Assembly (NCBI GenBank): GCA_022414725.1
Contig: CM039462.1
Location: forward strand, 74,895,803-74,959,802
DNA length: 64,000 nucleotides
Source: Microglena sp. YARC
Lineage: Eukaryota > Chlorophyta > Chlorophyceae > Chlamydomonadales > Chlamydomonadaceae
Direction of reading: 5' to 3'
Within the stretch, counting starts at the first letter, position 1; each line of letters starts with the position of its first letter. Both the position numbers and the translations under genes were made by a program. Of the stretch, positions 1-64,000 are shown piece after piece. Under the pieces are notes generated by a model that saw only the letters and a list, made by a program, of their open reading frames with translations, made no database searches and was not told the DNA's origin.

Positions 1-3000
1 ACCTCAAGGTCCTTAGACACCTCAAGTCCTAGACACCTCAAGGTCCTAGACACCTCAAGGTCCTAGACACCTCAAGGTCCTAGACACCTCAAGGTCCTAG
101 ACACCTAGACAAGGTCCTAGACACCTCAAGGTCCTAGACACCTCAAGTCCTAGAACACCTCAAGGTCTGACACCTCAAGGTCCTAGACACCTCAAGGTCC
201 TAGACACCTCAAGGTCCTAGACACCTCAAGGTCCTAGACACCTCAAGGTCAAGGTCTAGACACCTCAAGGTCCTAGACACCTCAGGTCCTAGACACCTCA
301 AGGTCCTAGACACCTCAAGGTCCTAGACACCTCAAGGTCCTAGACACCTCAAGGTCCTAGACACCTCAAGGTCCTAGACACCTCAAGGTCCTAGACACCT
401 CAAGGTCCTAGACACCTCAAGGTCCTAACACCTCAAGGTCCTAGACACCTCAAGGTCCTAGACACCTCAAGGTCCTAGACACCTCAAGGTCCTAGACACC
501 TCAAGGTCCTAGACACCTCAAGTCCTAGACACCTCAAGGTCTAGACACCTCAAGGTCCTAGACACCTCAAGGTCCTAGACACCTCAAGTTCTCAGACACT
601 CAAAGACACCTCAAGGTCCTAGACACCTCAAGGTCCTAGACACCTCAAAGGTCCTAGACACCTCAAGGTCCTAGACACCTCAAGGTCCTAGACACCTCAA
701 GGTCCTAGACACCTCAAGGTCCTAGACACCTCAAGGTCCTAGACACCTCAAGGTCCTAGACACCTCAGGTCCTAGACACCTCAAGGTCCTAGACACCTCA
801 AGGTCCTAGACACCTCAAGGTCCTAGACACCTCAAGGTCCTAGAACCTCAAGGTCCTAGACACCTCAAGGTCCTAGACACAGGTCCTCAAGGTCCTAGAC
901 ACCTCAAGGTCCTAGACACCTCAAGGTCTAGTCCTAGACACCTCAAGGTCCTAGACACCTCAAGGTCCTAGACACCTCAAGGTCCTAGACACCTCAAGGT
1001 CCTAGACACCTCAAGGTCCTAGACACCTCAAGGTCCTAGACACCTCAAGGTCCTAGACACCTCAAGGTCCTAGACACCTCAAGGTCCTAGACACCTCAAG
1101 GTCCTAGACACCTCAAGGTCCTAGGACACCTCAAGGTCCTAGACACCTCAAGGTCCTAGACACCTCAAGGTCCTAGACACCTCAAGGTCCTAGACACCTC
1201 AAGGTCCTAGACACCTCAAGTCCTAGACACCTCAAGGTCCTAGACACCTCAAGGTCCTAGACACCTCAAGGTCCTAGACACCTCAAGGTCTAGACACCTC
1301 AAGGTCCTAGACACCTCAAGGTCCTAGACACCTCAAGTCCTAGACACCTCAAGGTCCTAGACACCTCAAGGTCCTAGACACCTCAAGGTCCTAGACACCT
1401 CAAGGTCCTAGACACCTCAAGGTCCTAGACACCTCAAGGTCCTAGACACCTCAAGGTCCTAGACACCTCAAGGTCCTAGACACCTCAAGGTCCTAGACAA
1501 CCTCAAGGTCCTAGACACCTCAAGGTCCTCAAGACACCTCAAGGTCCTAGACACCTCAAGGTCCTAGACACCTCAAGGTCCTAGACACCTCAAGTCTAGA
1601 CACCTCAAGGTCCTAGACACCTCAAGGTCCTAGACACACCTCAAGGTCCTAGACACCTCAAGGTCCTAGACACCTCAAGGTCCTAGACACCTCAAGGTCC
1701 TAGACACCTCAAGGTCCTAGACACCTCAAGGTCCTAGACACCTCAAGGTCCTAGACACCTCAAGGTCCTAGACACCTCAAGGTCCTAGACACCTCAAGGT
1801 CCTAACACCTCAACCTCAACACCTCAAGGTCCTAGAGGTCCAACCTCAAGGTCCTAGACACCTCAAGGTCCTAGACACCTCAAGGTCCTAGACACCTCAA
1901 GGTCCTAGACACCTCAAGGTCCTAGACACCTCAAGGTCCTAGACACCTCAAGGTCCTAGACACCTCAAGGTCCTAGACACCTCAAGGTCCTAGACACCTC
2001 AAGGTCCTAGACACCTCAAGGTCCTAGACACCTCAAGGTCCTAGACACCTCAAGGTCCTAGACACCTCAAGGTCCTAGACACCTCAAGGTCCTAGACAAC
2101 CTCAAGGTCCTAGACACCTCAAGGTCCTAGACACCTCAAGGTCCTAGACACCTCAAGGTCCTAGACACCTCAAGGTCCTAGACACCTCAAGGTCCTAGAC
2201 AACCTCAAGGTCCTAGACACCTCAAGGTCCTAGACACCTCAAGGTCCTAGACACCTCAAGGTCCTAGACACCTCAAGGTCTAGACACCTCAAGGTCCTAG
2301 ACACCTCAAGGTCCTAGACACCTCAAGGTCCTAGACACCTCAAGGTCCTAGACACCTCAAGTCCTAGACACCTCAAGGTCCTAGACACCTCAAGGTCCTA
2401 GACACCTCAAGGTCCTAGACACCTCAAGGTCCTAGACACCTCAAGGTCCTAGACACCTCAAAGGTCTAGACACCTCAAGGTCCTAGACACCTCAAGGTCC
2501 TAGACACCTCAAGGTCCTAGACACCTCAAAGGTCCTAGACACTCAAGGTCCTAGACACCTCAAGGTCCTAGACACCTCAAGGTCCTAGACACCTCAAGGT
2601 CCTAGACACCTCAAGGTCCTAGACACCTCAAGGTCCTAGACACCTCAAGGTCCTAGACACCTCAAGGTCCTAGACACCTCAAGGTCCTAGACACCTCAAG
2701 GTCCTAGACACCTCAAGGTCCTAGACACCTCAAGGTCTAGACACTCAAGGTCCTAGACCACCTCAAGGTCCTAGACACCTCAATCCTAGACACCTCAAGG
2801 TCCTAGACACCTCAAGTCCTAGACACTCTCAAGGTCCTAGACACCTCAAGGTCCTAGACACTCAAGGTCCTAGACACCTCAAGGTCCTAGACACCTCAAG
2901 GTCCTAGACACCTCAAGGTCCTAGAACAACCTCAAGGTCCTAGACACCTCAAGGTCCTAGACACCTCAAGGTCCTAGACACCTCAAGGTCCTAGACACCT

Positions 3001-6000
3001 CAAGGTCCTAGACTAACCTCAAGGTCTAGACACCTCAAGGTCCTAGACACCTCAAGGTCCTAGACACCTCAAGGTCCTAGACACCTCAAGGTCCTCCTAG
3101 ACACCTCAAGGTCCTAGACACCTCAAGGTCCTAGACACCTCAAGGTCCTAGACACCTCAAGGTCCTAGACACCTCAAGGTCCTAGACACCTCAAGGTCCT
3201 AGACACCTCAAGGTCCTAGACACCTCAAGGTCCTCCTAGACACCTCAAGGTCCTAGACACCTCAAGGTCCTAGACACCTCAAGGTCCTAGACACCTCAAG
3301 GTCCTAGACACCTCAAGGTCCTAGACACCTCAAGGTCCTAGAACCTCAAGGTCCTAGACACCTCAAGGTCCTAGACACCTCAAGGTCCTAGACACCTCAA
3401 GGTCCTAGACACCTCAAGGTCCTAGACACCTCAAGTCCTAGAGCACCTCAAGGTCTAGACACTCAAGGTCCTAGACACCGTCAAGAGTCTAACACCTCAA
3501 GGTCCTAGACACCTCAAGGTTCTAGACACCTCAAGGTCCTAGACACCTCTTAAGGTCCTAAGACACCTTCAAGGTCCTAGACACCTCAAGGTCCTAGACA
3601 CCTCAAGGTCTAGACACCTCAAGGTCCTAGACACTCAAGGTCCTAGACACCTCAAGTCCTAGACACCAATTGTCAAGGTCCTAGACACCTCAAGGTCCTA
3701 GACACCTCAAGTTCCTAGACACCTCAAGGTCCTAGACACCTCAAGTCCTAGACACCTCAAGTCCTAGACACCTCAAGTCCTAAGACACCTCAAGGTCCTA
3801 GACACTCAAGGTCCCACTCAAGGTCTAGACACCTCAAGGTCCTAGACACCTCAAGGTAGACACCTCCACCTCAAGGTCCTAGACAAGCCTCAAGGTCCTA
3901 GACACCGTAAGTCAAGAACTCAAGGTCCTAGACACCTCAAGGTCCTAGACACCTCAAGGGTCCTAGACACCTCAAGGTCCTAGACACCTCAAGGTCCTAG
4001 ACACCTAACAAGTCCTAACACCTCAAGGTCTAGACACCTCAAGGTCTAGACACCTCAAGGGTCCTAGACACCTCAAGGTCCTAGACACCTCAAGGTCCTA
4101 GACACCTCAAGCCTAGACACCTCAGGTCCTAGACACCCTCAAGGTCTAGACACCTCAAGGTCCTAAGAACCTCAGGTAACTCTAGACACCTCAAGGTCCT
4201 AGACACCTCAATCTAGACACCTCAAGGTCCTAGACACCTCAAGGTCTAGAACACCTCAAGGTCTAGACACCTCAAGGTCTAGAACTCTAAAGGTCCATTA
4301 GACACCTCAAGGTCCTAGAATCAAGGTCCTAGACACCTCAAGGTCCTAGACACCTCAGGTCCTAGACACCTCAAGTCCTAGACACCTGAAAAGGTCTAGA
4401 CACCTCAAGGTCCTAGATCACCTCAAGGTCTAGACACCTCAAGGTCCTAGACACCTCAAGGTGCTAGACACCTCAATCCTAGACACCTCAAGGTCCTAGA
4501 CACCTCAAGGTCCTAGACACCTCAAGTCTAGACATTCAGGTCCTAGACACCTCAAGGTCCTAGACACCTCAAGGTCCTAACACCTCAAGTCCTAGACACC
4601 TCAAGGTCCTAGACACCTCAAGGTCCTAGAGAACCTCAAGTCCTAGACACCTCAAGGTCCTAGACACCTCAAGGTCCTAGACACCTCAAGGTCCTAGCAC
4701 CTCAAGGTCCTAGACACCTCAAGGTCCTAGACACCTCAGGTCCTAGACACCTCAAGGTCTAGACACCTCAAGGTCCTAGACACCTCAAGGTCCTAGACAC
4801 CTCAAGGTCCTAGACACCTCAAGGTCCTAGACACCTCAAGGTCCTAGACACCTCAAGATTCCTAGACACCTCAAGGTCCTAGACACCTCAAGGTCCTAGA
4901 CACCTCAGGGTCCCTAGACACCTCAAGGTCCTAGACACCTCAAGGTCTAGACACCTCAAGGTCCTAGACACCTCAAGGTCAAGTCTAGACACCTCAAGTC
5001 CTAGACACCTCAAGGTAGACACCTAGACACCTCAAGGTCCTAGACACCTCAAGGTCCTAGACACCTCAAGGTCCTAGACACCTCAAGGTCCTAGACACCT
5101 CAAGGTCCTAGACACCTCAAGGTCAAGGTCTAGACACCTCAAGTCCTAGACACCTCAAGGTCCCTAGACACCTCAAGGTCTAGACACCTCAAGGTCCTAG
5201 ACACCTCAAGGTCCTAGACACCTCAAGGTCCTAGACACCTCAAGGTCCTAGACACCTCAAGGTCCTAGAAACACCTCAAGGTCCTAGACACCTCAAGGTC
5301 CTAGACCACCTCAAGGTCCTAGACACCTCAAGGTCCTAGACACCTCAGGTCCTAAGACACCTCAAGTCCTAGACACCTCAAGTCCTAGACACCTCAAGGT
5401 CCTAGACACCTCAAGGTCCTAGACACCTCAAGGTCCTAGACACCTCAGTCCTAGAACCTCAAAGGTCCTAGACACCTCAAGGTCCTAGACACCTCAAGGT
5501 CCTAGACACCTCAAGGTCCTAGACACCTCAAGGTCCTAGACACCTCAAGGTCCTAGAACAACCTCAAGGTCTAGACACCTCAAGGTCCTAGACACCTCAA
5601 GGTCCTAGACACTAGAACTCAAGGTCCTAGACACCTCAAGTCCTAGACAACCTCAGGACACTCAAGTCTAGACACCTCAAGGTCCTAGGACACCTCAAGG
5701 TCCTAGACACTCAAGGTCCTAGACACCTCAAAGGTCCTAGACACCTCAAGGTCCTAGCACCTCAAGGTCTAGACACCTCAAGGTCCTAGACACCTCAAGT
5801 CTAGACACCTCAAGTCCTAGACACCTCAAGGTCCTAGACACCTCAAGGTCCTAGACACCTCAAGGTCCTAGACACCTCAAGGTCCTAGACACCTCAAGGT
5901 CCTAGACACCTCAAGGTCCTACAACCTCAAGGTCCTAGAGCACCTCAGGTCTTAGACAATTCAAGGTCCTAGACACCTCAAGGTCCTAGACACTCAAGGT

Positions 6001-6901
6001 CCTAGACACTCAAGGTCCTAGACACCTCAAGGTCCTAGACACCTCAAGTCCTAGTACACCTCTAGACACCCAAGGTCCTAGACACCTCAAGGTCCTAGAC
6101 ACCTCAAGGTTCATAGTCCTAGACACCCTCAAGGTCCTAGACACCTCAAGGTCCTAGACACCTCAAGGTCCTAGACACCTCAAGGTCAAGTCCTAGACAC
6201 CTCAAGGTCCTAGACACCTCAAGGTCCTAGACACCTCAAGGTCCTAGACACCTCAAACCTAGACACCTCAAAGGTCTAGACACCTCACCTCAGGGTCCTA
6301 GACACCTCAAGGTCCTAGACACCTCAAGGTCCTCTCAAGTCTAGACACCTCAAGGTCCTAGACACCTCATCCTCAAGGTCCTAGACACCTCAAGGTCCTA
6401 GACACCTCAAGGTCCTAGACACCTCAAGGTCCCCTAGGTCCTAGACACCTCAAGGTCCTAGACACCTCAAGTCCTAACACTCTCAAGGTCCTAGACACCT
6501 CAAGGTCCTAGACACCTCAAGGTCCTAGACACTCAACACCTCAAAGGTCCTAGACACCTCAAGGTCCTAGACACCTCAAGGTCCTAGACACCTCAAGGTC
6601 CTAGACACCTCAAGGTCCTAGACACCTCAAGGTCCTAGACACCTCAAGGTCCTAGACACCTCAAGGTCCTAGACACCTCAAGGTCCTAGACACCTCAAGG
6701 TCCTAGACTCAGCCTCAAGTCCTAGACAACCTCAAGGTCCTAGACACCTCAAGGTCCTAGACACCTCAAGGTCCTAGACACCTCAAGGTCCTAGACACCT
6801 CAAGGTCCTAGACACCTCAAGGTCCTAGGACACTCAAGGTCCTAGACACCTCAAGGTCCTAGACACCTCAAGGTCCTAGACACCTCAAGGTCCTAGACAC
6901 C
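1..6901. repeat. 17-bp satellite array
   Basis: About 6.9 kb of head-to-tail copies of a 17-bp unit (CCTAGACACCTCAAGGT), roughly 400 copies. Most variants are single-base losses in the GG, CC or AA doublets, or small internal fusions. Copies are most uniform at about 1-3400 and 6540-6900, and most degraded at about 3430-6540. The array runs off the left edge, so its full length is unknown. It ends abruptly against an intron-like stretch of the first gene. No open frame is sustained. It could be an expanded intronic minisatellite or a subtelomeric or centromeric satellite; the sequence alone does not decide. Confidence 0.97.
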
Positions 6902-6991
6902 TTCCCACCTTCTTCAGACTCTTACACCTTCTCACCTTGTTTATTCCTATCCACCCTTCCATCTATGCATGCGTCCATCCATTATTCCTGG

Positions 6992-7045
6992 CGATCCAGT
7001 TCTTATCATCCCCGTTTATGGTCCTGTCTGCTTTTCAACTTCCCG
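6992..7045 (+). pseudogene. ghost copy of membrane-gene exon a
   Basis: A diverged copy of the following exon (7142-7210) that keeps the coding sense PVLIIPVYGPVCF against VLVIPMYGPVCF in the real exon. It lacks a clean donor after the matching segment and runs into TTCCC-rich intron sequence, itself repeated before the real exon. Read as a decayed upstream tandem copy. Confidence 0.6.
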
Positions 7046-7141
7046 CCTTTCCTTTCCCCCTTCCCACCTTCTTCAAACTCTTACACCTTCTCTTACACCT
7101 TCCCACCCTGTTCATTCCTACCCACCTTTCCATCTATGCAG

Positions 7142-7210
7142 AGCTATGCAGTTCTTGTCATCCCCATGTATGGTCCTGTCTGCTTCTCACTTCCGACGGT
7201 CGAGGACAAG
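7142..7210 (+). CDS. membrane-protein exon a
   Basis: The 69-nt exon follows a pyrimidine-rich stretch and CTATGCAG and ends at GAGGACAAG before the good donor GTAAGC. It encodes 23 residues, with the hydrophobic run YAVLVIPMYGPVCF and ending LPTVEDK, in phase 0 at both ends, matching the next exon. The segment could be the end of a membrane helix. Upstream exons are not identified. Donor-side decayed copies follow at about 7325 and 7440 (GTAAGC and nearby CTCCTGCACACRCTCAGCAC repeated). Confidence 0.5.
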
Positions 7211-7499
7211 GTAAGCACGGCTCTTGCGCACCCTCAGCACCACCCACCCACATCAAACCAACCACCACCAACCTGCACCACCACCCCCACCCCACCCCAG
7301 CTTCCCCCCAGCTTCCCCCCAGCCTTGGTAAGCAAGGCTCCTGCACACACTCAGCACATGGCACACTACTTCTTTCGCACCCTAAAACTGCATTATACAT
7401 TTTAACGTGTTTGAAAAAAGATCCCTCGCGGGGTGCCTCGCACAGCTCCTGCACACGCTCAGCACATGGCGCACTACTTCTTTAGCACCCTGAAATAGC

Positions 7500-8168
7500 C
7501 CTTCAACTGCATTATACCACGTTTCCTATACCCATCGGACCGCGTGTGTGGCAACTTATACCTCATCAGCACACCTACTTCATAAGAATCCCACCCCAAG
7601 CAGCATGCACACCCTCAAAGAACTTGAACTTGAACTTGAATTTGAACTTGAACTTGGTTACATAGCTCCAGCCAGCAATTTGGCTGCTCGCCGTCTTCGA
7701 CAGTAAAAAAACAAATTGTTACCAGGAAAACCCTAAATGAAGCCTGCCATGTTTCCTCTATCCATCAGACCGCGTGTGTGACTTATACCTCATCAGCACA
7801 CCTACTTCATAAGAATCCCACCCCAATCACCATGCACACCCTCAAAGAACTTGAACTTGAACTTAGTTACATAGCTCCAGCCAGCAATTTGGCTGCTCGC
7901 TGTCTTCGACAGTAAAAAAACAAATTATTACCAGGAAAACCCTAAATGTTTCCTCTACCCATCAGACCGCGTGTGTGACAACTTACACCTCATCAGCACA
8001 CCTGTTTCTGTACAGGGACCACCACAGAAAAACAAGAATCCAACCCCAATCACCATGCACACCCTCTAAGAACTTTAACTTCAGTCTTTGCTACAAAGCT
8101 TTAGCCAGCAATTTGGCTGCTCCCTGTCTTCAGCAGTAAACAAAAAGAGTACCAGGAAAACCTGGGAA
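7500..8168 (+). pseudogene. acceptor-side ghosts of exon b, with SINE-tail fragments
   Basis: Repeated units contain the acceptor and first codons of exon b (TTTCC, CCCAT, then GACCGCGTGTGTGRCAACTT) followed by CATCAGCACACCTACTTC. Copies start near 7518, 7748 and 7950. None reads through to the transmembrane coding part of the real exon, so they are truncated copies of the acceptor junction. SINE-like tail fragments (GAACTT repeats, then GGTTACATAGCTCCAGCCAGC) lie between them, showing that the duplicated unit carried an older insertion along. Confidence 0.65.
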
Positions 8169-8512
8169 AACCTTCAAAGAAGCCCGCCATGCCCTGCCAG
8201 GCGTTATCATTACAATATTATTATTAAATAAAGCCTGCCATGCCCTACCAGGCATTATCAATACAGTATCATAATTAGACAAAGCCCGCCATGCCCTACC
8301 CGGGGTTATCATTACAGTCTCATGATTAAAAGACGCCCACCATGTTTCCTTTGCCCTTAGGACTGCGGGTGCGCCAACTTCTACAAACTCATCAGAACAC
8401 CCACTTGATAACAATCCCACCCCAATCACCACACATACCCTCAAAGAACTTGAACTTGAATTTAGTTAAATAGCTTCAGCCAGCAATTTAGCTGCTCGCC
8501 GTCTTCAGCAGT
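7618..8512 (-). mobile_element. four 3' fragments of a SINE-like family
   Basis: Copies at about 7618-7710, 7847-7913, 8071-8140 and 8446-8512. On the minus strand each reads TTACTG, CGAAGACGGCGAGCAGCC, AAATTGCTGGCTGGAGC, TATGTAACC and then an (AAGTTC)n tail. A microsatellite at one fixed end is typical of SINE or LINE 3' ends. The core holds a short hairpin (AGCCA / TGGCT). Copies here were probably multiplied by local tandem duplication and not by independent insertion. A longer candidate with a tRNA-like head lies at 22165-22345. Confidence 0.6.
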
Positions 8513-9365
8513 AAAAAACAAATTATTACCATGCTCACTCTAAACAAGTCCTATGCAGCAAGCGACGCGGAAAAGTGGCGGAGTTTGTTGGCAGCGGAAC
8601 GAAAGGTGGCAACGATGGAGCTGACCGAAGCGAATTAGTTACGCGACCGTTGGCTGACGTGTCAGGCTTTAATTTTCATTTTTTCCCCGGTCGGACGGAC
8701 AAATGGGTAAACATGGGGGCTCCCGCCCCCTTGAAGAGGGGGCTCCGGTAAAAAGCCCGCCATGTTTCCTCTGCCCATAGAACCACGCCCCACCAGGCGT
8801 TATCATTACAGAATCCTTATTAAAAAAGGCCGCCATGTTTCCTCTGCCCATAGAACCACGCCCCACCAGGCGTTATCATTACAGAATCATTATTAAAAAA
8901 GGCCGCCATGTTTCCTCTGCCCAACCCCTGAACCACGCCCCACCAGGCGTTATCATTACAGAATCATTATTAAAAAAGGCCGCCATGTTTCCTCTGCCCA
9001 ACCCCTGAACCACGCCCCACCAGGCGTTATCATTACAGAATCATTATTAAAAAAGGCCGCCATGTTTCCTCTGCCCAACCCTGAACCACGCCCCACCAGG
9101 CGTTATCATTACAGAATCATTATTAAAAAAGGCCGCCATGTTTCCTCTGCCCAACCCCTGAACCACGCCCCACCAGGCGTTATCATTACAGAATCATTAT
9201 TAAAAAAGGCCGCCATGTTTCCTCTGCCCAACCCCTGAACCACGCCCCACCAGGCGTTATCATTAAAGGATCCTTATTAAAAAGGCCCGCCGTGTTTCCT
9301 CTGCCCATAGACCCCCCCCCCCTACCTGGCGTCATCATTACAGAATCATCATTCAAACACCCGCC
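8168..9365. repeat. 72-77 bp tandem array built on a splice-acceptor unit
   Basis: About ten units, regular from 8755 to 9330, each with CCGCCATGTTTCCTCTGCCC, then CACGCCCCACCAGGCGTTATCATTACAG, then AATCATTATTAAAAAAGG. The first part matches the pyrimidine-rich acceptor of exon b at 10066-10084. The CCCCACCAGGCGTTATCATTA part also occurs at about 47820-47845, next to a second tRNA-like sequence. The array thus appears to fuse an acceptor-side ghost with a short dispersed-element end and then amplify it. Early units (8180-8340) are more diverged. Confidence 0.85.
8563..8752 (+). repeat. dispersed repeat, GCGACG-palindrome family
   Basis: Starts with GCAGCAAGCGACGCGGAAAA, continues with GTGGCGGAGTTTGTTGGCAGC, contains CCGTTGGCTGACGTGTCAGGC, and ends with GGACAAATGGGTAAAC and a GGGGGCTCCCGCCCCC / GAGGGGGCTCC hairpin. 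Related copies lie at 13264, 23980, 25765 (inverted) and 58541. The shared ends and internal order indicate one dispersed family of about 190-240 bp. It carries no coding capacity. Confidence 0.7.
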
Positions 9366-10084
9366 ATGTTTCCTTGGCCCGTAGAACTGCACGTGTGACA
9401 ACTAATACATCATCAGCACACCTACTTTATATGAATCCCACCTCAATCACCATGCCCACCGTAAGAGAAGCCCACCATGTTTCCTTTGCCCATTGGACCG
9501 CGTGTATGACAACTTCTACCTGATCAGCACACCTACGTTATTAGAATCCCACCTCAATCACCATGCCCACCGTAAGAGAAGCCCGCCATGTTTCCTTTGC
9601 CCATTGGACCGCGTGTATGACAACTTCTACCTGATCAGCACACCTACGGTATTAGAATCCCACCTCAATCACCATGCACACCCTCAAAGAAGCCCACCAT
9701 GTTTCCTTTGCCCATAGGACCGCGTGTATGACAATTTCTACAAACTCATCAGCACACCCACTTGATAAGAATCCCACCCCAATCACCATACATACCCTAA
9801 AAAAACTTGAACTTGAACTTGAACCTGGTTACATAGCTTCAGCCAGCAATTTGGCTGCTCGCCGTCCTCAGCAGTAAAAAACACGATTACCAGGAAACAT
9901 TGGGAAAACCCTCAAAGAAGCCTGCCATGGGGTGTTAAAGTAAAAGAAGCCCGCCATGTTTCCTTTGCCCATAGGACCGCGTGTATGACAACTTCTACCT
10001 GATCAGCAAACTACGGTATTAGAATCCAACCTCAATCACCATGCACACCCTCAAAGAAGCCCACCATGTTTCCTTTGCCCATAG
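9365..10084 (+). pseudogene. acceptor-side ghost array of exon b
   Basis: About five units of roughly 110 bp, each with GCCCRCCATGTTTCCTTTG, CCCATAGGACCGCGTGTATG and ACAACTTCTACCTGATCAGC. Units at about 9475, 9585, 9695, 9945 and 10060 preserve the acceptor AG and the first ten or so codons of exon b, then switch to non-coding CACACCTACGGTATTAGAAT. The last unit runs on into the full exon. A SINE-tail fragment (9805-9877) sits inside one unit. Confidence 0.75.
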
Positions 10085-10230
10085 GACCGCGTGTATGACA
10101 ACTTCTACCTGAAGGTGCGCGACTACGTGCACGCACTCGTCTCCCTCTCCGCCTTTCTCGTCACCGTCATGTTCCTGAGCCCTGTGGTCAACTGCTTGTT
10201 CCCCAGTGGTGATAGAGATGGTAGTGCAAG
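10085..10230 (+). CDS. membrane-protein exon b
   Basis: The acceptor is TTTGCCCATAG and the donor is CAAG|GTGAGC. The 146-nt exon encodes DRVYDNFYLKVRDYVHALV and then a long hydrophobic stretch (SLSAFLVTVMFLSPVVNCLF), ending FPSGDRDGSA plus two bases. It is one likely transmembrane helix preceded by a charged amphipathic segment. Phase 0 start and phase 2 end match exons a and c. It is the only copy among the many upstream ghosts that stays open through the hydrophobic segment. Confidence 0.6.
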
Positions 10231-10295
10231 GTGAGCCGTGACGGGGTCCCTGCTAGGGGTAGCTCGGTGGTGGTGGTGGTGGCAGTGATGATTGT

Positions 10296-10545
10296 GGCTT
10301 CGCCCCCCTTTTCTCCTTTCTCATTACCGTCATGTTCTTGAGCTCTGTGGTCAACTGCTGGTTCCCCAGTGGTGATAAAGATGGTAGTGCAAGGTGAGCC
10401 GTGATGGGGTCCCTGCTAGGGGTAGCTTGGTTGTGGTGGTGGTGGCAGTGATGATGGTGGCTTCCCCCCCCCCCTCTCCGCCTTTCTCATCACCGTCATA
10501 TTGCTCAGACCTGTGGTAAACTGCTTAGCCTTTAGCAGTGACAAT
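10296..10545 (+). pseudogene. two donor-side ghosts of exon b
   Basis: Copies of the exon's second half and donor. One (about 10308-10397) repeats TCTCATTACCGTCATGTTC through GTGCAAGGTGAGCCGTGATG. A more decayed one (about 10480-10545) repeats TCTCATCACCGTCATATTGC, then diverges. Both are followed by GTGGTGGTGG simple sequence, as after the real donor. They lack the exon's first half, so they are duplications across the donor junction. Confidence 0.75.
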
Positions 10546-10709
10546 GATGGTGGCTTGGTGGTGGTGGGGATGATAAAGGATGGGCGTGATGGTGATGACA
10601 ATTCAGGCTGGGAGCGTTGGTGGTAGCACTGGGTGGTCATCGTGGTGGCTTCGACGTGTGCGGGGTGGGCATAGTATGGTGCTAGCGGTACTGGGCGACA
10701 AAGCACCAG

Positions 10710-11429
10710 ATGACCAGGATTATAAAACCATCATCAACATCACACAGCATCAGCAGCAGCAGCATCAACATCATTACAATAGCATCGACAACAATTCATC
10801 ACCACCAACATCATCATCAGTTGCAGGAGCAGCAGCAGCGTATGGCCCTGAATCCCAAACCAACCTTATTGGTGTTCCTTTGCAGGTTTGCTTATTCTGT
10901 GGGCAGAACCATCCTCATGTCCATCATACCTACCAACCTACACCCCACACCACCAACACCATCATGCAAGTTTGCTGATTCCGTGGTCAGAACCATCCTC
11001 ATTCTCATGGCCATCATAGCAACCAACCAACCTACACCACCCCCACCACCCCACCACAGCTTCACCCCTAACCAACACCCCCACCACCAACACCACCACG
11101 CAGGTTTGCTGATTCCCTGGTCAGAACAATTCCCATCCTCATTGCCATTATACCAACCAATCACACCAGCCCCCACCCCACCCCACCCCACCCCACCCCA
11201 CCCTACCACACACACACACACACACCAACCCACCACAGCTTCACCCCTAACCAACACCCCCACTTCCAACACCACCACGCAGGTTTGCTGATTCCCTGGT
11301 CAGGACCATTCCTATCCTCATGGCTAGCATACCAACCAACCTATGCCACTCCCACCAACCCACCACAGCTTCAACCAGCTTCACCCCTCACCCCCCCCCA
11401 CCACCAACACCACCAACACCACCTTGCAG
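10710..11429 (+). pseudogene. acceptor-side ghosts of exon c
   Basis: Copies of GCAGGTTTGCTGATTCCSTG with RTCAGAACCATTCCCATCC occur at about 10884, 10969, 11100 and 11280 before the real exon at 11430. Each keeps a usable CAG acceptor and about 15 codons (FADSVVRTILILMAI-like) and then falls into CCACC/CAACACC repeats. These repeats supply the pyrimidine-rich tract of each acceptor. Confidence 0.75.
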
Positions 11430-11532
11430 GTTTGCTGATTCCGTGGTTAGAACCATTCCCATCCTCATGGCCCTCATGTGTGGCCTGGTCATGACTTGCC
11501 TTGGCCCGCCTCGTCAGATGCTGGGTCTATCG
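11430..11532 (+). CDS. membrane-protein exon c
   Basis: The 103-nt exon lies between ACCTTGCAG and the donor GTAAGTCA. It encodes (R)FADSVVRTIPILMALMCG, then LVMTCLGPPRQMLGLS, a hydrophobic segment followed by a short loop. Its first base completes the codon begun in exon b and it ends in phase 0. Compared with four upstream and three downstream ghosts, it alone has both an intact acceptor and an intact donor. Confidence 0.6.
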
Positions 11533-11544
11533 GTAAGTCATCAT

Positions 11545-12440
11545 GGCTGTCCTCTTGGACACTCTAGTTTCTATCGGCTATGCGTAGCAGCTTCTAAGCA
11601 GCAACCTGGATCTCTCTCTGAAGCCATAGCTGTCCTCTTTGACACTGTTGCTCCTATCGGCTATGCGTAGCAGCTTCTAGACAGCTACCAGGATCTCTCT
11701 ATGAAGCCATAGCTGTCCTCTTTGACACTGTTGCTCCTATCGACTATGCGTAGCAGCTTCTAGGCAGCAACCTGGATCTCTCTATGGAGCCATAGCTGTC
11801 CTCTTTGACACAGTTGCTCCTATCGGCTATGCGTAGCAGCTTCTAGACAGCTACCAGGATCTCTCTATGAAGCCATAGATGTCCTCTTTGACACTGTTGC
11901 TCCTATCGGCTATGCGTAGCAGCTTCTAGGCAGCAACCTGGATCTCTCTATGGAGCCATAGCTGTCCTCTTTGACACTGTTGCTCCTATCGGCTATGCGT
12001 AGCAGCTTCTAGACAGCTACCAGGATCTCTCTATGAAGCCATAGCTGTCCTCTTTGACACTGTTGCTCCTATCGGCTATGCGTAGCAGCTTCTAGGCAGC
12101 AACCTGGATCTCTCTATGGAGCCATAGCTGTCCTCTTTGACACTGTTGCTCCTATCGGCTATGCGTAGCAGCTTCTAGACAGCTACCAGGATCTCTCTAT
12201 GAAGCCATAGCTGTCCTCTTTGACACTGTTGCTCCTATCGGCTATGCGTAGCAGCTTCTAGGCAGCAACCTGGATCTCTCTATGGAGCCATAGCTGTCCT
12301 CTTTGACACTGTTGCTCCTATCGGCTATGCGTAGCAGCTTCTAGGCAGCAACCTGGATCTCTCTATGAAGCCATAGCTGTCCTCTTTGACACTGGTGCTC
12401 CTATCGGCTTTGCGTAGCAGCTTCTAGGTAGCTCCCTGTG
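11545..12440. repeat. 83-bp array with 166-bp higher-order period
   Basis: About ten tandem 83-bp units containing GCCATAGCTGTCCTCTTTG, ACACTGTTGCTCCTATCGGC and TATGCGTAGCAGCTTCTAG. Adjacent units alternate between GACAGCTACCAGG with ATGAAGCC and GGCAGCAACCTGG with ATGGAGCC. This makes a 166-bp dimeric higher-order repeat across about 11670-12330. The unit derives from sequence just after the exon c donor (GTAAGTCATCATGGCTGTCC). Confidence 0.9.
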
Positions 12441-12990
12441 TCTCTCCATGAGTCATGGCTATCCGCTTGGATGCTCTTGCCACTACCAGCTATGTTTAGC
12501 AGCTTCTAGGCAGCTCCCCGGGTCTCTACGTAAGTAATGGCTGTCCTCTGAACGCTCAAGTTTCTATTGTCTATACATAGTAGCTTCTAGGAAGCTCCCT
12601 GTGTCTACGTAAGCCATCATGGCTGTCATGACTTGCCAGGGTGCACCTTGTTAGATTCTGTGTCTCTCGGTAAGTCATCATAGCTGTCCTCTTGTACACT
12701 ATTTTGCTACTATCGGCTCATTGTGTCTGTCAGGAAGTCATGGCTGTCATCACTTACCTTGGTCCGCCCCGTTAGATGTTGGGTCTCTGGGTAAGTCATC
12801 ATGGCTGTCCTCTTGTACACTGTTGCTACTATCAGCTCCCTGTGCCTGTCGGGAAGTCATGGCTGTCATCACTTGCCTTGGTCCGCCTCGTCAGATGTTG
12901 GGTCTCTGGGTAAGTCATCATAGCTGTCCTCATGGACACTGTTGCTGCTATTGGCTATGCGTAGCAGCTTCTAGGCAGCTCCCTGTGTCT
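12440..12990 (+). pseudogene. donor-side ghosts of exon c
   Basis: Three copies of the exon's last 40 or so bases and its donor occur near 12628, 12747 and 12866. Each reads like GTCATSACTTGCCTTGGTCC, then CCGTCAGATGTTGGGTCTC, then GGTAAGTCATCATRGCTGTC. Reading frames are damaged relative to the real exon, but the GTAAGT donor is kept. They are separated by partial 83-bp units. Confidence 0.75.
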
Positions 12991-13049
12991 CTCTGTAAGT
13001 CCTGGCTGTCATCCCTGGGTCGTGGCCAACCACCATGACCATTCCTTGT

Positions 13050-13235
13050 TGTAACCTGACGGGTACGTATGTATGTTACCGTCCAGGTCTCATTGATACA
13101 AGCACCTTGGGTGCATACTTGCTTTGTTCATTATGCTTGTTGCACTGCCTGATCTTGCTTGCAACTTGATACCTAAATGTATGTTTCATTCCAGGGGTAG
13201 GCCAAATAGGCTAAAGGGACTTCACCAACCGTGAC
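13050..13235 (+). repeat. dispersed repeat, arm 1 of an inverted pair
   Basis: The segment from GTCTCATTGATACAAGCACC to CAGGGGTAGGCCAAATAGGC and TAAAGGGACTT matches, in inverse orientation, 19071-19215. Short pieces of the terminal motif (CAGTCCAGGGGTAGGCCAAA, TAGGCTAAAGG) recur at about 31404 (+), 39850 (-), 40193 (+) and 52085 (-). This is a dispersed element of unknown class with no coding capacity. The inverted pair encloses the last two exons of the membrane-protein gene. Confidence 0.65.
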
Positions 13236-13263
13236 AGGAATGGCTGAAAAGACAAGTTCTAAG

Positions 13264-13345
13264 ATCGTGTCGCGAGCGACACGGAAAATCGCTTTAGCAG
13301 TCACCGGCAGGGAGTTTCGAAAGTAGTGGAGGAAGTAGCTACTCG
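13264..13345 (+). repeat. partial copy, GCGACG-palindrome family
   Basis: Begins with GTGTCGCGAGCGACACGGAA AATCGC and keeps the palindromic head seen at 58541 and 23980, then diverges and lacks the GGGGGCTCCC end. The following 13345-13640 stretch is unique-looking, with GGACAGACAGAC microsatellite sequence and no supported gene. Confidence 0.45.
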
Positions 13346-13709
13346 TAGCCGAATAGAGCTACAAACATTGAACAACTTTTGTGAAGGATCTTGACCGCTG
13401 CGATGCTGATAACTCTAGTCATGCGCACTCCAACTACGAGCAAAAAATGTGGGTGCGGAGGTGGTCTGAATCGTTCAAATGCCTGGACATCTGTCAGACA
13501 GACGGACAGCGGACAGACAGACGGTGTAGAGAGACACGGGGGGAACTTGGGGGCTGAATGCCCCGGGACCCTGGGGCTTCCAGAGAGGGCTAAAGCGAAA
13601 AAGCTTTGACTTGATAGTTGTTGTATCTTGGTGCTAACCTGACGGGTATGTCACTACGGCAGCTTGTAACCTGTTTATGTTGCTAAGCAGGTGTTCAGGG
13701 TGTAAAAAA

Positions 13710-13854
13710 CCTGTTCAGGGTGTTGAACAGGTGTTCAGGGTGTTAAATACCTATTCAGGGTGTTCAACACCTGTTTATATATATCATTGGTTAAACTTGT
13801 ATTTGTTGAACAAGTGTTTTAGACCCTGAACACCTGTTTAACAACCCGAACAGG
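13710..13854. mobile_element. fold-back MITE, copy 1
   Basis: The ends CCTGTTCAGGGTGTTGAACAGG and, inverted, CCTGTTCGGGTTGTTAAACAGG form terminal inverted repeats. The centre TATCATTGGTTAAACTTGTA matches copy 2 at 20029-20133. Extra direct copies of GTGTTCAGGGTGT at the left end suggest internal duplication of the terminal repeat. No clear target duplication was found. Confidence 0.6.
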
Positions 13855-14167
13855 TGCTGCCTAACCTATGCTGCCGTAGGTTGTACCTCGTTGCAAACGT
13901 CGCAACGCAAGGCCCATTTCCAGCGAGACTTTCACGCCCAACCCAAAACTTTCGCACCAAGACGCTTAATTTGACGCGTCGCACACACAAAACTTTTGCA
14001 CCCAGACGCTTAATTTGCGATGCGTCGCACACACGAAACTGCTTGTGGGGAGTGCCCCTTGGAATCAAACCGAGCGCCAAATGGTTTTCCATTTGTTGTT
14101 TAAGTTTAGGTTGATGGTCCAAATCCTCCCTTTACTGCTTACACTGGGTGGCGACATATTCTTGCAT

Positions 14168-14690
14168 TTAACCCCCCACCCCACCCCCCCCACACACACA
14201 ACCCACAACCCACCACACACACACACCACCTCACCACATACCACCTCACCACACCCCATCACCTCACACCCATCACCTCACACTCCATCACCACACCTCA
14301 CCTCACACCCATCACCCCATCACCTCACCCCACCTCACACCCCATCACCTCACACCCATCACCCCATCACCCTCACCCCACCCCATCACCTCACACCCAT
14401 CACCCCATCACTCACCCCACCCCACCCCATCACCTCACCCCATCACCTCACACCCATCACCTCAACCCACCTCACCCCATCACCTCACACCCATCACCTC
14501 AACCCATCACCTCACACCATCACCCCATCACCTCACCCCACCTCACCCCATCACCTCACACCCATCACCCCATCACCTCGCCCCATCACCTCACCCCACC
14601 TCACACCCATCACCCCATCACCTCACACCCATCACCCCATCACCTCAGCCCACCTCACCCCATCACCTCACACCCCTACTCCCACGTGTT
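14168..14690. repeat. CACC/TCACC microsatellite
   Basis: Imperfect repeats of CACCCATCACCTCA and CCCCATCACC fill about 520 bp of the intron between exons c and d. A long plus-strand open frame exists only because the repeat lacks stops. Confidence 0.9.
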
Positions 14691-15090
14691 GGACCACCTG
14701 TTTGAGAAGAACATGCACACAAGCTCCCGTGAAAGATGAGCTGCACCCTTCCCCCAAACACACACACAACACCCTCCACACACACCACCATACCACACTC
14801 ACATACCGCCAACACACACACACCCATCACCTCACACCCCTACTCCCATGATTTGGACCACCCAGTGTTTGAGAAGAACATGCTCACAAGCTCCCGAGAG
14901 AGATGAGCTGCACCCTTCCCCCAAACACAAACGCCACCCCCACCACACACACCACCATACCACACTCACACACACCACACCACACACCACCAACACACAC
15001 ACCCATCACCTCACACCCCTACTCCCATGATTTGGACCACCCAGTGTTTGAGAAGAACATGCACACAAACTTCCGTGAGAGATGAGCTGC
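14690..15090 (+). pseudogene. three ghost copies of exon d
   Basis: Copies at about 14694, 14853 and 15031 read GACCAC, then GTGTTTGAGAAGAACATG, CACACAAGCTCCCGTGAG and AGATGAGCTG. They match exon d where it encodes DNPMFEKDMYTGSR, but each hits an in-frame TGA shortly after. Each is followed by CACACACC repeats. The period is about 160-180 bp. Confidence 0.75.
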
Positions 15091-15099
15091 TACCTTTCC

Positions 15100-15506
15100 C
15101 CAAACACTCTCACAGCACCCTCCACACACATCCCACGCAATACCACAAACAAATACTATCCCCCCCACACACACACACACATACACACACAATGCCCCCC
15201 TCTCTTTCAGAACGTTCCGGAGAATGCACCAACATCCGCACAATACCATCCGCATAACTCATACACACAAATACCATACCCACACATACACACACAATGC
15301 CTTCCCCCATACACACACTCACACACGTACACATACACACACAATGCTCCCCTCTCCTTCAGAACTTTCTAGCTCCACACAAACATCCACACAATATCCT
15401 CTGCATACACACATGCAAACAAATACCATACTCACACATACACACACACTGCCTTCCCCCCCCAACACACACACACTCACACACACACCGCTCCCCTCTC
15501 CTTCAG
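15100..15506. repeat. CA-rich intron repeats with acceptor copies
   Basis: CACACA and ATACCATA blocks with two decayed acceptor copies (CTCTCTTTCAGAACGTTCCGG at about 15202, CTCTCCTTCAGAACTTTCTAG at about 15352) before the real acceptor CTCTCCTTCAG at 15506. The period is about 150 bp. The last part of the exon c to d intron is therefore a triplicated acceptor unit. Confidence 0.8.
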
Positions 15507-15761
15507 AATGTTCCGGAGACCTGCCTGCCAGTGGTACATGAGATTGACAACCCAATGTTTGAGAAGGATATGTACACTGGCTCCCGGGGGGGGGCTGCGC
15601 CCTCCATCCCTGAGGGGGAGGAGTACGAGATGGGGCCCCCACCCCAGATGGCCCCCGCGCCTGCTCCCAACCCCGCGCTCTCGCGTCGGCAGACAGCCGA
15701 GGTAGAGAGCGATGGAGGGGACGAGTTCCGGCGCTCTCCCAGGGATGATTTCCGTCAACAG
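15507..15761 (+). CDS. membrane-protein exon d
   Basis: The 255-nt, 85-codon, phase-0 exon lies between CTCCTTCAG and CAACAG|GTGGGT. It encodes NVPETCLPVVHEIDNPMFEK, then a Gly/Glu/Pro-rich linker (EEYEMGPPPQMAPAPAPNPA), then RRQTAEVESDGGDEFRRSP and RDDFRQQ. Together with the final exon it looks like a disordered, charged cytosolic tail. A poly-G run of nine at about 15587 is a possible sequencing-length uncertainty. The exon keeps its frame while all upstream and downstream copies break. Confidence 0.6.
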
Positions 15762-16389
15762 GTGGGTTGGCTGGTTGAAGGGGGATTAGGGGGGGGGGGG
15801 GGGGGGGGGCAGGTTGGCTGGCTGGTTGGGTATGTTATGGGGTTGGATGGGAGGGGGCGATGAGTGTGCATGGGTGTAGGTGTGGGTGTATCGGAGTTTA
15901 AGGTGGGAAGGCGTCGGCAGACAGCCAAGGTAGAGAGCGATGGAAGGGACGAGTTTCGGCGCTCACCCAGGGATGATTTCCTTCAACAGGTGGGTCGGCT
16001 GGTTGGGTTGGCTGGCTGGCTGCTTGGGTATGTTAAGGGGTTGGCAGGTGGTTGGATGGGAAGGGCAGATGAGTGTGCGTGGGTGTATGTGTGGGTGTAA
16101 GGGAGTTTAAGGTGGGAATGTGTCGGACAGCCGAGGTAGAGAGCGATGGAGGGGACGAGTTCCAGCGCTCACCCAGAGATGACATCCGTCAACCAGTGGG
16201 TTGGCTGGCTGGTTGGGTTGGTTGGCAGGGGGGCTGGTTGGTTGGCGGGGGGGGGGGGGGGGGCTTGAGATGAGAGGGGTGGATGAGTGTGCAATGGGTG
16301 TATAAAGTGGGAAGGCGACGGGCAGCTTAGGTAGAGAGCGATGGAGAGGACGAGTTCCGGCACTCACCCACGGATGATTGCCGTCAAAT

Positions 16390-16429
<40 letters not shown>

Positions 16430-16790
16430 GTGAGTGAGTAGGGTTGCGTGGGGGGGGGGGGGGGGGGACGAGATGGGCCCCAGTCCGCTCTCAACCCCAT
16501 GCCCTCTCAACGGGCAGCTGAGGTAGAGAACAATTGAGGGGACGAGTTTGAGCGCTCACCTCGCGATGACTTCCGTCAACAGGTGGGTTGGCTGGTTGGG
16601 TTGGCGAGGTTGGCTGGCTGGGTATGTTAGTGGGTTGGGTGGGCTGTGTGAGTAAGTAGGGTAGGCTGAGTGGGTCGGGTGCGCAGTGTGGGAGTGGGGG
16701 GGGTACGAGATGGGCCCCAGTCCGCTCTCAACCCCATGCCCTCTTAACAGGCAGCTGAGGTAGAGAACAATTGAGGGGACGAGTTTGGGT
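15762..16790 (+). pseudogene. donor-side ghosts of exon d
   Basis: Five further copies of the exon's last 70-80 bases and donor lie at about 15910, 16125, 16320, 16505 and 16745. Each repeats CAGACAGCCRAGGTAGAGAG with CGATGGAGGGGACGAGTT and usually CGTCAACAGGTGGGTTGGCT. They alternate with poly-G and GGTTGGCTGGCT simple repeats, including a run of about 40 G near 16390-16428. The period is about 190-230 bp. The last copy is split by a MITE. Confidence 0.8.
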
Positions 16791-16903
16791 CAGGGTACTA
16801 CTAAGCGCTCGCAGTTTTTTCAACCCCCTGTGGACGCAGCATGCAGTTTTTGCGCTTTTTGCACTAAAAAGCGCTGGCCAATTTGGCAAGAAGTAGTACC
16901 CTG
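16791..16903. mobile_element. hAT-like MITE with 8-bp target duplication
   Basis: The 113-bp element starts CAGGGTACTACT and ends AGTAGTACCCTG, a perfect 12-bp terminal inverted repeat. It is flanked by a perfect 8-bp direct repeat GTTTGGGT (16783-16790 and 16904-16911). An 8-bp duplication and CAGGG ends fit the hAT superfamily. The tandem ghost copy at 16539-16575 shows the equivalent uninserted site (GACGAGTTTGAGCGCTCACC), so the insertion postdates that duplication. It has no coding capacity. Confidence 0.85.
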
Positions 16904-17027
16904 GTTTGGGTGCTCACCTCGCGCAGACTTCATTTGGCCATGTGTGTGTGGGGTGTGCATTTGGGCTTGGCTTGGTGGGTGGGGGACCATCCCCTCCCCC
17001 TTTTCTCTGCATATATATTTGCACTTA

Positions 17028-17830
17028 CAGGGCAGCAATGCCAGACCTTCACTTTGAACTAGACATCATTTGTTAACAACCCTGTACAAAACCCATCCCC
17101 TCCACACTGTAACTACACAAAGCACATTTCTGCAACCTGAAACAGGAACTTGACCCATCCCCTTTGCTCTGCCTTTGTCGCCATGGGTTGCGGCAGCAAT
17201 GCCAGACCTTCACTTTGAACTAGACGTGGGCATTGGAATAGTCCCAATTTCATTTGTTAACAACCCTATACAAAACCCATCCCCTTCACACTGTAACTCC
17301 ACAAAGCACACTTGTACAACCCGAAACAGGAACCGTCCCCGTCCCCTTGGCTCTGCCTTTGTATTCCAAGGGTTGTGGCAGCAATGCCAGACCTTCACTC
17401 TGAACTTGCTATGGGCATCGTAAAAGTCCCAACTTCATTTGTTAACGACCCTGTACAAAACCCATCCCCTCCACACTGTAACTGCACAAAGCACATTTCT
17501 ACTTCCCAAAACAGGCACTGCCCCCATCCCCTTTGCTCTGCCTTTGTATTCCATGGGTTGTGGCAGCAATGTCACACATTCACTCTAAACTTGCTATGGG
17601 CATCGCAAAAGTCCCAACTTCATTTGTTAACAAATATATACAATATTACACAATACCCATTTCCTCCACACTGTAACTGCACGAAGCACATTTTTGCAAC
17701 CTGAAACAGGAACTTAACCATCCCCTTTGCTCTGCCTTTGTACTCCATGGGTTGCAGCAGCAATGCCAGACCTTCACTTTGAACTTGCCGTGGGCATCGT
17801 ATGAGTCAAAATTCCACTTTGATAACACCC
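17028..17830. repeat. 160-200 bp tandem array, five units
   Basis: Each unit holds GGCAGCAATGCCAGACCTTC, CTTTGAACTTG, CATTTGTTAACAACCCTGTA, CCCATCCCCTCCACACTGTA and CCTTTGCTCTGCCTTTGT. Units begin near 17031, 17192, 17370, 17552 and 17755. The start resembles the final-exon motif GGCAACAATGCCGGCAGCAG, so the array may be an older set of ghosts of that exon. No intact exon was found here. Confidence 0.8.
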
Positions 17831-18798
17831 TAAATATGAACTCTCCCCCTCACCTGACCTCACCTCTCCTCACTTCACCTCACCTCTCCTCACCTCTCCT
17901 CACCTCTCCTCACCTCTCCTCACCTCTCCTCACCTCCCTCTACCATGCCGTGCCTATTTAGTCACATGGTTTGGGCAACAATGCCGGCAGCAGTGGGCAG
18001 TACTCTCAAGACTTCGGGCAGCACAACAACTTTGTAGTCGATGGGTTGTGGCAGCAATGCCAGGCCTTCACTTTGAACTTGCTATGGGCATCGTATTAGT
18101 CAAAATTCCACTTTTATAACACCCTAAATATGAACTATCCCCCTCACCTGACCTCACCTCTCCCCACCTCACCTCTCCTCACCTCTCCCCACCTCTCCTC
18201 ACCTCTCCTCACCTCTCCTCACCTCCCTCTACCATGCCGTGCCTATTTAGTCACATTGTTTCGGCAACAATGCTGGCGGCAGTGGGCAGTACTCTCAAGA
18301 CTTCGGGCAGCACAACAACTTTGTAGTCGATGGGTTGTGGCAGCAATGCCAGACCTTCACTTTGAACTTGCCGTGGGCATCGTATGAGTCAAAATTCCAC
18401 TTTTATAACACCCTAAATATGAACTCTCCCCCTCACCTGACCTCACCTCTCCTCACTTCACCTCACCTCTCCTCACCTCTCCTCACCTCTCCTCACCTCT
18501 CCTCACCTCCCTCTACCATGCCGTGCCTATTTAGTCACATGGTTTGGGCAACAATGCCGGCAGCAGTGGGCAGTACTCTCAAGACTTCGGGCAGCACAAC
18601 AACTTTGTAGTCGATGGGTTGTGGCAGCAATGCCAGACCTTCACTTTGAACTTGCTATGGGCATCGTATTAGTCAAAATTCCACTTTTATAACACCCTAA
18701 ATATGAACTATCCCCCTCACCTGACCTCACCTCTCCCCACCTCACCTCTCCCCACCTCTCCCCACCTCACCTCCCTCTGCTGTGCCTTGCCTATTTAG
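17830..18798 (+). pseudogene. three ghosts of the final exon with CT-rich acceptors
   Basis: Units of about 266-289 bp each have a long CTCACCTCTC tract, then CTATTTAGTCACATGGTTT, GGCAACAATGCCGGCAGCAG and TGGGCAGTACTCTCAAGAC. Exon-like parts start at about 17961, 18250 and 18536. Each keeps the TTTAG acceptor and reads SHG(L/F)GNNAGSSGQYSQDFG, then reaches TTTGTAG in place of the exon's continuation. Confidence 0.8.
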
Positions 18799-19059
18799 TC
18801 ACATGGTTTCGGCAACAATGCCGGCAGTAGTAGGCAGTACTCCCAGGAATTCGGGCAACACAACAACTTCAACTCAGGGCGCGCCCCGGCACAGAATCGG
18901 CCCGTATCCCCTAGTAGCAGGAGCAGAGACCCGTCACAGAGTCGTCCCATCTCTCCTGTTGGCAGGGGCAGGAAGCCAGGGCGCCAACCCAGCCAACAGA
19001 GAAGAGATCCCAGTCGGGAACCCAGCCCTGGCCCAAGATATTCAGGGGATGAGTATTAG
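18799..19059 (+). CDS. membrane-protein final exon with stop
   Basis: The acceptor is GCCTATTTAG and the frame is open from SHGFGNNAGSSRQYSQEFG through an Arg/Ser/Pro/Gln-rich tail (RSRDPSQSRPISPVGRGRK, QRRDPSREPSPGPRYSGDEY) to TAG at 19057. It is 86 codons plus stop, phase 0, so it can follow exon d directly. The composition is typical of a disordered, phosphorylatable tail. A copy of a dispersed repeat begins 11 bp after the stop, so the 3' UTR probably contains it. Confidence 0.65.
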   Translation, partial: SHGFGNNAGSSRQYSQEFGQHNNFNSGRAPAQNRPVSPSSRSRDPSQSRPISPVGRGRKPGRQPSQQRRDPSREPSPGPRYSGDEY

Positions 19060-19070
19060 ATCCCCGGCTT

Positions 19071-19215
19071 GGCAAGTTCCTTTAGCCTATTTGGCCTACC
19101 GCGTGGACTGTAACAACAGACATTTAGATAGCAGGTTGCAAGCAAGCTAAGGCAGTGCAACAGGCGGAATGAACAAAGCAGGTATGCGCCCAAGGTGCTT
19201 GTATCAATAAGACCT
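19071..19215 (-). repeat. dispersed repeat, arm 2 of the inverted pair
   Basis: The reverse complement of 13050-13235 with small differences, from CCTTTAGCCTATTTGGCCTA through CCAAGGTGCTTGTATCAATA. It starts 11 bp after the membrane-gene stop codon. A transcript spanning both arms could fold back, with the last two exons in the loop. Confidence 0.65.
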
Positions 19216-19494
19216 GGTAGTGTTGTCTGCAGACATAGGGTACCGGTTCAGCAACAGACAACGGCCTTAAGGATACTGCCAATAACATCCACACAGGCAC
19301 TAAAATGGTCAAGATAATGCCAATAACAACACACATACATTTAAATGATCAAGGTAATACCTATAACAAAATACACACATGCATGTTAATTGTCAAATTA
19401 CAGGAAGACAGGAAAAGGGTAACAAAAACAGACAGGATGCAAATGCTTAGGCATGTGCAAAGATGCATGCATGCATACAGATCCCTGATATGGA

Positions 19495-19800
19495 TAATCC
19501 AGGACCAAGGGATGCGCAGTATGCCTCTCAGGACTCAGGGGCTAACCCTGACTTGGGTAATCCAGGACCAAGAGATGCGCAGTATGCCTGTCAGGACTCT
19601 GGGGCTAACCCTGACTTGGGTAATCCAGGACCAAGAGATGCGCAGTATGCCTGTCAGGACTCTGGGGCTAACCCTGACTTGGGTAATCCAGGACCAAGAG
19701 ATGCGCAGCATGCCTCTCAGGACTCTGGGGCTAACCCTGACTTAGGCAATCCAGGACCAAGAGATGCGCAGGTATACCTCTCAGGACTCTGGGGCAAAGA
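19495..19800. repeat. 63-bp minisatellite that keeps an open frame
   Basis: Five copies of a 63-bp unit (GGTAATCCAGGACCAAGAGA, TGCGCAGTATGCCTCTCAGG, ACTCTGGGGCTAACCCTGAC). Since 63 is divisible by three, one plus-strand frame reads a 21-residue repeat such as NPGPRDAQYASQDSGANPDL with only S/C-type changes. It could be a real repetitive coding exon or simply a young array. No splice signals or flanking gene are evident. Confidence 0.85.
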
Positions 19801-19847
19801 CGGAAAGCAGCCTCTCTACATCTCGTGATTGGCCCATCGTATATCTT

Positions 19848-19955
19848 ACCCACATATACAGCCACCTACACACCCACATACCCACATACACAGCCACCTA
19901 CACACCCACATACGCACCTACACAGCCACCTGCACACCCACATACCCACATACAT
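19848..19955. repeat. CACATAC/CACCTACA microsatellite
   Basis: Short array of ACACCCACATACCCACATAC and CAGCCACCTACACACC between the 63-bp minisatellite and the second fold-back MITE. A partial repeat of TCTCGTGATTGGYCC flanks it on both sides (19822 and 19982), so the array may lie inside a direct duplication. Confidence 0.7.
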
Positions 19956-20028
19956 CGTCAGGATATTCTCCATTGTCTCCATCTCGTGATTGGTCCGTCT
20001 CTCCTTGTAGCCATACAGCATCATGCAC

Positions 20029-20133
20029 CCTATTCAGGTTGTTAAACAGGTGTTTAGGGTGTAAAACACCTGTTTATGTACATCATTGGTTAAACATGTA
20101 GTTGTTGAACGCCTCTTTAACAACCTGAACAGG
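20029..20133. mobile_element. fold-back MITE, copy 2
   Basis: The ends CCTATTCAGGTTGTTAAACA and, inverted, CCTGTTCAGGTTGTTAAAGA are matching inverted repeats around a core (ATCATTGGTTAAACATGTAG) shared with 13710-13854. Length is about 105 bp. The sub-terminal TTTAGGGTGTAAAACACC is itself palindromic. No clear target duplication. Confidence 0.7.
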
Positions 20134-20139
20134 CGCAGG

Positions 20140-21160
20140 CTTCAGTAGGGTAGGTATCCTGGGCCAAGGGATGACTGCCAAGTTACTGTGCACAGTAAAA
20201 AGTGACAGGGTTTTCTCTTTTTGTCAAAAAGGAGTACGGTAGACAGTTTGGCGGACGCAACAAGAAGTGTGGTGAATGCTAGGGTAGTAACTTGGACTTA
20301 GTTGCATGGCTCCACTAAAGAGAGATTTAATTCTCGGTTGTCCTGGGCCAAGGGATGGCTACCAAGTTCCTGTGCACAGTCAAATGTGACAGGGTTTGCT
20401 CATCCTGTCAACAAGGAGTAGACAGGTTGGCGGACGCGACAAGTATGGGATACGCTATGGTAGCAACGTGATCTTGAACTTGCTTGCATGTGATGGATTC
20501 ACTAAAGAGGGAGTCAATCCTAGGTGATCCTGGGCCAGGAGATGACTGCCAAGTCCCTATGGATAGTCCAAATGAGTAGACAGTTTGGTGGACGCAACAT
20601 GTGTGTGATACGCCATGGTAGTTCCGTGATATTGAACTTGCTTGAATGGCTCCACTCAAGAGAGAGCCGATTCTAGGTGATCCTGGGCCAGGATATGTCT
20701 GCCAAGTCCCTATGGATAGTCGAAATGAGTAGACAGTTTGGTGGACGCAACATGTGTGTGATACGCCATGGTAGTTCCGTGATATTGAACTTGCTTGCAT
20801 GGCTCCACTCAAGAGAGAGCCGATTCTAGGTGATCCTGGGCCAGGAGATGACTGCCAAGTCCCTATGGATAGTCCAAATGAGTTGACAGTTTGGCGGACG
20901 CAACATGTGTGGAACACGCTGTGGTAGTAACGTGATCTTGAACTTGCTTGCATGGCTCCACTAATGAGAGAGCCAATTCTAGGTGATCCTTTGCCGGGGG
21001 ACGATTGCAAAATCCCTGCGGATAGTCCAAAGAATGGACAGTTTGGTGGACGCAACATGTGTGGGATATGCTATGGTAGTAACGGGATATTGAATCGGTT
21101 GCTGGCTCCACTAAAGAGAGATCAAACTCCGGCTGATCCTAGGCCATATGTGTGATACAC
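20140..21160. repeat. 153-bp tandem array
   Basis: Six to seven units with GATCCTGGGCCAGGAGATGA, CTGCCAAGTCCCTATGGATA, GACAGTTTGGTGGACGCAAC and CTTGAACTTGCTTGCATGGC. The central units (20520-20990) repeat at 153-154 bp; the first ones are longer. Because 153 is divisible by three, a 216-codon minus-strand frame stays open across it, but it is a periodic translation of the repeat with no other support. GAACTTGCTTGCATGGCTCC resembles the SINE-tail family. Confidence 0.85.
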
Positions 21161-21164
21161 AGTA

Positions 21165-21830
21165 TGGTAGTAAACCCCACCACCCCACACTCTGTATTGC
21201 TGAAAGCAGTCACAACTGAGTCACGACCAAGTCTCTGTTGACACTTGAAAGGAGAAGACAGTTTGGTAGATTCAATATGTGTATATTATCCTTACACAGT
21301 ACACAGTACGGTAGTAACCCCACCACCCCACACGCTGTAGTACTGAACGCATTCACTATGGTAGTCACGATCAAGTCCCTGTTGACAGACCAAAGTTTAG
21401 CAGATTCAATAGGTGCCATACACTGTAGGGCATAACACCCCACCGCCCCACATGCTGTAGCGCTGAAAGCATTCACAACGGTAGTCATATCTAAGTCCCT
21501 CTTGACAGTCAAAAGGAAAAGACAGTTTGGTAGACTCAATATTTGCGATACACTGTGTGGTAGTACACCCCACCACCCCACACGCTGTAGTGCTGAAAGC
21601 ATACAATGTGGTAGTACACCCCACCACCCCACACGCTGTAGTGCTGAAAGCATACAATGTGGTAGTACACCCCACCACCCCACACGCTGTAGTGCTGAAA
21701 GCATACAATGAGGTAGTACACCCCACCACCCCACACGCTGTAGTGCTGAAAGCATACAATGTGGAAGTACACCCCACCACCCTTCACGCTGTAGTGCTGA
21801 AAGCATACAATGTGGTAGTAACTCAAACTT
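21165..21830. repeat. 51-bp tandem array with longer flanking units
   Basis: Perfect or near-perfect 51-bp units (GTAGTACACCCCACCACCCC, ACACGCTGTAGTGCTGAAAG, CATACAATGTG) start at 21560, 21611, 21662, 21713 and 21764. Upstream, longer units carry the same CCCCACCACCCCACA core plus GACAGTTTGGTAGATTCAAT from the 153-bp array, so the two arrays are related. The period is again a multiple of three, which creates spurious open frames on both strands. Confidence 0.9.
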
Positions 21831-22065
21831 GGTTACATGGCTCCAGCCAGCAATTTGGCTGCTGCTCGTCTTAGGCAATAACATAAACAATCAAAATCAA
21901 AGTTTGGTAGTAAACAACACTTCCCCACTCTAAGTAGGTCTGAGTGCAATCACAAGGGTGGTGCGTACTTGAACTTGAATTTGCTTACTTGAAATTGGTT
22001 TCATACCTTGAATTTGCATGGGCTCCAGCCAGCAATTTGGCTGCTCGCCGTCTTAGGCAGTAACA
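21825..22065 (-). mobile_element. two SINE-like 3' fragments
   Basis: Copies at about 21825-21882 and 21968-22065 read CTTGGTTACATGGCTCCAGC, CAGCAATTTGGCTGCTCG and CGTCTTAGGCAGTAACAT, with GAACTT repeats on the plus-strand left side. They belong to the family at 7618-8512. The second has a long degenerate tail region (ACTTGAACTTGAATTTGC). Confidence 0.6.
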
Positions 22066-22164
22066 TTGACAATTCAAATCATCAAATAGTGCCTAGCCTG
22101 ATTCTGCAAACCTTCTGATACATTTAATTTCGTATGCGGTATGATCCTCGCATCATTCCTACTT

Positions 22165-22345
22165 ATTCTGATCTTGAACTTAGTTATATAGCTTCTGCCA
22201 GCAATCCGCGATCTGAAGCCAGCAATCCTAACTTTTGCCGCAAACATTAAAGCGCACCTGTGGGGATTCGAACCCGGCACCTGCTTCGGTCAAGGAGCTC
22301 TGCCATTGAGCCAGTAGTCGAAACGGGGGTAGCAGCCAGCAATCT
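22165..22345 (-). mobile_element. candidate full SINE with tRNA-like head
   Basis: Reading the minus strand from about 22345: a tRNA-like head with box A TGGCTCAATGG and box B GGTTCGAATCC about 45 bases apart, a D-stem GCTC/GAGC, then a body with two ATTGCTGGC motifs, then GCTATATAACTAAGTTCAAG as tail. The acceptor stem does not pair and the anticodon loop lacks T33, so it is not a working tRNA. The tail links it to the (AAGTTC)n fragments in the window. It fits a tRNA-derived SINE; the exact 5' end is uncertain. Confidence 0.55.
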
Positions 22346-22359
22346 AAATTGTTAGGATG

Positions 22360-23160
22360 CAAGCTGTCACACCATTGTTGAGGCGTTCTGTGATGTTCTA
22401 ATCCGGTGGTGCTTGTCTAATCCATTTGATTTTTGCTCTATGTTGGCACCTGGCCAATAGCTTCTTAACTGACGAACTGAAACCTTTTATTTGTAAGGTA
22501 TATATTTATCAGATATTCCCACCAGGGTTGTTCAGGGGAACCCCCAAATATGCTTCTCGAGACGCAGTATGTTTCAAAACTGCTTTCTTGCGACGCGACT
22601 GGTTCCGAAATCTGTGTGTCTGCGACGCACCCAAAACCCTCTGAGATGGACTCTCCCAAATCTGCTTCTACGAAGCACCTGACCCACTGGATCTGCGTCT
22701 GCGATGCGACAGGCCCTCCTCACGTTCTGCCCTCAGCCCCTCACCCATCCTCACGAGGGGGGGGGGGGGGGGGGGGGACAACGCAGGAAGCAGCGTCATG
22801 CACCAAGGCAGGGTACTTCAGGAGGCATTTTTGCATAGACACTACTAAAATTCACTAAGCTGAAGTTGGGTGTTGTTCCTTCCGAAGACAGCGAGCAGCC
22901 ATAATGCTGAAGCCATGTAATAACATACTACTTCCTCTACTAAATAGGACCAATTAACATGATTTGCCCAGGCTGTGGTCACCAGGGTACTTAAGGAGGA
23001 CCAACAGCTCTGCTGCCTGAGACGCAAACAATTGTATACCGGTAGCTTGCATCCTGAGACGCAAAGACCCTTCCTTCTGGTACGCGGACTCTTCGACGTT
23101 GCGTCAGCGACGCAGGACGCAGCGTCCTGAACAACCATGCCATGAATTACCATGATTCTC
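22360..23160. other. no supported gene; GACGC-rich stretches
   Basis: Mostly unique-looking sequence. At 22550-22720 and 23050-23125 there are repeated short motifs TGCGACGC, GAGACGC and CGTCTGCGATGCGAC spaced about 35-60 bp, and a run of about 20 G near 22757-22777. The motif also appears at 13970-14035 and in the palindromes at 52940-53045. No open frame with splice support was found. Confidence 0.5.
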
Positions 23161-23254
23161 ATCCTTCAAAGGGCTCATGACCGGCCTCATGCTGGATTCT
23201 TTCTCAACCAAATCAGGTTCAGTTCTCAATTTCTCGAAAAGCAATTTCCTACTC

Positions 23255-23320
23255 CCAGAACTTGAACTTGAGCTTGAGCTTCAGCCAGCAATTTGGCTGC
23301 TTGCCGACTTCGGCAGTTCC
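23255..23320 (-). mobile_element. SINE-like 3' fragment
   Basis: GAACTTGAACTTGAGCTTGA, then GCTTCAGCCAGCAATTTGGC, TGCTTGCCGACTTCGGCAG. It is another copy of the (AAGTTC)n-tailed family with part of the tail degraded to GAGCTT. Confidence 0.55.
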
Positions 23321-23396
23321 TGCCCTCAGAGTAAACCGTTCAGGACATTAAAATATGAAATGAATTTCATCTTCTGCCACTCATCTACCATTAATA

Positions 23397-23580
23397 GGGG
23401 TCGGCAATACGATATCATATGATATCATGTCATCATATGATATCATATGATACCGGCAGTCTGACTAAGTAACTTTGGCCTTGGCCATCATATCATATGA
23501 TATTAAATCATATGATGTGTGTGTGATATCATATGATATCATACTCGTCTTTGGTCAACATCCTATGATTTGCCGTTCCC
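23397..23580. mobile_element. TA-flanked MITE, copy 1
   Basis: The 184-bp element begins GGGGTCGGCAATACGATATC and ends GATTTGCCGTTCCC, so the inverted ends are GGG..CGGCAA. It is flanked by TA on both sides (23395-23396, 23581-23582). The interior is dominated by the palindrome ATCATATGATATCATATGAT. A TA duplication fits the Tc1/mariner superfamily (Stowaway-like). An inverted relative lies at 53528-53728. Confidence 0.75.
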
Positions 23581-23599
23581 TAACCATTAACCACCGTAT

Positions 23600-23975
23600 C
23601 ACAGCACTTGCAAGTTCTATTGGAACGAGGTACTCAACTACTCACATCAGATTCAACATTCAAATTGTGAGCTTGACGACGTAGCCTTGCAACGGTATGC
23701 AGTTAATATCATCCTTATGAGTAAACAAGTTAATCAGTGTGGGCTACGCCATAGTTTCAGTAAGTGTAAGAGGAACTGGAGTTGCTATCATTTGACATCA
23801 TCCAAGTCGCACGAGTAAGACATTTAATACCGTCTCCTTCTTTTTCTCCAAGTTTCATGGGATTCACTGTACATACTTCAGAGATTGCCTGTCAATGTCT
23901 GTTATTTTAAAATCTCAAGAAGACAGGATCATCGCTGGGGACAGGAACATCGCAAAAGTAAATTTAGGATAACTT
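23600..23975. other. no gene or repeat recognised
   Basis: Low-repeat sequence after the MITE. I see no exon with paired splice sites and no RNA gene. Confidence 0.5.
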
Positions 23976-23979
23976 CTAT

Positions 23980-24207
23980 GCAGCGTCGCATGCGACGCTG
24001 CAAATTGGCGGAGAGTGTTCGCGACGGAGCGACAGCTGGCAACGGAAGCGAGTTAGTCACGAGGCCGTTGGCTGACGTGTCAGGCTTCGTCTCGTTCAGA
24101 CCAGAGAGGTTCAGACGGTCATACGCACAGACGGGCATCGGGCATCGGGCAACGGGGTAACCCTTAGGGCTCCCACCCCACCCCCTCGAAGAGGGGGCTC
24201 CGCAAAA
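23980..24207 (+). repeat. dispersed repeat, GCGACG-palindrome family
   Basis: Begins GCGTCGCATGCGACGCTGCA AATTGGCGG, has GACGGAGCGACAGCTGGCAA, GAAGCGAGTTAGTCACGAGG, CCGTTGGCTGACGTGTCAGG and ends GGGTAACCC, GGGCTCCCACCC and GAGGGGGCTCCGC. It is the most complete copy. The head is a perfect palindrome GCGTCGCATGCGACGC. Confidence 0.75.
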
Positions 24208-24209
24208 AA

Positions 24210-24780
24210 AAGTGCATCCTGTCAGTCTCACTCACGTCACGGGCTTGTACACCCCCTAAGCGCCTTTATTGATTGAATCCTGCTTATTCGATTAAACATT
24301 TTTCACTGGACGTTCACAGAACCGACGCCTGTAAAAACAGCTCTCCAGGGAGCGCAGCTACTGGTTCCAAAGGGCTCGATATTGTCCTATAGCAATGTTA
24401 TGCTAATCGATTGGATCGCTCGTGCAATCGACCGGGAGACGAAGGTCAGAGGGTTGCGAAAGGCCACGGAAATCTTTCGATCCCCGTGCACAGGGAGCCG
24501 AAGATGCTTGGAGCTCAAAATGGCGCTGCATATCTTCAATAGGACACTAGCGAAGGTTGGTGTTGTGTTATCTAGCTCAGCGCGCGTGCAGAGTTAGAAT
24601 TGGGGTTGTATGCTGGTGCATGTCGAGTAAGTCGTATGCTGCTCCACTAGTGCTCCTGTAGCTCCTGGTGGAGTAGCAGTCATTATTAGCTTTTGCATGC
24701 ATGGTTTTTATGCTTTAACTATGCTAGTGAACGTTGTTGGGTATTAATATACCTGTACCCATGTCAGCCCTAAGGATATC
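24210..24780. other. mostly featureless; possible upstream exon
   Basis: A plus-strand frame at about 24382-24597 reads without low complexity (MLIDWIARAIDRETKVRGL and onward) and is preceded by CCAGGGAGCGCAG. I see no convincing donor that links it to the small gene at 24788. It may be chance or an early exon. Confidence 0.25.
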
Positions 24781-24787
24781 AGCCACC

Positions 24788-24858
24788 ATGGGGGAGACAA
24801 GTGTTGCATACGTGGGGTGGCCCATCCCAGGGCAGAAGCGCAAACACAGCCGTCATGG
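24788..24858 (+). CDS. small two-exon gene, exon 1 candidate
   Basis: ATG lies in a strong eukaryotic start context (GCCACCATGG). The frame reads MGETSVAYVGWPIPGQKRKH and then SRH plus GG before a GTAGAT donor. Two bases of the next codon remain, matching exon 2. A possible acceptor CCCATGTCAG at 24767 means this might instead be an internal exon of a longer gene. The product is not recognised. Confidence 0.4.
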
Positions 24859-25600
24859 GTAGATGGGTGAATGTGTGGTAGGATGTATGGGTGGTTGGAT
24901 TGGTGGTTGAGTGGATGGATGGATGGAAGGATGGATGGATGGGTAGATGGGTAGGTGGGTGGATTTGTGGGTGGATTGATGGATGGATGTGTGGTTGAAT
25001 GGATGGATTGGTGTGTGGTGGATGGGCAGGGGGGTGGATGTGTGGTTGAATGGATGGATTTGTGGCTGGGTAGGTGGATGGATGGGTGGGTGGTTGGGTG
25101 GGTAGATGGGTGGACGCTTGGGTGGGTGGGTGGTAGATGGGTGTATGGTTGGGTGGGGTTGGTGGATGTATTGGGTGTATGGGTGGGTATGTGGTGGATA
25201 TATGGGTGGGTGGCAATGTGAGGGTGAGTGGGTATGTGGGTGGGTGGTGGGTAGGTGGATGGATGGATGGGTGGGTGGTTGGGTGGGTAGATGGGTGGAC
25301 GCTTGGGTGGGTGGGTGGGTAGATGGGTGTATGGTTGGGTGGGTTGGTGGATGTTTGGGTGTATGGGTGGGTAGGTTAGGTGGACTATATGGGTGGGTGG
25401 CGGCATGTGGGTGAGTGGGTGGGTAGGTGGATGGATAATGTGTGGGTGATTTTTGTGAGGGGGGGTGTGTGTGTGTGGGGGGGGGGTGGGGTGGGGTGGG
25501 GGGGTGGGGGGGGGGGGGGGGGATTGGTGATTGGTGGGTAGGTGGGTGGATTGATGGGTGGGTGGGTTAAATGACGATGGATGGATGGGATTTAGGGGGC
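24859..25600. repeat. TGGG/TGGA simple-repeat intron
   Basis: About 740 bp of degenerate GGGTGGATGGATG and GGTTGGGTGGG, with a duplicated segment of about 160 bp (GGTGGTTGGGTGGGTAGATG, then GGACGCTTGGG; at 25085 and 25270) and a poly-G block at 25480-25520. It separates the two exons of the small gene. Long frames on either strand are repeat translations. Confidence 0.85.
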
Positions 25601-25624
25601 TTTAGTTAAACATATCATGTGCAG

Positions 25625-25685
25625 GGCTTTGCTGAAGCTGAATATGGAGGCACAGTTGAGGAACACCCTGGCTGCATGTAGATAG
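25625..25685 (+). CDS. small two-exon gene, final exon candidate
   Basis: The acceptor is CATGTGCAG. The first base completes a glycine codon from exon 1, followed by ALLKLNMEAQLRNTLAACR and TAG at 25683. The short C-terminus looks helical and ordinary in composition. Support is the phase match with 24858 and an intron made of the same repeat class as neighbouring introns. Function unknown. Confidence 0.4.
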
Positions 25686-25764
25686 GGGGTGCAAGGTGAT
25701 AATTTGATGGGTGGATGGATGGGCAAGTGGGTCACCAAGCTACTTGAAGCACCTAGGATTGGAT

Positions 25765-25962
25765 TGTTTACATGTTTTGGCGGAGCCCGCCTTCTGGGGG
25801 CGGGAGCCCCCAGTGTTGCCCATTTGTCCGTCCGTCCGACCATCCATCCATCCATCCGTCTGACCGTGATGAAGCCCGACACGTCAGCCCGGCCTCGTAA
25901 CTAACTCGCTTTCCCGTTGCCACTGTCGCTCCCAAGTCTTTGTCACTGGGCTGGGCAGCCTC
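25765..25962 (-). repeat. dispersed repeat, GCGACG-palindrome family, inverted
   Basis: On the plus strand: GGCGGAGCCCGCCTTCTGGG, GGCGGGAGCCCCC, CCCATTTGTCCGTCCG, then GAAGCCCGACACGTCAGCC and GTAACTAACTCGCTTTCCCG. This is the reverse of the order seen at 8563 and 23980. The palindromic head is lost or diverged near 25960. A CCATCCATCCATCC microsatellite sits in the position of GGACGGACAAATGG. Confidence 0.65.
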
Positions 25963-26064
25963 CTTCACGAAAAGTTTCTGTTTGCTACCAAGGATATACC
26001 GGTATAGATCGTTTGGTCCAGGGTCGGCATCTCCTCAGCGCGCCTACTATTTTGTAGGAGTGGC

Positions 26065-26155
26065 AACGCCATTCGAACTGAATCCTCGATGTCGCTGGTT
26101 TGTACTAAACCCACCTCCTGGAGTGAAAATCTTTTCACACAAGAAAGGATTGAGC
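26065..26155 (+). repeat. short dispersed repeat (CATTCGAACTGAATCC)
   Basis: GCCATTCGAACTGAATCCTC, GATGTCGCTGGTTTGTACTA, ACCCACCTCCTGGAGTGAAA. It matches 54438-54518 (CCATTCAAACTGAATCCTCG, ACCCACCTCATGGGGTGAAA). A fragment (AACCACCTCCTGGTGTGAAA) occurs at 38592. Class unknown. Confidence 0.55.
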
Positions 26156-26159
26156 AATG

Positions 26160-26448
26160 AGCGTACTAGGAATTAAGAGGGCTCCTGAAATCCGCTCTTA
26201 CTTAAAGTGATTGAAGTTGCATTCATGTAGAGATACATCTACTTAATTCATGTACTCCAGTAGTAGTAGTGCATTGTTGCTGTCTAATTGGCACAAGTGA
26301 CTCATGTGTCATTGCCGTCTTTGATTTTGATGCAGCTTATAAGCTAACATGAGCCATGAATGTGCGTACCAATACTATTGGGGGGTGTTTCAAAGTTACC
26401 AAGGGGGCCTTTTTGGCATTTACCTCCCACGATAGGATAAAAACTAAA
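26160..26448. other. no gene or repeat recognised
   Basis: AT-rich, unique-looking sequence between the dispersed repeat and the AAT microsatellite. Nothing supported. Confidence 0.45.
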
Positions 26449-26452
26449 TATC

Positions 26453-26497
<45 letters not shown>

Positions 26498-26544
26498 TAT
26501 AATAATAATAATGATGAACAATAATAATAATAATAATAATAATA

Positions 26545-26575
<31 letters not shown>

Positions 26576-26582
26576 TATTAAT

Positions 26583-26623
<41 letters not shown>

Positions 26624-26634
26624 TAATAATAATG

Positions 26635-26680
<46 letters not shown>

Positions 26681-26720
26681 AAATAATAATAATATAATAA
26701 TAATAATAAGAAGAAGAAGA
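26449..26720. repeat. AAT microsatellite
   Basis: About 270 bp of (AAT)n, interrupted by ATATAT, GATGAAC and GAAAAT, grading into AAGAAGAAG. Confidence 0.97.
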
Positions 26721-26739
26721 ACTATATATCTAGTGTGTA

Positions 26740-27592
26740 GCTCTTAAATTCGTATTACATAACTATGTTTTTAATAAAATACAAATGTTTTAAAGTCAAA
26801 AACTCCGTGTTGGCTAAACAAATACCGGTAAGTGCACTTCTGGAGTTTCGGGACGAAAATAGAAGAAGCAGAAAACATGTATATGTGGAAAAGTCAGCAC
26901 CCACCAAAAAGTCAAGTTTCGGTAATTGTCGATTTTCATTTTTTGAGTGCACTACCGGTACTCGAATTTTCAAAAAAAAGGCAGGAAAGGAAAACGCGGT
27001 GCCGGTTCTCAAATAAAATGTACTGCTCACGGTTCGCCTTTTGTGGCCAATGACAACGAGTAGGAGTATGGCACTTCAGGGATGTTATGAATATACATAT
27101 TTGGGAAGTAGCCCCCCGCCTCCTCCCCCACCCCCCCGCCCCCCCCCTGAACCCCTCCCCGATAAACCAAATTGTGTCGACCATGCAACAGGTAAGCATA
27201 CTACAGTAACTTTGCCACCGTTTTAAAAGACCTGTCCGCAGGTCCAACCAGATTTGCACCGCAAATAATGAGACCCCTCTTGAGACCACAATGCAATCAC
27301 ATTCCTTCAATTTAAAAAAACAAAATTGTGTACGGACTTCTCAACTCTGCAAGCACACATGGGAGATGACTAAAAGCAAATTCAGAGCTGGCATCGCACT
27401 CTGCTGAATCCAGGTGTAGGGTGATGAAACTTATGCCTCTTTAGAATTCAATTATAAAATAAATAGATTTCTTATCAACCTTGTTATAAAACCCAGAGTG
27501 TCCAGAACCAGCTGAGGCGGCTTGCCCAGGCTGTCGGGTTCAGCGAATTGAAGCCCCAGCTACTGCGTCCAGTGTTGTCGAGTCTTAATACG
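26740..27592. other. upstream region of the methyltransferase gene
   Basis: No supported exon. Three occurrences of ACCGGTA/TACCGGT lie at 26822, 26952 and 27001, with a C-rich stretch at 27110-27170. The promoter of the plus-strand methyltransferase gene should lie here or just before 27593, but I see no clear TATA box. Confidence 0.4.
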
Positions 27593-27871
27593 ATGAAACG
27601 GCTGGCCACCTACGCGAGGCGTGGAGTCAACGTCGCTACCGTACGAGTTTCACTTATCACAAACCTTTCCATTGCGGCACGCACACTCGCGTCCCGTCCG
27701 TATAGCCAAGCTGCTGTGCGCTCCTTCTCTTTTCCTTCCCACGTAATGATGCTTCACAAAGTATCTCCCTCTCGGGCACCATCTAACCGCCATAGCCCAT
27801 TGCAAAGTTCTGTCCGACCCGCGCTGCAAATTCGGCCAGAACTCTCCAGCTCGCACAACTGCCTCCAAAAG
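27593..27871 (+). CDS. methyltransferase exon 1, targeting peptide
   Basis: It starts at ATGAAACGG and ends before a strong donor (AAAAG|GTGAGC), 93 codons in phase 0. The N-terminus MKRLATYARRGVNVATVRV, then SLITNLSIAARTLASRPYS, is rich in Arg, Ser, Ala and Leu and almost free of acidic residues, typical of a mitochondrial or plastid transit peptide. Assignment to the methyltransferase gene rests on position, strand and phase with 29374. It could be the first exon of another gene. A frame continues 15 codons upstream without an ATG. Confidence 0.55.
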
Positions 27872-29373
27872 GTGAGCTTCGAGCCGAATAGTAATCAATT
27901 GAATCCAATTGCGAAACATACAGACGGGGGAAGCTTAACCCAGGTTCACCTGCTGTCGAACGCATGCTAGTAATTGGGAGCAGTATCCCCAGCGCTCAGG
28001 CTATTTGTTCGCGTGGTTATCTGCGTGCTCAATATCGAAATAGCACAAGCTATGGGGAGCTCAAAGCGATAGGAGAGCATTTGGGTGCATGGCAAGAGCT
28101 GTCGTGCTAAAGCCGCAAGCACGTGGCTGTCGCTGAGGGCAAGAAACCTCATCCCCACACCCACACCCACACCCAACACCCACACCCACACTCCCACACC
28201 CACACCCACACCCACACCCACACCCCACCACCCACACCCACACACCCACACCACACACAGCGCACCCACCACCCACACACCACCACCACCTCCCCCACAC
28301 CACCATCACCCCCCACCACCCCTCCCCTCGGCCCTCCCCACCTGCCTCAGAATGAACACACACACACACACAAATGACTATCTCTGGCAATTTAATTGAT
28401 TCGCATGCAAAGCTCTGACAATTGAATTATTTCAAATTCATATTTCTGACAATGCAATGGATATGTTGTCATATCTCTGACAATTCAATGGATATCTTTT
28501 CATATCTCTGACAATTCAATGGATATCTCTTTCAATATCTCTGGCAATCCAAAATGCTTCGCCTTCTTATGTCCAACCATTAGATGCAATGTTATCACTG
28601 GTTTTCTTTGGGCGAGGCTATCTGTAGCTTCTAGGCAGCTCCCTGGCGCCAGACACTAGGGACTAAGCCCATAAAAATGTCAGATAGCGCTAGAAAGCTG
28701 ATTACGTCAGCTTCAAGGTGAACTAGGTTGCTTTATGTTTGGCTAATTATCCATCTAGGGGAGATACCACTGCCCTAGAAACTGCAGCTCGTAGCCAAAA
28801 AGATAAACAGTGAATGTTATGGATTGAAGCATCTCCTCTTCACCACCACAACTCGTGCAAGATCCCCGCGCCCCTTCACACAAATAATTTATTCAGATTC
28901 TTATCTCTGACCAAGCCGTATAGTATCAAGCTTTTACCACCATTGCGCTGCAGGACTCCCCCCTTCACATTCTTATCTCTGAGTCTTCCATAGTGAAACA
29001 AACTCATTCAGATGACTCAAACTTTAACCACCATCGCTGTGCAGGACCCCCCCCCCCCCCCCCCCCCCCCTCATATAAATAATGTATTCCGATTCTTATC
29101 TCTTATGAAGTCTTCATGGTGAAAACAAAACTCATTCAGATGACTCTTTACCCTTTAGCCACCTCTGGTAGAGGCACGAACCCCCCCCCCCCCCTCCCCC
29201 CCCCCCCCCCCACCCCCCCCCTCCCCTCTGCCCCCCTTGCCCCAGGAAACACTATGACACACATCCACACACGAATTCCCCTCATCACTGGTAATTCAAT
29301 TAGATTCACACGTGCAAAGCTCTGGCAATTGAATTATTTCGCATACTTCTCCTCTGGCAAATGACACTCGCAG
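27872..29373. repeat. intron 1: simple repeats and decayed units
   Basis: It holds (CCCACA)n at 28150-28330, a minisatellite of ATATCTCTGACAATTCAATG with GATATCTTTTC units at 28385-28545, and two or three decayed units of about 150-220 bp near 28860, 28950, 29090 and 29150 (TTATTCAGATTCTTATCTCT, GTGCAGGACCCCCC). These end in poly-C runs (about 29 C at 29047-29073). The GCAGGAC positions may be decayed acceptors. A resemblance to the 83-bp unit (TGTAGCTTCTAGGCAGCTCC) is at 28624. Confidence 0.7.
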
Positions 29374-29839
29374 CACAAGGGCACAAGAGGAGCAGTGGTG
29401 GTTGGATCAAACCACGGAGGGTACCCAAGCGCGCTCCGTGGGTGGCAGGAGAGAGAGCAGACAGGAGAGGGAAACAACATCGGGGGGCAGCAAGGCAGAG
29501 CTCCAAGGGCGCAGGGCAGTGAATTGGCGGGGCAAGGGGGTGAAGCGAGGATGGGGGACAGTGACTCGAACAGGCAGGGCGGTGACTCAAACGGGAAAGG
29601 TGATGAAGCGAGGGGGGGAGGCAGTGACTTGAATAGGCAGGGCGGTGGCTCGAAGGGGAAGGGTAGTGAAGCGAAGGAGAGAGACAGTGATTACAAATCT
29701 CTTCTGGTTGGGTCTGTCTCTGTGAAGGATGAGTTCATCGAGATCTCCCTTCGCTGCAACAAGCCACCTAGCGCCAACATGCCGTGGAAGATGGTGACTG
29801 TGAGGCCTGTGCTTTTGAAGGGACAGCGTGTAGTGCAAG
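29374..29839 (+). CDS. methyltransferase exon 2, linker and start of N-terminal domain
   Basis: The acceptor is GACACTCGCAG; reading HKGTRGAVVVGSNHGGYPS it passes a Gly/Asp/Lys/Arg-rich low-complexity stretch (SNRQGGDSNGKGDEARGGG and relatives, three loose repeats) into the domain DYKSLLVGSVSVKDEFIEI, SLRCNKPPSANMPWKMVTV and RPVLLKGQRVVQ. The motif Pro-Trp-Lys with VRPVLLKG is typical of the N-terminal part of this family. The donor is probably CAAG|GTGTGA, but this leaves phase 1 whereas exon 3 fits phase 0; a one-base error or another donor is possible. Confidence 0.7.
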
Positions 29840-29904
29840 GTGTGATGTTGACTGCGGGGTTATTAGTGTTTGGGGGTGGAGATGAGGATGGGTGTACTGC
29901 AGGT

Positions 29905-30165
29905 GTGGTATGTTCTTGTTCTTTGCAATTATTCTTGTTCTTTGCAGACATTTCAACTATTTCATAGTGTTCTTGTTCTATGCAAATATTATAGTTCTTT
30001 GCTAACATTTCAAATATTTCATAGTGTTCTTGTTCTATGCATATATTCTTGTATTTTGCTAACATTTCAAATATTTCATAGTGTTCTTGTTCTATGCAAA
30101 TATTCTTGTATTTTGCTAACATTTCAAATATTTTGAAGTGTTCTTGTTCTTTGCAGTACAGTACC
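29905..30165. repeat. ~56-bp intron array with acceptor-like ends
   Basis: About five units of TTTCATAGTGTTCTTGTTCT, ATGCAAATATTCTTGTATTT, TGCTAACATTTCAAATAT. Two of them end in TTGTTCTTTGCAG, an excellent acceptor sequence, yet the supported acceptor of exon 3 is downstream at 30204. These may be decoy acceptors. Confidence 0.8.
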
Positions 30166-30204
30166 TTCTTACCCTGGTGGTTCACAATTTCACATCCTTT
30201 TCAG

Positions 30205-30384
30205 TTCTCTAGCTTCGGCGAGCGTCAAAACATTGTGAAGAACTACAGCAGTGGTGCGAGTGAGGGTATGAGCATCTCTGCCATGACCAAAGCTGGAGCT
30301 GGGGCAAACGGTAGTGCCGAGGATGTACTGCTTGATTTGTTGCTGCTGCCGTGGACAAGCATACAACTCAAAACACTGAACCAG
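30205..30384 (+). CDS. methyltransferase exon 3
   Basis: The 180-nt exon lies between CATCCTTTTCAG and CTGAACCAG|GTGGGA, 60 codons. It reads FSSFGERQNIVKNYSSGAS, EGMSISAMTKAGAGANGSA, EDVLLDLLLLPWTSIQLKT LNQ. The start FSSFGERQNIVKNY continues naturally from RVVQ of exon 2 and matches the family pattern of aromatic-containing strand then a Lys-Asn-Tyr. The later part is variable in the family. Confidence 0.75.
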
Positions 30385-30456
30385 GTGGGAAAGAGGAGAA
30401 GTGGCTAGGCGTTGGATGGGGGTTGGGAGTGGGGGTGGTGGTGTGTGTGGTGTGGT

Positions 30457-30612
30457 GAGGGTATGAGCAGCTCTGCCATGCACAAAGCTGGAGCTGGGGT
30501 ACACGACAGTGGTGAGGATGTATCGCTTGATTTGTTGCTTCTGCCGTGGACAAGCATACAACTCAAAACACTGAACCAGGTGGGGAAGAGGAGAAGTGGC
30601 TAAGTGTTGGAT

Positions 30613-30643
<31 letters not shown>

Positions 30644-30761
30644 ATGAGCAGCTCTGCCATGCGCACAAGCTGGAGCTGGGGCAAACGGTAGTGCCGAGGA
30701 TGTACTGCTTGATTTGTTGCTGCTGCCATGGACAAGCATTCAACTCAAAAACACTGAACAG
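30457..30761 (+). pseudogene. two donor-side ghosts of exon 3
   Basis: Copies at 30457-30579 and 30641-30761 repeat the last ~120 bases of exon 3 (GAGGGTATGAGCAGCTCTGC through CTGAACCAGGTGGGGAAGAG). Substitutions are mostly coding-neutral or mild in the first (AGAGVHDSGEDVSLDLLLLP). The second carries an extra A in CTCAAAAACAC and has lost the donor GT (GAACAGGCGGGG). Poly-G separates them. If spliced in, the first would duplicate 40 residues. Confidence 0.85.
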
Positions 30762-30779
30762 GCGGGGAATAGGAGAAGT

Positions 30780-31202
30780 GGCTAAACGTTGGATGGGCGG
30801 GAGTGGGGGAGGGAGGGGACAAGTGGGAAAGAAGGGGGGGAGGGCGGGGGGAAAGGGGAAAGGGAGGGGGGGGGGGAAGGGGGGGGGGGGGGTTAGGTAG
30901 AGGAGACGTGGCTAAACGTTGGATGGGGCAAGAGGGAGAAGGAAGGGGGGGGGGGGAGGGGGAAAGGGAGGGGGGGGTAGAGGAGAAGAGGCAAGTGTTG
31001 GATGGGGGGAGTGGGGGGAGGGAGGGGACAAGTGGGAAAGGAAGGGGGGGGGGGGGAGGGGGGGAGGAGGAAATGGGGAAGGGAGGGGGCGGAGTAGGAG
31101 AAGTGGCTAAGCGTTATATGGGGGGAGGGAGAGGACAAGTGGGAAAGGAAAGATGGGGGGAGGGGGAAAGGGATGGTAGGAGGTAGGGGGAAAGGGGGAA
31201 AG

Positions 31203-31281
<79 letters not shown>

Positions 31282-31345
31282 GAGAGAGAGAGGGGAGAGG
31301 GGGAGAGAGAGAGGGAGGGCGAGAGGGGGAGGGAGGGAGGAGGGG
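30780..31345. repeat. G-rich and GA repeat block in intron 3
   Basis: Poly-G and GGGGGAAAGGGAGGG units, with four decayed repeats of GGAGAAGTGGCTAAGCGTTG and GATGGGG (30772, 30901, 30980, 31097), then (GA)n with GGGAGAGG at 31205-31345. The repeated GAGAAGTGGCTAAGCGTTGG piece is the start of intron 3 after the donor. The G-rich strand is the coding strand. Confidence 0.85.
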
Positions 31346-31403
31346 GGGTCTACTCCCTTATATACTGGTGAGGGTAAGGAGCAAATGATGTTTGATGTAT
31401 GTT

Positions 31404-31445
31404 ACTACAGTCCAGGAGTAGACCAAATAGGCTAAAGGATCTTGC
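31404..31445 (+). repeat. fragment of the CAGTCCAGG-CCAAATAGG family
   Basis: CTACAGTCCAGGAGTAGACC, AAATAGGCTAAAGGATCTTG. The terminal motif of the dispersed family at 13050 and 19071. It is followed by unique sequence to 31580. Confidence 0.5.
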
Positions 31446-31826
31446 CCAACCATTGACATGAGGGGCTGTAACAAAAACAAAGCTGATGAACTGAACCCCC
31501 AAACAATCATTTTACCGATGGGCCCTGAGTTCGTACGACAGTGATCATTTAGGTATATGATTGATATGAACATCCTAAGTTACAAATGACACCTCCTCAC
31601 CCGTCACCCCCCCCAACCCTACTCCCACCCAAAGCCCTAAACCCAAACCCAAACCTAAACCTAAACCCAAACCCCTCACTCCCTCACCCAACCCCCACCC
31701 CTCGACCCCATCAGCCCTTACCCCACCCAACCCCCGCCCCACCCAAACCTCAACCCCTCACACCCTCAAACCCCCCACCCCACCCCACCCCACCACCCAC
31801 ACACACCTCCCCGCTTGCCTGTCCAG

Positions 31827-31915
31827 GAGTATAACATCCAAGTAACCAAGAAGGGCAAAGTTATTGTCCACCGCAGCACCCCGGTCCTTGTCGACCGTTG
31901 AGGGCAAAGGGCGCG
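31827..31915 (+). pseudogene. acceptor-side ghost of exon 4
   Basis: Preceded by the same CCCGCTTGCCTGTCCAG acceptor context as the real exon and identical to it for over 60 bases (GAGTATAACATCCAAGTAAC and onward). It then lacks bases at CCCGGTCCTTGTCGACCGTT and ends in a frame stop. The flanking C-rich repeat (31600-31810, 31960-32170) is duplicated with it, giving a unit of about 360 bp. Confidence 0.85.
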
Positions 31916-31985
31916 GCTGCTTAAAGTGATCATCCGGTCACAATCAACTTCCTCACCCTTTCACACCCTCATCCGCTCCCCCCCC

Positions 31986-32019
<34 letters not shown>

Positions 32020-32186
32020 TTCCCCTCAACCCCTCACACCCCAACACCCCAACACCCTCACACCCTGACTCCCTCACCCGCTCACTCCCCAACCCCTCAA
32101 CCCCTCACACACTCACCCCAACCCCAACCCCAACCCCCTCACCCCCCACCCGCACCCACACCCACACACCCCGCTTGCCTGTCTAG

Positions 32187-32395
32187 GAGTATAACATCCA
32201 AGTAACCAAGAAGGGCAAAGTTATTGTTCACCGCAGCACCCCGGTCCCCTCGTCGACCGTTGAGGGCAAAGGGCGGCGTCTGATTGACATGAACGTGTTG
32301 TCTCACGATAGATCAAAGGACCTCCCTATTGTTGCCGACATCCCACATCCCTTCTTGAAGCGAATCGGCTTTCAGACTTCCGAGGGCAAGGTCAA
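32187..32395 (+). CDS. methyltransferase exon 4
   Basis: The acceptor is CTTGCCTGTCTAG and the donor is GTCAA|GTGAGT, a consensus donor. It reads EYNIQVTKKGKVIVHRSTP, VPSSTVEGKGRRLIDMNVL, SHDRSKDLPIVADIPHPFL KRIGFQTSEGKV plus AA. The HDR..K DLPI motif followed by a Leu-Gly-Phe-type segment is characteristic of the region just before the SAM-binding domain in this family. Ending in phase 2, it joins exon 5 to form Lys-Ala-Asp-Met. Confidence 0.85.
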
Positions 32396-32540
32396 GTGAG
32401 TCTGTAGTCGTTTAGGGAGGGGTGGGAGAGGGGGTGGGGGGGGGGAATGTAGGTCAGGATTGGGGGGGAATGGTGGTGGTGGGGGGGGCCCAAAGGTGGG
32501 GGAGGAGGGTAGGAGAGGGTTGGGTGGGGGAGGGGATATG

Positions 32541-32650
32541 ATCGTGTTGTCACAAGACAGATCAAAGGACCTCCCTATTGTTGCCGACATCCCACATCCC
32601 TTCTTGAAGCGAATCGGCTTTCAGACTTCCGAGGGCAAGGTCAAGTGAGA
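32541..32650 (+). pseudogene. donor-side ghost of exon 4
   Basis: Repeats the last ~105 bases of exon 4 (GATCGTGTTGTCACAAGACA, GATCAAAGGACCTCCCTATT through GGCAAGGTCAAGTGAGACTA) almost without change, including the donor. It is separated from the exon by G-rich sequence. The near identity suggests a recent duplication. Confidence 0.85.
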
Positions 32651-32989
32651 CTATATTTGTTGGCTTGGCGTAAGGTGGAGGTGGGGGTGTGTGGGGGGGA
32701 AGGGCATGGGTGGTGACTGTGTGGGTTTGGGTGTGGGTGGGTGGGTGGGTGGGTGTGAGTTGGTGAGTGTCTGTGTGGGTGGGTGGATGGGTGTCTTTGT
32801 GGTTGTGGGTGGGGGGTGAGTTCTGAGATAGAGACCAACACTCGAACCCTTCACAGAGCGGTTGACCTCATGCTGTAAACAATATGTCCCACATATTGTA
32901 AAAGACACGGACTAGTTAGCCAAAGAGGGATCAAGGGACTTGCTAAACGCAATATAACGATAGCGTAGAGATCACCACCACCACCACTA

Positions 32990-33002
32990 CCCCCCCCCCC
33001 CC

Positions 33003-33036
<34 letters not shown>

Positions 33037-33172
33037 CACACACATTTCTGAACACACGCACACACATTCCTGCACGCATACACACGCATTCCTGCACACA
33101 TACACACACGCATGCACACATTCCTCCACACATAAATACACACGCACACACATTCCTGCACACACACACACA

Positions 33173-33216
<44 letters not shown>

Positions 33217-35279
33217 TGCACACATGCACGCACACATTCCTGCACGCATACACTCACACATTCCTGCACGCATACACACGCATTCCTGCACACATACACA
33301 CGCATGCACACATTCCTCCACACATAAATACACACGCACACACATTCCTGCACACACACACACACACACACATACACACACACACACATATACACACATG
33401 CACACATGCACGCACACATTCCTGCACGCATACACTCACACATTCCTGCACGCATACACACGCATTCCTGCACACATACACACGCATGCACACATTCCTC
33501 CACACATAAATACACACGCACACACACACATTCCTGCACACACACACACACACACATATACACACATGCACACATGCACGCACACATTCCTGCACGCATA
33601 CACTCACACATTCCTGCACGCATACACACGCATTCCTGCACACATACACACGCATGCACACATTCCTCCACACATAAATACACACGCACACACATTCCTG
33701 CACACACACACACACACACATACACACACACACACACATATACACACATGCACACATGCACGCACACATTCCTGCACGCATACACTCACACATTCCTGCA
33801 CGCATACACACGCATTCCTGCACACATACACACGCATGCACACATTCCTCCACACATAAATACACACGCACACACATTCCTGCACACACACACACACACA
33901 CATACACACACACACACATATACACACATGCACACATGCACGCACACATTCCTGCACGCATACACTCACACATTCCTGCACGCATACACACGCATTCCTG
34001 CACACATACACACGCATGCACACATTCCTCCACACATAAATACACACGCACACACATTCCTGCACACACACACACACACATACACACACACACACATATA
34101 CACACATGCACACATGCACGCACACATTCCTGCACGCATACACTCACACATTCCTGCACGCATACACACGCATTCCTGCACACATACACACGCATGCACA
34201 CATTCCTCCACACATAAATACACACGCACACACATTCCTGCACACACACACATATACACACATGCACACATGCACGCACACATTCCTGCACGCATACACT
34301 CACACATTCCTGCACGCATACACACGCATTCCTGCACACATACACACGCATGCACACATTCCTCCACACATAAATACACACGCACACACATTCCTGCACA
34401 CACACACACACACACATACACACACACACATATACACACATGCACACATACACGCACACATTCCTGCACGCATACACTCACACATTCCTGCACGCATACA
34501 CACGCATTCCTGCACACATACACACGCGCATGCACACATTTCCTCCACACATAAATACACACGCACACACATTCCTGCACCACACACCACACACACAATA
34601 CACACACACACACACAATACACACATGCACACATGCACGCACACATTCCTGCACGCATACACTCACACATTCCTGCACGCATACACACGCATTCCTGCAC
34701 ACATACACACGCATGCACACATTCCTCCACACATAAATACACACGCACACACATTCCTGCACACACACACACACACATACACACACACACATATACACAC
34801 ATGCATACATGCACGCACACATTCCTGCACGCATACACTCACACATTCCTGCACGCATACACACGCATTCCTGCACACATACACACGCATGCACACATTC
34901 CTCCACACATAAATACACACGCACACACATTCCTGCACACACACACATACACACACCACACACATATACACACATGCACACATGCACGCACACATTCCTG
35001 CACGCATACACTCACACATTCCTGCACGCATACACACGCATTCCTGCACACATACACACGCATGCACACATTCCTCCACACATAAATACACACGCACACA
35101 CATTCTGGCACACACACACACACCACACCATGCACACACACACATATGCACAAACATGCACGGCACACATCTGCACGCATACACTCACACATTCCTGCAC
35201 GCATACGCACACGCATTCCTGCACATACACACGCATGCACACATTCCTTCCACACATAAATACACACGCACACACATTC

Positions 35280-35334
<55 letters not shown>

Positions 35335-35385
35335 TGCACACATGCACGCACACATTCCTGCACGCATACACTCACACATTCCCAA
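32990..35385. repeat. CA-rich tandem array, 13 units of ~160-190 bp
   Basis: Each unit has CACATTCCTGCACGCATACA, CTCACACATTCCTGCACGC, ATTCCTCCACACATAAATAC and a variable (CA)n/(TACA)n block. The marker TTCCTCCACACATAAAT recurs at about 33121, 33312, 33499, 33664, 33846, 34026, 34203, 34361, 34546, 34726, 34899, 35077 and 35244. Unit length varies only through the CA block. It fills most of intron 4. Frames of up to about 400 codons on both strands are repeat translations and not genes. Confidence 0.95.
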
Positions 35386-35430
35386 CCCAACTCAAACCAA
35401 ACCCACCCACGGCTCCTTTCCTGCACCCAG

Positions 35431-35766
35431 GGCTGACATGCGAGACAAGTTATCACAAGTGAACGACTTCCTAAAGCTCCTGGGTCACACAGGAGCACTC
35501 GAGCAATTAAGGGGGCCCAGCAATACATCCGCTACAGAAGCTTCTGGAACATCGGCATCAACTGCCGACTCCCCTAGCAGCAGTACAAGCACTGACAGCC
35601 TGGCATCCAGCAGTACTGCCCCAATCCGGATCCTGGACGCTGGGTGTGGGAGCAGCCACTTGACTCTGTGCACATACCACTACCTGAACAATGTGAAAAA
35701 TATGAAGACATGTATAATGGGTGTGGACAGCAACAAAGAACTTATGGCACGTAGCAACTCGTACTG
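35431..35766 (+). CDS. methyltransferase exon 5, SAM-binding core
   Basis: The acceptor is CCTGCACCCAG and the donor is TACTG|GTGAGC. After completing Lys it reads [19 protein letters not shown], a Ser/Thr/Ala-rich insert ([19 protein letters not shown] and onward), then [38 protein letters not shown] and [19 protein letters not shown] is motif I (SAM-binding glycine loop) and GVDSN carries the acidic residue that contacts the SAM ribose. The insert of about 35 residues before motif I is unusual. Phase 2 end. Confidence 0.9.
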
Positions 35767-35850
35767 GTGAGCAGTGGTGGTTGTTGTGTGTGTGTGTGGT
35801 GCTGGTGGTGGTGGTGGTGGGGTGGGTGGGGGGGGGGCTTGGCCCGGAAA

Positions 35851-35954
35851 CTTGTGCACATACCACCACATGAACAATGTGAAAAACATGAAGACCTGTA
35901 ATTGGGTGTGGACAGCAAAACAAAGATTCTTATGGAACGAAGCAACTCGTATTG
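35851..35954 (+). pseudogene. donor-side ghost of exon 5
   Basis: Repeats CTTGTGCACATACCACCACA, TGAACAATGTGAAAAACATG to GCAACTCGTATTGGTGAGTA. It has indels (TGTAATTGGG for TGTATAATGGG; GCAAAACAAAGA for GCAACAAAGA) that break the frame. The donor is intact. Confidence 0.85.
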
Positions 35955-36034
35955 GTGAGTACTGGTGTTGTGTGTATGTGTGTGTGTGTGTGTGTGTGTG
36001 GGGGGGGGGGGGATTTCTTGGGGGGACAACTTCA

Positions 36035-36590
36035 CTCCCCCTGCCACTCCAGATCACTATTGCATTGTCATCGACAGGCCATTGTTGGCCCAAGACAAGC
36101 CAGCACAGACCAGATATTGTGCTTTCTCTGCATGCGTGCAATGGCGCCACTAAATCCTGAACACCTGGACACCTGGACACCTGAACACCCAAGCACCTAA
36201 ACACCTAAGCACCTAAACACCTAAGCACCTACACATCTAAACATCTGAACACATGCAGTCGTGGGATGGGAATGTCAGAAGAGGAAGGCGTTTGTTTCTG
36301 CCATACGCCTCTCCCATTGTCAACTTCACTTCCCCAGCCACTCCAGATATCGTGCTTTCTCCGCATGCGTGCGACACCGCCACTGACTCCTTAACACCTG
36401 AACACCTGAACACCCAAGCACCTACACATCTAATCATCTGAACACATGCAGTCGTGGGATGGGAATGTCCGAAGAGGAGGCCATTTGATTCTGCCATACG
36501 CCTCTCCCATTGTCAACTTCACTTCCCCAGCCACTCCAGATATCGTGCTTTCTCCGCATGCGTGCGACACCGCCACTGACTCCTTAACAC
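36035..36590 (+). pseudogene. three acceptor-side ghosts of exon 6
   Basis: Copies at about 36040-36155 (most decayed), 36259-36390 and 36452-36583. The last two keep the ACATGCAG acceptor and read TCGTGGGATGGGAATGTCMG, AAGAGGA and CGTGCTTTCTCCGCATGCG, but an inserted segment (TTCTGCCATACGCCTCTCCC) and lost ALAL codons break them. Each is followed by (ACACCTAA)n-like repeats. The period is about 193 bp. Confidence 0.85.
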
Positions 36591-36612
36591 CTAAACACCT
36601 AAACACTTGCAG

Positions 36613-36760
36613 TCGTGAGATGGGATTGTCAGAAGAGGAAGCCCAGTTCTATGCTTCGCCTATCGTCAACTTCATTCCCGCGGCCACTCCAGATATCGTG
36701 CTCGCCCTGCATGCGTGCGACACCGCAACTGACGAGGCTCTTGCTCTTGGGGTCAAGCAG
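36613..36760 (+). CDS. methyltransferase exon 6
   Basis: The acceptor is AAACACTTGCAG; its first base completes Cys and it then reads REMGLSEEEAQFYASPIVN, FIPAATPDIVLALHACDTA and TDEALALGVKQ before GTGATT. The PDIVLALHACDTATD block is the diagnostic post-motif of the family, at the position of motif IV. Phase 0 end. It is the only one of four tandem copies with an unbroken frame through this motif. Confidence 0.9.
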
Positions 36761-36784
36761 GTGATTCAAATGCTTCTCGTGTGT

Positions 36785-37270
36785 TAGCATGTGTGTATGT
36801 GTATACAGGTTTGTGTTTATGCGTGTGTGCGTGTTAGTAGGTTAGTGTTTGTGTGTGAATGTGTCTGCAGGTTTGTGTTTGTGTATTTGTCTGCAGGTTT
36901 GTGTTTATGTTTGTGTGTGAATTAGTAGGTTTGTTTTAGCATGTTTGTATGTGTATGCAGGTTTGTGTTTATGTTCATATTTGTGTGTGTATTTGTCTGC
37001 AGGTTTGTGTTTATGTTTATGTTTGTGTGTGTTTTAGTAGGTTTGTCTTAGCATGTGTGTATGTGTATGCAGGTTTGTGTTTGTGTTTATGTTTGTGTGT
37101 GTGTTTTAGTAGGTTTGTGTTTGGGTGTGTGTGTATGCAGGCTTGTGTTTGTGTGTGTGTGTTAGTAGGTTTGTGTTTATGTTTCTTTGTGTGTGTGCAT
37201 GTGTGTGGTTTTTTTTTGCATGCAGGTGTGTACATGCACATGTTTTATCGGTTCATGTGTGGGTGTGGGT
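36785..37270. repeat. GTTTGTGTTTATG intron repeat
   Basis: About ten loose units of GTTTGTGTTTATGTTTGTGT, GTGTGTTTTAGTAGGTTTGT and GTATGTGTATGCAG. Several contain TGCAGGTTTGTG, another AG-bearing decoy. The period is about 40-110 bp. Confidence 0.85.
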
Positions 37271-37339
37271 GTGACTGTTTAAATAATCCTCCATCCAAAT
37301 GACAAATCTGCCGACGAGGCATGCCCCACCCCCCGACCC

Positions 37340-37640
37340 TCTTCTCCCCCTCTTTTGTATGGCGCCTCAATCATCATGGCCGTTCCCTGCTCCATCAACC
37401 CCCCCTCCTACACCCTACCCGACCCCCACACCCACTCCCACACCCACTCACTCCACCCACCCCCACCCCCACCCACTCCACACACACACACACACTCCAC
37501 CCACCCCCCACCACACACACACACACACTCCCACTCCACACTTCCCCCCTTTTTGTATGGCGCCTCAATCATCAAGGCCGCTCCAGCCGCCACAAGAACC
37601 CCCATCCAAATGGCAAACCGCCGTCAAGGCACTCCTCCCC
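37340..37640 (+). pseudogene. two acceptor-side ghosts of exon 7
   Basis: Copies at 37350-37410 and 37548-37640 read CCTTTTGTATGGCGCCTCAA, TCATCATGGCCGTTCCCTGC and so on. In both, the real acceptor TTTTGCAGGG is changed to TTTTGTATGG, so the AG is gone. C-rich and CACTCCAC repeats and a run of about 35 C (37646-37681) lie between. Confidence 0.85.
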
Positions 37641-37651
37641 ATCCCCCCCCG

Positions 37652-37697
<46 letters not shown>

Positions 37698-37814
37698 ACA
37701 CGCACAGAAAGTTGTAACACCCCACCAAACTACCCCTACCCCTAACCCCTACCCTTAGCCCTCCCCCCACCCCCACCCCCCACACACACACTCCACACCT
37801 CCCCCCTTTTGCAG

Positions 37815-38082
37815 GGTGCCTCCATCATCATGGCCGTCCCCTGCTGCCACAAGAACCTGCACAAACAGATGCAGGGCAGCCCCGCCCCCGCCCCTTTTGG
37901 CCCCCTCATGCACCACGGTATCATGAAACAGAGGACGGTGGACCTCCTCACCGACACCTTCCGTGCCCAGATCCTTCGCATCCTGGGCTACAAGACGGAC
38001 GTGGTTGAGTTTGTGTCAAGCGAACACACACCGAGGAATCTGCTCATCCGGGCGGTGCGTGTGGCCCGCGAGGAGGGTGCAG
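37815..38082 (+). CDS. methyltransferase exon 7
   Basis: The acceptor is CCCCTTTTGCAG and the donor is GCAG|GTGTGT. It reads GASIIMAVPCCHKNLHKQM, QGSPAPAPFGPLMHHGIMK, QRTVDLLTDTFRAQILRIL, GYKTDVVEFVSSEHTPRNL and LIRAVRVAREEGA. VPCCHK is the conserved Cys-Cys-His motif and HGIMKQR with EFVSSEHTPRNLLIRAVR is the C-terminal signature of this family. Phase 1 end. Confidence 0.92.
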
Positions 38083-38126
38083 GTGTGTGGTACTGGTGAA
38101 CTTTGTCTATCTATCGGTCTGTCGCA

Positions 38127-38167
<41 letters not shown>

Positions 38168-38168
38168 T

Positions 38169-38263
38169 ACAAGATGGACGTGGTTGAGTTTGTCTCAAGC
38201 GAACATACCCCAAGGAATCTGCTCATCCGGGCAGTGTGCGTGGCCCGCAAGGAGGGTGCAGGT
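38169..38263 (+). pseudogene. donor-side ghost of exon 7
   Basis: Repeats CTACAAGATGGACGTGGTTG, AGTTTGTCTCAAGCGAACAT through GAGGGTGCAGGTGCGTGTTG. It is nearly identical over 95 bases and in frame (KMDVVEFVSSEHTPRNLLI). The donor is changed from GTGTGT to GTGCGT. (CA)n lies on both sides. Confidence 0.88.
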
Positions 38264-38279
38264 GCGTGTTGTTGGTGAT

Positions 38280-38530
38280 CTTTGACTATCTATCCATCTG
38301 TCACACTCACACAAACACACATACACACACATACATGCACGCACATACACATGCACACACACAACTGCAAACACACATGCACTGCACACACACACACACA
38401 ACTGCGCACGCAAACACACAAACACACGCACACATACACACACACACATACAAACACACATACATAAATATACACACATACACATACACACACACACAAA
38501 ACTGCACACACACACATACACACACACAAC
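38280..38530. repeat. (CA)n-type intron repeat
   Basis: Degenerate ACACACATACACACAC with GCACTGCACAC. Frames across it on both strands are repeat translations. Confidence 0.9.
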
Positions 38531-38534
38531 TGCA

Positions 38535-38620
38535 GGTGTGGCAACGGAGGGCAGTGTGCAATCTGGGCGGGTTCAACAGCTTGTGTCAGGAAAACCACCT
38601 CCTGGTGTGAAAAGCAAAAA
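38535..38620 (+). pseudogene. acceptor-side ghost of exon 8
   Basis: CACACAACTGCAG, then GTGTGGCAACGGAGGGCAGT and GGGCGGGTTCAACAGCTTGT. It keeps acceptor and frame for 17 codons, then passes into AACCACCTCCTGGTGTGAAA (the end of a dispersed repeat also at 26065 and 54438) and (CAAAA)n at 38612-38680. Confidence 0.8.
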
Positions 38621-38782
38621 CAAAAAACAAAACAAAAAACAAAACAAAACAAAAAACAAAACAAAAACAAAAAACAAAAAAAGCACTGATAGTGATTACC
38701 ATCAATAAACTGATTTCAGGGATCAGAAGGGGCCATGCTACCCCCCCCCACACACACCCACACCCACACACACACACTGCAG

Positions 38783-38946
38783 GTGTGACAACGGAGGGCA
38801 GTGTGCAAGCTGGGCGGGTTCAACAGCTTGTGGAGGAGTATGCCTCGTTGAAGCAGTTTTGGGGAGGGTTGACTCCACACTTGGAGAAGCTGCTGGCTGA
38901 GGAGCTGTCGCCCTTATTGGGGGATAGCCTAGATGGTTCTGATTGA
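38783..38946 (+). CDS. methyltransferase exon 8 with stop
   Basis: The acceptor is CACACACTGCAG. The exon completes Gly and reads VTTEGSVQAGRVQQLVEEY, ASLKQFWGGLTPHLEKLLA and EELSPLLGDSLDGSD before TGA at 38944. EEY..LK.FWG..P.LEKLL is a helical C-terminus common in this family. Confidence 0.85.
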
Positions 38947-39440
38947 TGGTGTTAACGAAAAACAATTTAAATTTAAAAATACAATAAAATCCTTATTGGG
39001 GGATAGCAGCCTAGATGGTTCTGATTGATGGTGTTAACAAATAACAAATTAAATTTAAAAATACAATAAAATCCTTATTGGGGGATAGCAGCCTAGATGG
39101 TTCTGATTGATGGTGTTAACAAATAACAATTTAAATTTAAAAATAAAATAAAATCCTTATTGGGGGATAGGAGCCTAGATGGTTCTGATTGATGGTGTTA
39201 ACAAATAACAATTTACATCTAAAAATAAAATAAAATCCTTATTGGGGGATAGCAGCCTAGATGGTTCTGATTGATGGTGTTAACAAATAACAATTTAAAT
39301 TTAAAAATAAAATAAAATCCTTATTGGGGGATAGCAGCCTAGATGGTTCTGATTGATGGTGTTAACAAATAACAATTTAAATTTTAAAGTACAATAAAAT
39401 CCTTATTGGGGGCTAGCAGCCTAGATGGTTCTGATTGATT
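38916..39440 (+). repeat. 82-bp array repeating the stop codon and 3' UTR
   Basis: Six to seven units of 82 bp: CCTTATTGGGGGATAGCAGC, CTAGATGGTTCTGATTGATG, GTGTTAACAAATAACAATTT, AAATTTAAAAATAAAATAAA. Each unit repeats the last twelve codons and TGA of the methyltransferase plus its 3' UTR. Units begin near 38908, 38991, 39073, 39155, 39237, 39319 and 39401. AATAAAA motifs recur in every unit, so several equivalent polyadenylation signals may exist. Confidence 0.92.
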
Positions 39441-39835
39441 GCGAGAAAAACAAATCGGCCAAAGAAGCATACCTGATGATATAATGATGTTCGACTGTCC
39501 GCACACTTGTTCATGTGTTGGTATGCTATCTGCCGCCCTTCATGGGGGCTAGCAGCCTAGATGGTTCTGATTGATTGCGTGAAAAACGAATCGGCCAAAG
39601 AAGCATACCTGATGATAGAGTGACGTTTGTCTGTCTACACACTTGTTCATGTGTGTGTAGGCTAGCTGTTGCCCTTATAACCTTATAGGGGGGCAGTCAA
39701 CTTGGTTCTGATTGATGTTGATAAATAACAAATCAGCCAAAGAAGCATGTCTGGTGTAGGCATACTGTTTATCTGTCAACTCTCTTGCTCATGCATAGGT
39801 TTGGGGTCCAATTCGTCAGTGCTTTTTCTTTTTAA
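39401..39835. repeat. ~140-bp units extending the 3' array
   Basis: Three larger units starting with GGGGGCTAGCAGCCTAGATG, GTTCTGATTGATTGCG and continuing AATCGGCCAAAGAAGCATAC, CTGATGATA, CACACTTGTTCATGTGTKGG. They begin near 39408, 39543 and 39690 (the last more diverged). They share the stop-codon segment with the 82-bp array, so the duplicating unit changed length. Confidence 0.8.
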
Positions 39836-39844
39836 GCCCTTCCT

Positions 39845-40270
39845 ATACGGTTGGGCAAGCCCCTATAGCCTATTTGGCCTACCCCTGGACTGTAACATAC
39901 ATACATAGGTTAGCTGCATTGTTCGTCTTTTCAGCTATGAGCAGCAGATACAAGGCAGCTCCCTAGGCTCTCTCTTTATCCAAACCTTAAGCAACCTATG
40001 CACTTTGAAGCTGATATCGTCAGCTTTCCAGCGCTCCTGGAATCTTTGGGTTTGGCCCTGTTGCAGTCTCGGGGAGCTGCCTAGAAGCTGGTGCTGGTAA
40101 CCGAAATAAAAAAAAGTGGTAACTGGTAAGCTGTGATGGCTCTGTATGTATTGAGATTGAAATTGAAATTGAAATTGGCTCTGTCTGTATGTTACAGTCC
40201 AAGGGTAGGACAAATAGCCTATTTGTCCTATTTGCAATAGGCTTAAGGGACTTTCCTTACCGTGATAGGA
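39845..40270. repeat. dispersed-repeat fragments in inverted arrangement
   Basis: AAGCCCCTATAGCCTATTTG, GCCTACCCCTGGACTGTAAC at 39857-39897 and its inverse TTACAGTCCAAGGGTAGGAC, AAATAGCC at 40192-40220 enclose about 300 bp. Inside are two inverted pieces of the CAGCTTCTAGGCAGCTCCC motif (39950, and GGAGCTGCCTAGAAGCTGG at 40075) and a (GAAATT)n run at 40160-40180. The arrangement suggests one composite inverted-repeat element. Confidence 0.5.
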
Positions 40271-40437
40271 TGGGCTTGAAAGGAAAGGTAGAAATGCCGG
40301 CGACGGCGTTCGGGAAACGGAGAGGTAATACTAAAAGGATTCAGGAGTCCTGGAGGGAGGTTGTGATCCTCGCTGTCACGGCTGTATGCGTGCTCCTAAG
40401 GATAGGTATGTTACCACTGCAATTACCATACCAAAGG

Positions 40438-41449
40438 TGTGGGGTCTCTGTATTCCTAAGTCGGGATACCGGGGATTGGAGCTTGCAACGGAGTTTTCCG
40501 TGGGCCGGTAGCGGTAGGGACTTGGAAGACGCAGAGGGTTGATTACCCGAGGTTGTTTCTGTAGAAGCGTTGAGTGTTTGAAGAGAGTTACAAAGGGTTC
40601 AAAGAACGGAATAAAGCTATAAATTGCGGTCGCCATGTGAACGGGCAAGTGTCTACAGAACTTGCCGGAAATTGCCAGTGAGATGCGAAGTGCAATGCGC
40701 TATAACCGTTGAAGGTTGTCAAGCGCTGCAATAGCTTAAGATAACTAAATATGACGGGTGAGAGCTTTCATATGGTCAACGTGACGGGTTTATGTCAGTC
40801 GGGGTAAGCTCGGCAAAGGGGTAACTCCGCAGGCAGGGCTAAGCGATGGCCTACACCAAGTTGGCTTGAAGCGTACCTGTAGAAGCGTTGAGTGTTTGAA
40901 GAGAGACCGATTGTAGTCGGTTCTCGGGTTATCAACCCCTAATTTCCTAGGTTACGCTCACAGCTATGGCTTTGCATTTGCAGGTGAAAGGAGATATGCT
41001 ACGGCACTGCATTGTTATGTCTCGTGTTAAGACAAGTGCCCGATAACAGTCTCGTGTTATCACAAGCGTCAGCTAATTAATTACTTAATTAATTAATTGG
41101 TATGTGTAACCGAGTAATCCTAGGTAGCTGTGGGTAGCTGGCCACGGCTACGGCGGGTCGACTCTGCCAGATCTGGGCTACCTGGGCATGCGCTGGCGAG
41201 AGGAGTTATGCTACGGCACTGCATTGTTATGTCTCGTGTTAAGACAAGTGCCCGATAACAGTCTCGTGTTATTACAAGCGTCAGCTTAATTAATTACTTA
41301 ATTAATTAATTGGTATGTGTAACCGAGTAATCCTAGGTAGCTGGCCACGGCTGGTCTGGTCGGAGTCCGCTCTTGGTGTGTGTGTGCGTGTACAGGGTAT
41401 TTCCCCTGCTTTTAGTGTTACGTAGGTAAACACGCAATCGCGTGTGACA
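40438..41449 (-). repeat. LTR copy 1
   Basis: 1012 bp, from TGTGGGGTCTCTGTATTCC to AATCGCGTGTGACA. Against copy 2 it has a 5-bp insertion (ATTGG near 40477) and lacks 41 bp near 41360; otherwise the lengths agree exactly and only rare substitutions are seen. It contains an internal direct duplication: ATGCTACGGCACTGCATTGT through AATTAATTGGTATGTGTAAC at about 40994 and 41207. Confidence 0.85.
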
Positions 41450-42639
41450 GCTGTCACGGCTGTATGCGTGCTCCTAAGGATAGGTATGTTACCACTGCAA
41501 TTCCCCCCCTTCACTACTTAATGGGAGTGAGTGTAGTGAAAAAAGAGAAGTGGTAACGGGAAGAGTTGATTGTAATTCTGTTAGAGAAAAAAAATCTGGA
41601 AATCTCTCCTTCCCCCCCCGTGCTGCTGGATGGTATCGAGCAGATGAGGTTGATGTTGCTGGTTACACAAAAAGGTATGTACAGAAGGTGTACCCATTCT
41701 GGTGATGGAGTATGGTAAAGCAGGACGTACCACCTAGTTTCCCCCCCCTCTGCACGGAGTGAAGAATAAAAGGTAGGTGGTGGTTATGTCGGAACGGAAA
41801 GGAACTAAAGCCACGTCTATTACTTAAAGAGGTAAAACCTTGAGAGTCAACAAAGATCAAGTATGGGACCGGTCGAATAAATCTGGAGGCATGTAATACA
41901 GTGGCCAGTAGAAAAAGTCGTGATGTCCAAGTTGAAAGAAGTTGATGTAACTGGGCGAAAATCCTCATCTGGTCATATTGCAAGTGCTGACTGCCCCTCC
42001 TAGAGGCTTCCAGTCAGCAACCCAGTGGTGGCTACAAACTTGTTTTGAAGTAAGTTTGGGATCGTGTTGCGTATATGTAACGCAACACGGAACATTGAGC
42101 AAGAAAAAAAAAGAATCAAAAAACTGTGGTGATCACTGGGACGTGTATTGTCCCAAGAATGGAGATGCATTTCCCCCCCACACCACACTGATGAATGAAC
42201 ATACATGACAACCTGTTGGCCAGTCGTAACTGGTCCACCACAGGCACAAGGCATGTCTGGGTTACACAAGCTGTCTATCTGCTACACAGCCAGCATAACC
42301 AAACCAGACGGTAGATGAGGGGAAGGGCAAATCTAGTCAGAATGGTCGAAAGGTCTGAATAGAGCTTGAAGGCCCTTTTGATGTTGTTGCAAGGTTCAGC
42401 GCAGGGGGCTATGAACTCAGGGATAGAACAATTGGAGGACAGAGGGGTCATCTGGGTAGCTGTTGGGTTGCTGAGTAGCTGTGTAGCTGCTGAGTCGATG
42501 AGTAGCTGCTGAGGAGCTGAGGAGCTGCTGTGGAGCTGAGTAACTTTGTAGCTATGACGCATTGTAGATTTGATAGCTGTGTAGCTTTGTAGCTGAGTAG
42601 CCTCGTAGCTTTGTAGCTTTTACAGCTGTGTTGCTTTGT

Positions 42640-43260
42640 AGCTGATGAGTAGCTTAGGGTGCTGAGGGCGCAAAAGGCGCTGAGGGCGCAGAAGGCGCTG
42701 AGGGCGCCGAGTCACTGTGGCTGCTTGGCTCTGTGGCTGCTTGGCTTTGTGGCTGCTTGGCATTGTGGCTGCTTGGCACGGTGGCTTCTTGGAATTGTGG
42801 CTGCTTGGCACTGTGGCTGCTTGGCATTGTGGCTGCTTGGCACGGTGGCTTCTTGGAATTGTGGCTGCTTGGCACGGTGGCTGCCTACGAATCACCACAG
42901 CATGGAATAGCTGGGGCGCTGAATGACTGAGTCGCTGTTTGGCTGAGTCTAAGAGAGTGCCCATTGATTCATGTTTTGGGATTGGCGCAGCAAGGGGTGG
43001 TATGCTGAGGGTGCAGCATGGGTGTTGCAGACGTTGCAGCATAGGAGATGCAGACGGTTCAACATAGGTGATGCAGACGTTGCAGCATAGGGGGTGCATA
43101 GGTTGCAACATGGGTGATGCAAACGTTGCAGCATAGGTGATGCAGACGGTGCAACATAGGTGATGTAGACGTTGCAGCATAGGTGATGCAGACGGTGCAA
43201 CATAAGGAGTGTAGACGTTGCAGCATAGGTGATGCGGACGGTGCAACATAAGGAGTGCAT
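42640..43260 (-). repeat. two coding-like minisatellites in the retroelement interior
   Basis: At 42715-42885 a ~15-bp repeat (GGCTGCTTGGCATTGTG) reads SSH(N/S)AKQPQ-type peptides on the minus strand. At 43000-43260 a ~21-bp repeat (GTGATGCAGACGTTGCAGCATAG) reads MLHRLHHLCCN-type peptides. Both units are multiples of three, so the frames stay open, but the peptides are low complexity. Confidence 0.75.
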
Positions 43261-43491
43261 AGCAGCAGGGGGTCCATCACCAGCAGGATTAGTAGGGGTT
43301 CCTTTGTTGGTAGAAGCACTCCCATTGGGGTCTTGACGAGGACTGTCGACTTCCTGATTAGACGCAAAGAGTGCGTTGTTGATCATGATGTCGTTGTCAG
43401 CACCACCGTGAGTGTCAAGGGCACCGTTAAATGTTTCAAGCGGTGTGACAAAATGGTCAACGGGGGACATTGGTTTGTGCTCTTGGAGCAT
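42949..43491 (-). pseudogene. interior open frame, second part
   Basis: A minus-strand frame of 180 codons. The first ~85 residues have ordinary composition (PVDHFVTPLETFNGALDTH, GGADNDIMINNALFASNQE), then it enters the LHRLHHLCCN repeat. It may be a further part of the degenerate gag-like protein upstream (43546-44252). No zinc knuckle or catalytic motif is visible. Confidence 0.35.
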
Positions 43492-43545
43492 GGGAGCTGG
43501 TGTTCTTGCTGGGGACAGACGAGGGTACTCCGAGTCCTTAGCTTG

Positions 43546-44252
43546 TTACTCCTGAAGAACAGGGATGCGTGTGGCTGGCTTTCCCAAGGTGATGTTGCTC
43601 AGAGGTTGTTTAGAGCTGTCTAATGCGCGCCTCAATTGACACTGCCTTGTCCTAGGCGTTATTGCGTCAGGTGTCAGGCGTAATGAGGGTGGCGCACTAC
43701 TTGGTCCAGGTGGTGTGTTGTCAGTGCCTGGCGGCTGAGGCACAGGCGGATGTACGACCATAGGAGGGAGGAGAGGACTGGCGACGTTGGGAAGCGGTGG
43801 AGAAGGGAGTCCACCGGAGACAGGAGGAGAGGGGGACGAAGGGCCCTTGACGACTGGGGGAAAAGGGGACAAAGGGCCACCAATGACCGTAGGAGACAAG
43901 GCTTCTAGGATGTCCGGGGGAGGAGAAGGGGCAGCTGGGTCGATGACGAAAGGCGGCTGGATCGCAAGGGCTCTTAGTGGATCTAAACCAGGGTTGGGTC
44001 GTCCCCCCCATTCCAGGGATGGTTTTCCCCTTATGGGGGAGGTGAGCTTAGAGGTTCTAATGCGAGATGCAAAGATGCTGATGTGGTGGGTGAGGTAGCA
44101 TTATCTGATACCGCCGGATTAGTACCGTCGGCATTGTGGAAAAACATTTGTTGAAGGTGGTTGGCTATAGTTGAATCATCATAATGAGTGTTTCTGATGT
44201 CTGGTAGAGCTTGGGCACTAGCGGCCGCTGCCTCGCTTCTTGTCCCTTGCAT
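43546..44252 (-). pseudogene. gag-like Pro/Ser-rich frame with one frameshift
   Basis: Minus strand from ATG at 44252: MQGTRSEAAAASAQALPDI, RNTHYDDSTIANHLQQMFF and onward. It stops at 44031 in a CCTCCCCCATAA context. One-base slippage in that C run would open a second frame, rich in Pro and Ser, to 43546. This is the only stretch in the element with non-repetitive coding character. Similarity to any known gag is not recognised. Confidence 0.4.
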
Positions 44253-44574
44253 TCAGTATTTATCAAAGAAATGATAGGTTAGGAAGTGGGGTAATCCAAA
44301 CAGTATCAAAAAATGAGATGCTTTTGGAGAAGGAAGCATCGAGGATGTAAAGCAGCTTCAATTTGAAGGGGCTTAATTGTCCCGGAGTATGTAGCACTGC
44401 AAGAAATAACTGCTGTGGAGTGGGTGTAAGATGTGGAAGTGGGCCAGCTGGACGCGGCGGTGTGCCGTTGCTTGGCGGCTAGGAGTGTGGTTTGGTATCA
44501 AAAAGCAAGATATTGGAGTCTGGAAATTCCGCAGAGAATCTTGGAGATGTAGTGTACCGACGGAGCTGGTGGGA

Positions 44575-45180
44575 CAGAAAATTTAGCCACAGAAAATTCA
44601 ACCAAATGCAGGGACGCAAAATTGACGAACAGAAAATTCAGGCAAATTGAGCCATAGAAAATTCAGGCACAGAAAATTTGACCACAAAAAATTCAGCCAT
44701 AGAAAAGTCTGAAAGTTCTGCAAGAAGTATTTTATTGGAAAGTGGGGTTAGAAGTTGAAGTTGGCCTGTTGGAGGCAGCGCTTCGCCGTTCCCTTCGGCT
44801 AGGGTGATTATCTTTCCAGTACTGCAAGAAGTAACGTGGGATGTGAGGTGACGGAGTTTGAATTGGGCTAGTTGGGGGCAGCGCTTTGCTGTTACCTGCG
44901 GTTGAAGTGTATGGTGTTGTGGAGCAGGAGTCCAAGAAAAAAAAGGCGGCCCTTAGCCATTCCTTTTTTTTTAATTGGGTGGTGCGTCTCTAACAGTGGT
45001 GCAACTAAAAAAAGCGGCCTTACAGCGTGCTATTTTTGTAAGATAGGATGGTGTATATGGAATAGTGGTGCAAACACAGAAAAGGGCGGCCTCTCGGCAT
45101 GTTTTGTGAAATGTATGGATGGTGTATTCGAAACAGGAGTCCAACTAAAAATGGGCGGCCCTCCGCCGTGCTGTATGGTT
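44575..45180. repeat. AGAAAATTCA and GGCGGCC hairpin repeats in the element
   Basis: 44578-44710 repeats (C/G)ACAGAAAATTCAGSC at 17-20 bp spacing. 44750-45180 has six loose units around GGCAGCGCTTCGCCGT or GGGCGGCCCTCCGCCGTGC, spaced 60-100 bp, each able to form a small GC hairpin. They lie in the minus-strand leader of the element. Confidence 0.55.
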
Positions 45181-45189
45181 TAAGCGATA

Positions 45190-46250
45190 GGGTATGAGGT
45201 CAGAAAGTCAGGAAGATTCCGTACTAGCGAGGTGGTGGGTTATCTTCTCCGAAGAACTTGAAATCAAGTAGACCTACGCGTGGTGGGAAAGGGGTAGAAC
45301 TGATTAGAAGAAGCAGTTTGTCCAATTGAATGGTTGGTTGTTTTGGTGAATGTATGCTAGTATCAGTAGTAGCGGTATCAGCGATAACTGTATGAGCGAT
45401 AGTTGTAGCAGCAAGTACGGGATTGTACTTGCTGAACAGGCCTTGGTACTCAGGGGGGTGGAATCTCACAGCAGAGGGAGAGGTATCAGCAAATTGGTAT
45501 GAGCAAGTCAGTATCAGCAAGTCGATATTCGCCGTATAAGTGTTCAGAAGTACGGGATCGGTACTGTCTCTAAACGGATTGGGCGGTTCTAAACAGGATT
45601 GGTATCAAGAAGTAGACTGGTACATGCTTTAGTTGACAAGTTCTGTCTTACAGCAGGTGTATTTTCTGGTGTATGTTTAGATCAGTTGGATGGGCTCTGT
45701 CCTACAGCAGGTGTATGTTTCTGGTGTATGTTTGGATCACGTGGGTGGGTTGTGTCCTACAGCAGGTGTATGTATCTGTTGTATGTTTGGATCAGGTGGG
45801 GAGTCTTAAAGTGGTAGACTGGATTGTATCAGCAGTATCAATGAAGCGTGCAGGGATCAGTGTTTGTCTGCTGTGGTTAGTCTTGGGTGGGACACCGCAA
45901 GGTGGGTTGGGTTCTAAGTCCTCTAGGGGCTGCTAGTGAGTTGTGTCTACTCGTAACGTAGGAGGAGCAATGGAGGAGAAGTGTGCCCGTGATCTATAGT
46001 TGATCAGTATGGTTATGGGGGCTGTATGCGTGTTGTTAGAATGGGTTAATTAAGTCCAAACTATGGTTTCAACAGGTAGAGTGGGGCATGACGTCCAAAC
46101 TATATGTGTACAGCTTTATCCAATGAGCAGCAAAGGGCTAAGGGTTCACTACCCAAAGTGGTCGCTCTACTTGCTGGCTCAATTCTTAACGAGATTCCCC
46201 AGGGTATGTTCCCGTGGGTAGCTTTTTCTAAACAGAAAAAAAACAACGAA
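45190..46250 (-). other. leader region of the retroelement
   Basis: It contains short repeats GTCTTACAGCAGGTGTATKT, TTCTGGTGTATGTTTGGATC (three copies, 45650-45790) and GTATCAGYRGTA motifs (45358-45420). A 98-codon minus-strand frame (45224-45520) begins MLILTCSYQFADTSPSAVR but has no recognised domain. Confidence 0.4.
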
Positions 46251-46293
46251 AGCCCTGGCAGGGAGTACCAAAGGGCTTTTAGTTATTTAAATA

Positions 46294-46313
46294 GGCCCTG
46301 GCAGGGGGTACCA
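46294..46313 (-). promoter_or_regulatory. primer-binding-site-like sequence
   Basis: Minus strand TGGTACCCCCTGCCAGGGCC, four bases inside the LTR, begins with TGG as expected for pairing to a tRNA CCA end. A near copy TGGTACTCCCTGCCAGGGC is at 46252-46270. The tRNA is not identified. Confidence 0.45.
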
Positions 46314-46317
46314 AAGG

Positions 46318-47365
46318 TGTGGGGTCTCTGTATTCCTAAGTCGGGATACCGGGGAGCTTGCAACGGAGTTTTCCGTGGGCCGGTAGCGGTAGGGACTTGG
46401 AAGACGCAGAGGGTTGATTACCCGAGGTTGTTTCTGTAGAAGCGTTGAGTGTTTGAAGAGAGTTACAAAGGGTTCAAAGAACGGAATAAAGCTATAAATT
46501 GCGGTCGCCATGTGAACGGGCAAGTGTCTACAGAACTTGCCGGAAATGGCCAGTGAGATGCGAAGTGCAATGCGCTATAACCGTTGAAGGTTGTCAAGCG
46601 CTGCAATAGCTTAAGATAACTAAATATGACGGGTGAGAGCTTTCATATGGTCAACGTGACGGGTTTATGTCAGTCGGGGTAAGCTCGGCAAAGGGGTAAC
46701 TCCGCAGGCAGGGCTAAGCGATGGCCTACACCAAGTTGGCTTGAAGCGTACCTGTAGAAGCGTTGAGTGTTTGAAGAGAGACCGATTGTAGTCGGTTCTC
46801 GGGTTATCAACCCCTAATTTCCTAGGTTACGCTCACAGCTATGGCTTTGCATTTGCAGGTGAAAGGAGATATGCTACGGCACTGCATTGTTATGTCTCGT
46901 GTTAAGACAAGTGCCCGATAACAGTCTCGTGTTATCACAAGCGTCAGCTAATTAATTACTTAATTAATTAATTGGTATGTGTAACCGAGTAATCCTAGGT
47001 AGCTGTGGGTAGCTGGCCACGGCTACGGCGGGTCGACTCTGCCAGATCTGGGCTACCTGGGCATGCGCTGGCGAGAGGAGTTATGCTACGGCACTGCATT
47101 GTTATGTCTCGTGTTAAGACAAGTGCCCGATAACAGTCTCGTGTTATTACAAGCGTCAGCTTAATTAATTACTTAATTAATTAATTGGTATGTGTAACCG
47201 AGTAATCCTAGGTAGCTGGCCACGGCTACGGCAGGTCGACTCAGCCAGATCTGGGCTACCTGGGCTCAGGTCTGGTCGGAGTCCGCTCTTGGTGTGTGTG
47301 TGCGTGTACAGGGTATTTCCCCTGCTTTTAGTGTTACGTAGGTAAACACGCAATCGCGTGTGACA
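46318..47365 (-). repeat. LTR copy 2
   Basis: 1048 bp, same ends as copy 1. It keeps a 41-bp segment (ACGGCAGGTCGACTCAGCC, AGATCTGGGCTACCTGGG) that copy 1 lost. The near identity of the two copies implies recent insertion or recent gene conversion. In minus orientation this is the upstream LTR. Confidence 0.85.
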
Positions 47366-47700
47366 TCGTATACCTAAGTATACTCAGCTCTCGGAGACTG
47401 ACCTCCAGGGATTCGGCTTCGGTATTTATCGGATTCTGAATGACGGCGGGATCGGGTTCAGGGTCAAGGGTCAGTGTCGGTGCTAGTTGTCCTGTGTGTG
47501 GTAGCTGGTCGGAGCTCAGTGGTCGGTGGTCGGTGGTCGGCCAGGCTACTACAAAAGGCTTTCATGAACTGGACCACAAACAATCGTTTTGCCGAGTTCG
47601 TTCTACAGCACATCTCATACCGTATGGGATGATGATTTAATTGTGCGATTCTTATGAATGAATTTTGATTTGATTGGACTGTTACATGTTTTTTAGCACA
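47366..47700. other. no gene recognised
   Basis: Flank of the retroelement, with a short GGTCGGTGGTCGGTGGTCGG repeat at 47519-47540. Nothing else supported. Confidence 0.45.
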
Positions 47701-47814
47701 ATCTGGGATTCTCGCCGTCATTCAATTCGTGCGGTTGAGGGGGCCGGCCAGATAGCTTGCGTTGGGGCCAACCACCATAGACTTGCCGAATACTAGTATA
47801 CCCACTATACCATA

Positions 47815-48022
47815 ATGATAATGATAACGCCTGGTGGGGCGGGGTGATGAGGGAACACGTCGCACGCGGGCAGAGGCTACCACCTCCTCTTGACAAGCTA
47901 CCATCGCGGTCGACAACGACCTGCAACGCTAAGGGTGCCCGTAGGGGGAATCGAACCCCCGACCCTTCGTCATTATAGCGATTTGGTGTACCACTATATC
48001 AGTCGTATAACTGAAACGGGCT
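47815..48022 (-). mobile_element. second tRNA-like SINE candidate
   Basis: Minus strand from about 48022: GCCCGTTTCAGTTATACG, ATATAGTGGTACACC, then a perfect T-arm GGGGGTTCGATTCCCCC (box B) and TACGGGC, which could pair with the initial GCCCGT. Downstream the sequence ends CGCCCCACCAGGCGTTATCA, TTATCATTATGG, a TTATCA-type tail. The segment resembles a degenerate tRNA of about 86 nt with an odd D/anticodon region, so a SINE head or tRNA pseudogene is likelier than a working tRNA. The CCCGTTTC before the head is shared with the candidate at 22345. Confidence 0.5.
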
Positions 48023-48321
48023 ACTAGTGTGGCATATGATATTACATTACATTACATTACATTACATGTTAAAGTCTACTTGACACCGCGAGGGTGTATG
48101 AGACTCTGTGCTTTAAACAAAAAGAAAAAGCACCCACAAAGCAAAAAACCCCATTACATCAGGGGTGTGTCGAGGACAAACAAACCAAACTCCCAACCAC
48201 CGTTTTGGTGGCGTAGGTATTAAACCCCTTAGAGCAGGACCCAGATCTCAACCACTTACAGTGGCGGAGGTAAGAAGCTAACAAATGAGAAGTCTCAAGA
48301 AGAAAAAAAAGGGATAATAAA

Positions 48322-49545
48322 TTACGGTGCCACTAAGCAGTCCAGGGCTTCCTGTCTTGCTCTTCTACAAGTAGAAAGATAGTCGGCTAGGTTGCTCCAA
48401 AAAGACTTAGTGCCATTTCCATTCATAAAGGTTCTGAATGTGGAATCGCAGAATTCCACATTCCATACGGTTAAGTCGGTATCTTCATGGACATGCCTAT
48501 AAATATCTGTAAACAGATTCTGGTAGCGGAGGCGAATATCATTATAAAAAGGGCACTCAAACATATGCATTTCATCCTCAGTTTTTTGGAACACACACAT
48601 TTGACAGTGTCTCATTGAGCGAGGGATGTGTGCTCTATCCACCACCCTCATTCTTTCTGTGTTCAGCCAATGGGAACCCATTCTAAACTGTGCTATAGAA
48701 CGAATCTGATCCTGCTTATGTAAGGCGGATGTAAAGGGAATCAAGCCATTCTCATCATTGCTGTTGGCTGCGAACCATTTTTGGTATCGGAGGCGTTTAA
48801 AGCCAACCCTTCTCTCATCAGGGATGTCTCTAACTGCATTGGTGTCACTTGGGTACTTAAACCTCCATGACTCAAAAACTTCAGACATAATACCTTCGAC
48901 ATCGACAGCCTCCAAAATGTTGATGTTTTTACTGGATCCTAGCTTGTGGAGAGCACAACGCAAGTCATGAACCCAGCCAGTGTTGGAGTCAAAAGATTCC
49001 TCAAGAGCCATTCTAATGAGATCCTCAGGTTCTTTATGTATGGTCTTGTTCCAGAAGCGCAAAGCTTGTTTAAGCCAAGCAAAACACAACGGGGTTCTAC
49101 CCAGCTCTTCCATGATAATATTAGATGTAGTAGATTGGCAAACACCCAACATTTGTTTAAGTATACCTCTATGCCATTTCTCACAAGCATGGTCATTTGA
49201 GATAAGTGTGTTGTTCAGAATAGAAGGAGCCCACACCTCACAGCCAAAATTCAGGATAGGTTGTACAAGAGAATCAAACAGGTGGGTGAGAATATCAATA
49301 TTGTATATCTCCATAGTATGGCATCGCCTACGAAGCATGTGGTGTGCCTTTTGGGCCTTAGTGAGCATCCTAGAAAAAGCAGCTTTTGCACGATTGCTTG
49401 AGTCACCATCCACAAAGAGGGATCCCAAGTAGATAAAAGATAACTTTGTAGAAAGTTGTGCTCCATCATAGACAAATTTGTAATCAGGACCCATGCGGGC
49501 CTCATCACAGAATTGTTTGTTGAAAACGACAATCTCAGTTTTTCT
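48322..49545 (-). CDS. LINE C-terminal region after a frameshift
   Basis: The frame opens just beyond the A-run at 49540-49548, where one extra A separates it from the RT frame. It reads EIVVFNKQFCDEARMGPDY, then IYLGSLFVDGDSSNRAKAA, AHHMLRRRCHTMEIYNIDI and onward, and contains CQMCVFQKTEDEMHMFECP, a CX2C..HX4C zinc-finger-like motif common at LINE C-termini. It ends at TAA 48322. A single homopolymer indel therefore breaks an otherwise intact polyprotein: a real mutation or a sequencing error. Confidence 0.85.
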   Translation of the reverse strand, partial: RKTEIVVFNKQFCDEARMGPDYKFVYDGAQLSTKLSFIYLGSLFVDGDSSNRAKAAFSRMLTKAQKAHHMLRRRCHTMEIYNIDILTHLFDSLVQPILNFGCEVWAPSILNNTLISNDHACEKWHRGILKQMLGVCQSTTSNIIMEELGRTPLCFAWLKQALRFWNKTIHKEPEDLIRMALEESFDSNTGWVHDLRCALHKLGSSKNINILEAVDVEGIMSEVFESWRFKYPSDTNAVRDIPDERRVGFKRLRYQKWFAANSNDENGLIPFTSALHKQDQIRSIAQFRMGSHWLNTERMRVVDRAHIPRSMRHCQMCVFQKTEDEMHMFECPFYNDIRLRYQNLFTDIYRHVHEDTDLTVWNVEFCDSTFRTFMNGNGTKSFWSNLADYLSTCRRARQEALDCLVAP

Positions 49546-50340
49546 TTATATTCACAGCCATCTTAGTAGCCTCGCAGAAATCTCTCAGGCAGTCAAGCAT
49601 CGCTTGCATATCTGCCGGGGATTCTGCCATTATAGCTAGGTCATCAGCATAAAGTAACAGTTGCAGAATCTTTCCCCTAAGCCCAGCCCCTACATTTGGG
49701 AGCTTGGATTGTAGGAACGATTCAATTCTATCAATGAACAGACCGAATAGGAGTGGGGATAGGGGGTCTCCTTGTTTAACTCCTACAAGGGATGGAAAGG
49801 AGGATCCAATGTCCCCATGTAGGCGAACTTGGAAAACAACATGATTATACATGGACTTCAGAATACTGAGATAGGGGTCCTTGACTCCTAGCCTTGCTAA
49901 GCAATCCCATAGCAAGTCTCTGTTGACCCAATCATAAGCCTTCTTGAAATCAACAAAAGCCACAAAGAGTGGTTTTTTCTTTTCTCTATATTTATCTACA
50001 ATATGGTTAAGAATGAATGATGCATCTGCAGTACCCCTACCACTTCTAAATCCATATTGGCCAGCGGCTCTGAGGTTGAATTCTTCTGACCAATCATCTA
50101 GTCTACGTAGCATGCAAAGGGAGAAGATCTTTCCTATGGAGTTGCTCACCGCAAGACCTCGATAGTTGTCCTTGTCATACACACTGCCTTTGGATTTGGG
50201 TACGGGTACCAAGGCAGCTGCAGCCCATTGGCTAGGGTAAGAAGTCTTCCAGATGAGATTAAACAGGTTAGTCATAGCTTGTACAAATCGGGAGTTGGCC
50301 TCATGGGAAGCAAATCTGTATATTGAAAGAAAGAATTTAA
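49535..50340 (-). CDS. LINE reverse transcriptase domain
   Basis: From about 50340 (open in frame above the first ATG at 50275): TNLFNLIWKTSYPSQWAAA, LVPVPKSKGSVYDKDNYRG, then motif A FVAFVDFKKAYDWVNRDLL, motif B GVKQGDPLSPLLFGLFIDR, and the catalytic YADDLAIMAE. It ends NIKKN in an A-run. All core catalytic acidic residues are present (D in motif A, YADD). The usual KAPGPDG-type segment at the domain start is not seen, so the N-terminus is lost or frameshifted near 50300. Clade not assigned with certainty. Confidence 0.9.
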
Positions 50341-50392
50341 CGCCTGGAGGAACGTGTTGTTGAGGACCCTCCCATATTGTCTTTCGATAGGG

Positions 50393-50757
50393 AGTGTTAA
50401 GGCCGCCTTTTTAGAGCTCTATGCCTCTCTCCTTGTTTGTTTGGTGATTTTCCTGTGCCTTTTGTCCTTCACGTCTTCTTGTAGAATCTCGCTTTTTAGG
50501 CCTCGGCAACTCTCAGCCCTTCTTCTATATACACTTAATTCGCTAGTTTCTCTATACCTTGGCAGTTCGCATTGCTTGTTGTCAAGCCTTTTATTTGCTC
50601 TTTCGTACGCTTTTTTGGAGGTCACCTCCTGGACCAGGTTCTGAGGGGTATTTTGCTCAACCCCCTCTGTTATAAAACTGTCCAGCTGCCTCGGCGCTGT
50701 TCAGTCTCGGCATTGATTTTTGCTGAGTATGTAACTATATCCTCTCTCTCTCCCATA
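50393..50757. repeat. direct duplication, copy 1
   Basis: From GGAGTGTTAAGGCCGCCTTT to TGTAACTATATCCTCTCTC. It matches 51110-51470 at over 90 percent by eye. The 717-bp spacing includes unique sequence. A 68-codon minus-strand frame (MTSKKAYERANKRLDNKQC and onward) is kept in both copies, with only a few substitutions, so it may be part of a LINE 5' region or a short conserved protein. Confidence 0.8.
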
Positions 50758-51109
50758 TTGTCTATACTAGCTTGGATTTGTTCTTGTCCCTTTGTAGCAA
50801 CCGTCTTGTTTCTGGCGGTGTAGGTGATGGGGGGTAGCTTATGTGTTCACTTCTCGAGTCTCCGTTTGAATCTTGACCTGTTTGGCTGCTCTCCTGTGCC
50901 CTCTCTCCGTCCTTAAGCTTGATGGTTTCTTGACAGATAGGCTTTGGACTCTCTTAGCTTTTCCCCGCTGGTCTTGGTCTTTCGCTTTTCCTCACGCTTT
51001 TTATCGTGTTCGTAGTTATGCGTAGGTTGTTAAGTGTCCTTTCTTAGCTGTGCTTTTCCTTGTGGCGTTTTGGCTGACGGCTTGGACTTGTGTTTGCCTT
51101 TAAATATGG

Positions 51110-51470
51110 AGTGTTAAGGCCGGCTTTTTAGAGCTCTATGCCTCTCTCCTTGTTTGTTTGGTGATTTCCCTATGCCTTTTGTCCTTCACGTCTTCTTGTA
51201 GAATCTCGCTTTTTAGGCCTCGGCAACTCTTAGCCCTTCTACAATATACTCTTAACTCGCTAGTTTCTCTATACCTTGGTAGTTCGCATTGCTTGTTGTC
51301 AAGCCTTTTATTTGCTCTTTCGTACGCTTTTTTTGAGGTCACCTCCTGGACCAGGTTCTGAGGGGTATGTTGCCCAAACCCTCACTGTTATAAAACTGTC
51401 CAGCTGCCTCGGCGCTGTTCAGTCTCGGCATTGATTTTTGCTGAGTATGTAACTATATCCTCTCTCCATA
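51110..51470. repeat. direct duplication, copy 2
   Basis: Second copy, with differences such as GCCGGC for GCCGCC and CTACAATATACTC for CTTCTATATACAC. The minus-strand 68-codon frame is intact (51136-51342). The sequence between copies (50758-51109) shows nothing further. Confidence 0.8.
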
Positions 51471-51889
51471 TTGTCCAGTCTGGAGGGCGGTATGGTCCAG
51501 ACACCGTTGGTAAAGCTTACGCCAACGGGAGTTCGATCCCCACTGCCGGAAGACAGTGGGTGTCTCGAGTCCGTTCTTTCGAGGGCGGTGGTGTTTCCAC
51601 CGCCAGGACAAGTGGCCATTGCAATCTTTCTTTTCCCATACGCCTCAGCTGGGGAAAGTCACCACTACACAATATTGAAAAAGGCGAGCAGCCTTGAATG
51701 CTGGCGCCATTGCAACCAAGTTTAGATTCAAATTTGGAAAAGGTGCACGGAAATAGATGTATAATCGCTTCTCCCATGTTATCACATTCTGTGCATAGGA
51801 GTGTGGTGTGGCAGTGTTGAAACTAACCACGTTTATTCTGCCAGCAGACTGTGAGCAGACTGAACCGGTACCATGTAAGTAAGTTGGTA
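51471..51889. other. no gene recognised
   Basis: Contains TACGCCAACGGGAGTTCGAT, CCCCACTGCCGG, a box-B-like GAGTTCGATCCC without a matching box A at the right distance. Nothing else supported. Confidence 0.4.
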
Positions 51890-51898
51890 GTTCAACCG

Positions 51899-52041
51899 GG
51901 TAGGGGGAAGTTAGCCCGGGGTTAGCCAGCTCGGGAGTTGGGTTACATCCCTACCCCCCCACCCCACCCACACACACCCACACCCACACACGCACACTCC
52001 ACACACACACACGCCCAACCCCGGGCTAACTTCCCCCTTCC
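51899..52041. mobile_element. Mutator-like MITE with 9-bp target duplication
   Basis: The 143-bp element has 25-bp terminal inverted repeats (GGTAGGGGGAAGTTAGCCCG.. and, inverted, GGAAGGGGGAAGTTAGCCCG..) with one mismatch. It is flanked by a perfect 9-bp direct repeat GTTCAACCG (51890-51898, 52042-52050). The interior is CACACCC simple sequence. A 9-bp duplication with long GC-rich ends fits the Mutator (MULE) superfamily. Confidence 0.85.
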
Positions 52042-52084
52042 GTTCAACCGTGCTTGTTTGCTATGAAGCCCTTCCTAATATTGA

Positions 52085-52135
52085 GGTTAAGTATATTTAG
52101 CCTATTTGTCTACGCCTTAACTGGCTGGACTTAAT
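52085..52135 (-). repeat. fragment of the CAGTCCAGG-CCAAATAGG family
   Basis: GTATATTTAGCCTATTTGTC, TACGCCTTAACTGGCTGGAC. A diverged copy of the motif at 19071 and 39857. Confidence 0.45.
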
Positions 52136-52139
52136 AATA

Positions 52140-52930
52140 CACACACGTAACCGTTCCAGACCTTCTTGCTCCTCATCCCGTGAAAGGTACGTGTATTTAA
52201 AGTAGGGACAGAGTTGGCTAGGCTAAATGGCTAATCGTTAGGATTAGCATTCGGATTTTCGCCTTAAAGGGTGATCCTCCGAGCACTCAAGGATTTCGTC
52301 AATGTGATCGTCGGAGTCACTCATACATAACTCACTGATGGTGCTAACCCCAGTGACTGACTCTTCTCTCGTGTTAAAATTGGAGGAACACAGAAGATTA
52401 TCATTTGTTTAGGTTGTGAAAGGAATTTTACCCCAGGAGGTCGGTCTCCCGACACAAACCAGGGACACCGAGGATTCAGTTCGATTGACGATGCTACTCC
52501 TATTTATGGGGTGGGTTGTGAAAAAGTAGGCAAGCAAGCGGGGGTGGGGGGGTGGGGGGGGCAAAAGCAATCCACAAAACCCATGCCCACTTCCCCCAAA
52601 GTTGGCCGAGTTTGCCATCTACCCACCAGGCTCCGGAACCCACTTGGAGGTCATTATCTCCTCCCTCATTAATAATTAGGGGGTCTAAGTAGGGTGCACA
52701 TTGTATACCGGTAGCTTGTAAATGCCTATCTACTGGTGCTGTTCCTATGACCATGCACCATATGTGGAGCAAGACAAAACAATCAGACAATACAATCAGC
52801 GTTAGTGGGCACACGGACGAAGCGCCATAATCACCATCAATGTTACATGAGAGGTAGGGCCTGGGGTTAGTGCCCATTCATCAGTTGATTGACCCGCCAC
52901 CACTCCATGGCCGGCGGCTAAGGGTTCTGT
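52140..52930. other. no gene recognised
   Basis: Holds a small hairpin GCTAATCGTTAGGATTAGC (52229-52247) and a G-rich stretch at 52540-52562. Minus-strand frames here have no domain or splice support. Confidence 0.4.
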
Positions 52931-52954
52931 TCATAGTGTGACGCAGCCTAGAGG

Positions 52955-53045
52955 CCTGAATGCGTCCCAGGACGCAACCTACCAAATTGAATGCGTCCCA
53001 GGACGCAACATACCGAATTAGGTTGCGTCCCAGGACGCAACCCCT
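52955..53045. repeat. three GCGTCC-CAGGACGC palindromes
   Basis: TGCGTCCCAGGACGCAAC occurs three times at about 52960, 52990 and 53026, each an inverted repeat GCGTCC..GGACGC with a CA centre. Spacers are CTACCAAATTGAA and ATACCGAATTAGG. Related to the GACGC motifs at 22550-23125. Confidence 0.7.
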
Positions 53046-53310
53046 CACCTGGGTTCCGTTTGAAGTACCCAGTCCCCTAATATGCAGTAGCCTATCAAAG
53101 TGACATGCTCGGCCTCAATCACATTCTCAGCCAATATGAATCGCATGCTCAGCCTATAACAACCAATGACCTAGCCAACTTACCTTTTTATTTGTTCTAG
53201 AGGTTTAGCATCAGTGGGCAAGGGGGGCAGCCCTCATCCTCGTTCTCGTCCACATCCTCATTGCCCTCGTCTCCCTCTCCCTAAAAGAGGTTTCGCAAAA
53301 AGGGCATGAA

Positions 53311-53402
53311 GTGTAGTACACGAATACTACAAATGTAGTACACGAATACTACAAGTGTAGTACACGAATACTACAAGTGTAGTACACGAATACTACAAGT
53401 AC
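53311..53402. repeat. 22-bp tandem repeat of palindromic units
   Basis: Four copies of GTGTAGTACACGAATACTACAA. Each contains GTAGTA..TACTAC inverted arms, so every unit is a small hairpin. Confidence 0.85.
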
Positions 53403-53527
53403 CAGATTTCCCCCAGCCTTACAACACGTTTTCCACCCAAACGATATTGGTTACAGGGCTCCTGGTGCTGACCCTTAAGGCGGTTTTGCCTCGGGCTGTT
53501 GAGGCTGACCCCTACGACATACTTGTA

Positions 53528-53728
53528 GGGATCGGCATATCATATTATGCTGGCCAAAGGTGAGTATAATATCATATGATATCACACAAAGTTCATCATA
53601 TGATATGTATTTAAATGGTAACTTTAGATTAGTCAGACTGCCGGCATCATATGATATCATATGATGTCATATAATGACATCATGTCAAATGATGACATGC
53701 TATCATATGATGTCATATTGCCGTTCCC
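53528..53728. mobile_element. TA-type MITE, copy 2
   Basis: The 201-bp element begins GGGATCGGCATATCATAT and ends CATATTGCCGTTCCC. In reverse orientation it matches 23397-23580, including the CCGGCAGTCTGACTAA segment and the ATCATATGATATCATATGAT palindromes. Left flank is TA; right flank is TG, so the duplication is imperfect. Confidence 0.7.
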
Positions 53729-53904
53729 TGCATGCTTGGCTAGGCTAACTGCTGTTCGGGCTGACCCCACTTTCGCTTCTCCCAAGGGTTGCGAGTGGCT
53801 GCAAGATCCGGAACTACAACAACCAACGGGGTGGGCTCCTCAACAGTCATCTGTGTATGTGGGGTGGACCAAGGATTGCTTGGTTGCTTGCTTGTTTTGT
53901 TGGT

Positions 53905-54235
53905 TGCTATCTTGCTTGATTGGTTGGTTGATTGGTTGGCTCAAGTTGGGTGAAAGGCACAATGGTAGTGGGATGGGCCAAGGCTTGGTTGGTTGCTTGA
54001 TTGGTTCGTTGATTGGTTGGCTCAAGTTGGGTGAAAGGCACAATGGTAGTGGGATGGGCCAAGGCTTGGTTGGTTGCTTGATTGGTTCGTTGATTGGTTG
54101 GCTCAAGTTGGGTGAAAGGCACAATGGTAGTAGGATTGGCCAAGGCTTGTTAGGTTGGTCCAAGTTGGGTGAAAGGCACAATGGTAGTGGGATGGACCAA
54201 GGCTTGGTAGGTTGGTCCAAGTGGGTTTGAAGGCA
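53905..54235. repeat. 81-bp array, three to four units
   Basis: GGCTCAAGTTGGGTGAAAGG, CACAATGGTAGTGGGATGGG, CCAAGGCTTGGTTGGTTGCT, TGATTGGTTCGTTGATTGGT. Units start at about 53939, 54020 and 54101, then shortened units at 54160 and 54216. The period is a multiple of three, giving long open frames on both strands that are not supported as genes. Confidence 0.88.
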
Positions 54236-54388
54236 CACTTGAAGGGTTACATGGTACAAATGTTGGATTACAGTCCTGTGGAAAGTGAAGCTCAGGGGAA
54301 CAACCCTATCGACACAAACAATACGCCACATTTTGCACCACCACCACCCACCACCACCACCACCACCACAACAAATCAACTTTCAACG

Positions 54389-54518
54389 TTACCAGCATAT
54401 CATCAAAGCAGAGGGCAACAATGGGGGTGCCACCTAGCAGAGCCATTCAAACTGAATCCTCGTTGTCGCTCGTTTGTGTAGGGAGACCCACCTCATGGGG
54501 TGAAATACCTTTCACAAC
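54389..54518. repeat. exon ghost joined to a dispersed repeat
   Basis: 54389-54441 (CCAGCATATCATCAAAGCAG, AGGGCAACAATGGGGGTGCC) is a copy of the minus-strand exon at 54733-54790. It is cut at CAGAGC and continues directly as the dispersed repeat CATTCAAACTGAATCCTCGT through GGGGTGAAATACCTTTCAC. The junction records insertion of, or recombination with, that repeat. Confidence 0.65.
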
Positions 54519-54539
54519 TTAAATATAATTAAAAATCCA

Positions 54540-54732
54540 CGAACACCACCGCAACCAGAACAACACTGCTTTCAGCGTTGAAAGCATGACTGACCAACCA
54601 CCTCACCACCACCACCACCGTTAGAATAACACCACTATCAGCGTTGAAAGAATGACTGACCAACCACCTCACCACCACCACCACCACCACCACCAGAATA
54701 ACACTACTTTCGACATTGAGAGCATGACTTAC
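54540..54732. repeat. ~90-bp donor-side units with ACC repeats
   Basis: Three units of AACAACACTGCTTTCAGCGT, TGAAAGCATGACTGACCAAC, CACCTCACCACCACC. Each contains GCATGACTKACC, the inverse of the donor context GGTAAGTCATGC of the minus exon at 54733 (two units have GGTCAGTCATGC). They are donor-side ghosts of that exon's intron edge. Confidence 0.7.
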
Positions 54733-54916
54733 CAGCATATCATCAAAGCAAAGGGCAACAATGGGGGTGCCACCCAGCAGAGCATTCATCTCCTCTTCCT
54801 CTTTGCTTTCTGAGCCACTGTTTGTAAACACGACCTTAGCTGGAGCCACTGGTAGGATGTTGGTTTTCAGATCACATGCGTACTCAAGCAATCCAGGCAC
54901 AGTTGGCGTGGACCCA
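54733..54916 (-). CDS. unrecognised minus-strand exon with many ghosts
   Basis: Acceptor (minus) TTTCGCAG at 54917-54924 and donor CTG|GTAAGT at 54731-54732. One frame is open throughout the 184 nt: GSTPTVPGLLEYACDLKTN, ILPVAPAKVVFTNSGSESK, EEEEMNALLGGTPIVALCF DDML. The composition is that of a folded protein. I do not recognise the family with confidence. It is probably one exon of a gene whose other exons lie at higher coordinates. Confidence 0.5.
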
Positions 54917-55228
54917 CTGCGAAACAGGTAGGATGTTGGTTTTCAGATCACACGCATACTCAAGCAATCCAGGCACAGTTGGTGTGGACCCACTGCGAAA
55001 CAGGTAGGATGTTGGTTTTCAGATCACACGCATACTCAAGCAATCCAGGCACAGTTGGTGTGGACCCACTGCGAAACAGGTAGGATGTTGGTTTTCAGAT
55101 CACACGCATACTCAAGCAATCCAGGCACAGTTGGTGTGGACCCACTGCGAAACAGGTAGGATGTTGGTTTTCAGATCACACGCATACTCAAGCAATCCAG
55201 GCACAGTTGGCGTGGAACCACTGCGAAA
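54917..55228 (-). pseudogene. four 76-bp acceptor-side ghosts
   Basis: Four near-identical 76-bp copies (AGGTAGGATGTTGGTTTTCA, GATCACACGCATACTCAAGC, AATCCAGGCACAGTTGGTGT, GGACCCACTGCGAAAC) of the exon's first 65 bases with the TTTCGCAG acceptor. In each, the exon-like part is followed by CTACC, that is, GGTAG on the minus strand, creating a potential donor. The high identity implies recent amplification. Confidence 0.9.
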
Positions 55229-56990
55229 CAAACAATGTGAGGGGGGTGAATAGATTCTGGGTTATATACTTATATTGCAAACAAGGACCTACCAGCCAGC
55301 CTAGCAAGCCAGGCACAGCTGGCGTGGACCCGCTGCGAAACAAACAATGTGTAAGGGTGGGTATAAGTCTGGGTTATATTGCATTCAAGAACTTCCCACC
55401 CAGCCAGCCAGCCAGCCAGCGTAGCAAGCCAGGCACAGCTGGCGTGGACCCACTACGAAACAAACAATGTGAGGAGGTGGATTAGATCCTGGGTTATGTA
55501 TTTGTATTGCAAACAAGGACCTACCAGCTAGCCTAGCAATCCAGGCACAGCTGGCGTGGACCTGCTGTGAAACAAACAATATGAGGAGGTGGGTTAAAGT
55601 CTGGGTTATATTGCATTCAAGAACTCCCCAGCCAGCCAGCCAGCCAGCGTAGCAAGCCAGGCACAGCTGGCGTGGACCTGCTGCGAAACAAACAATATGA
55701 GGAGGTGGGTTAGACTCTGGGTTGTATAGCAAACAAGGACCTACCAGCCAGTCTATCCTAGCAAGCCAGGCACAGCTAGCGTGGACCCGCTGTGAGACAA
55801 ACAATGTGAGGAGGAGGTGGGTTAGATTCTGGGTTCTACTGCAAATTAGGACGTACTAGCCAGCCTAGCAAGCCAGGCACAGCTGGCGTGGAGCTGCTGT
55901 GAAACAAACAATATGAGGAGGTGGATTGGATTCTGGGTTTTATTGTATAAAAGGACCCACCAACCAGCCAGCCAGCCTAGCAATCCAGGCACAGCTGGCA
56001 TGGACCCGCTGTGAAACAGATAATGCCAGGAGGTGGGTTAGATTCTGGGCTATATTGTATAAAAGGTCCCACCAACCAGCCAGCCAGCCAGCCTAGCAAG
56101 CCAGGCACAGCTGGCGTGGCTCTGATGTGAAACAAACAATGTGAGGAGGTGGGTTAGATTGTGCGAAAGGACCACCCAGCTGGTCGGCCAGCCAGCCTAG
56201 CAATCCAGGCACAGCTGGCGAGGCCCCACTGCGAAATAAGCAATGTGAGGAGGTGGGTTAGAGTTTGGCTTATATTGCAAACAAGGACCTACCAGCCTGC
56301 CTAGCAAGCCAGGCACTGCTGGCGTGGCTCAGATGCAAAACAAATAATGTGAGGAGGTGGGTTACATTCTGGGTTACATTGCAAACAATGACCTAACAGC
56401 CAGCCAGGCAGCCAGGCACTGCTGGCGTGGATCCGATAGAAAACAAACAATGTGAGGAGGTGGGTTAGATTGAGCAAAAGGACCACCCAGCTGATCAGCC
56501 AGCCATCCTAGAAAAACAGGCACAGCTGGCGTGGCGCCACTACGGAACAAACAATTGGAGGAGGCAGGTGTGGAGGAGGTGGGTTGGATTCTGGGTTATA
56601 TTGCAAACAAGGACCAGGCAGCCAGCCAGCCTAGCAAGCCAGCCACAGCTGGCGTGGCTTCACTGCGGAACAAGCAATGTGAGGAGGTGAGTTAGAGTTT
56701 GGTTTATATTGCAAACAAGGACCTACCAACCCGCCTAGCAATCCAGCCAGCGTAGCGAGCCGGGAACAGATGGCGCGGCTCCAAGAGAAACAAATAATGT
56801 GAGGAGGTGGGTTAGATTCTGGGTTTATTGCATACAAGGACCTACCAGCTGGTCGGCCAGCCAGTCTAGCAAGCTAGGAACATCTGGCGTGGCCCCGATG
56901 CGAAACAAATCATGCGAGGAGGTGAGTCAGATTCTGGGATAGATTGAACGAAAGAACCTACCAGCCAGCCAGCCAGCCAGCCAGCAAGCA
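55229..56990 (-). pseudogene. about 15-18 older acceptor-side ghosts
   Basis: Units of about 85-130 bp, each with CCAGCCTAGCAAGCCAGGCA, CAGCTGGCGTGGACCCGCTG, CGAAACAAACAATGTGAGGA and GGTGGGTTAGATTCTGGGTT. On the minus strand each reads a CACATTGTTTGTTTCGCAG acceptor, about 40 exon-like bases (VHASCAWLARLAG in one frame), and then GTAGGT, a possible donor. Divergence increases to the right. (CCAG)n-type CAGCCAGCCAGC tracts adjoin each unit. Confidence 0.88.
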
Positions 56991-56994
56991 AATG

Positions 56995-57223
56995 AATAGT
57001 AGGCCTTATTACCAGGGGCGAGGTTGAGGGGGCAAGGAAGTTTGCTTTCATTGGGGCCAACCATCAATGCAAGCAAGTAACTCATTTTCTCACCTTAAGC
57101 TTGGGAGGGAGAGTGTAATTCTAGGTACCCCAAGGTGGTGCCAACCTCTGGAAACTTGAGGTTGGAGGTAGACAGGCATCTATATCTGTCCTGCCATATT
57201 AGCAAGCACACAAGCAAGCGGGG

Positions 57224-57306
<83 letters not shown>

Positions 57307-57560
57307 TATGCAAGTAAGCTAGCCAGCCAGCCAGCCAGCCAGCAAGCAAGCAACCAAAAACATAAATAAATAGTTCTCCTTATTACTAGGGGTGAGATTG
57401 AGGGGGCAAGGAAGTTTGCTATCGCTGGGGCCAACCATCAATGCAAGCAAGCAAGCAAGCAAGCTAGCAGGCAAAAAAAACAAAAAAGCAATATGCCTTG
57501 TTACGAGGGGTGAGGTTGAGGGGGCAAGGAAGTTTGCTTCCACTGGGGCCAACCATCAAT
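56995..57560 (-). pseudogene. repeated exon units with AAGC/AGGC microsatellites
   Basis: Three copies (57005-57065, 57378-57435, 57500-57557) of a minus-strand exon-like segment TTGGCCCCAG, then TGGAAGCAAACTTCCTTGCC, CCCTCAACCTCACCCCT, with donors GGTAATAAGG or CGTAACAAGG. Between them are (GCAA)n and (GGCA)n arrays (57215-57306, 57322-57350, 57435-57470). A ghost of exon 57590-57725 (CTTAAGCTTGGGAGGGAGAG and onward) is at 57087-57175. One copy may be the real exon (SGSKLPCPLNLTP); I cannot choose which. Confidence 0.65.
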
Positions 57561-57589
57561 GCAAGCAAGCAAGCAACTCATTTTCTCAC

Positions 57590-57725
57590 CTGAAGCTTGG
57601 GAGGGAGAGTGTAATTCTAGGTCCCTTGGTGGTGCCAACCTCTGGAAGCCTAAGAGTGCACACGGAGAGGGGGCTACGCCCACGGTGGATGGGGTCCACG
57701 TCCAATATAGTCAACTCCTCACCAC
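57590..57725 (-). CDS. unrecognised minus-strand exon
   Basis: Minus acceptor CATCCCCAG, donor CTTCAG|GTGAGA. The frame reads GEELTILDVDPIHRGRSPL, SVCTLRLPEVGTTKGPRIT and LSLPSF. Its phase lets it join the 57500-57557 unit to give ..PSFSGSKLPCPLNL. Family not recognised. It is the intact partner of the shortened ghost at 57087-57175. Confidence 0.5.
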
Positions 57726-58054
57726 CTGGGGATGTCAGGGAAGAGGGGGGCAGGTTATAGAAGTCAAGCAGATATTTGGAATTTGTTTATTCGAAATGGT
57801 CGTAGGTTTTAAGGTCGTACTTAGTACCTCAATACTTGGCCTACATTATTGCTGCTTTATAGACGTCGCCGTCTTCACGTTTTAACGTTTTTATAGTAAT
57901 TGGATTCATGGAACTGTCTTCTCATCTCATTACAACTCCTATCAACAGGGTCCCAAACCTATATTATTGCTGCTTTATGGCCGGAAATCCCGAGAATTCT
58001 GCGAATTCTGGGAGAATTGTCCTAAATTGTGCCTGTTGAGGTACGAAATACGAC
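57726..58054. other. intron-like, no feature
   Basis: No repeats or genes recognised, apart from a duplicated TATTATTGCTGCTTTA motif (57845 and 57961). Confidence 0.45.
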
Positions 58055-58163
58055 CTACAACAGTTGATTCCAAATCTTCCGCTAAATTGCTATAATGTCC
58101 GTCCTGGATGTGCATCATGGAATTTGCCACCCACTCTTCACACACTCCGTCCACCGCCACCAG
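58055..58163 (-). CDS. unrecognised minus-strand exon
   Basis: Minus acceptor CCCCACAACAG follows a C/G tract (about 30 C on the plus strand, 58180-58209); donor GTAG|GTCGTA is weak. It reads LVAVDGVCEEWVANSMMHI and QDGHYSNLAEDLESTVV. Ordinary amino-acid composition supports a real exon. No family recognised. Confidence 0.4.
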
Positions 58164-58540
58164 CTGTTGTGGGGGGGTACCGCCCCCCCCCCCCCCCCCC
58201 CCCCCCCCCGGTTTGATGGTGTTGTCCAAGGACCCTCTTTGGACAGCTTCCTTAATCGCGCCGACTTGGCACATTGCTTATCTTTTCTTTTCATCCCTTG
58301 TAATGCTGACCGTGTATAACCAGTAATACAATGCGCAAAATTGACAACAGGAAATACACGGCCGCCCGTGTTTGACATTAAGACAAGTAATTCTCATGAT
58401 CTCATTACTTAATATCCCCCGGGGTCCCTTGGACCCCCCTATACCGGGGGGCGCTGCTCCCCAAACTCCCTGGGCTCCGCGCTTCACACTCCACAATACG
58501 ATGGCTCCGCAACCTGGAGTAATAAATCTGAAATAAACAA
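58164..58540. other. no gene recognised; poly-C tract
   Basis: About 30 consecutive C at 58180-58209. The segment 58415-58460 holds a GC hairpin (CCCCCGGGGTCCCTTGGACC, CCCCTATACCGGGGGG). Nothing else supported. Confidence 0.4.
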
Positions 58541-58680
58541 GGCACGTCGCAAGCGACGTGGAAAATTGGCATCGCGTAATGGTAGCGGCCGAAGCGAGGT
58601 TTTACGGCATAGTTAGGGTCAGAGTCAGGGTTAGAAACAACCAGACAAATGGGTAACCAAGGGGGCTCCCGCCCCTTTGG
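58541..58680 (+). repeat. dispersed repeat, GCGACG-palindrome family
   Basis: Starts CACGTCGCAAGCGACGTGGA AAATTGGC, has GGTAGCGGCCGAAGCGAGG, and ends CAGACAAATGGGTAACCAAG, GGGGCTCCCGCCCC. A shortened copy: the CCGTTGGCTGACGTG part is lost. The head is a perfect palindrome. Confidence 0.7.
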
Positions 58681-58683
58681 GGT

Positions 58684-58732
<49 letters not shown>

Positions 58733-58735
58733 GCT
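58681..58735. repeat. (GT)n and poly-G tract
   Basis: GGGTGTGTGTGTGTGTGTGG runs into about 32 consecutive G ending at 58730. Confidence 0.9.
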
Positions 58736-59000
58736 CATGAGCGCACATGAATATATGCTGTATCAGATGGTAGTGCATATGTTTGTATTAAATTATTACA
58801 ATATTATATTATATAAAAAAAAAAATGCTAATCAGCACACATGACACAGATGGTGGTGTATGTGTATTACAAATATAAACATAAAAAAGCAATACTCATG
58901 AGCACTCATGATACTGCAGATGGTCGTGTATGTGTGTGTAATAAAAAACAATGCTCGTGAGAAAAGATGATACTGCAAATGATGGTGCATGTGTAGGTGT
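58736..59000. repeat. ~60-80 bp AT-rich repeat
   Basis: Four loose units around CTCATGAGCRCACATGATAC, TGCAGATGGTAGTGCATATG, TTTGTATTACAAATAT. No coding evidence. Confidence 0.6.
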
Positions 59001-59176
59001 GTGTGTTTGCATAGTTTATATCATTACATGTGTGCATTGCACTTTAAAGGTAGCCAGATAGTCAAGAACAAAATATGTATCCTCTTCCTCCTCCTCCTCA
59101 TCATTATCATCACCCTCACCACCCTTTCCATCGCCCACCCTCACCCTCATCACCCTCACCCTCATCATAATTATTC

Positions 59177-59357
59177 TTAAACCTTACTTGGTAATTGGCT
59201 GGTTGCCTGATCACTTCCCTGCCACCACCAGTTAAGCTTGTTGCTTTTTTTGCTGCTAGGGACGCTGAGGGAAAGGTTGGAGGCCAATGGAGCAGATTCA
59301 AAGCGAGCAACTCGGGAGGGCAAGCCCACTGACTTGATACCGTGGTCTCGGGCTTCC
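59177..59357 (-). CDS. unrecognised minus-strand exon, possible 3' end
   Basis: The minus acceptor CCCCTCAACAG precedes 181 nt reading (x)EARDHGIKSVGLPSRVAR, FESAPLASNLSLSVPSSKK, SNKLNWWWQGSDQATSQLP and SKV to TAA at 59177. CAA|GTAAGG just before the stop could alternatively be a donor. First codon needs two upstream bases. It is the only copy of this exon that keeps the full frame. Function not recognised; it may be the end of a minus-strand gene extending toward 63 kb. Confidence 0.5.
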
Positions 59358-59399
59358 CTGTTGAGGGGAACAGGGGTGGGTAGGTGGGCAGGTAGTTAA

Positions 59400-60290
59400 T
59401 TTCATGGTAATGGTTGCAGATTCAAAGTGAGGCAGGCCCACTGACTTGATACCGTGGTCTCGGGCTTCCCTGTTGAGGGGAACAGGGGTGGGTAGGTGGG
59501 CAGGTAGTTAATTTCATGGTAATGGTTGCAGATTCAAAGTGAGGCAGGCCCACTGACTTGATACCGTGGTCTCGGGCTTCCTTGTTGAGGGGAACAGGGG
59601 TGGGTAGGTGGGCAGGTAGTTAATTTCATGGTAATGGTTGCAGATTCAAAGTGAGGCAGGCCCACTGACTTGATACCGTGGTCTCGGGCTTCCCTGTTGA
59701 GGGGAGCAGGGGTGGGTAGGTGGGCAGGTGGTTAATTTCATGGTAATGGTTGCAGATTCAAAGTGAGGCAGGCCCACTGACTTGATACAGTGGTCTCGGG
59801 CTTTCCTGTTGAGGGGAACAGGGGTGGGTAGGTGGGCAGGTGGTTAATTTCATGGTAATGGTTGCAGATTCAAAGTGAGGCAGGCCCACTGACTTGATAC
59901 AGTGGTCTCGGGCTTCCCTGTTGAGGGGAACAGGGGTGGGTAGGTGGGCAGGTGGTTAATTTCATGGTAATGGTTGCAGATTCAAAGTGAGGCAGGCCCA
60001 CTGACTTGATACAGTGGTCTCGGGCTTCCCTGTTGAGGGGAACAGGGGTGGGTAGGTGGGCAGGTGGTTAATTTCATGGTAATGGTTGCAGATTCAAAGT
60101 GAGGCAGGCCCACTGACTTGATACAGTGGTCTCGGGCTTCCCTGTTGAGGGGAACAGGGGTTGGTAGGTGGGCAGGTGGTTAATTTCATGGTAATGGTTG
60201 CAGATTCAAAGTGAGGCAGGCCCACTGACTTGATACAGTGGTCTCGGGCTTCCCTGTTGAGGGGAACAGGGGTGGGTAGGTGAATAGGTG
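59400..60290 (-). pseudogene. eight ~118-bp acceptor-side ghosts
   Basis: Near-identical units of GCAGATTCAAAGTGAGGCAG, GCCCACTGACTTGATACMGT, GGTCTCGGGCTTCCCTGTTG, AGGGGAACAGGGGTGGGTAG and TTAATTTCATGGTAATGGTT. On the minus strand each has the CCCTCAACAG acceptor, then GGAAGCCCGAGACCAC (EARDH..IKSVGLP). All share an internal deletion after GTGGGCCTGCC relative to the exon. The first four units carry ATACCG as in the exon and later ones ATACAG, showing spread from one direction. Confidence 0.92.
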
Positions 60291-60329
60291 GGCAGGTGGG
60301 TATTTTTACTTTCTTAAGTTACCGTACTA

Positions 60330-60770
60330 GCTCGACCTGTGGCAATGCTAAACAGATTCAAAGTGAAGGCAGGCCCATATATTTCCTATTGAGGGGCGCT
60401 TGGGTGGGCAGGTGGGCAGGTGGCTATTATCACTTTCTTAATTTACCGTACTAGCAAGTAGTGTGACAATCCTATGGGAGAAGATTCAAAGCGAGTTGCT
60501 CATGAGGGCAGGTCAAAATATTTGATGCTATGTTCTCAGGCTTTCATGTTGAGGGGCACAGGGATGGGTAGGTGGTAGGTGGGTAGGAAGGCGGGTGGGT
60601 AAGTAGGTGGGAAGGTGGACAGGTGGGTATTTTTACTTTCTTAATTTACCGTACTGGCGAGTATTGTGACTATCCTAAAGAAGCGGAATTAAAGCGAGCT
60701 ACTTGAGAGGGCAGGCCAACATATTTGACGCCATGGTCTCGGGCTTCCATGTTGAGGGGCACAGGGGTGG
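60330..60770 (-). pseudogene. three older ghosts of the same exon
   Basis: Copies near 60350-60400, 60480-60560 and 60685-60755 with lower identity. The last reads [19 protein letters not shown] with the acceptor AACAG changed to AACAT. Each is followed by GGTAGGTGGGNAGG repeats and TTTTTACTTTCTTAATTTAC. Confidence 0.8.
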
Positions 60771-60774
60771 GGTA

Positions 60775-61820
60775 AGTGGGGAGGTAGGTAGGTAGGTGGG
60801 CAGGCAGGTAGGTAGGTAGGTAGGTAGGTAGGTAGGTAGGTAGGTAGGTAGGTAGGTAGGTAGGTGGGCAGGTAGGTAGGTAGGTAGGTGGGCAGGTAGG
60901 TAGGTGGGTAGGTGGGTAGGTGGGTAGGTAGGTGGGTGGGTAAGTGGGTAGGTAGGTAGGTGGGTAGGTAGGTAGGTGGATAGGTGGGTAGGTTGGTAGG
61001 TGGGTAGGTGGGTAGGTGGGTAGGTGGGTGGGTGGGTAGGTGGGTAGATGGGTAGGTGTGTGGATAGGTAGGTGGGTAGGTAGGTGGGTAGGTAAGTGGG
61101 TAGGTAGGTAGGTGGGTAGGTGGGTAGGTGGGTAGGTAGGTAGGTGGGTAGGTAGGTAGGTAGGCAGGTAGGTAGGTAGGTAGGTAGGTGGGTAGGTGGG
61201 TAGGTGGGTAGGTGGGTAGGTAGGTGGGTGGGTAAGTGGGTGGGTAGGTAGGTGGGTAGGTGGATAGGTGGGTAGGTTGGTAGGTGGATAGGTGGGTGGG
61301 TGGGTAGGTGGGTAGGTGGGTAGATGGGTAGGTGTGTGGATAGGTGGGTCGGTGGGTCGGTGGGTAGGTAGGTAGGTAGGTGGGTTTGTGGGTTGGTGGG
61401 TGGGTGTTCAGGTGTGTAGGGGTGTCTTTGGGTGTGTAGGTGGGTGTGTAGGTGTGTACGTGTGTACGTGTATATGTGGGTAGGTGTGCAGGTGTGTAGG
61501 GGTGTATGTGGGTAGGTAGGTGCGTGTGTAGGTGTGTAGGTGTGTACGTGTATATGTGTGTAGGTGTGCAGGTGTGTAGGGGTGTATGTGGGTAGGTTGG
61601 TGGGTGTGTAGGTGTGTACGTGTATATGTGTGTAGGTGTGCAGGTGTGTAGGGGTGTATGTGGGTAGGTAGGTGGGTGTGTACGTGTATATGTGTGTAGG
61701 TGTGTACTTGCATAGTTGTGTACGTGTGTAGGTGTGTAGGTGTGTAGGTGTATATGTGTGTAGGTGTGTAGGTGCATAATGGTGGAGGTGTGCAGGTGCA
61801 TATGTTTGTATGTGTGTGTG
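60775..61820. repeat. (GGTA)n / GTGTAGGTGT simple-repeat tract
   Basis: Over 1 kb: GGTAGGTAGGTGGGTAGG at 60780-61430, then GTGTGTAGGTGTGTACGTGT, ATATGTGTGTAGGTGTGCAG at 61430-61820, with a ~100-bp higher-order period in the second part. Two segments near 61010-61090 and 61310-61360 repeat GGGTAGATGGGTAGGTGTGT. Frames of nearly 400 codons on the minus strand (Thr/Pro/Tyr/His only) are repeat translations. Confidence 0.95.
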
Positions 61821-61839
61821 GGGGTAGGTGGGAAATAGA

Positions 61840-62940
61840 GTATTGACAATACCATTGGCCATATAATTGGCGATAGCAATGCGGATTCATGATGCCCTAT
61901 GCTCCTTCCGCTGTACCACTACATGCTTCACCTCTTGTTCACACATACGGCTATGAGTATTGAGAACAACATTGGCGATAGCAATGCGGATTCATGATGC
62001 CCTATGCTCCTTCCGCTGTACCACTACATGATTCACCTCTTGTTCACACATACGGCTCAGGTGCAAGATGGTGGCGCATTCTACATGGTTGGGTGGTTAA
62101 ATGGTTAGGTGGTTGGGTGGTTAGATGGTTAGGTGGTTGGGTGGTTAGATGGATAGGTGGTTGGGTGGTTAGGTGGTTAGATGGCAAGGTGGTTAGGTGG
62201 TTAGGTGAGTGTTGAGAATAACATTGAGTATAGAAATGGGGATTCACGATGCCCTATTCTCCTCCACTGTACCACTACATGCTTTACTCCGTGTTTACAC
62301 ATACGGCTCAGGTGCAAGATGGTGGAGCATTACACGTGTAGTTAGGTGGTTGGGTGGTTAGATGGTGAAGTGGTTATGTGGTTGGTTAGTTGGGTCTTTA
62401 AGTGGTTACATAGTTTTGTGGTTGGGTGGTTAGGTGGTTGGGTAGTTGGGAAGTTGGGAGGTTGGGTGGTTAGATGGTTAGATGGTTAGATGGTTAGGTG
62501 GTTAGATGAGTATTGGCAATAACATTGAGGATAGCGATGAGCATTCCTGTAACCCTTCACTCCTCTATCAGTACGCTGCATGCTTTACCTGTTGTTCACA
62601 CACACGCACACACACACACACACACACACAGATACACACACACACGAGCGGCCCAGGCACAAGATGTTGGAGCACTCAACATGTGGCTAGGTGGTTAGGT
62701 GAGTAATGACAGTAACATTGAGGACAGCGGTGAGCATTCCTGTCGCCCTACACTCCTCCAACAGGTCACTGCATGCCTCACCTGTTGTTCACACACACAC
62801 GAGCGGACCAGGCACAAGATATTGCAGCACTCAACATGTCAGGTGGTTAGGTGGTTAGGTGAGTATTGAGAATAACATTGAGGACATAAATGAGCATTCC
62901 TGTCACCCTTCACTCCCCTAACAGTACGCTGCATGCCTCA
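61840..62940 (-). pseudogene. five to six acceptor/donor ghosts of the exon at 62942
   Basis: Units around 61865-61950, 61975-62075, 62230-62330, 62525-62680, 62705-62845 and 62880-62940 each carry GTTCACACAYACG, GCTCAGGTGCAAGATGKTGG AGCA or the downstream CTCCTYYACWGTACCACTAC. Minus-strand frames read like CSNILCLGRS with partial preservation, and GTGAGG/GTGAAG donors. GGTGGTTAGATGGTTAGGTG repeats fill the gaps. Confidence 0.75.
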
Positions 62941-62941
62941 C

Positions 62942-63018
62942 CTGTTGTTCACACACACGCGAGCGGCCCAGGCACAAGATGTTGGAGCATTCCACACTAG
63001 GCCAGCAAGCACCACCAG
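62942..63018 (-). CDS. unrecognised Cys-containing minus-strand exon
   Basis: Minus acceptor ACCTTTCAG, donor CAACAG|GTGAGG. The frame GGACWPSVECSNILCLGRS, RVCEQQ is open for 25 codons with four Cys. It is the copy with both splice sites intact. Phase 0 end. It may belong with the exon at 59357, but the intervening phase (needs two bases) does not match directly, so another exon would be required. Confidence 0.4.
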
Positions 63019-63039
63019 CTGAAAGGTTAATGGGGCAAA

Positions 63040-63275
63040 GGGTGCTATTGTTGATGCTGATGTTGAAGTTGGTATTGATGTTGATGTTGGTGTTGGTATT
63101 GATGTTGATATTGGCGTGGCGTTGATATTGATATTGATGTTGATATTGACGTGATGTCGAGGTTGATATTGGTATTGATGCTGATATTGACATGGTGTTG
63201 AAATTGATGTTGGTAGTGATGTTGATGTTGAGGTTGAGGCTGATATTGACGTGGTGTTGAGGTTGATATTAATGT
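63040..63275. repeat. TTGATRTTGATGTTGG repeat
   Basis: Degenerate 6-bp-based repeat (GATGTTGATATTGACGTGGT). It includes two ~60-bp higher-order copies. A run of about 28 C follows at 63279-63306. Confidence 0.9.
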
Positions 63276-63319
63276 TAAGCCCCCCCCCCCCCCCCCCCCC
63301 CCCCCCATAACTCCCCACC

Positions 63320-63920
63320 CTTCGAGCCCACTACATCATCAAAGACACCAGCAGGGCTATCATTGCCTCTTGCAAAGTATTATCTGTCAAGGACAAATCC
63401 AAACAGCTCCATCCTCCCCCTCCCCCTCCCCCCCCCTTTGCACCATCACCCCCACACACACACACAACTCTACCCCCACCACCACCACCACCACACCACA
63501 ACAGCTCTACCCACAACCACAACTGAGCCCCCCCCCACCACCACCCACCACAACACACACACACACACCACCACAACAATTCTACGCACCACCACAACCG
63601 AGCATTACCCCGCCATATCAATCCACCCACTTCATCCCCAACCCCATCTCTATGGCTCTACCCCACCCCACCAAGCCACCCACCTTATTAAAAACGCCAG
63701 CCAGACTACCTATGTTTAGTGCAAGGTAGATTCCCCCAAGGGCGCAACCAAACAGCTTCACCCCCACCCTTCCCCAACCCCACCCTCAGCCCCAACCCCA
63801 TCTCTATAGCTCTACCCCACACCACCAAGCCACCCAACTCACCGAAGGCGCCAATAGGGCTACCATCGTATCTTGTAAGGTAGAATCTACCAAGGTTGTT
63901 AACAAACAGGTCCCCCCTCT
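63320..63920 (+). pseudogene. three diverged copies of a plus-strand exon-like unit
   Basis: At 63335-63408, 63686-63753 and 63840-63918. They read YIIKDTSRAIIASCKVLSV KDKSKQ, HLIKNASQTTYV*CKVDSP KGATKQ and QLTEGANRATIVSCKVEST KVVNKQ. The pattern ..(R/Q)(A/T)xxxxCKV.S.K...KQ is conserved at protein level although DNA identity is modest. The second has an in-frame stop. Downstream C-rich/CACACA repeats are repeated too. The third ends CAG|GTCCCC at the array edge. They may be ghosts of an exon beyond the right end of the window. Confidence 0.55.
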
Positions 63921-64000
63921 TTCGCCCCCCCCCCGCCCCCCCCCACCCCCCCCCCCCCCCCCCCCATCGCCCATCCTGCACCACCCACCCACCCACCCCC
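63921..64000. repeat. C-rich tract at the right edge
   Basis: CCCCCGCCCCCCCCCACCCC, CATCGCCCATCCTGCACCAC and CCACCC repeats to the window end. Confidence 0.85.

What the first reader, a model, noticed from the sequence alone, without database searches (positions are those of the whole stretch)
7142..63918. Introns built from tandem ghost copies of neighbouring exon edges
Around at least ten separate exons in several genes, the intron next to an acceptor holds tandem decayed copies of that acceptor plus the exon's first 30-120 bases, and the intron next to a donor holds copies of the exon's last part plus that donor. Copies never include a whole exon. Polarity is consistent: acceptor-type upstream, donor-type downstream. 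Such a rule points to an active mechanism of intron growth by duplication across exon-intron junctions, with simple repeats expanding between copies. It would also create a store of cryptic splice sites. I know of no described system with this regularity across a locus.
Basis: partly seen in the sequence, partly recalled or inferred. Interest (0 to 1): 0.9.

Follow-up and report, generated by a model that had tools for sequence, protein, structure and literature searches.

The report
Intron growth by local segment duplication
In a large green-alga genome, introns have swollen through repeated local copying of short DNA segments that often straddle exon edges, leaving decayed copies of exon ends in the introns; the striking side rule can follow from geometry and selection without a mechanism that seeks splice sites.

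Summary
All ten window exons modelled carry ghosts. In CCT/Cpn60 genes, not chosen for ghosts, 10 of 26 acceptors and 9 of 26 donors do. Over 51 exons: 60 head copies upstream, 35 tail copies downstream, 16 reaching neither edge, none whole or on the wrong side; cross-gene control 1 of 213 edges. A mechanism aimed at splice junctions is not needed for the side rule: a local duplication straddling an edge can only leave its ghost on the intron side, and randomly placed units of these sizes would hold a whole exon in only 6% of exon-touching cases. Stop codons show the same in two of ten genes. Ghost splice sites decay neutrally. Whether edges are also hit more often than chance is open: 20 of 38 families cross an edge, against 11.7-15.6 expected on collapsed introns and 17.1-20.6 if ghosts of conserved exons are twice as detectable. 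Best explanation: repair-type local duplication, neutrally retained, accounting for 36-47% of sampled intron length.

The parts
32187..32395 (+). Gene B (Methyltransf_32) exon with ghosts on both sides
   Evidence: GT-AG, in-frame CDS; matches P0121 from the Met of P0121 onward
31672..31922 (+). Acceptor-type ghost (intron tail + first ~99 bp of exon 32187)
   Evidence: aligns to 32022-32285; 92.9% over exon bases 1-99
32535..32701 (+). Donor-type ghost (last 110 bp of exon 32187-32395 + donor)
   Evidence: copy of 32286-32447; 95.5%
35431..35766 (+). Gene B exon (SAM-binding part of methyltransferase)
35853..36012 (+). Donor-type ghost of exon 35431-35766
   Evidence: copy of 35667-35822; 87.4%
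36196..36580 (+). Two acceptor-type ghosts of exon 36613
   Evidence: 193-bp period; exon bases 1-121 at about 78%
36613..36760 (+). Gene B exon
37344..37600 (+). Two acceptor-type ghosts of exon 37815
   Evidence: exon bases 1-31 and 1-43 at 90% and 84%
37815..38082 (+). Gene B exon
38167..38349 (+). Donor-type ghost (last 95 bp of exon 37815-38082 + donor + intron start); the two aligned copies overlap by about 5 bp
   Evidence: copy of 37988-38171, shift 179; also found by whole-genome DNA search
38505..38585 (+). Acceptor-type ghost of exon 38783
   Evidence: copy of 38751-38832; 96% over exon bases 1-50
38783..38946 (+). Gene B last exon with TGA stop
38991..39756 (+). Eight copies of the last ~35 bp of the CDS (stop included), with 3'UTR sequence, downstream of the real stop
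   Evidence: about 82-bp period for the first six
7142..7210 (+). Gene A exon; acceptor-type ghost at about 6901-7043
   Evidence: shift 159
10085..10230 (+). Gene A exon; five acceptor-type ghosts within about 7960-10058, donor-type ghosts at about 10300-10399 and (partial) 10472-10525
11430..11532 (+). Gene A exon; four acceptor-type ghosts within about 10880-11330, three donor-type ghosts at about 12625, 12746, 12865
15507..15761 (+). Gene A exon; four donor-type ghosts starting at about 15911, 16126, 16323, 16471; upstream hits reach only exon bases 31-80, not the acceptor edge
54733..54916 (-). Gene C exon with 15 acceptor-type ghosts within 2.5 kb upstream (array to about 56989) and one donor-type ghost at about 54392-54450

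Best explanation
This alga's genome undergoes frequent local direct duplication of segments, mostly 55-219 bp, by a break-repair or template-switch process that does not depend on the sequence copied; the best candidate is staggered-break (patch-type) fill-in and end joining, with spaced copies from nearby templated synthesis. Duplications fall roughly at random in genes. One that breaks the mRNA (break inside an exon, or an extra exon) is removed by selection. One whose break lies in an intron and whose copied segment reaches over the nearest exon edge leaves the real exon, its splice sites and the reading frame whole, so it is nearly neutral and persists as a ghost. Introns were shorter when this began, so a large share of duplications reached an edge; repetition and simple-repeat expansion made them kilobases long. 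Shown: local, direct, edge-straddling copies; the side rule; neutral decay of ghost splice sites; the same at two stop codons. Inferred: the repair pathway, random placement, neutrality in splicing, exon-definition choice of the real exon, shorter ancestral introns.
For: Direct pairs far outnumber inverted ones in the window (270 to 15) and among exon-ghost hits (111 to 1). Copies are local to their gene: 1 of 213 cross-gene control edges. The shortest shift is 55-219 bp in 132 of 148 arrays (counted; shifts under 40 were not looked for). Edge-crossing 20 of 38 CCT families against 17.1-20.6 expected if introns are collapsed and ghosts of constrained exons are twice as detectable. Whole-exon copies would be only 6% by chance. 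Stop-codon edges show it in gene B (8 copies) and cctG. Ghost AG intact in 42 of 56 (42.5 expected), ghost GT in 26 of 38 (28.4 expected). Duplication arrays also occur in 9 of 10 arbitrary 6-kb stretches. A process of this kind is known: small tandem duplications by fill-in of overhangs and end joining (PMC8355091, passages read).
Against: Without the detection correction, crossing exceeds random placement: 20 seen, 15.6 expected (P = 0.07) or 11.7 (P = 0.003) by two ways of collapsing introns, 6.9 on present introns (P < 0.0001); with the five window introns, 28 of 46 against 19.6 or 14.7 (P = 0.004 and < 0.0001; 25.6 or 21.2 with twofold weight), though those genes were chosen because of the finding. 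The twofold weight is assumed, not measured. Arrays are twice as dense in CCT genes as in the ten arbitrary stretches (0.77 against 0.37 per kb), which a uniform process would not give unless transposon turnover dilutes the rest. Among 34 young two-copy pairs 29 have a spacer of 11-165 bp between copies, and in 15 of those 29 the spacer resembles neither flank by my cut of z < 2.5, so simple abutting tandem duplication is not the whole story. Six of ten last exons show no stop-codon ghost. No raw reads, RNA or population data were available.
Confidence: 0.68

Rival explanations
1. A junction-biased mechanism: duplication is started preferentially at exon-intron or other coding edges, for example by transcription- or splicing-linked R-loops or nicks.
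For: Crossing exceeds expectation on present introns (20 vs 6.9) and, without detection correction, on collapsed introns (11.7-15.6); arrays denser in CCT genes than in arbitrary stretches; on the acceptor side nearer ghosts tend to be more similar at 6 of 7 edges with three or more ghosts, one of them only barely, as if the edge were hit repeatedly.
Against: With a twofold detection advantage the expectation is 17.1-20.6; 18 of 38 families cross no edge; two stop-codon edges behave the same; on the donor side 1 of 4 edges shows the nearness trend.
Confidence: 0.22
2. Ghosts are functional: alternative or decoy splice sites maintained by selection.
For: 42 of 56 ghost acceptors and 26 of 38 ghost donors still carry AG/GT.
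Against: That is what neutral decay predicts (42.5 and 28.4); the protein model P0121 uses none of gene B's ghosts.
Confidence: 0.05
3. Assembly artefact: collapsed or stitched repeats.
For: The region is rich in simple repeats; no raw reads could be seen.
Against: Most copies are diverged (88 of 111 at 80-95% identity), the side rule holds at separate loci on four large contigs, C1, C2, C3 and C5, and gene B's exons remain whole and in frame.
Confidence: 0.03

Closest known systems
Small tandem duplications from staggered breaks (patch-mediated repair in rice, Vaughn & Bennetzen 2014: content recalled, seen only as a reference-list entry; CST/Pol alpha-primase fill-in, PMC8355091, passages read)
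   Same: Local, direct duplication of short segments without need for homology
   Different: Here units are mostly 55-219 bp, young copies often keep a spacer, and the process makes up 36-47% of sampled CCT intron length; repair dependence untested
[quoted passage not shown] PMC4974935 and PMC3443670, passages read)
   Same: Tandem duplication involving exon and splice-site sequence; the potato case duplicates an upstream intron-exon structure
   Different: There a new intron is born; here the exon-intron structure is unchanged and existing introns lengthen
Introners (PMC9860276, seen only in a search listing)
   Same: Mass change of intron content in a lineage
   Different: Introners are dispersed copies of an element; ghosts here derive from the neighbouring exon
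Tandem exon duplication / mutually exclusive exons (recalled)
   Same: Local duplication next to an exon
   Different: No whole exon among 111 hits

Membership tests
Small local tandem duplication by break repair | Direct orientation, local | tested here: met
   270 direct vs 15 inverted pairs in the window; 111 vs 1 exon hits; control 1 of 213
Small local tandem duplication by break repair | Copies abut, with little or no spacer | tested here: inconclusive
   Of 34 young two-copy pairs, 3 overlap, 2 are 1-3 bp apart, 29 are 11-165 bp apart; of those 29, in 14 the spacer resembles a flank (hidden tandem), in 15 not, by my cut of z < 2.5
Small local tandem duplication by break repair | Dependence on end-joining / fill-in enzymes | not testable with these tools
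   needs mutants
[quoted passage not shown]
   Gene B's exon structure is intact and ghosts lie inside existing introns; whether some introns here were themselves born this way was not tested
Introners | Similar elements dispersed among unrelated genes | tested here: not met
   Exon sequence found in flanks of other genes at 1 of 213 edges
Whole-exon tandem duplication | Copy with both splice sites | tested here: not met
   0 of 111 hits; one kinesin pair may be nearly whole

The most novel reading that the evidence does not exclude
An active process, linked to transcription or splicing, starts local duplications preferentially at coding edges (exon-intron junctions and stop codons), so that intron length in this lineage is driven by the exons themselves.
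Probability: 0.2. Interest if true: 0.85.

Novelty: new variant of a known kind. Interest (0 to 1): 0.55.

Why it matters
It shows an engine of intron growth that is neither transposon insertion nor classical intron gain: local duplication, often carrying exon edges with it, accounting for 36-47% of intron length in 26 sampled CCT introns. It supplies a natural assay of splicing: dozens of duplicated splice sites beside the real ones whose decay rate can be measured. It also warns gene-finders and domain searches, which pick up ghost exons as extra matches, as the Pfam searches here did. My ten paper searches listed no description of such a genome-wide pattern; they cover open-access PMC only, and several listings were cut at 20 papers.

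Tried and rejected
Tried: nucleosome-like bimodality of unit length (peaks near 95 and 175 bp); a Silverman test did not reject one mode (P = 0.11). A gradient of ghost age with distance: negative at 6 of 7 acceptor edges (one at rho -0.09) and 1 of 4 donor edges, so no clean rule. Selection on ghost splice sites: none seen. More families for the side test (dynein PF12781, PF00133, PF00063): not completed. Naming the species: not possible; the nearest named algal proteins are from Gonium, Volvox, Haematococcus and Chlamydomonas, and the EukProt exact match bears no species name. Vaughn & Bennetzen 2014 is not held.

First placement test mended: searches counted a family as edge-crossing when its outer limits spanned the edge, which wrongly took in one cctA family, and collapsed introns by those outer limits, which over-collapses. 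One search repeats it with a strict rule and a second way of collapsing.

Rows left out before counts: one search used 52 of the 64 CCT/Cpn60 matches (12 lay outside the 11 regions fetched). junctions were accepted only at score 7 or more (26); three lower-scoring ones and those without a candidate were dropped, so cctF and cctK contribute no exact edges, and ghosts seen at cctK and at one cctI exon are not in the counts. One search used 112 of the 128 kinesin matches (14 long single-frame hits and the last two rows were left out); of 15 pairs found, 3 were read as consecutive or composite exons, 2 as ghost-ghost pairs, 1 as ambiguous. Gene C was modelled for one exon only; further exon-like repeats at 57-63.9 kb were read by eye and not modelled. 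The Silverman test used 138 of the 148 array shifts (10 above 300 bp left out). Last exons were taken from the last Pfam match to the next in-frame stop and may be wrong for cctE and cctH. One search tested 29 of the 34 pairs. The cut of z < 2.5, the unit list and the detection weights were my choices.
Full report
What was checked. The window is G000:C1:74895803-74959802 of a 568 Mb assembly in 2,390 contigs. Bases 1-6902 are a 17-bp satellite. The nearest named algal proteins to the window's methyltransferase gene are from Gonium, Volvox, Haematococcus and Chlamydomonas, so I take this to be a chlamydomonadalean alga; the species is not known to me.

Gene models. Gene B has five exons (32187-32395, 35431-35766, 36613-36760, 37815-38082, 38783-38946) that join through GT-AG into one open frame ending in TGA; more exons upstream are likely but were not modelled. 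It belongs to Methyltransf_32, PF13679. EukProt protein P0121 is identical to it over all 340 residues of P0121. Real exons and decayed copies of gene B are therefore distinguished by evidence outside the ghost pattern; whether P0121 rests on RNA or on gene prediction is not stated. Gene A (four exons modelled) and gene C (one exon, minus strand) were defined from splice signals and frame only.

The observation. Self-comparison of the window beyond the satellite gave 270 direct and 15 inverted pairs. All ten modelled exons have ghosts: acceptor-type upstream at 8 of 10 acceptors, donor-type downstream at 7 of 9 donors. The pattern is not confined to the window. A Pfam search of the whole genome for CCT/Cpn60 gave 64 matches; 11 gene regions were fetched, and 9 gave exact splice edges. 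There, without any choice by ghost content, 10 of 26 acceptors and 9 of 26 donors carry ghosts; three of the nine genes (cctG, cctI, cctJ) have none at the edges counted. Over all 51 exons there are 60 head copies upstream, 35 tail copies downstream, 16 copies that reach neither edge, no whole exon, none on the wrong side, and one inverted hit. Exons compared with flanks of other genes hit at 1 of 213 edges. The kinesin search, read only as a table, gave 9 unambiguous exon-ghost pairs, all on the predicted side; one more pair spans nearly the whole exon match and may be an exception.

Why the rule is less informative than it looks. If a segment holding the end of an intron and the start of an exon is duplicated locally, the rest of the exon can be continuous with only one copy, the downstream one. 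The ghost must then lie upstream; the mirror holds for donors. A break placed inside the exon destroys the message and is lost. The side rule is thus a product of locality and selection. Whole-exon copies are rare by size alone: observed unit lengths dropped at random on exons of the observed lengths give 83% edge-crossing, 6% whole-exon and 11% inside-exon events. From these figures, finding no whole-exon copy at 34 ghost-bearing edges has a chance of about 0.09 (my arithmetic). Duplications inside exons were not searched for.

Random or targeted? In 26 CCT introns there are 38 duplication families, of which 20 cross an edge by a strict rule (an earlier looser count gave 21). Random placement predicts 6.9 on present introns, and 11.7 or 15.6 after collapsing each family to one unit by bases covered or by outer limits (P = 0.003 and 0.07). 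If ghosts of constrained exons are twice as detectable, as one expects when only one of the two copies decays, the figures are 17.1 and 20.6 (P = 0.20 and 0.66). So random placement suffices if introns were shorter when hit and ghosts are easier to see; otherwise edges are favoured. I think the former more likely, but the test does not settle it. With the five window introns added, 28 of 46 cross against 14.7-19.6 unweighted and 21.2-25.6 at twofold weight, but those genes were chosen because of the finding. Stop codons, which carry no splice signal, show the same structure: eight copies of the last 35 bp of gene B's coding sequence, and one at cctG; cctI has an 18-bp match, cctE has matches near but not at the assumed stop, and the other six of ten last exons show none.

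Neutrality. Of ghosts whose alignment crosses the junction, 42 of 56 acceptors (18 edges) keep AG, 42.5 expected from each ghost's own identity, and 26 of 38 donors (15 edges) keep GT, 28.4 expected. There is no sign of purging or of maintenance. Exon-definition splicing, in which the closest compatible pair of sites wins, would explain why the real exon is chosen; this is inference.

Mechanism. The shortest shift is 55-219 bp in 132 of 148 arrays. Among 34 young two-copy pairs, three overlap, two are 1-3 bp apart and 29 are separated by 11-165 bp; in 15 of those 29 the spacer resembles neither flank. This fits a mixture of abutting duplications, as made by fill-in of staggered breaks before end joining (PMC8355091, passages read), and spaced copies made by templated synthesis near a break. 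The pathway is inferred. Duplications also occur in 9 of 10 arbitrary 6-kb stretches, but at half the density of CCT genes (0.37 against 0.77 arrays per kb); transposon turnover or a genic bias could each explain that.

Scale. Collapsing the recognisable families cuts 31,451 bp of CCT intron to 20,072 by bases covered or 16,773 by outer limits: 36-47% of intron length in that sample. Older copies that have decayed beyond recognition are not counted; sequence caught between copies inflates the second figure.

Known or new. Tandem duplication as a source of new introns is established (PMC4974935 and PMC3443670, passages read), and a duplication of an intron-exon structure is described in potato. 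Mass accumulation of junction-straddling ghosts as a major way in which introns lengthen was not listed by my searches, which cover open-access PMC only and whose longer listings were cut at 20. I therefore call it a new variant of a known kind: known mutation type, unusual dominance and instructive geometry.

Noticed in passing
window 1-6902: 17-bp satellite (ACCTCAAGGTCCTAGAC)n, about 406 copies, almost free of CpG (observed/expected 0.008 in the first 4 kb), ending just before gene A.
   Followed up: no
window 48322-50410 (-): Reverse transcriptase reading frame (PF00078), looking like a non-LTR element; the 120 of 192 relatives listed bear no informative names.
   Followed up: no
window 40429-41449 and 46309-47365: A 1.06-kb direct repeat at 95.6% identity, 4.9 kb apart, with 212-bp sub-repeats; perhaps a transposon pair.
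   Followed up: no
window 22000-28000 and 40000-53000: These stretches hold few local duplication arrays compared with the gene-bearing parts.
   Followed up: partly
L033-L056 and window: Young two-copy duplications often have a spacer of 11-165 bp between copies (29 of 34; 15 of 29 unlike either flank), not expected of simple tandem duplication; origin of the spacers unknown.
   Followed up: partly
cctA exon in L033, cctI exon in L043, gene A exon 15507-15761: Copies of exon middles that reach neither edge, including one 1.1 kb downstream of its exon; perhaps ghosts whose edges have decayed.
   Followed up: no
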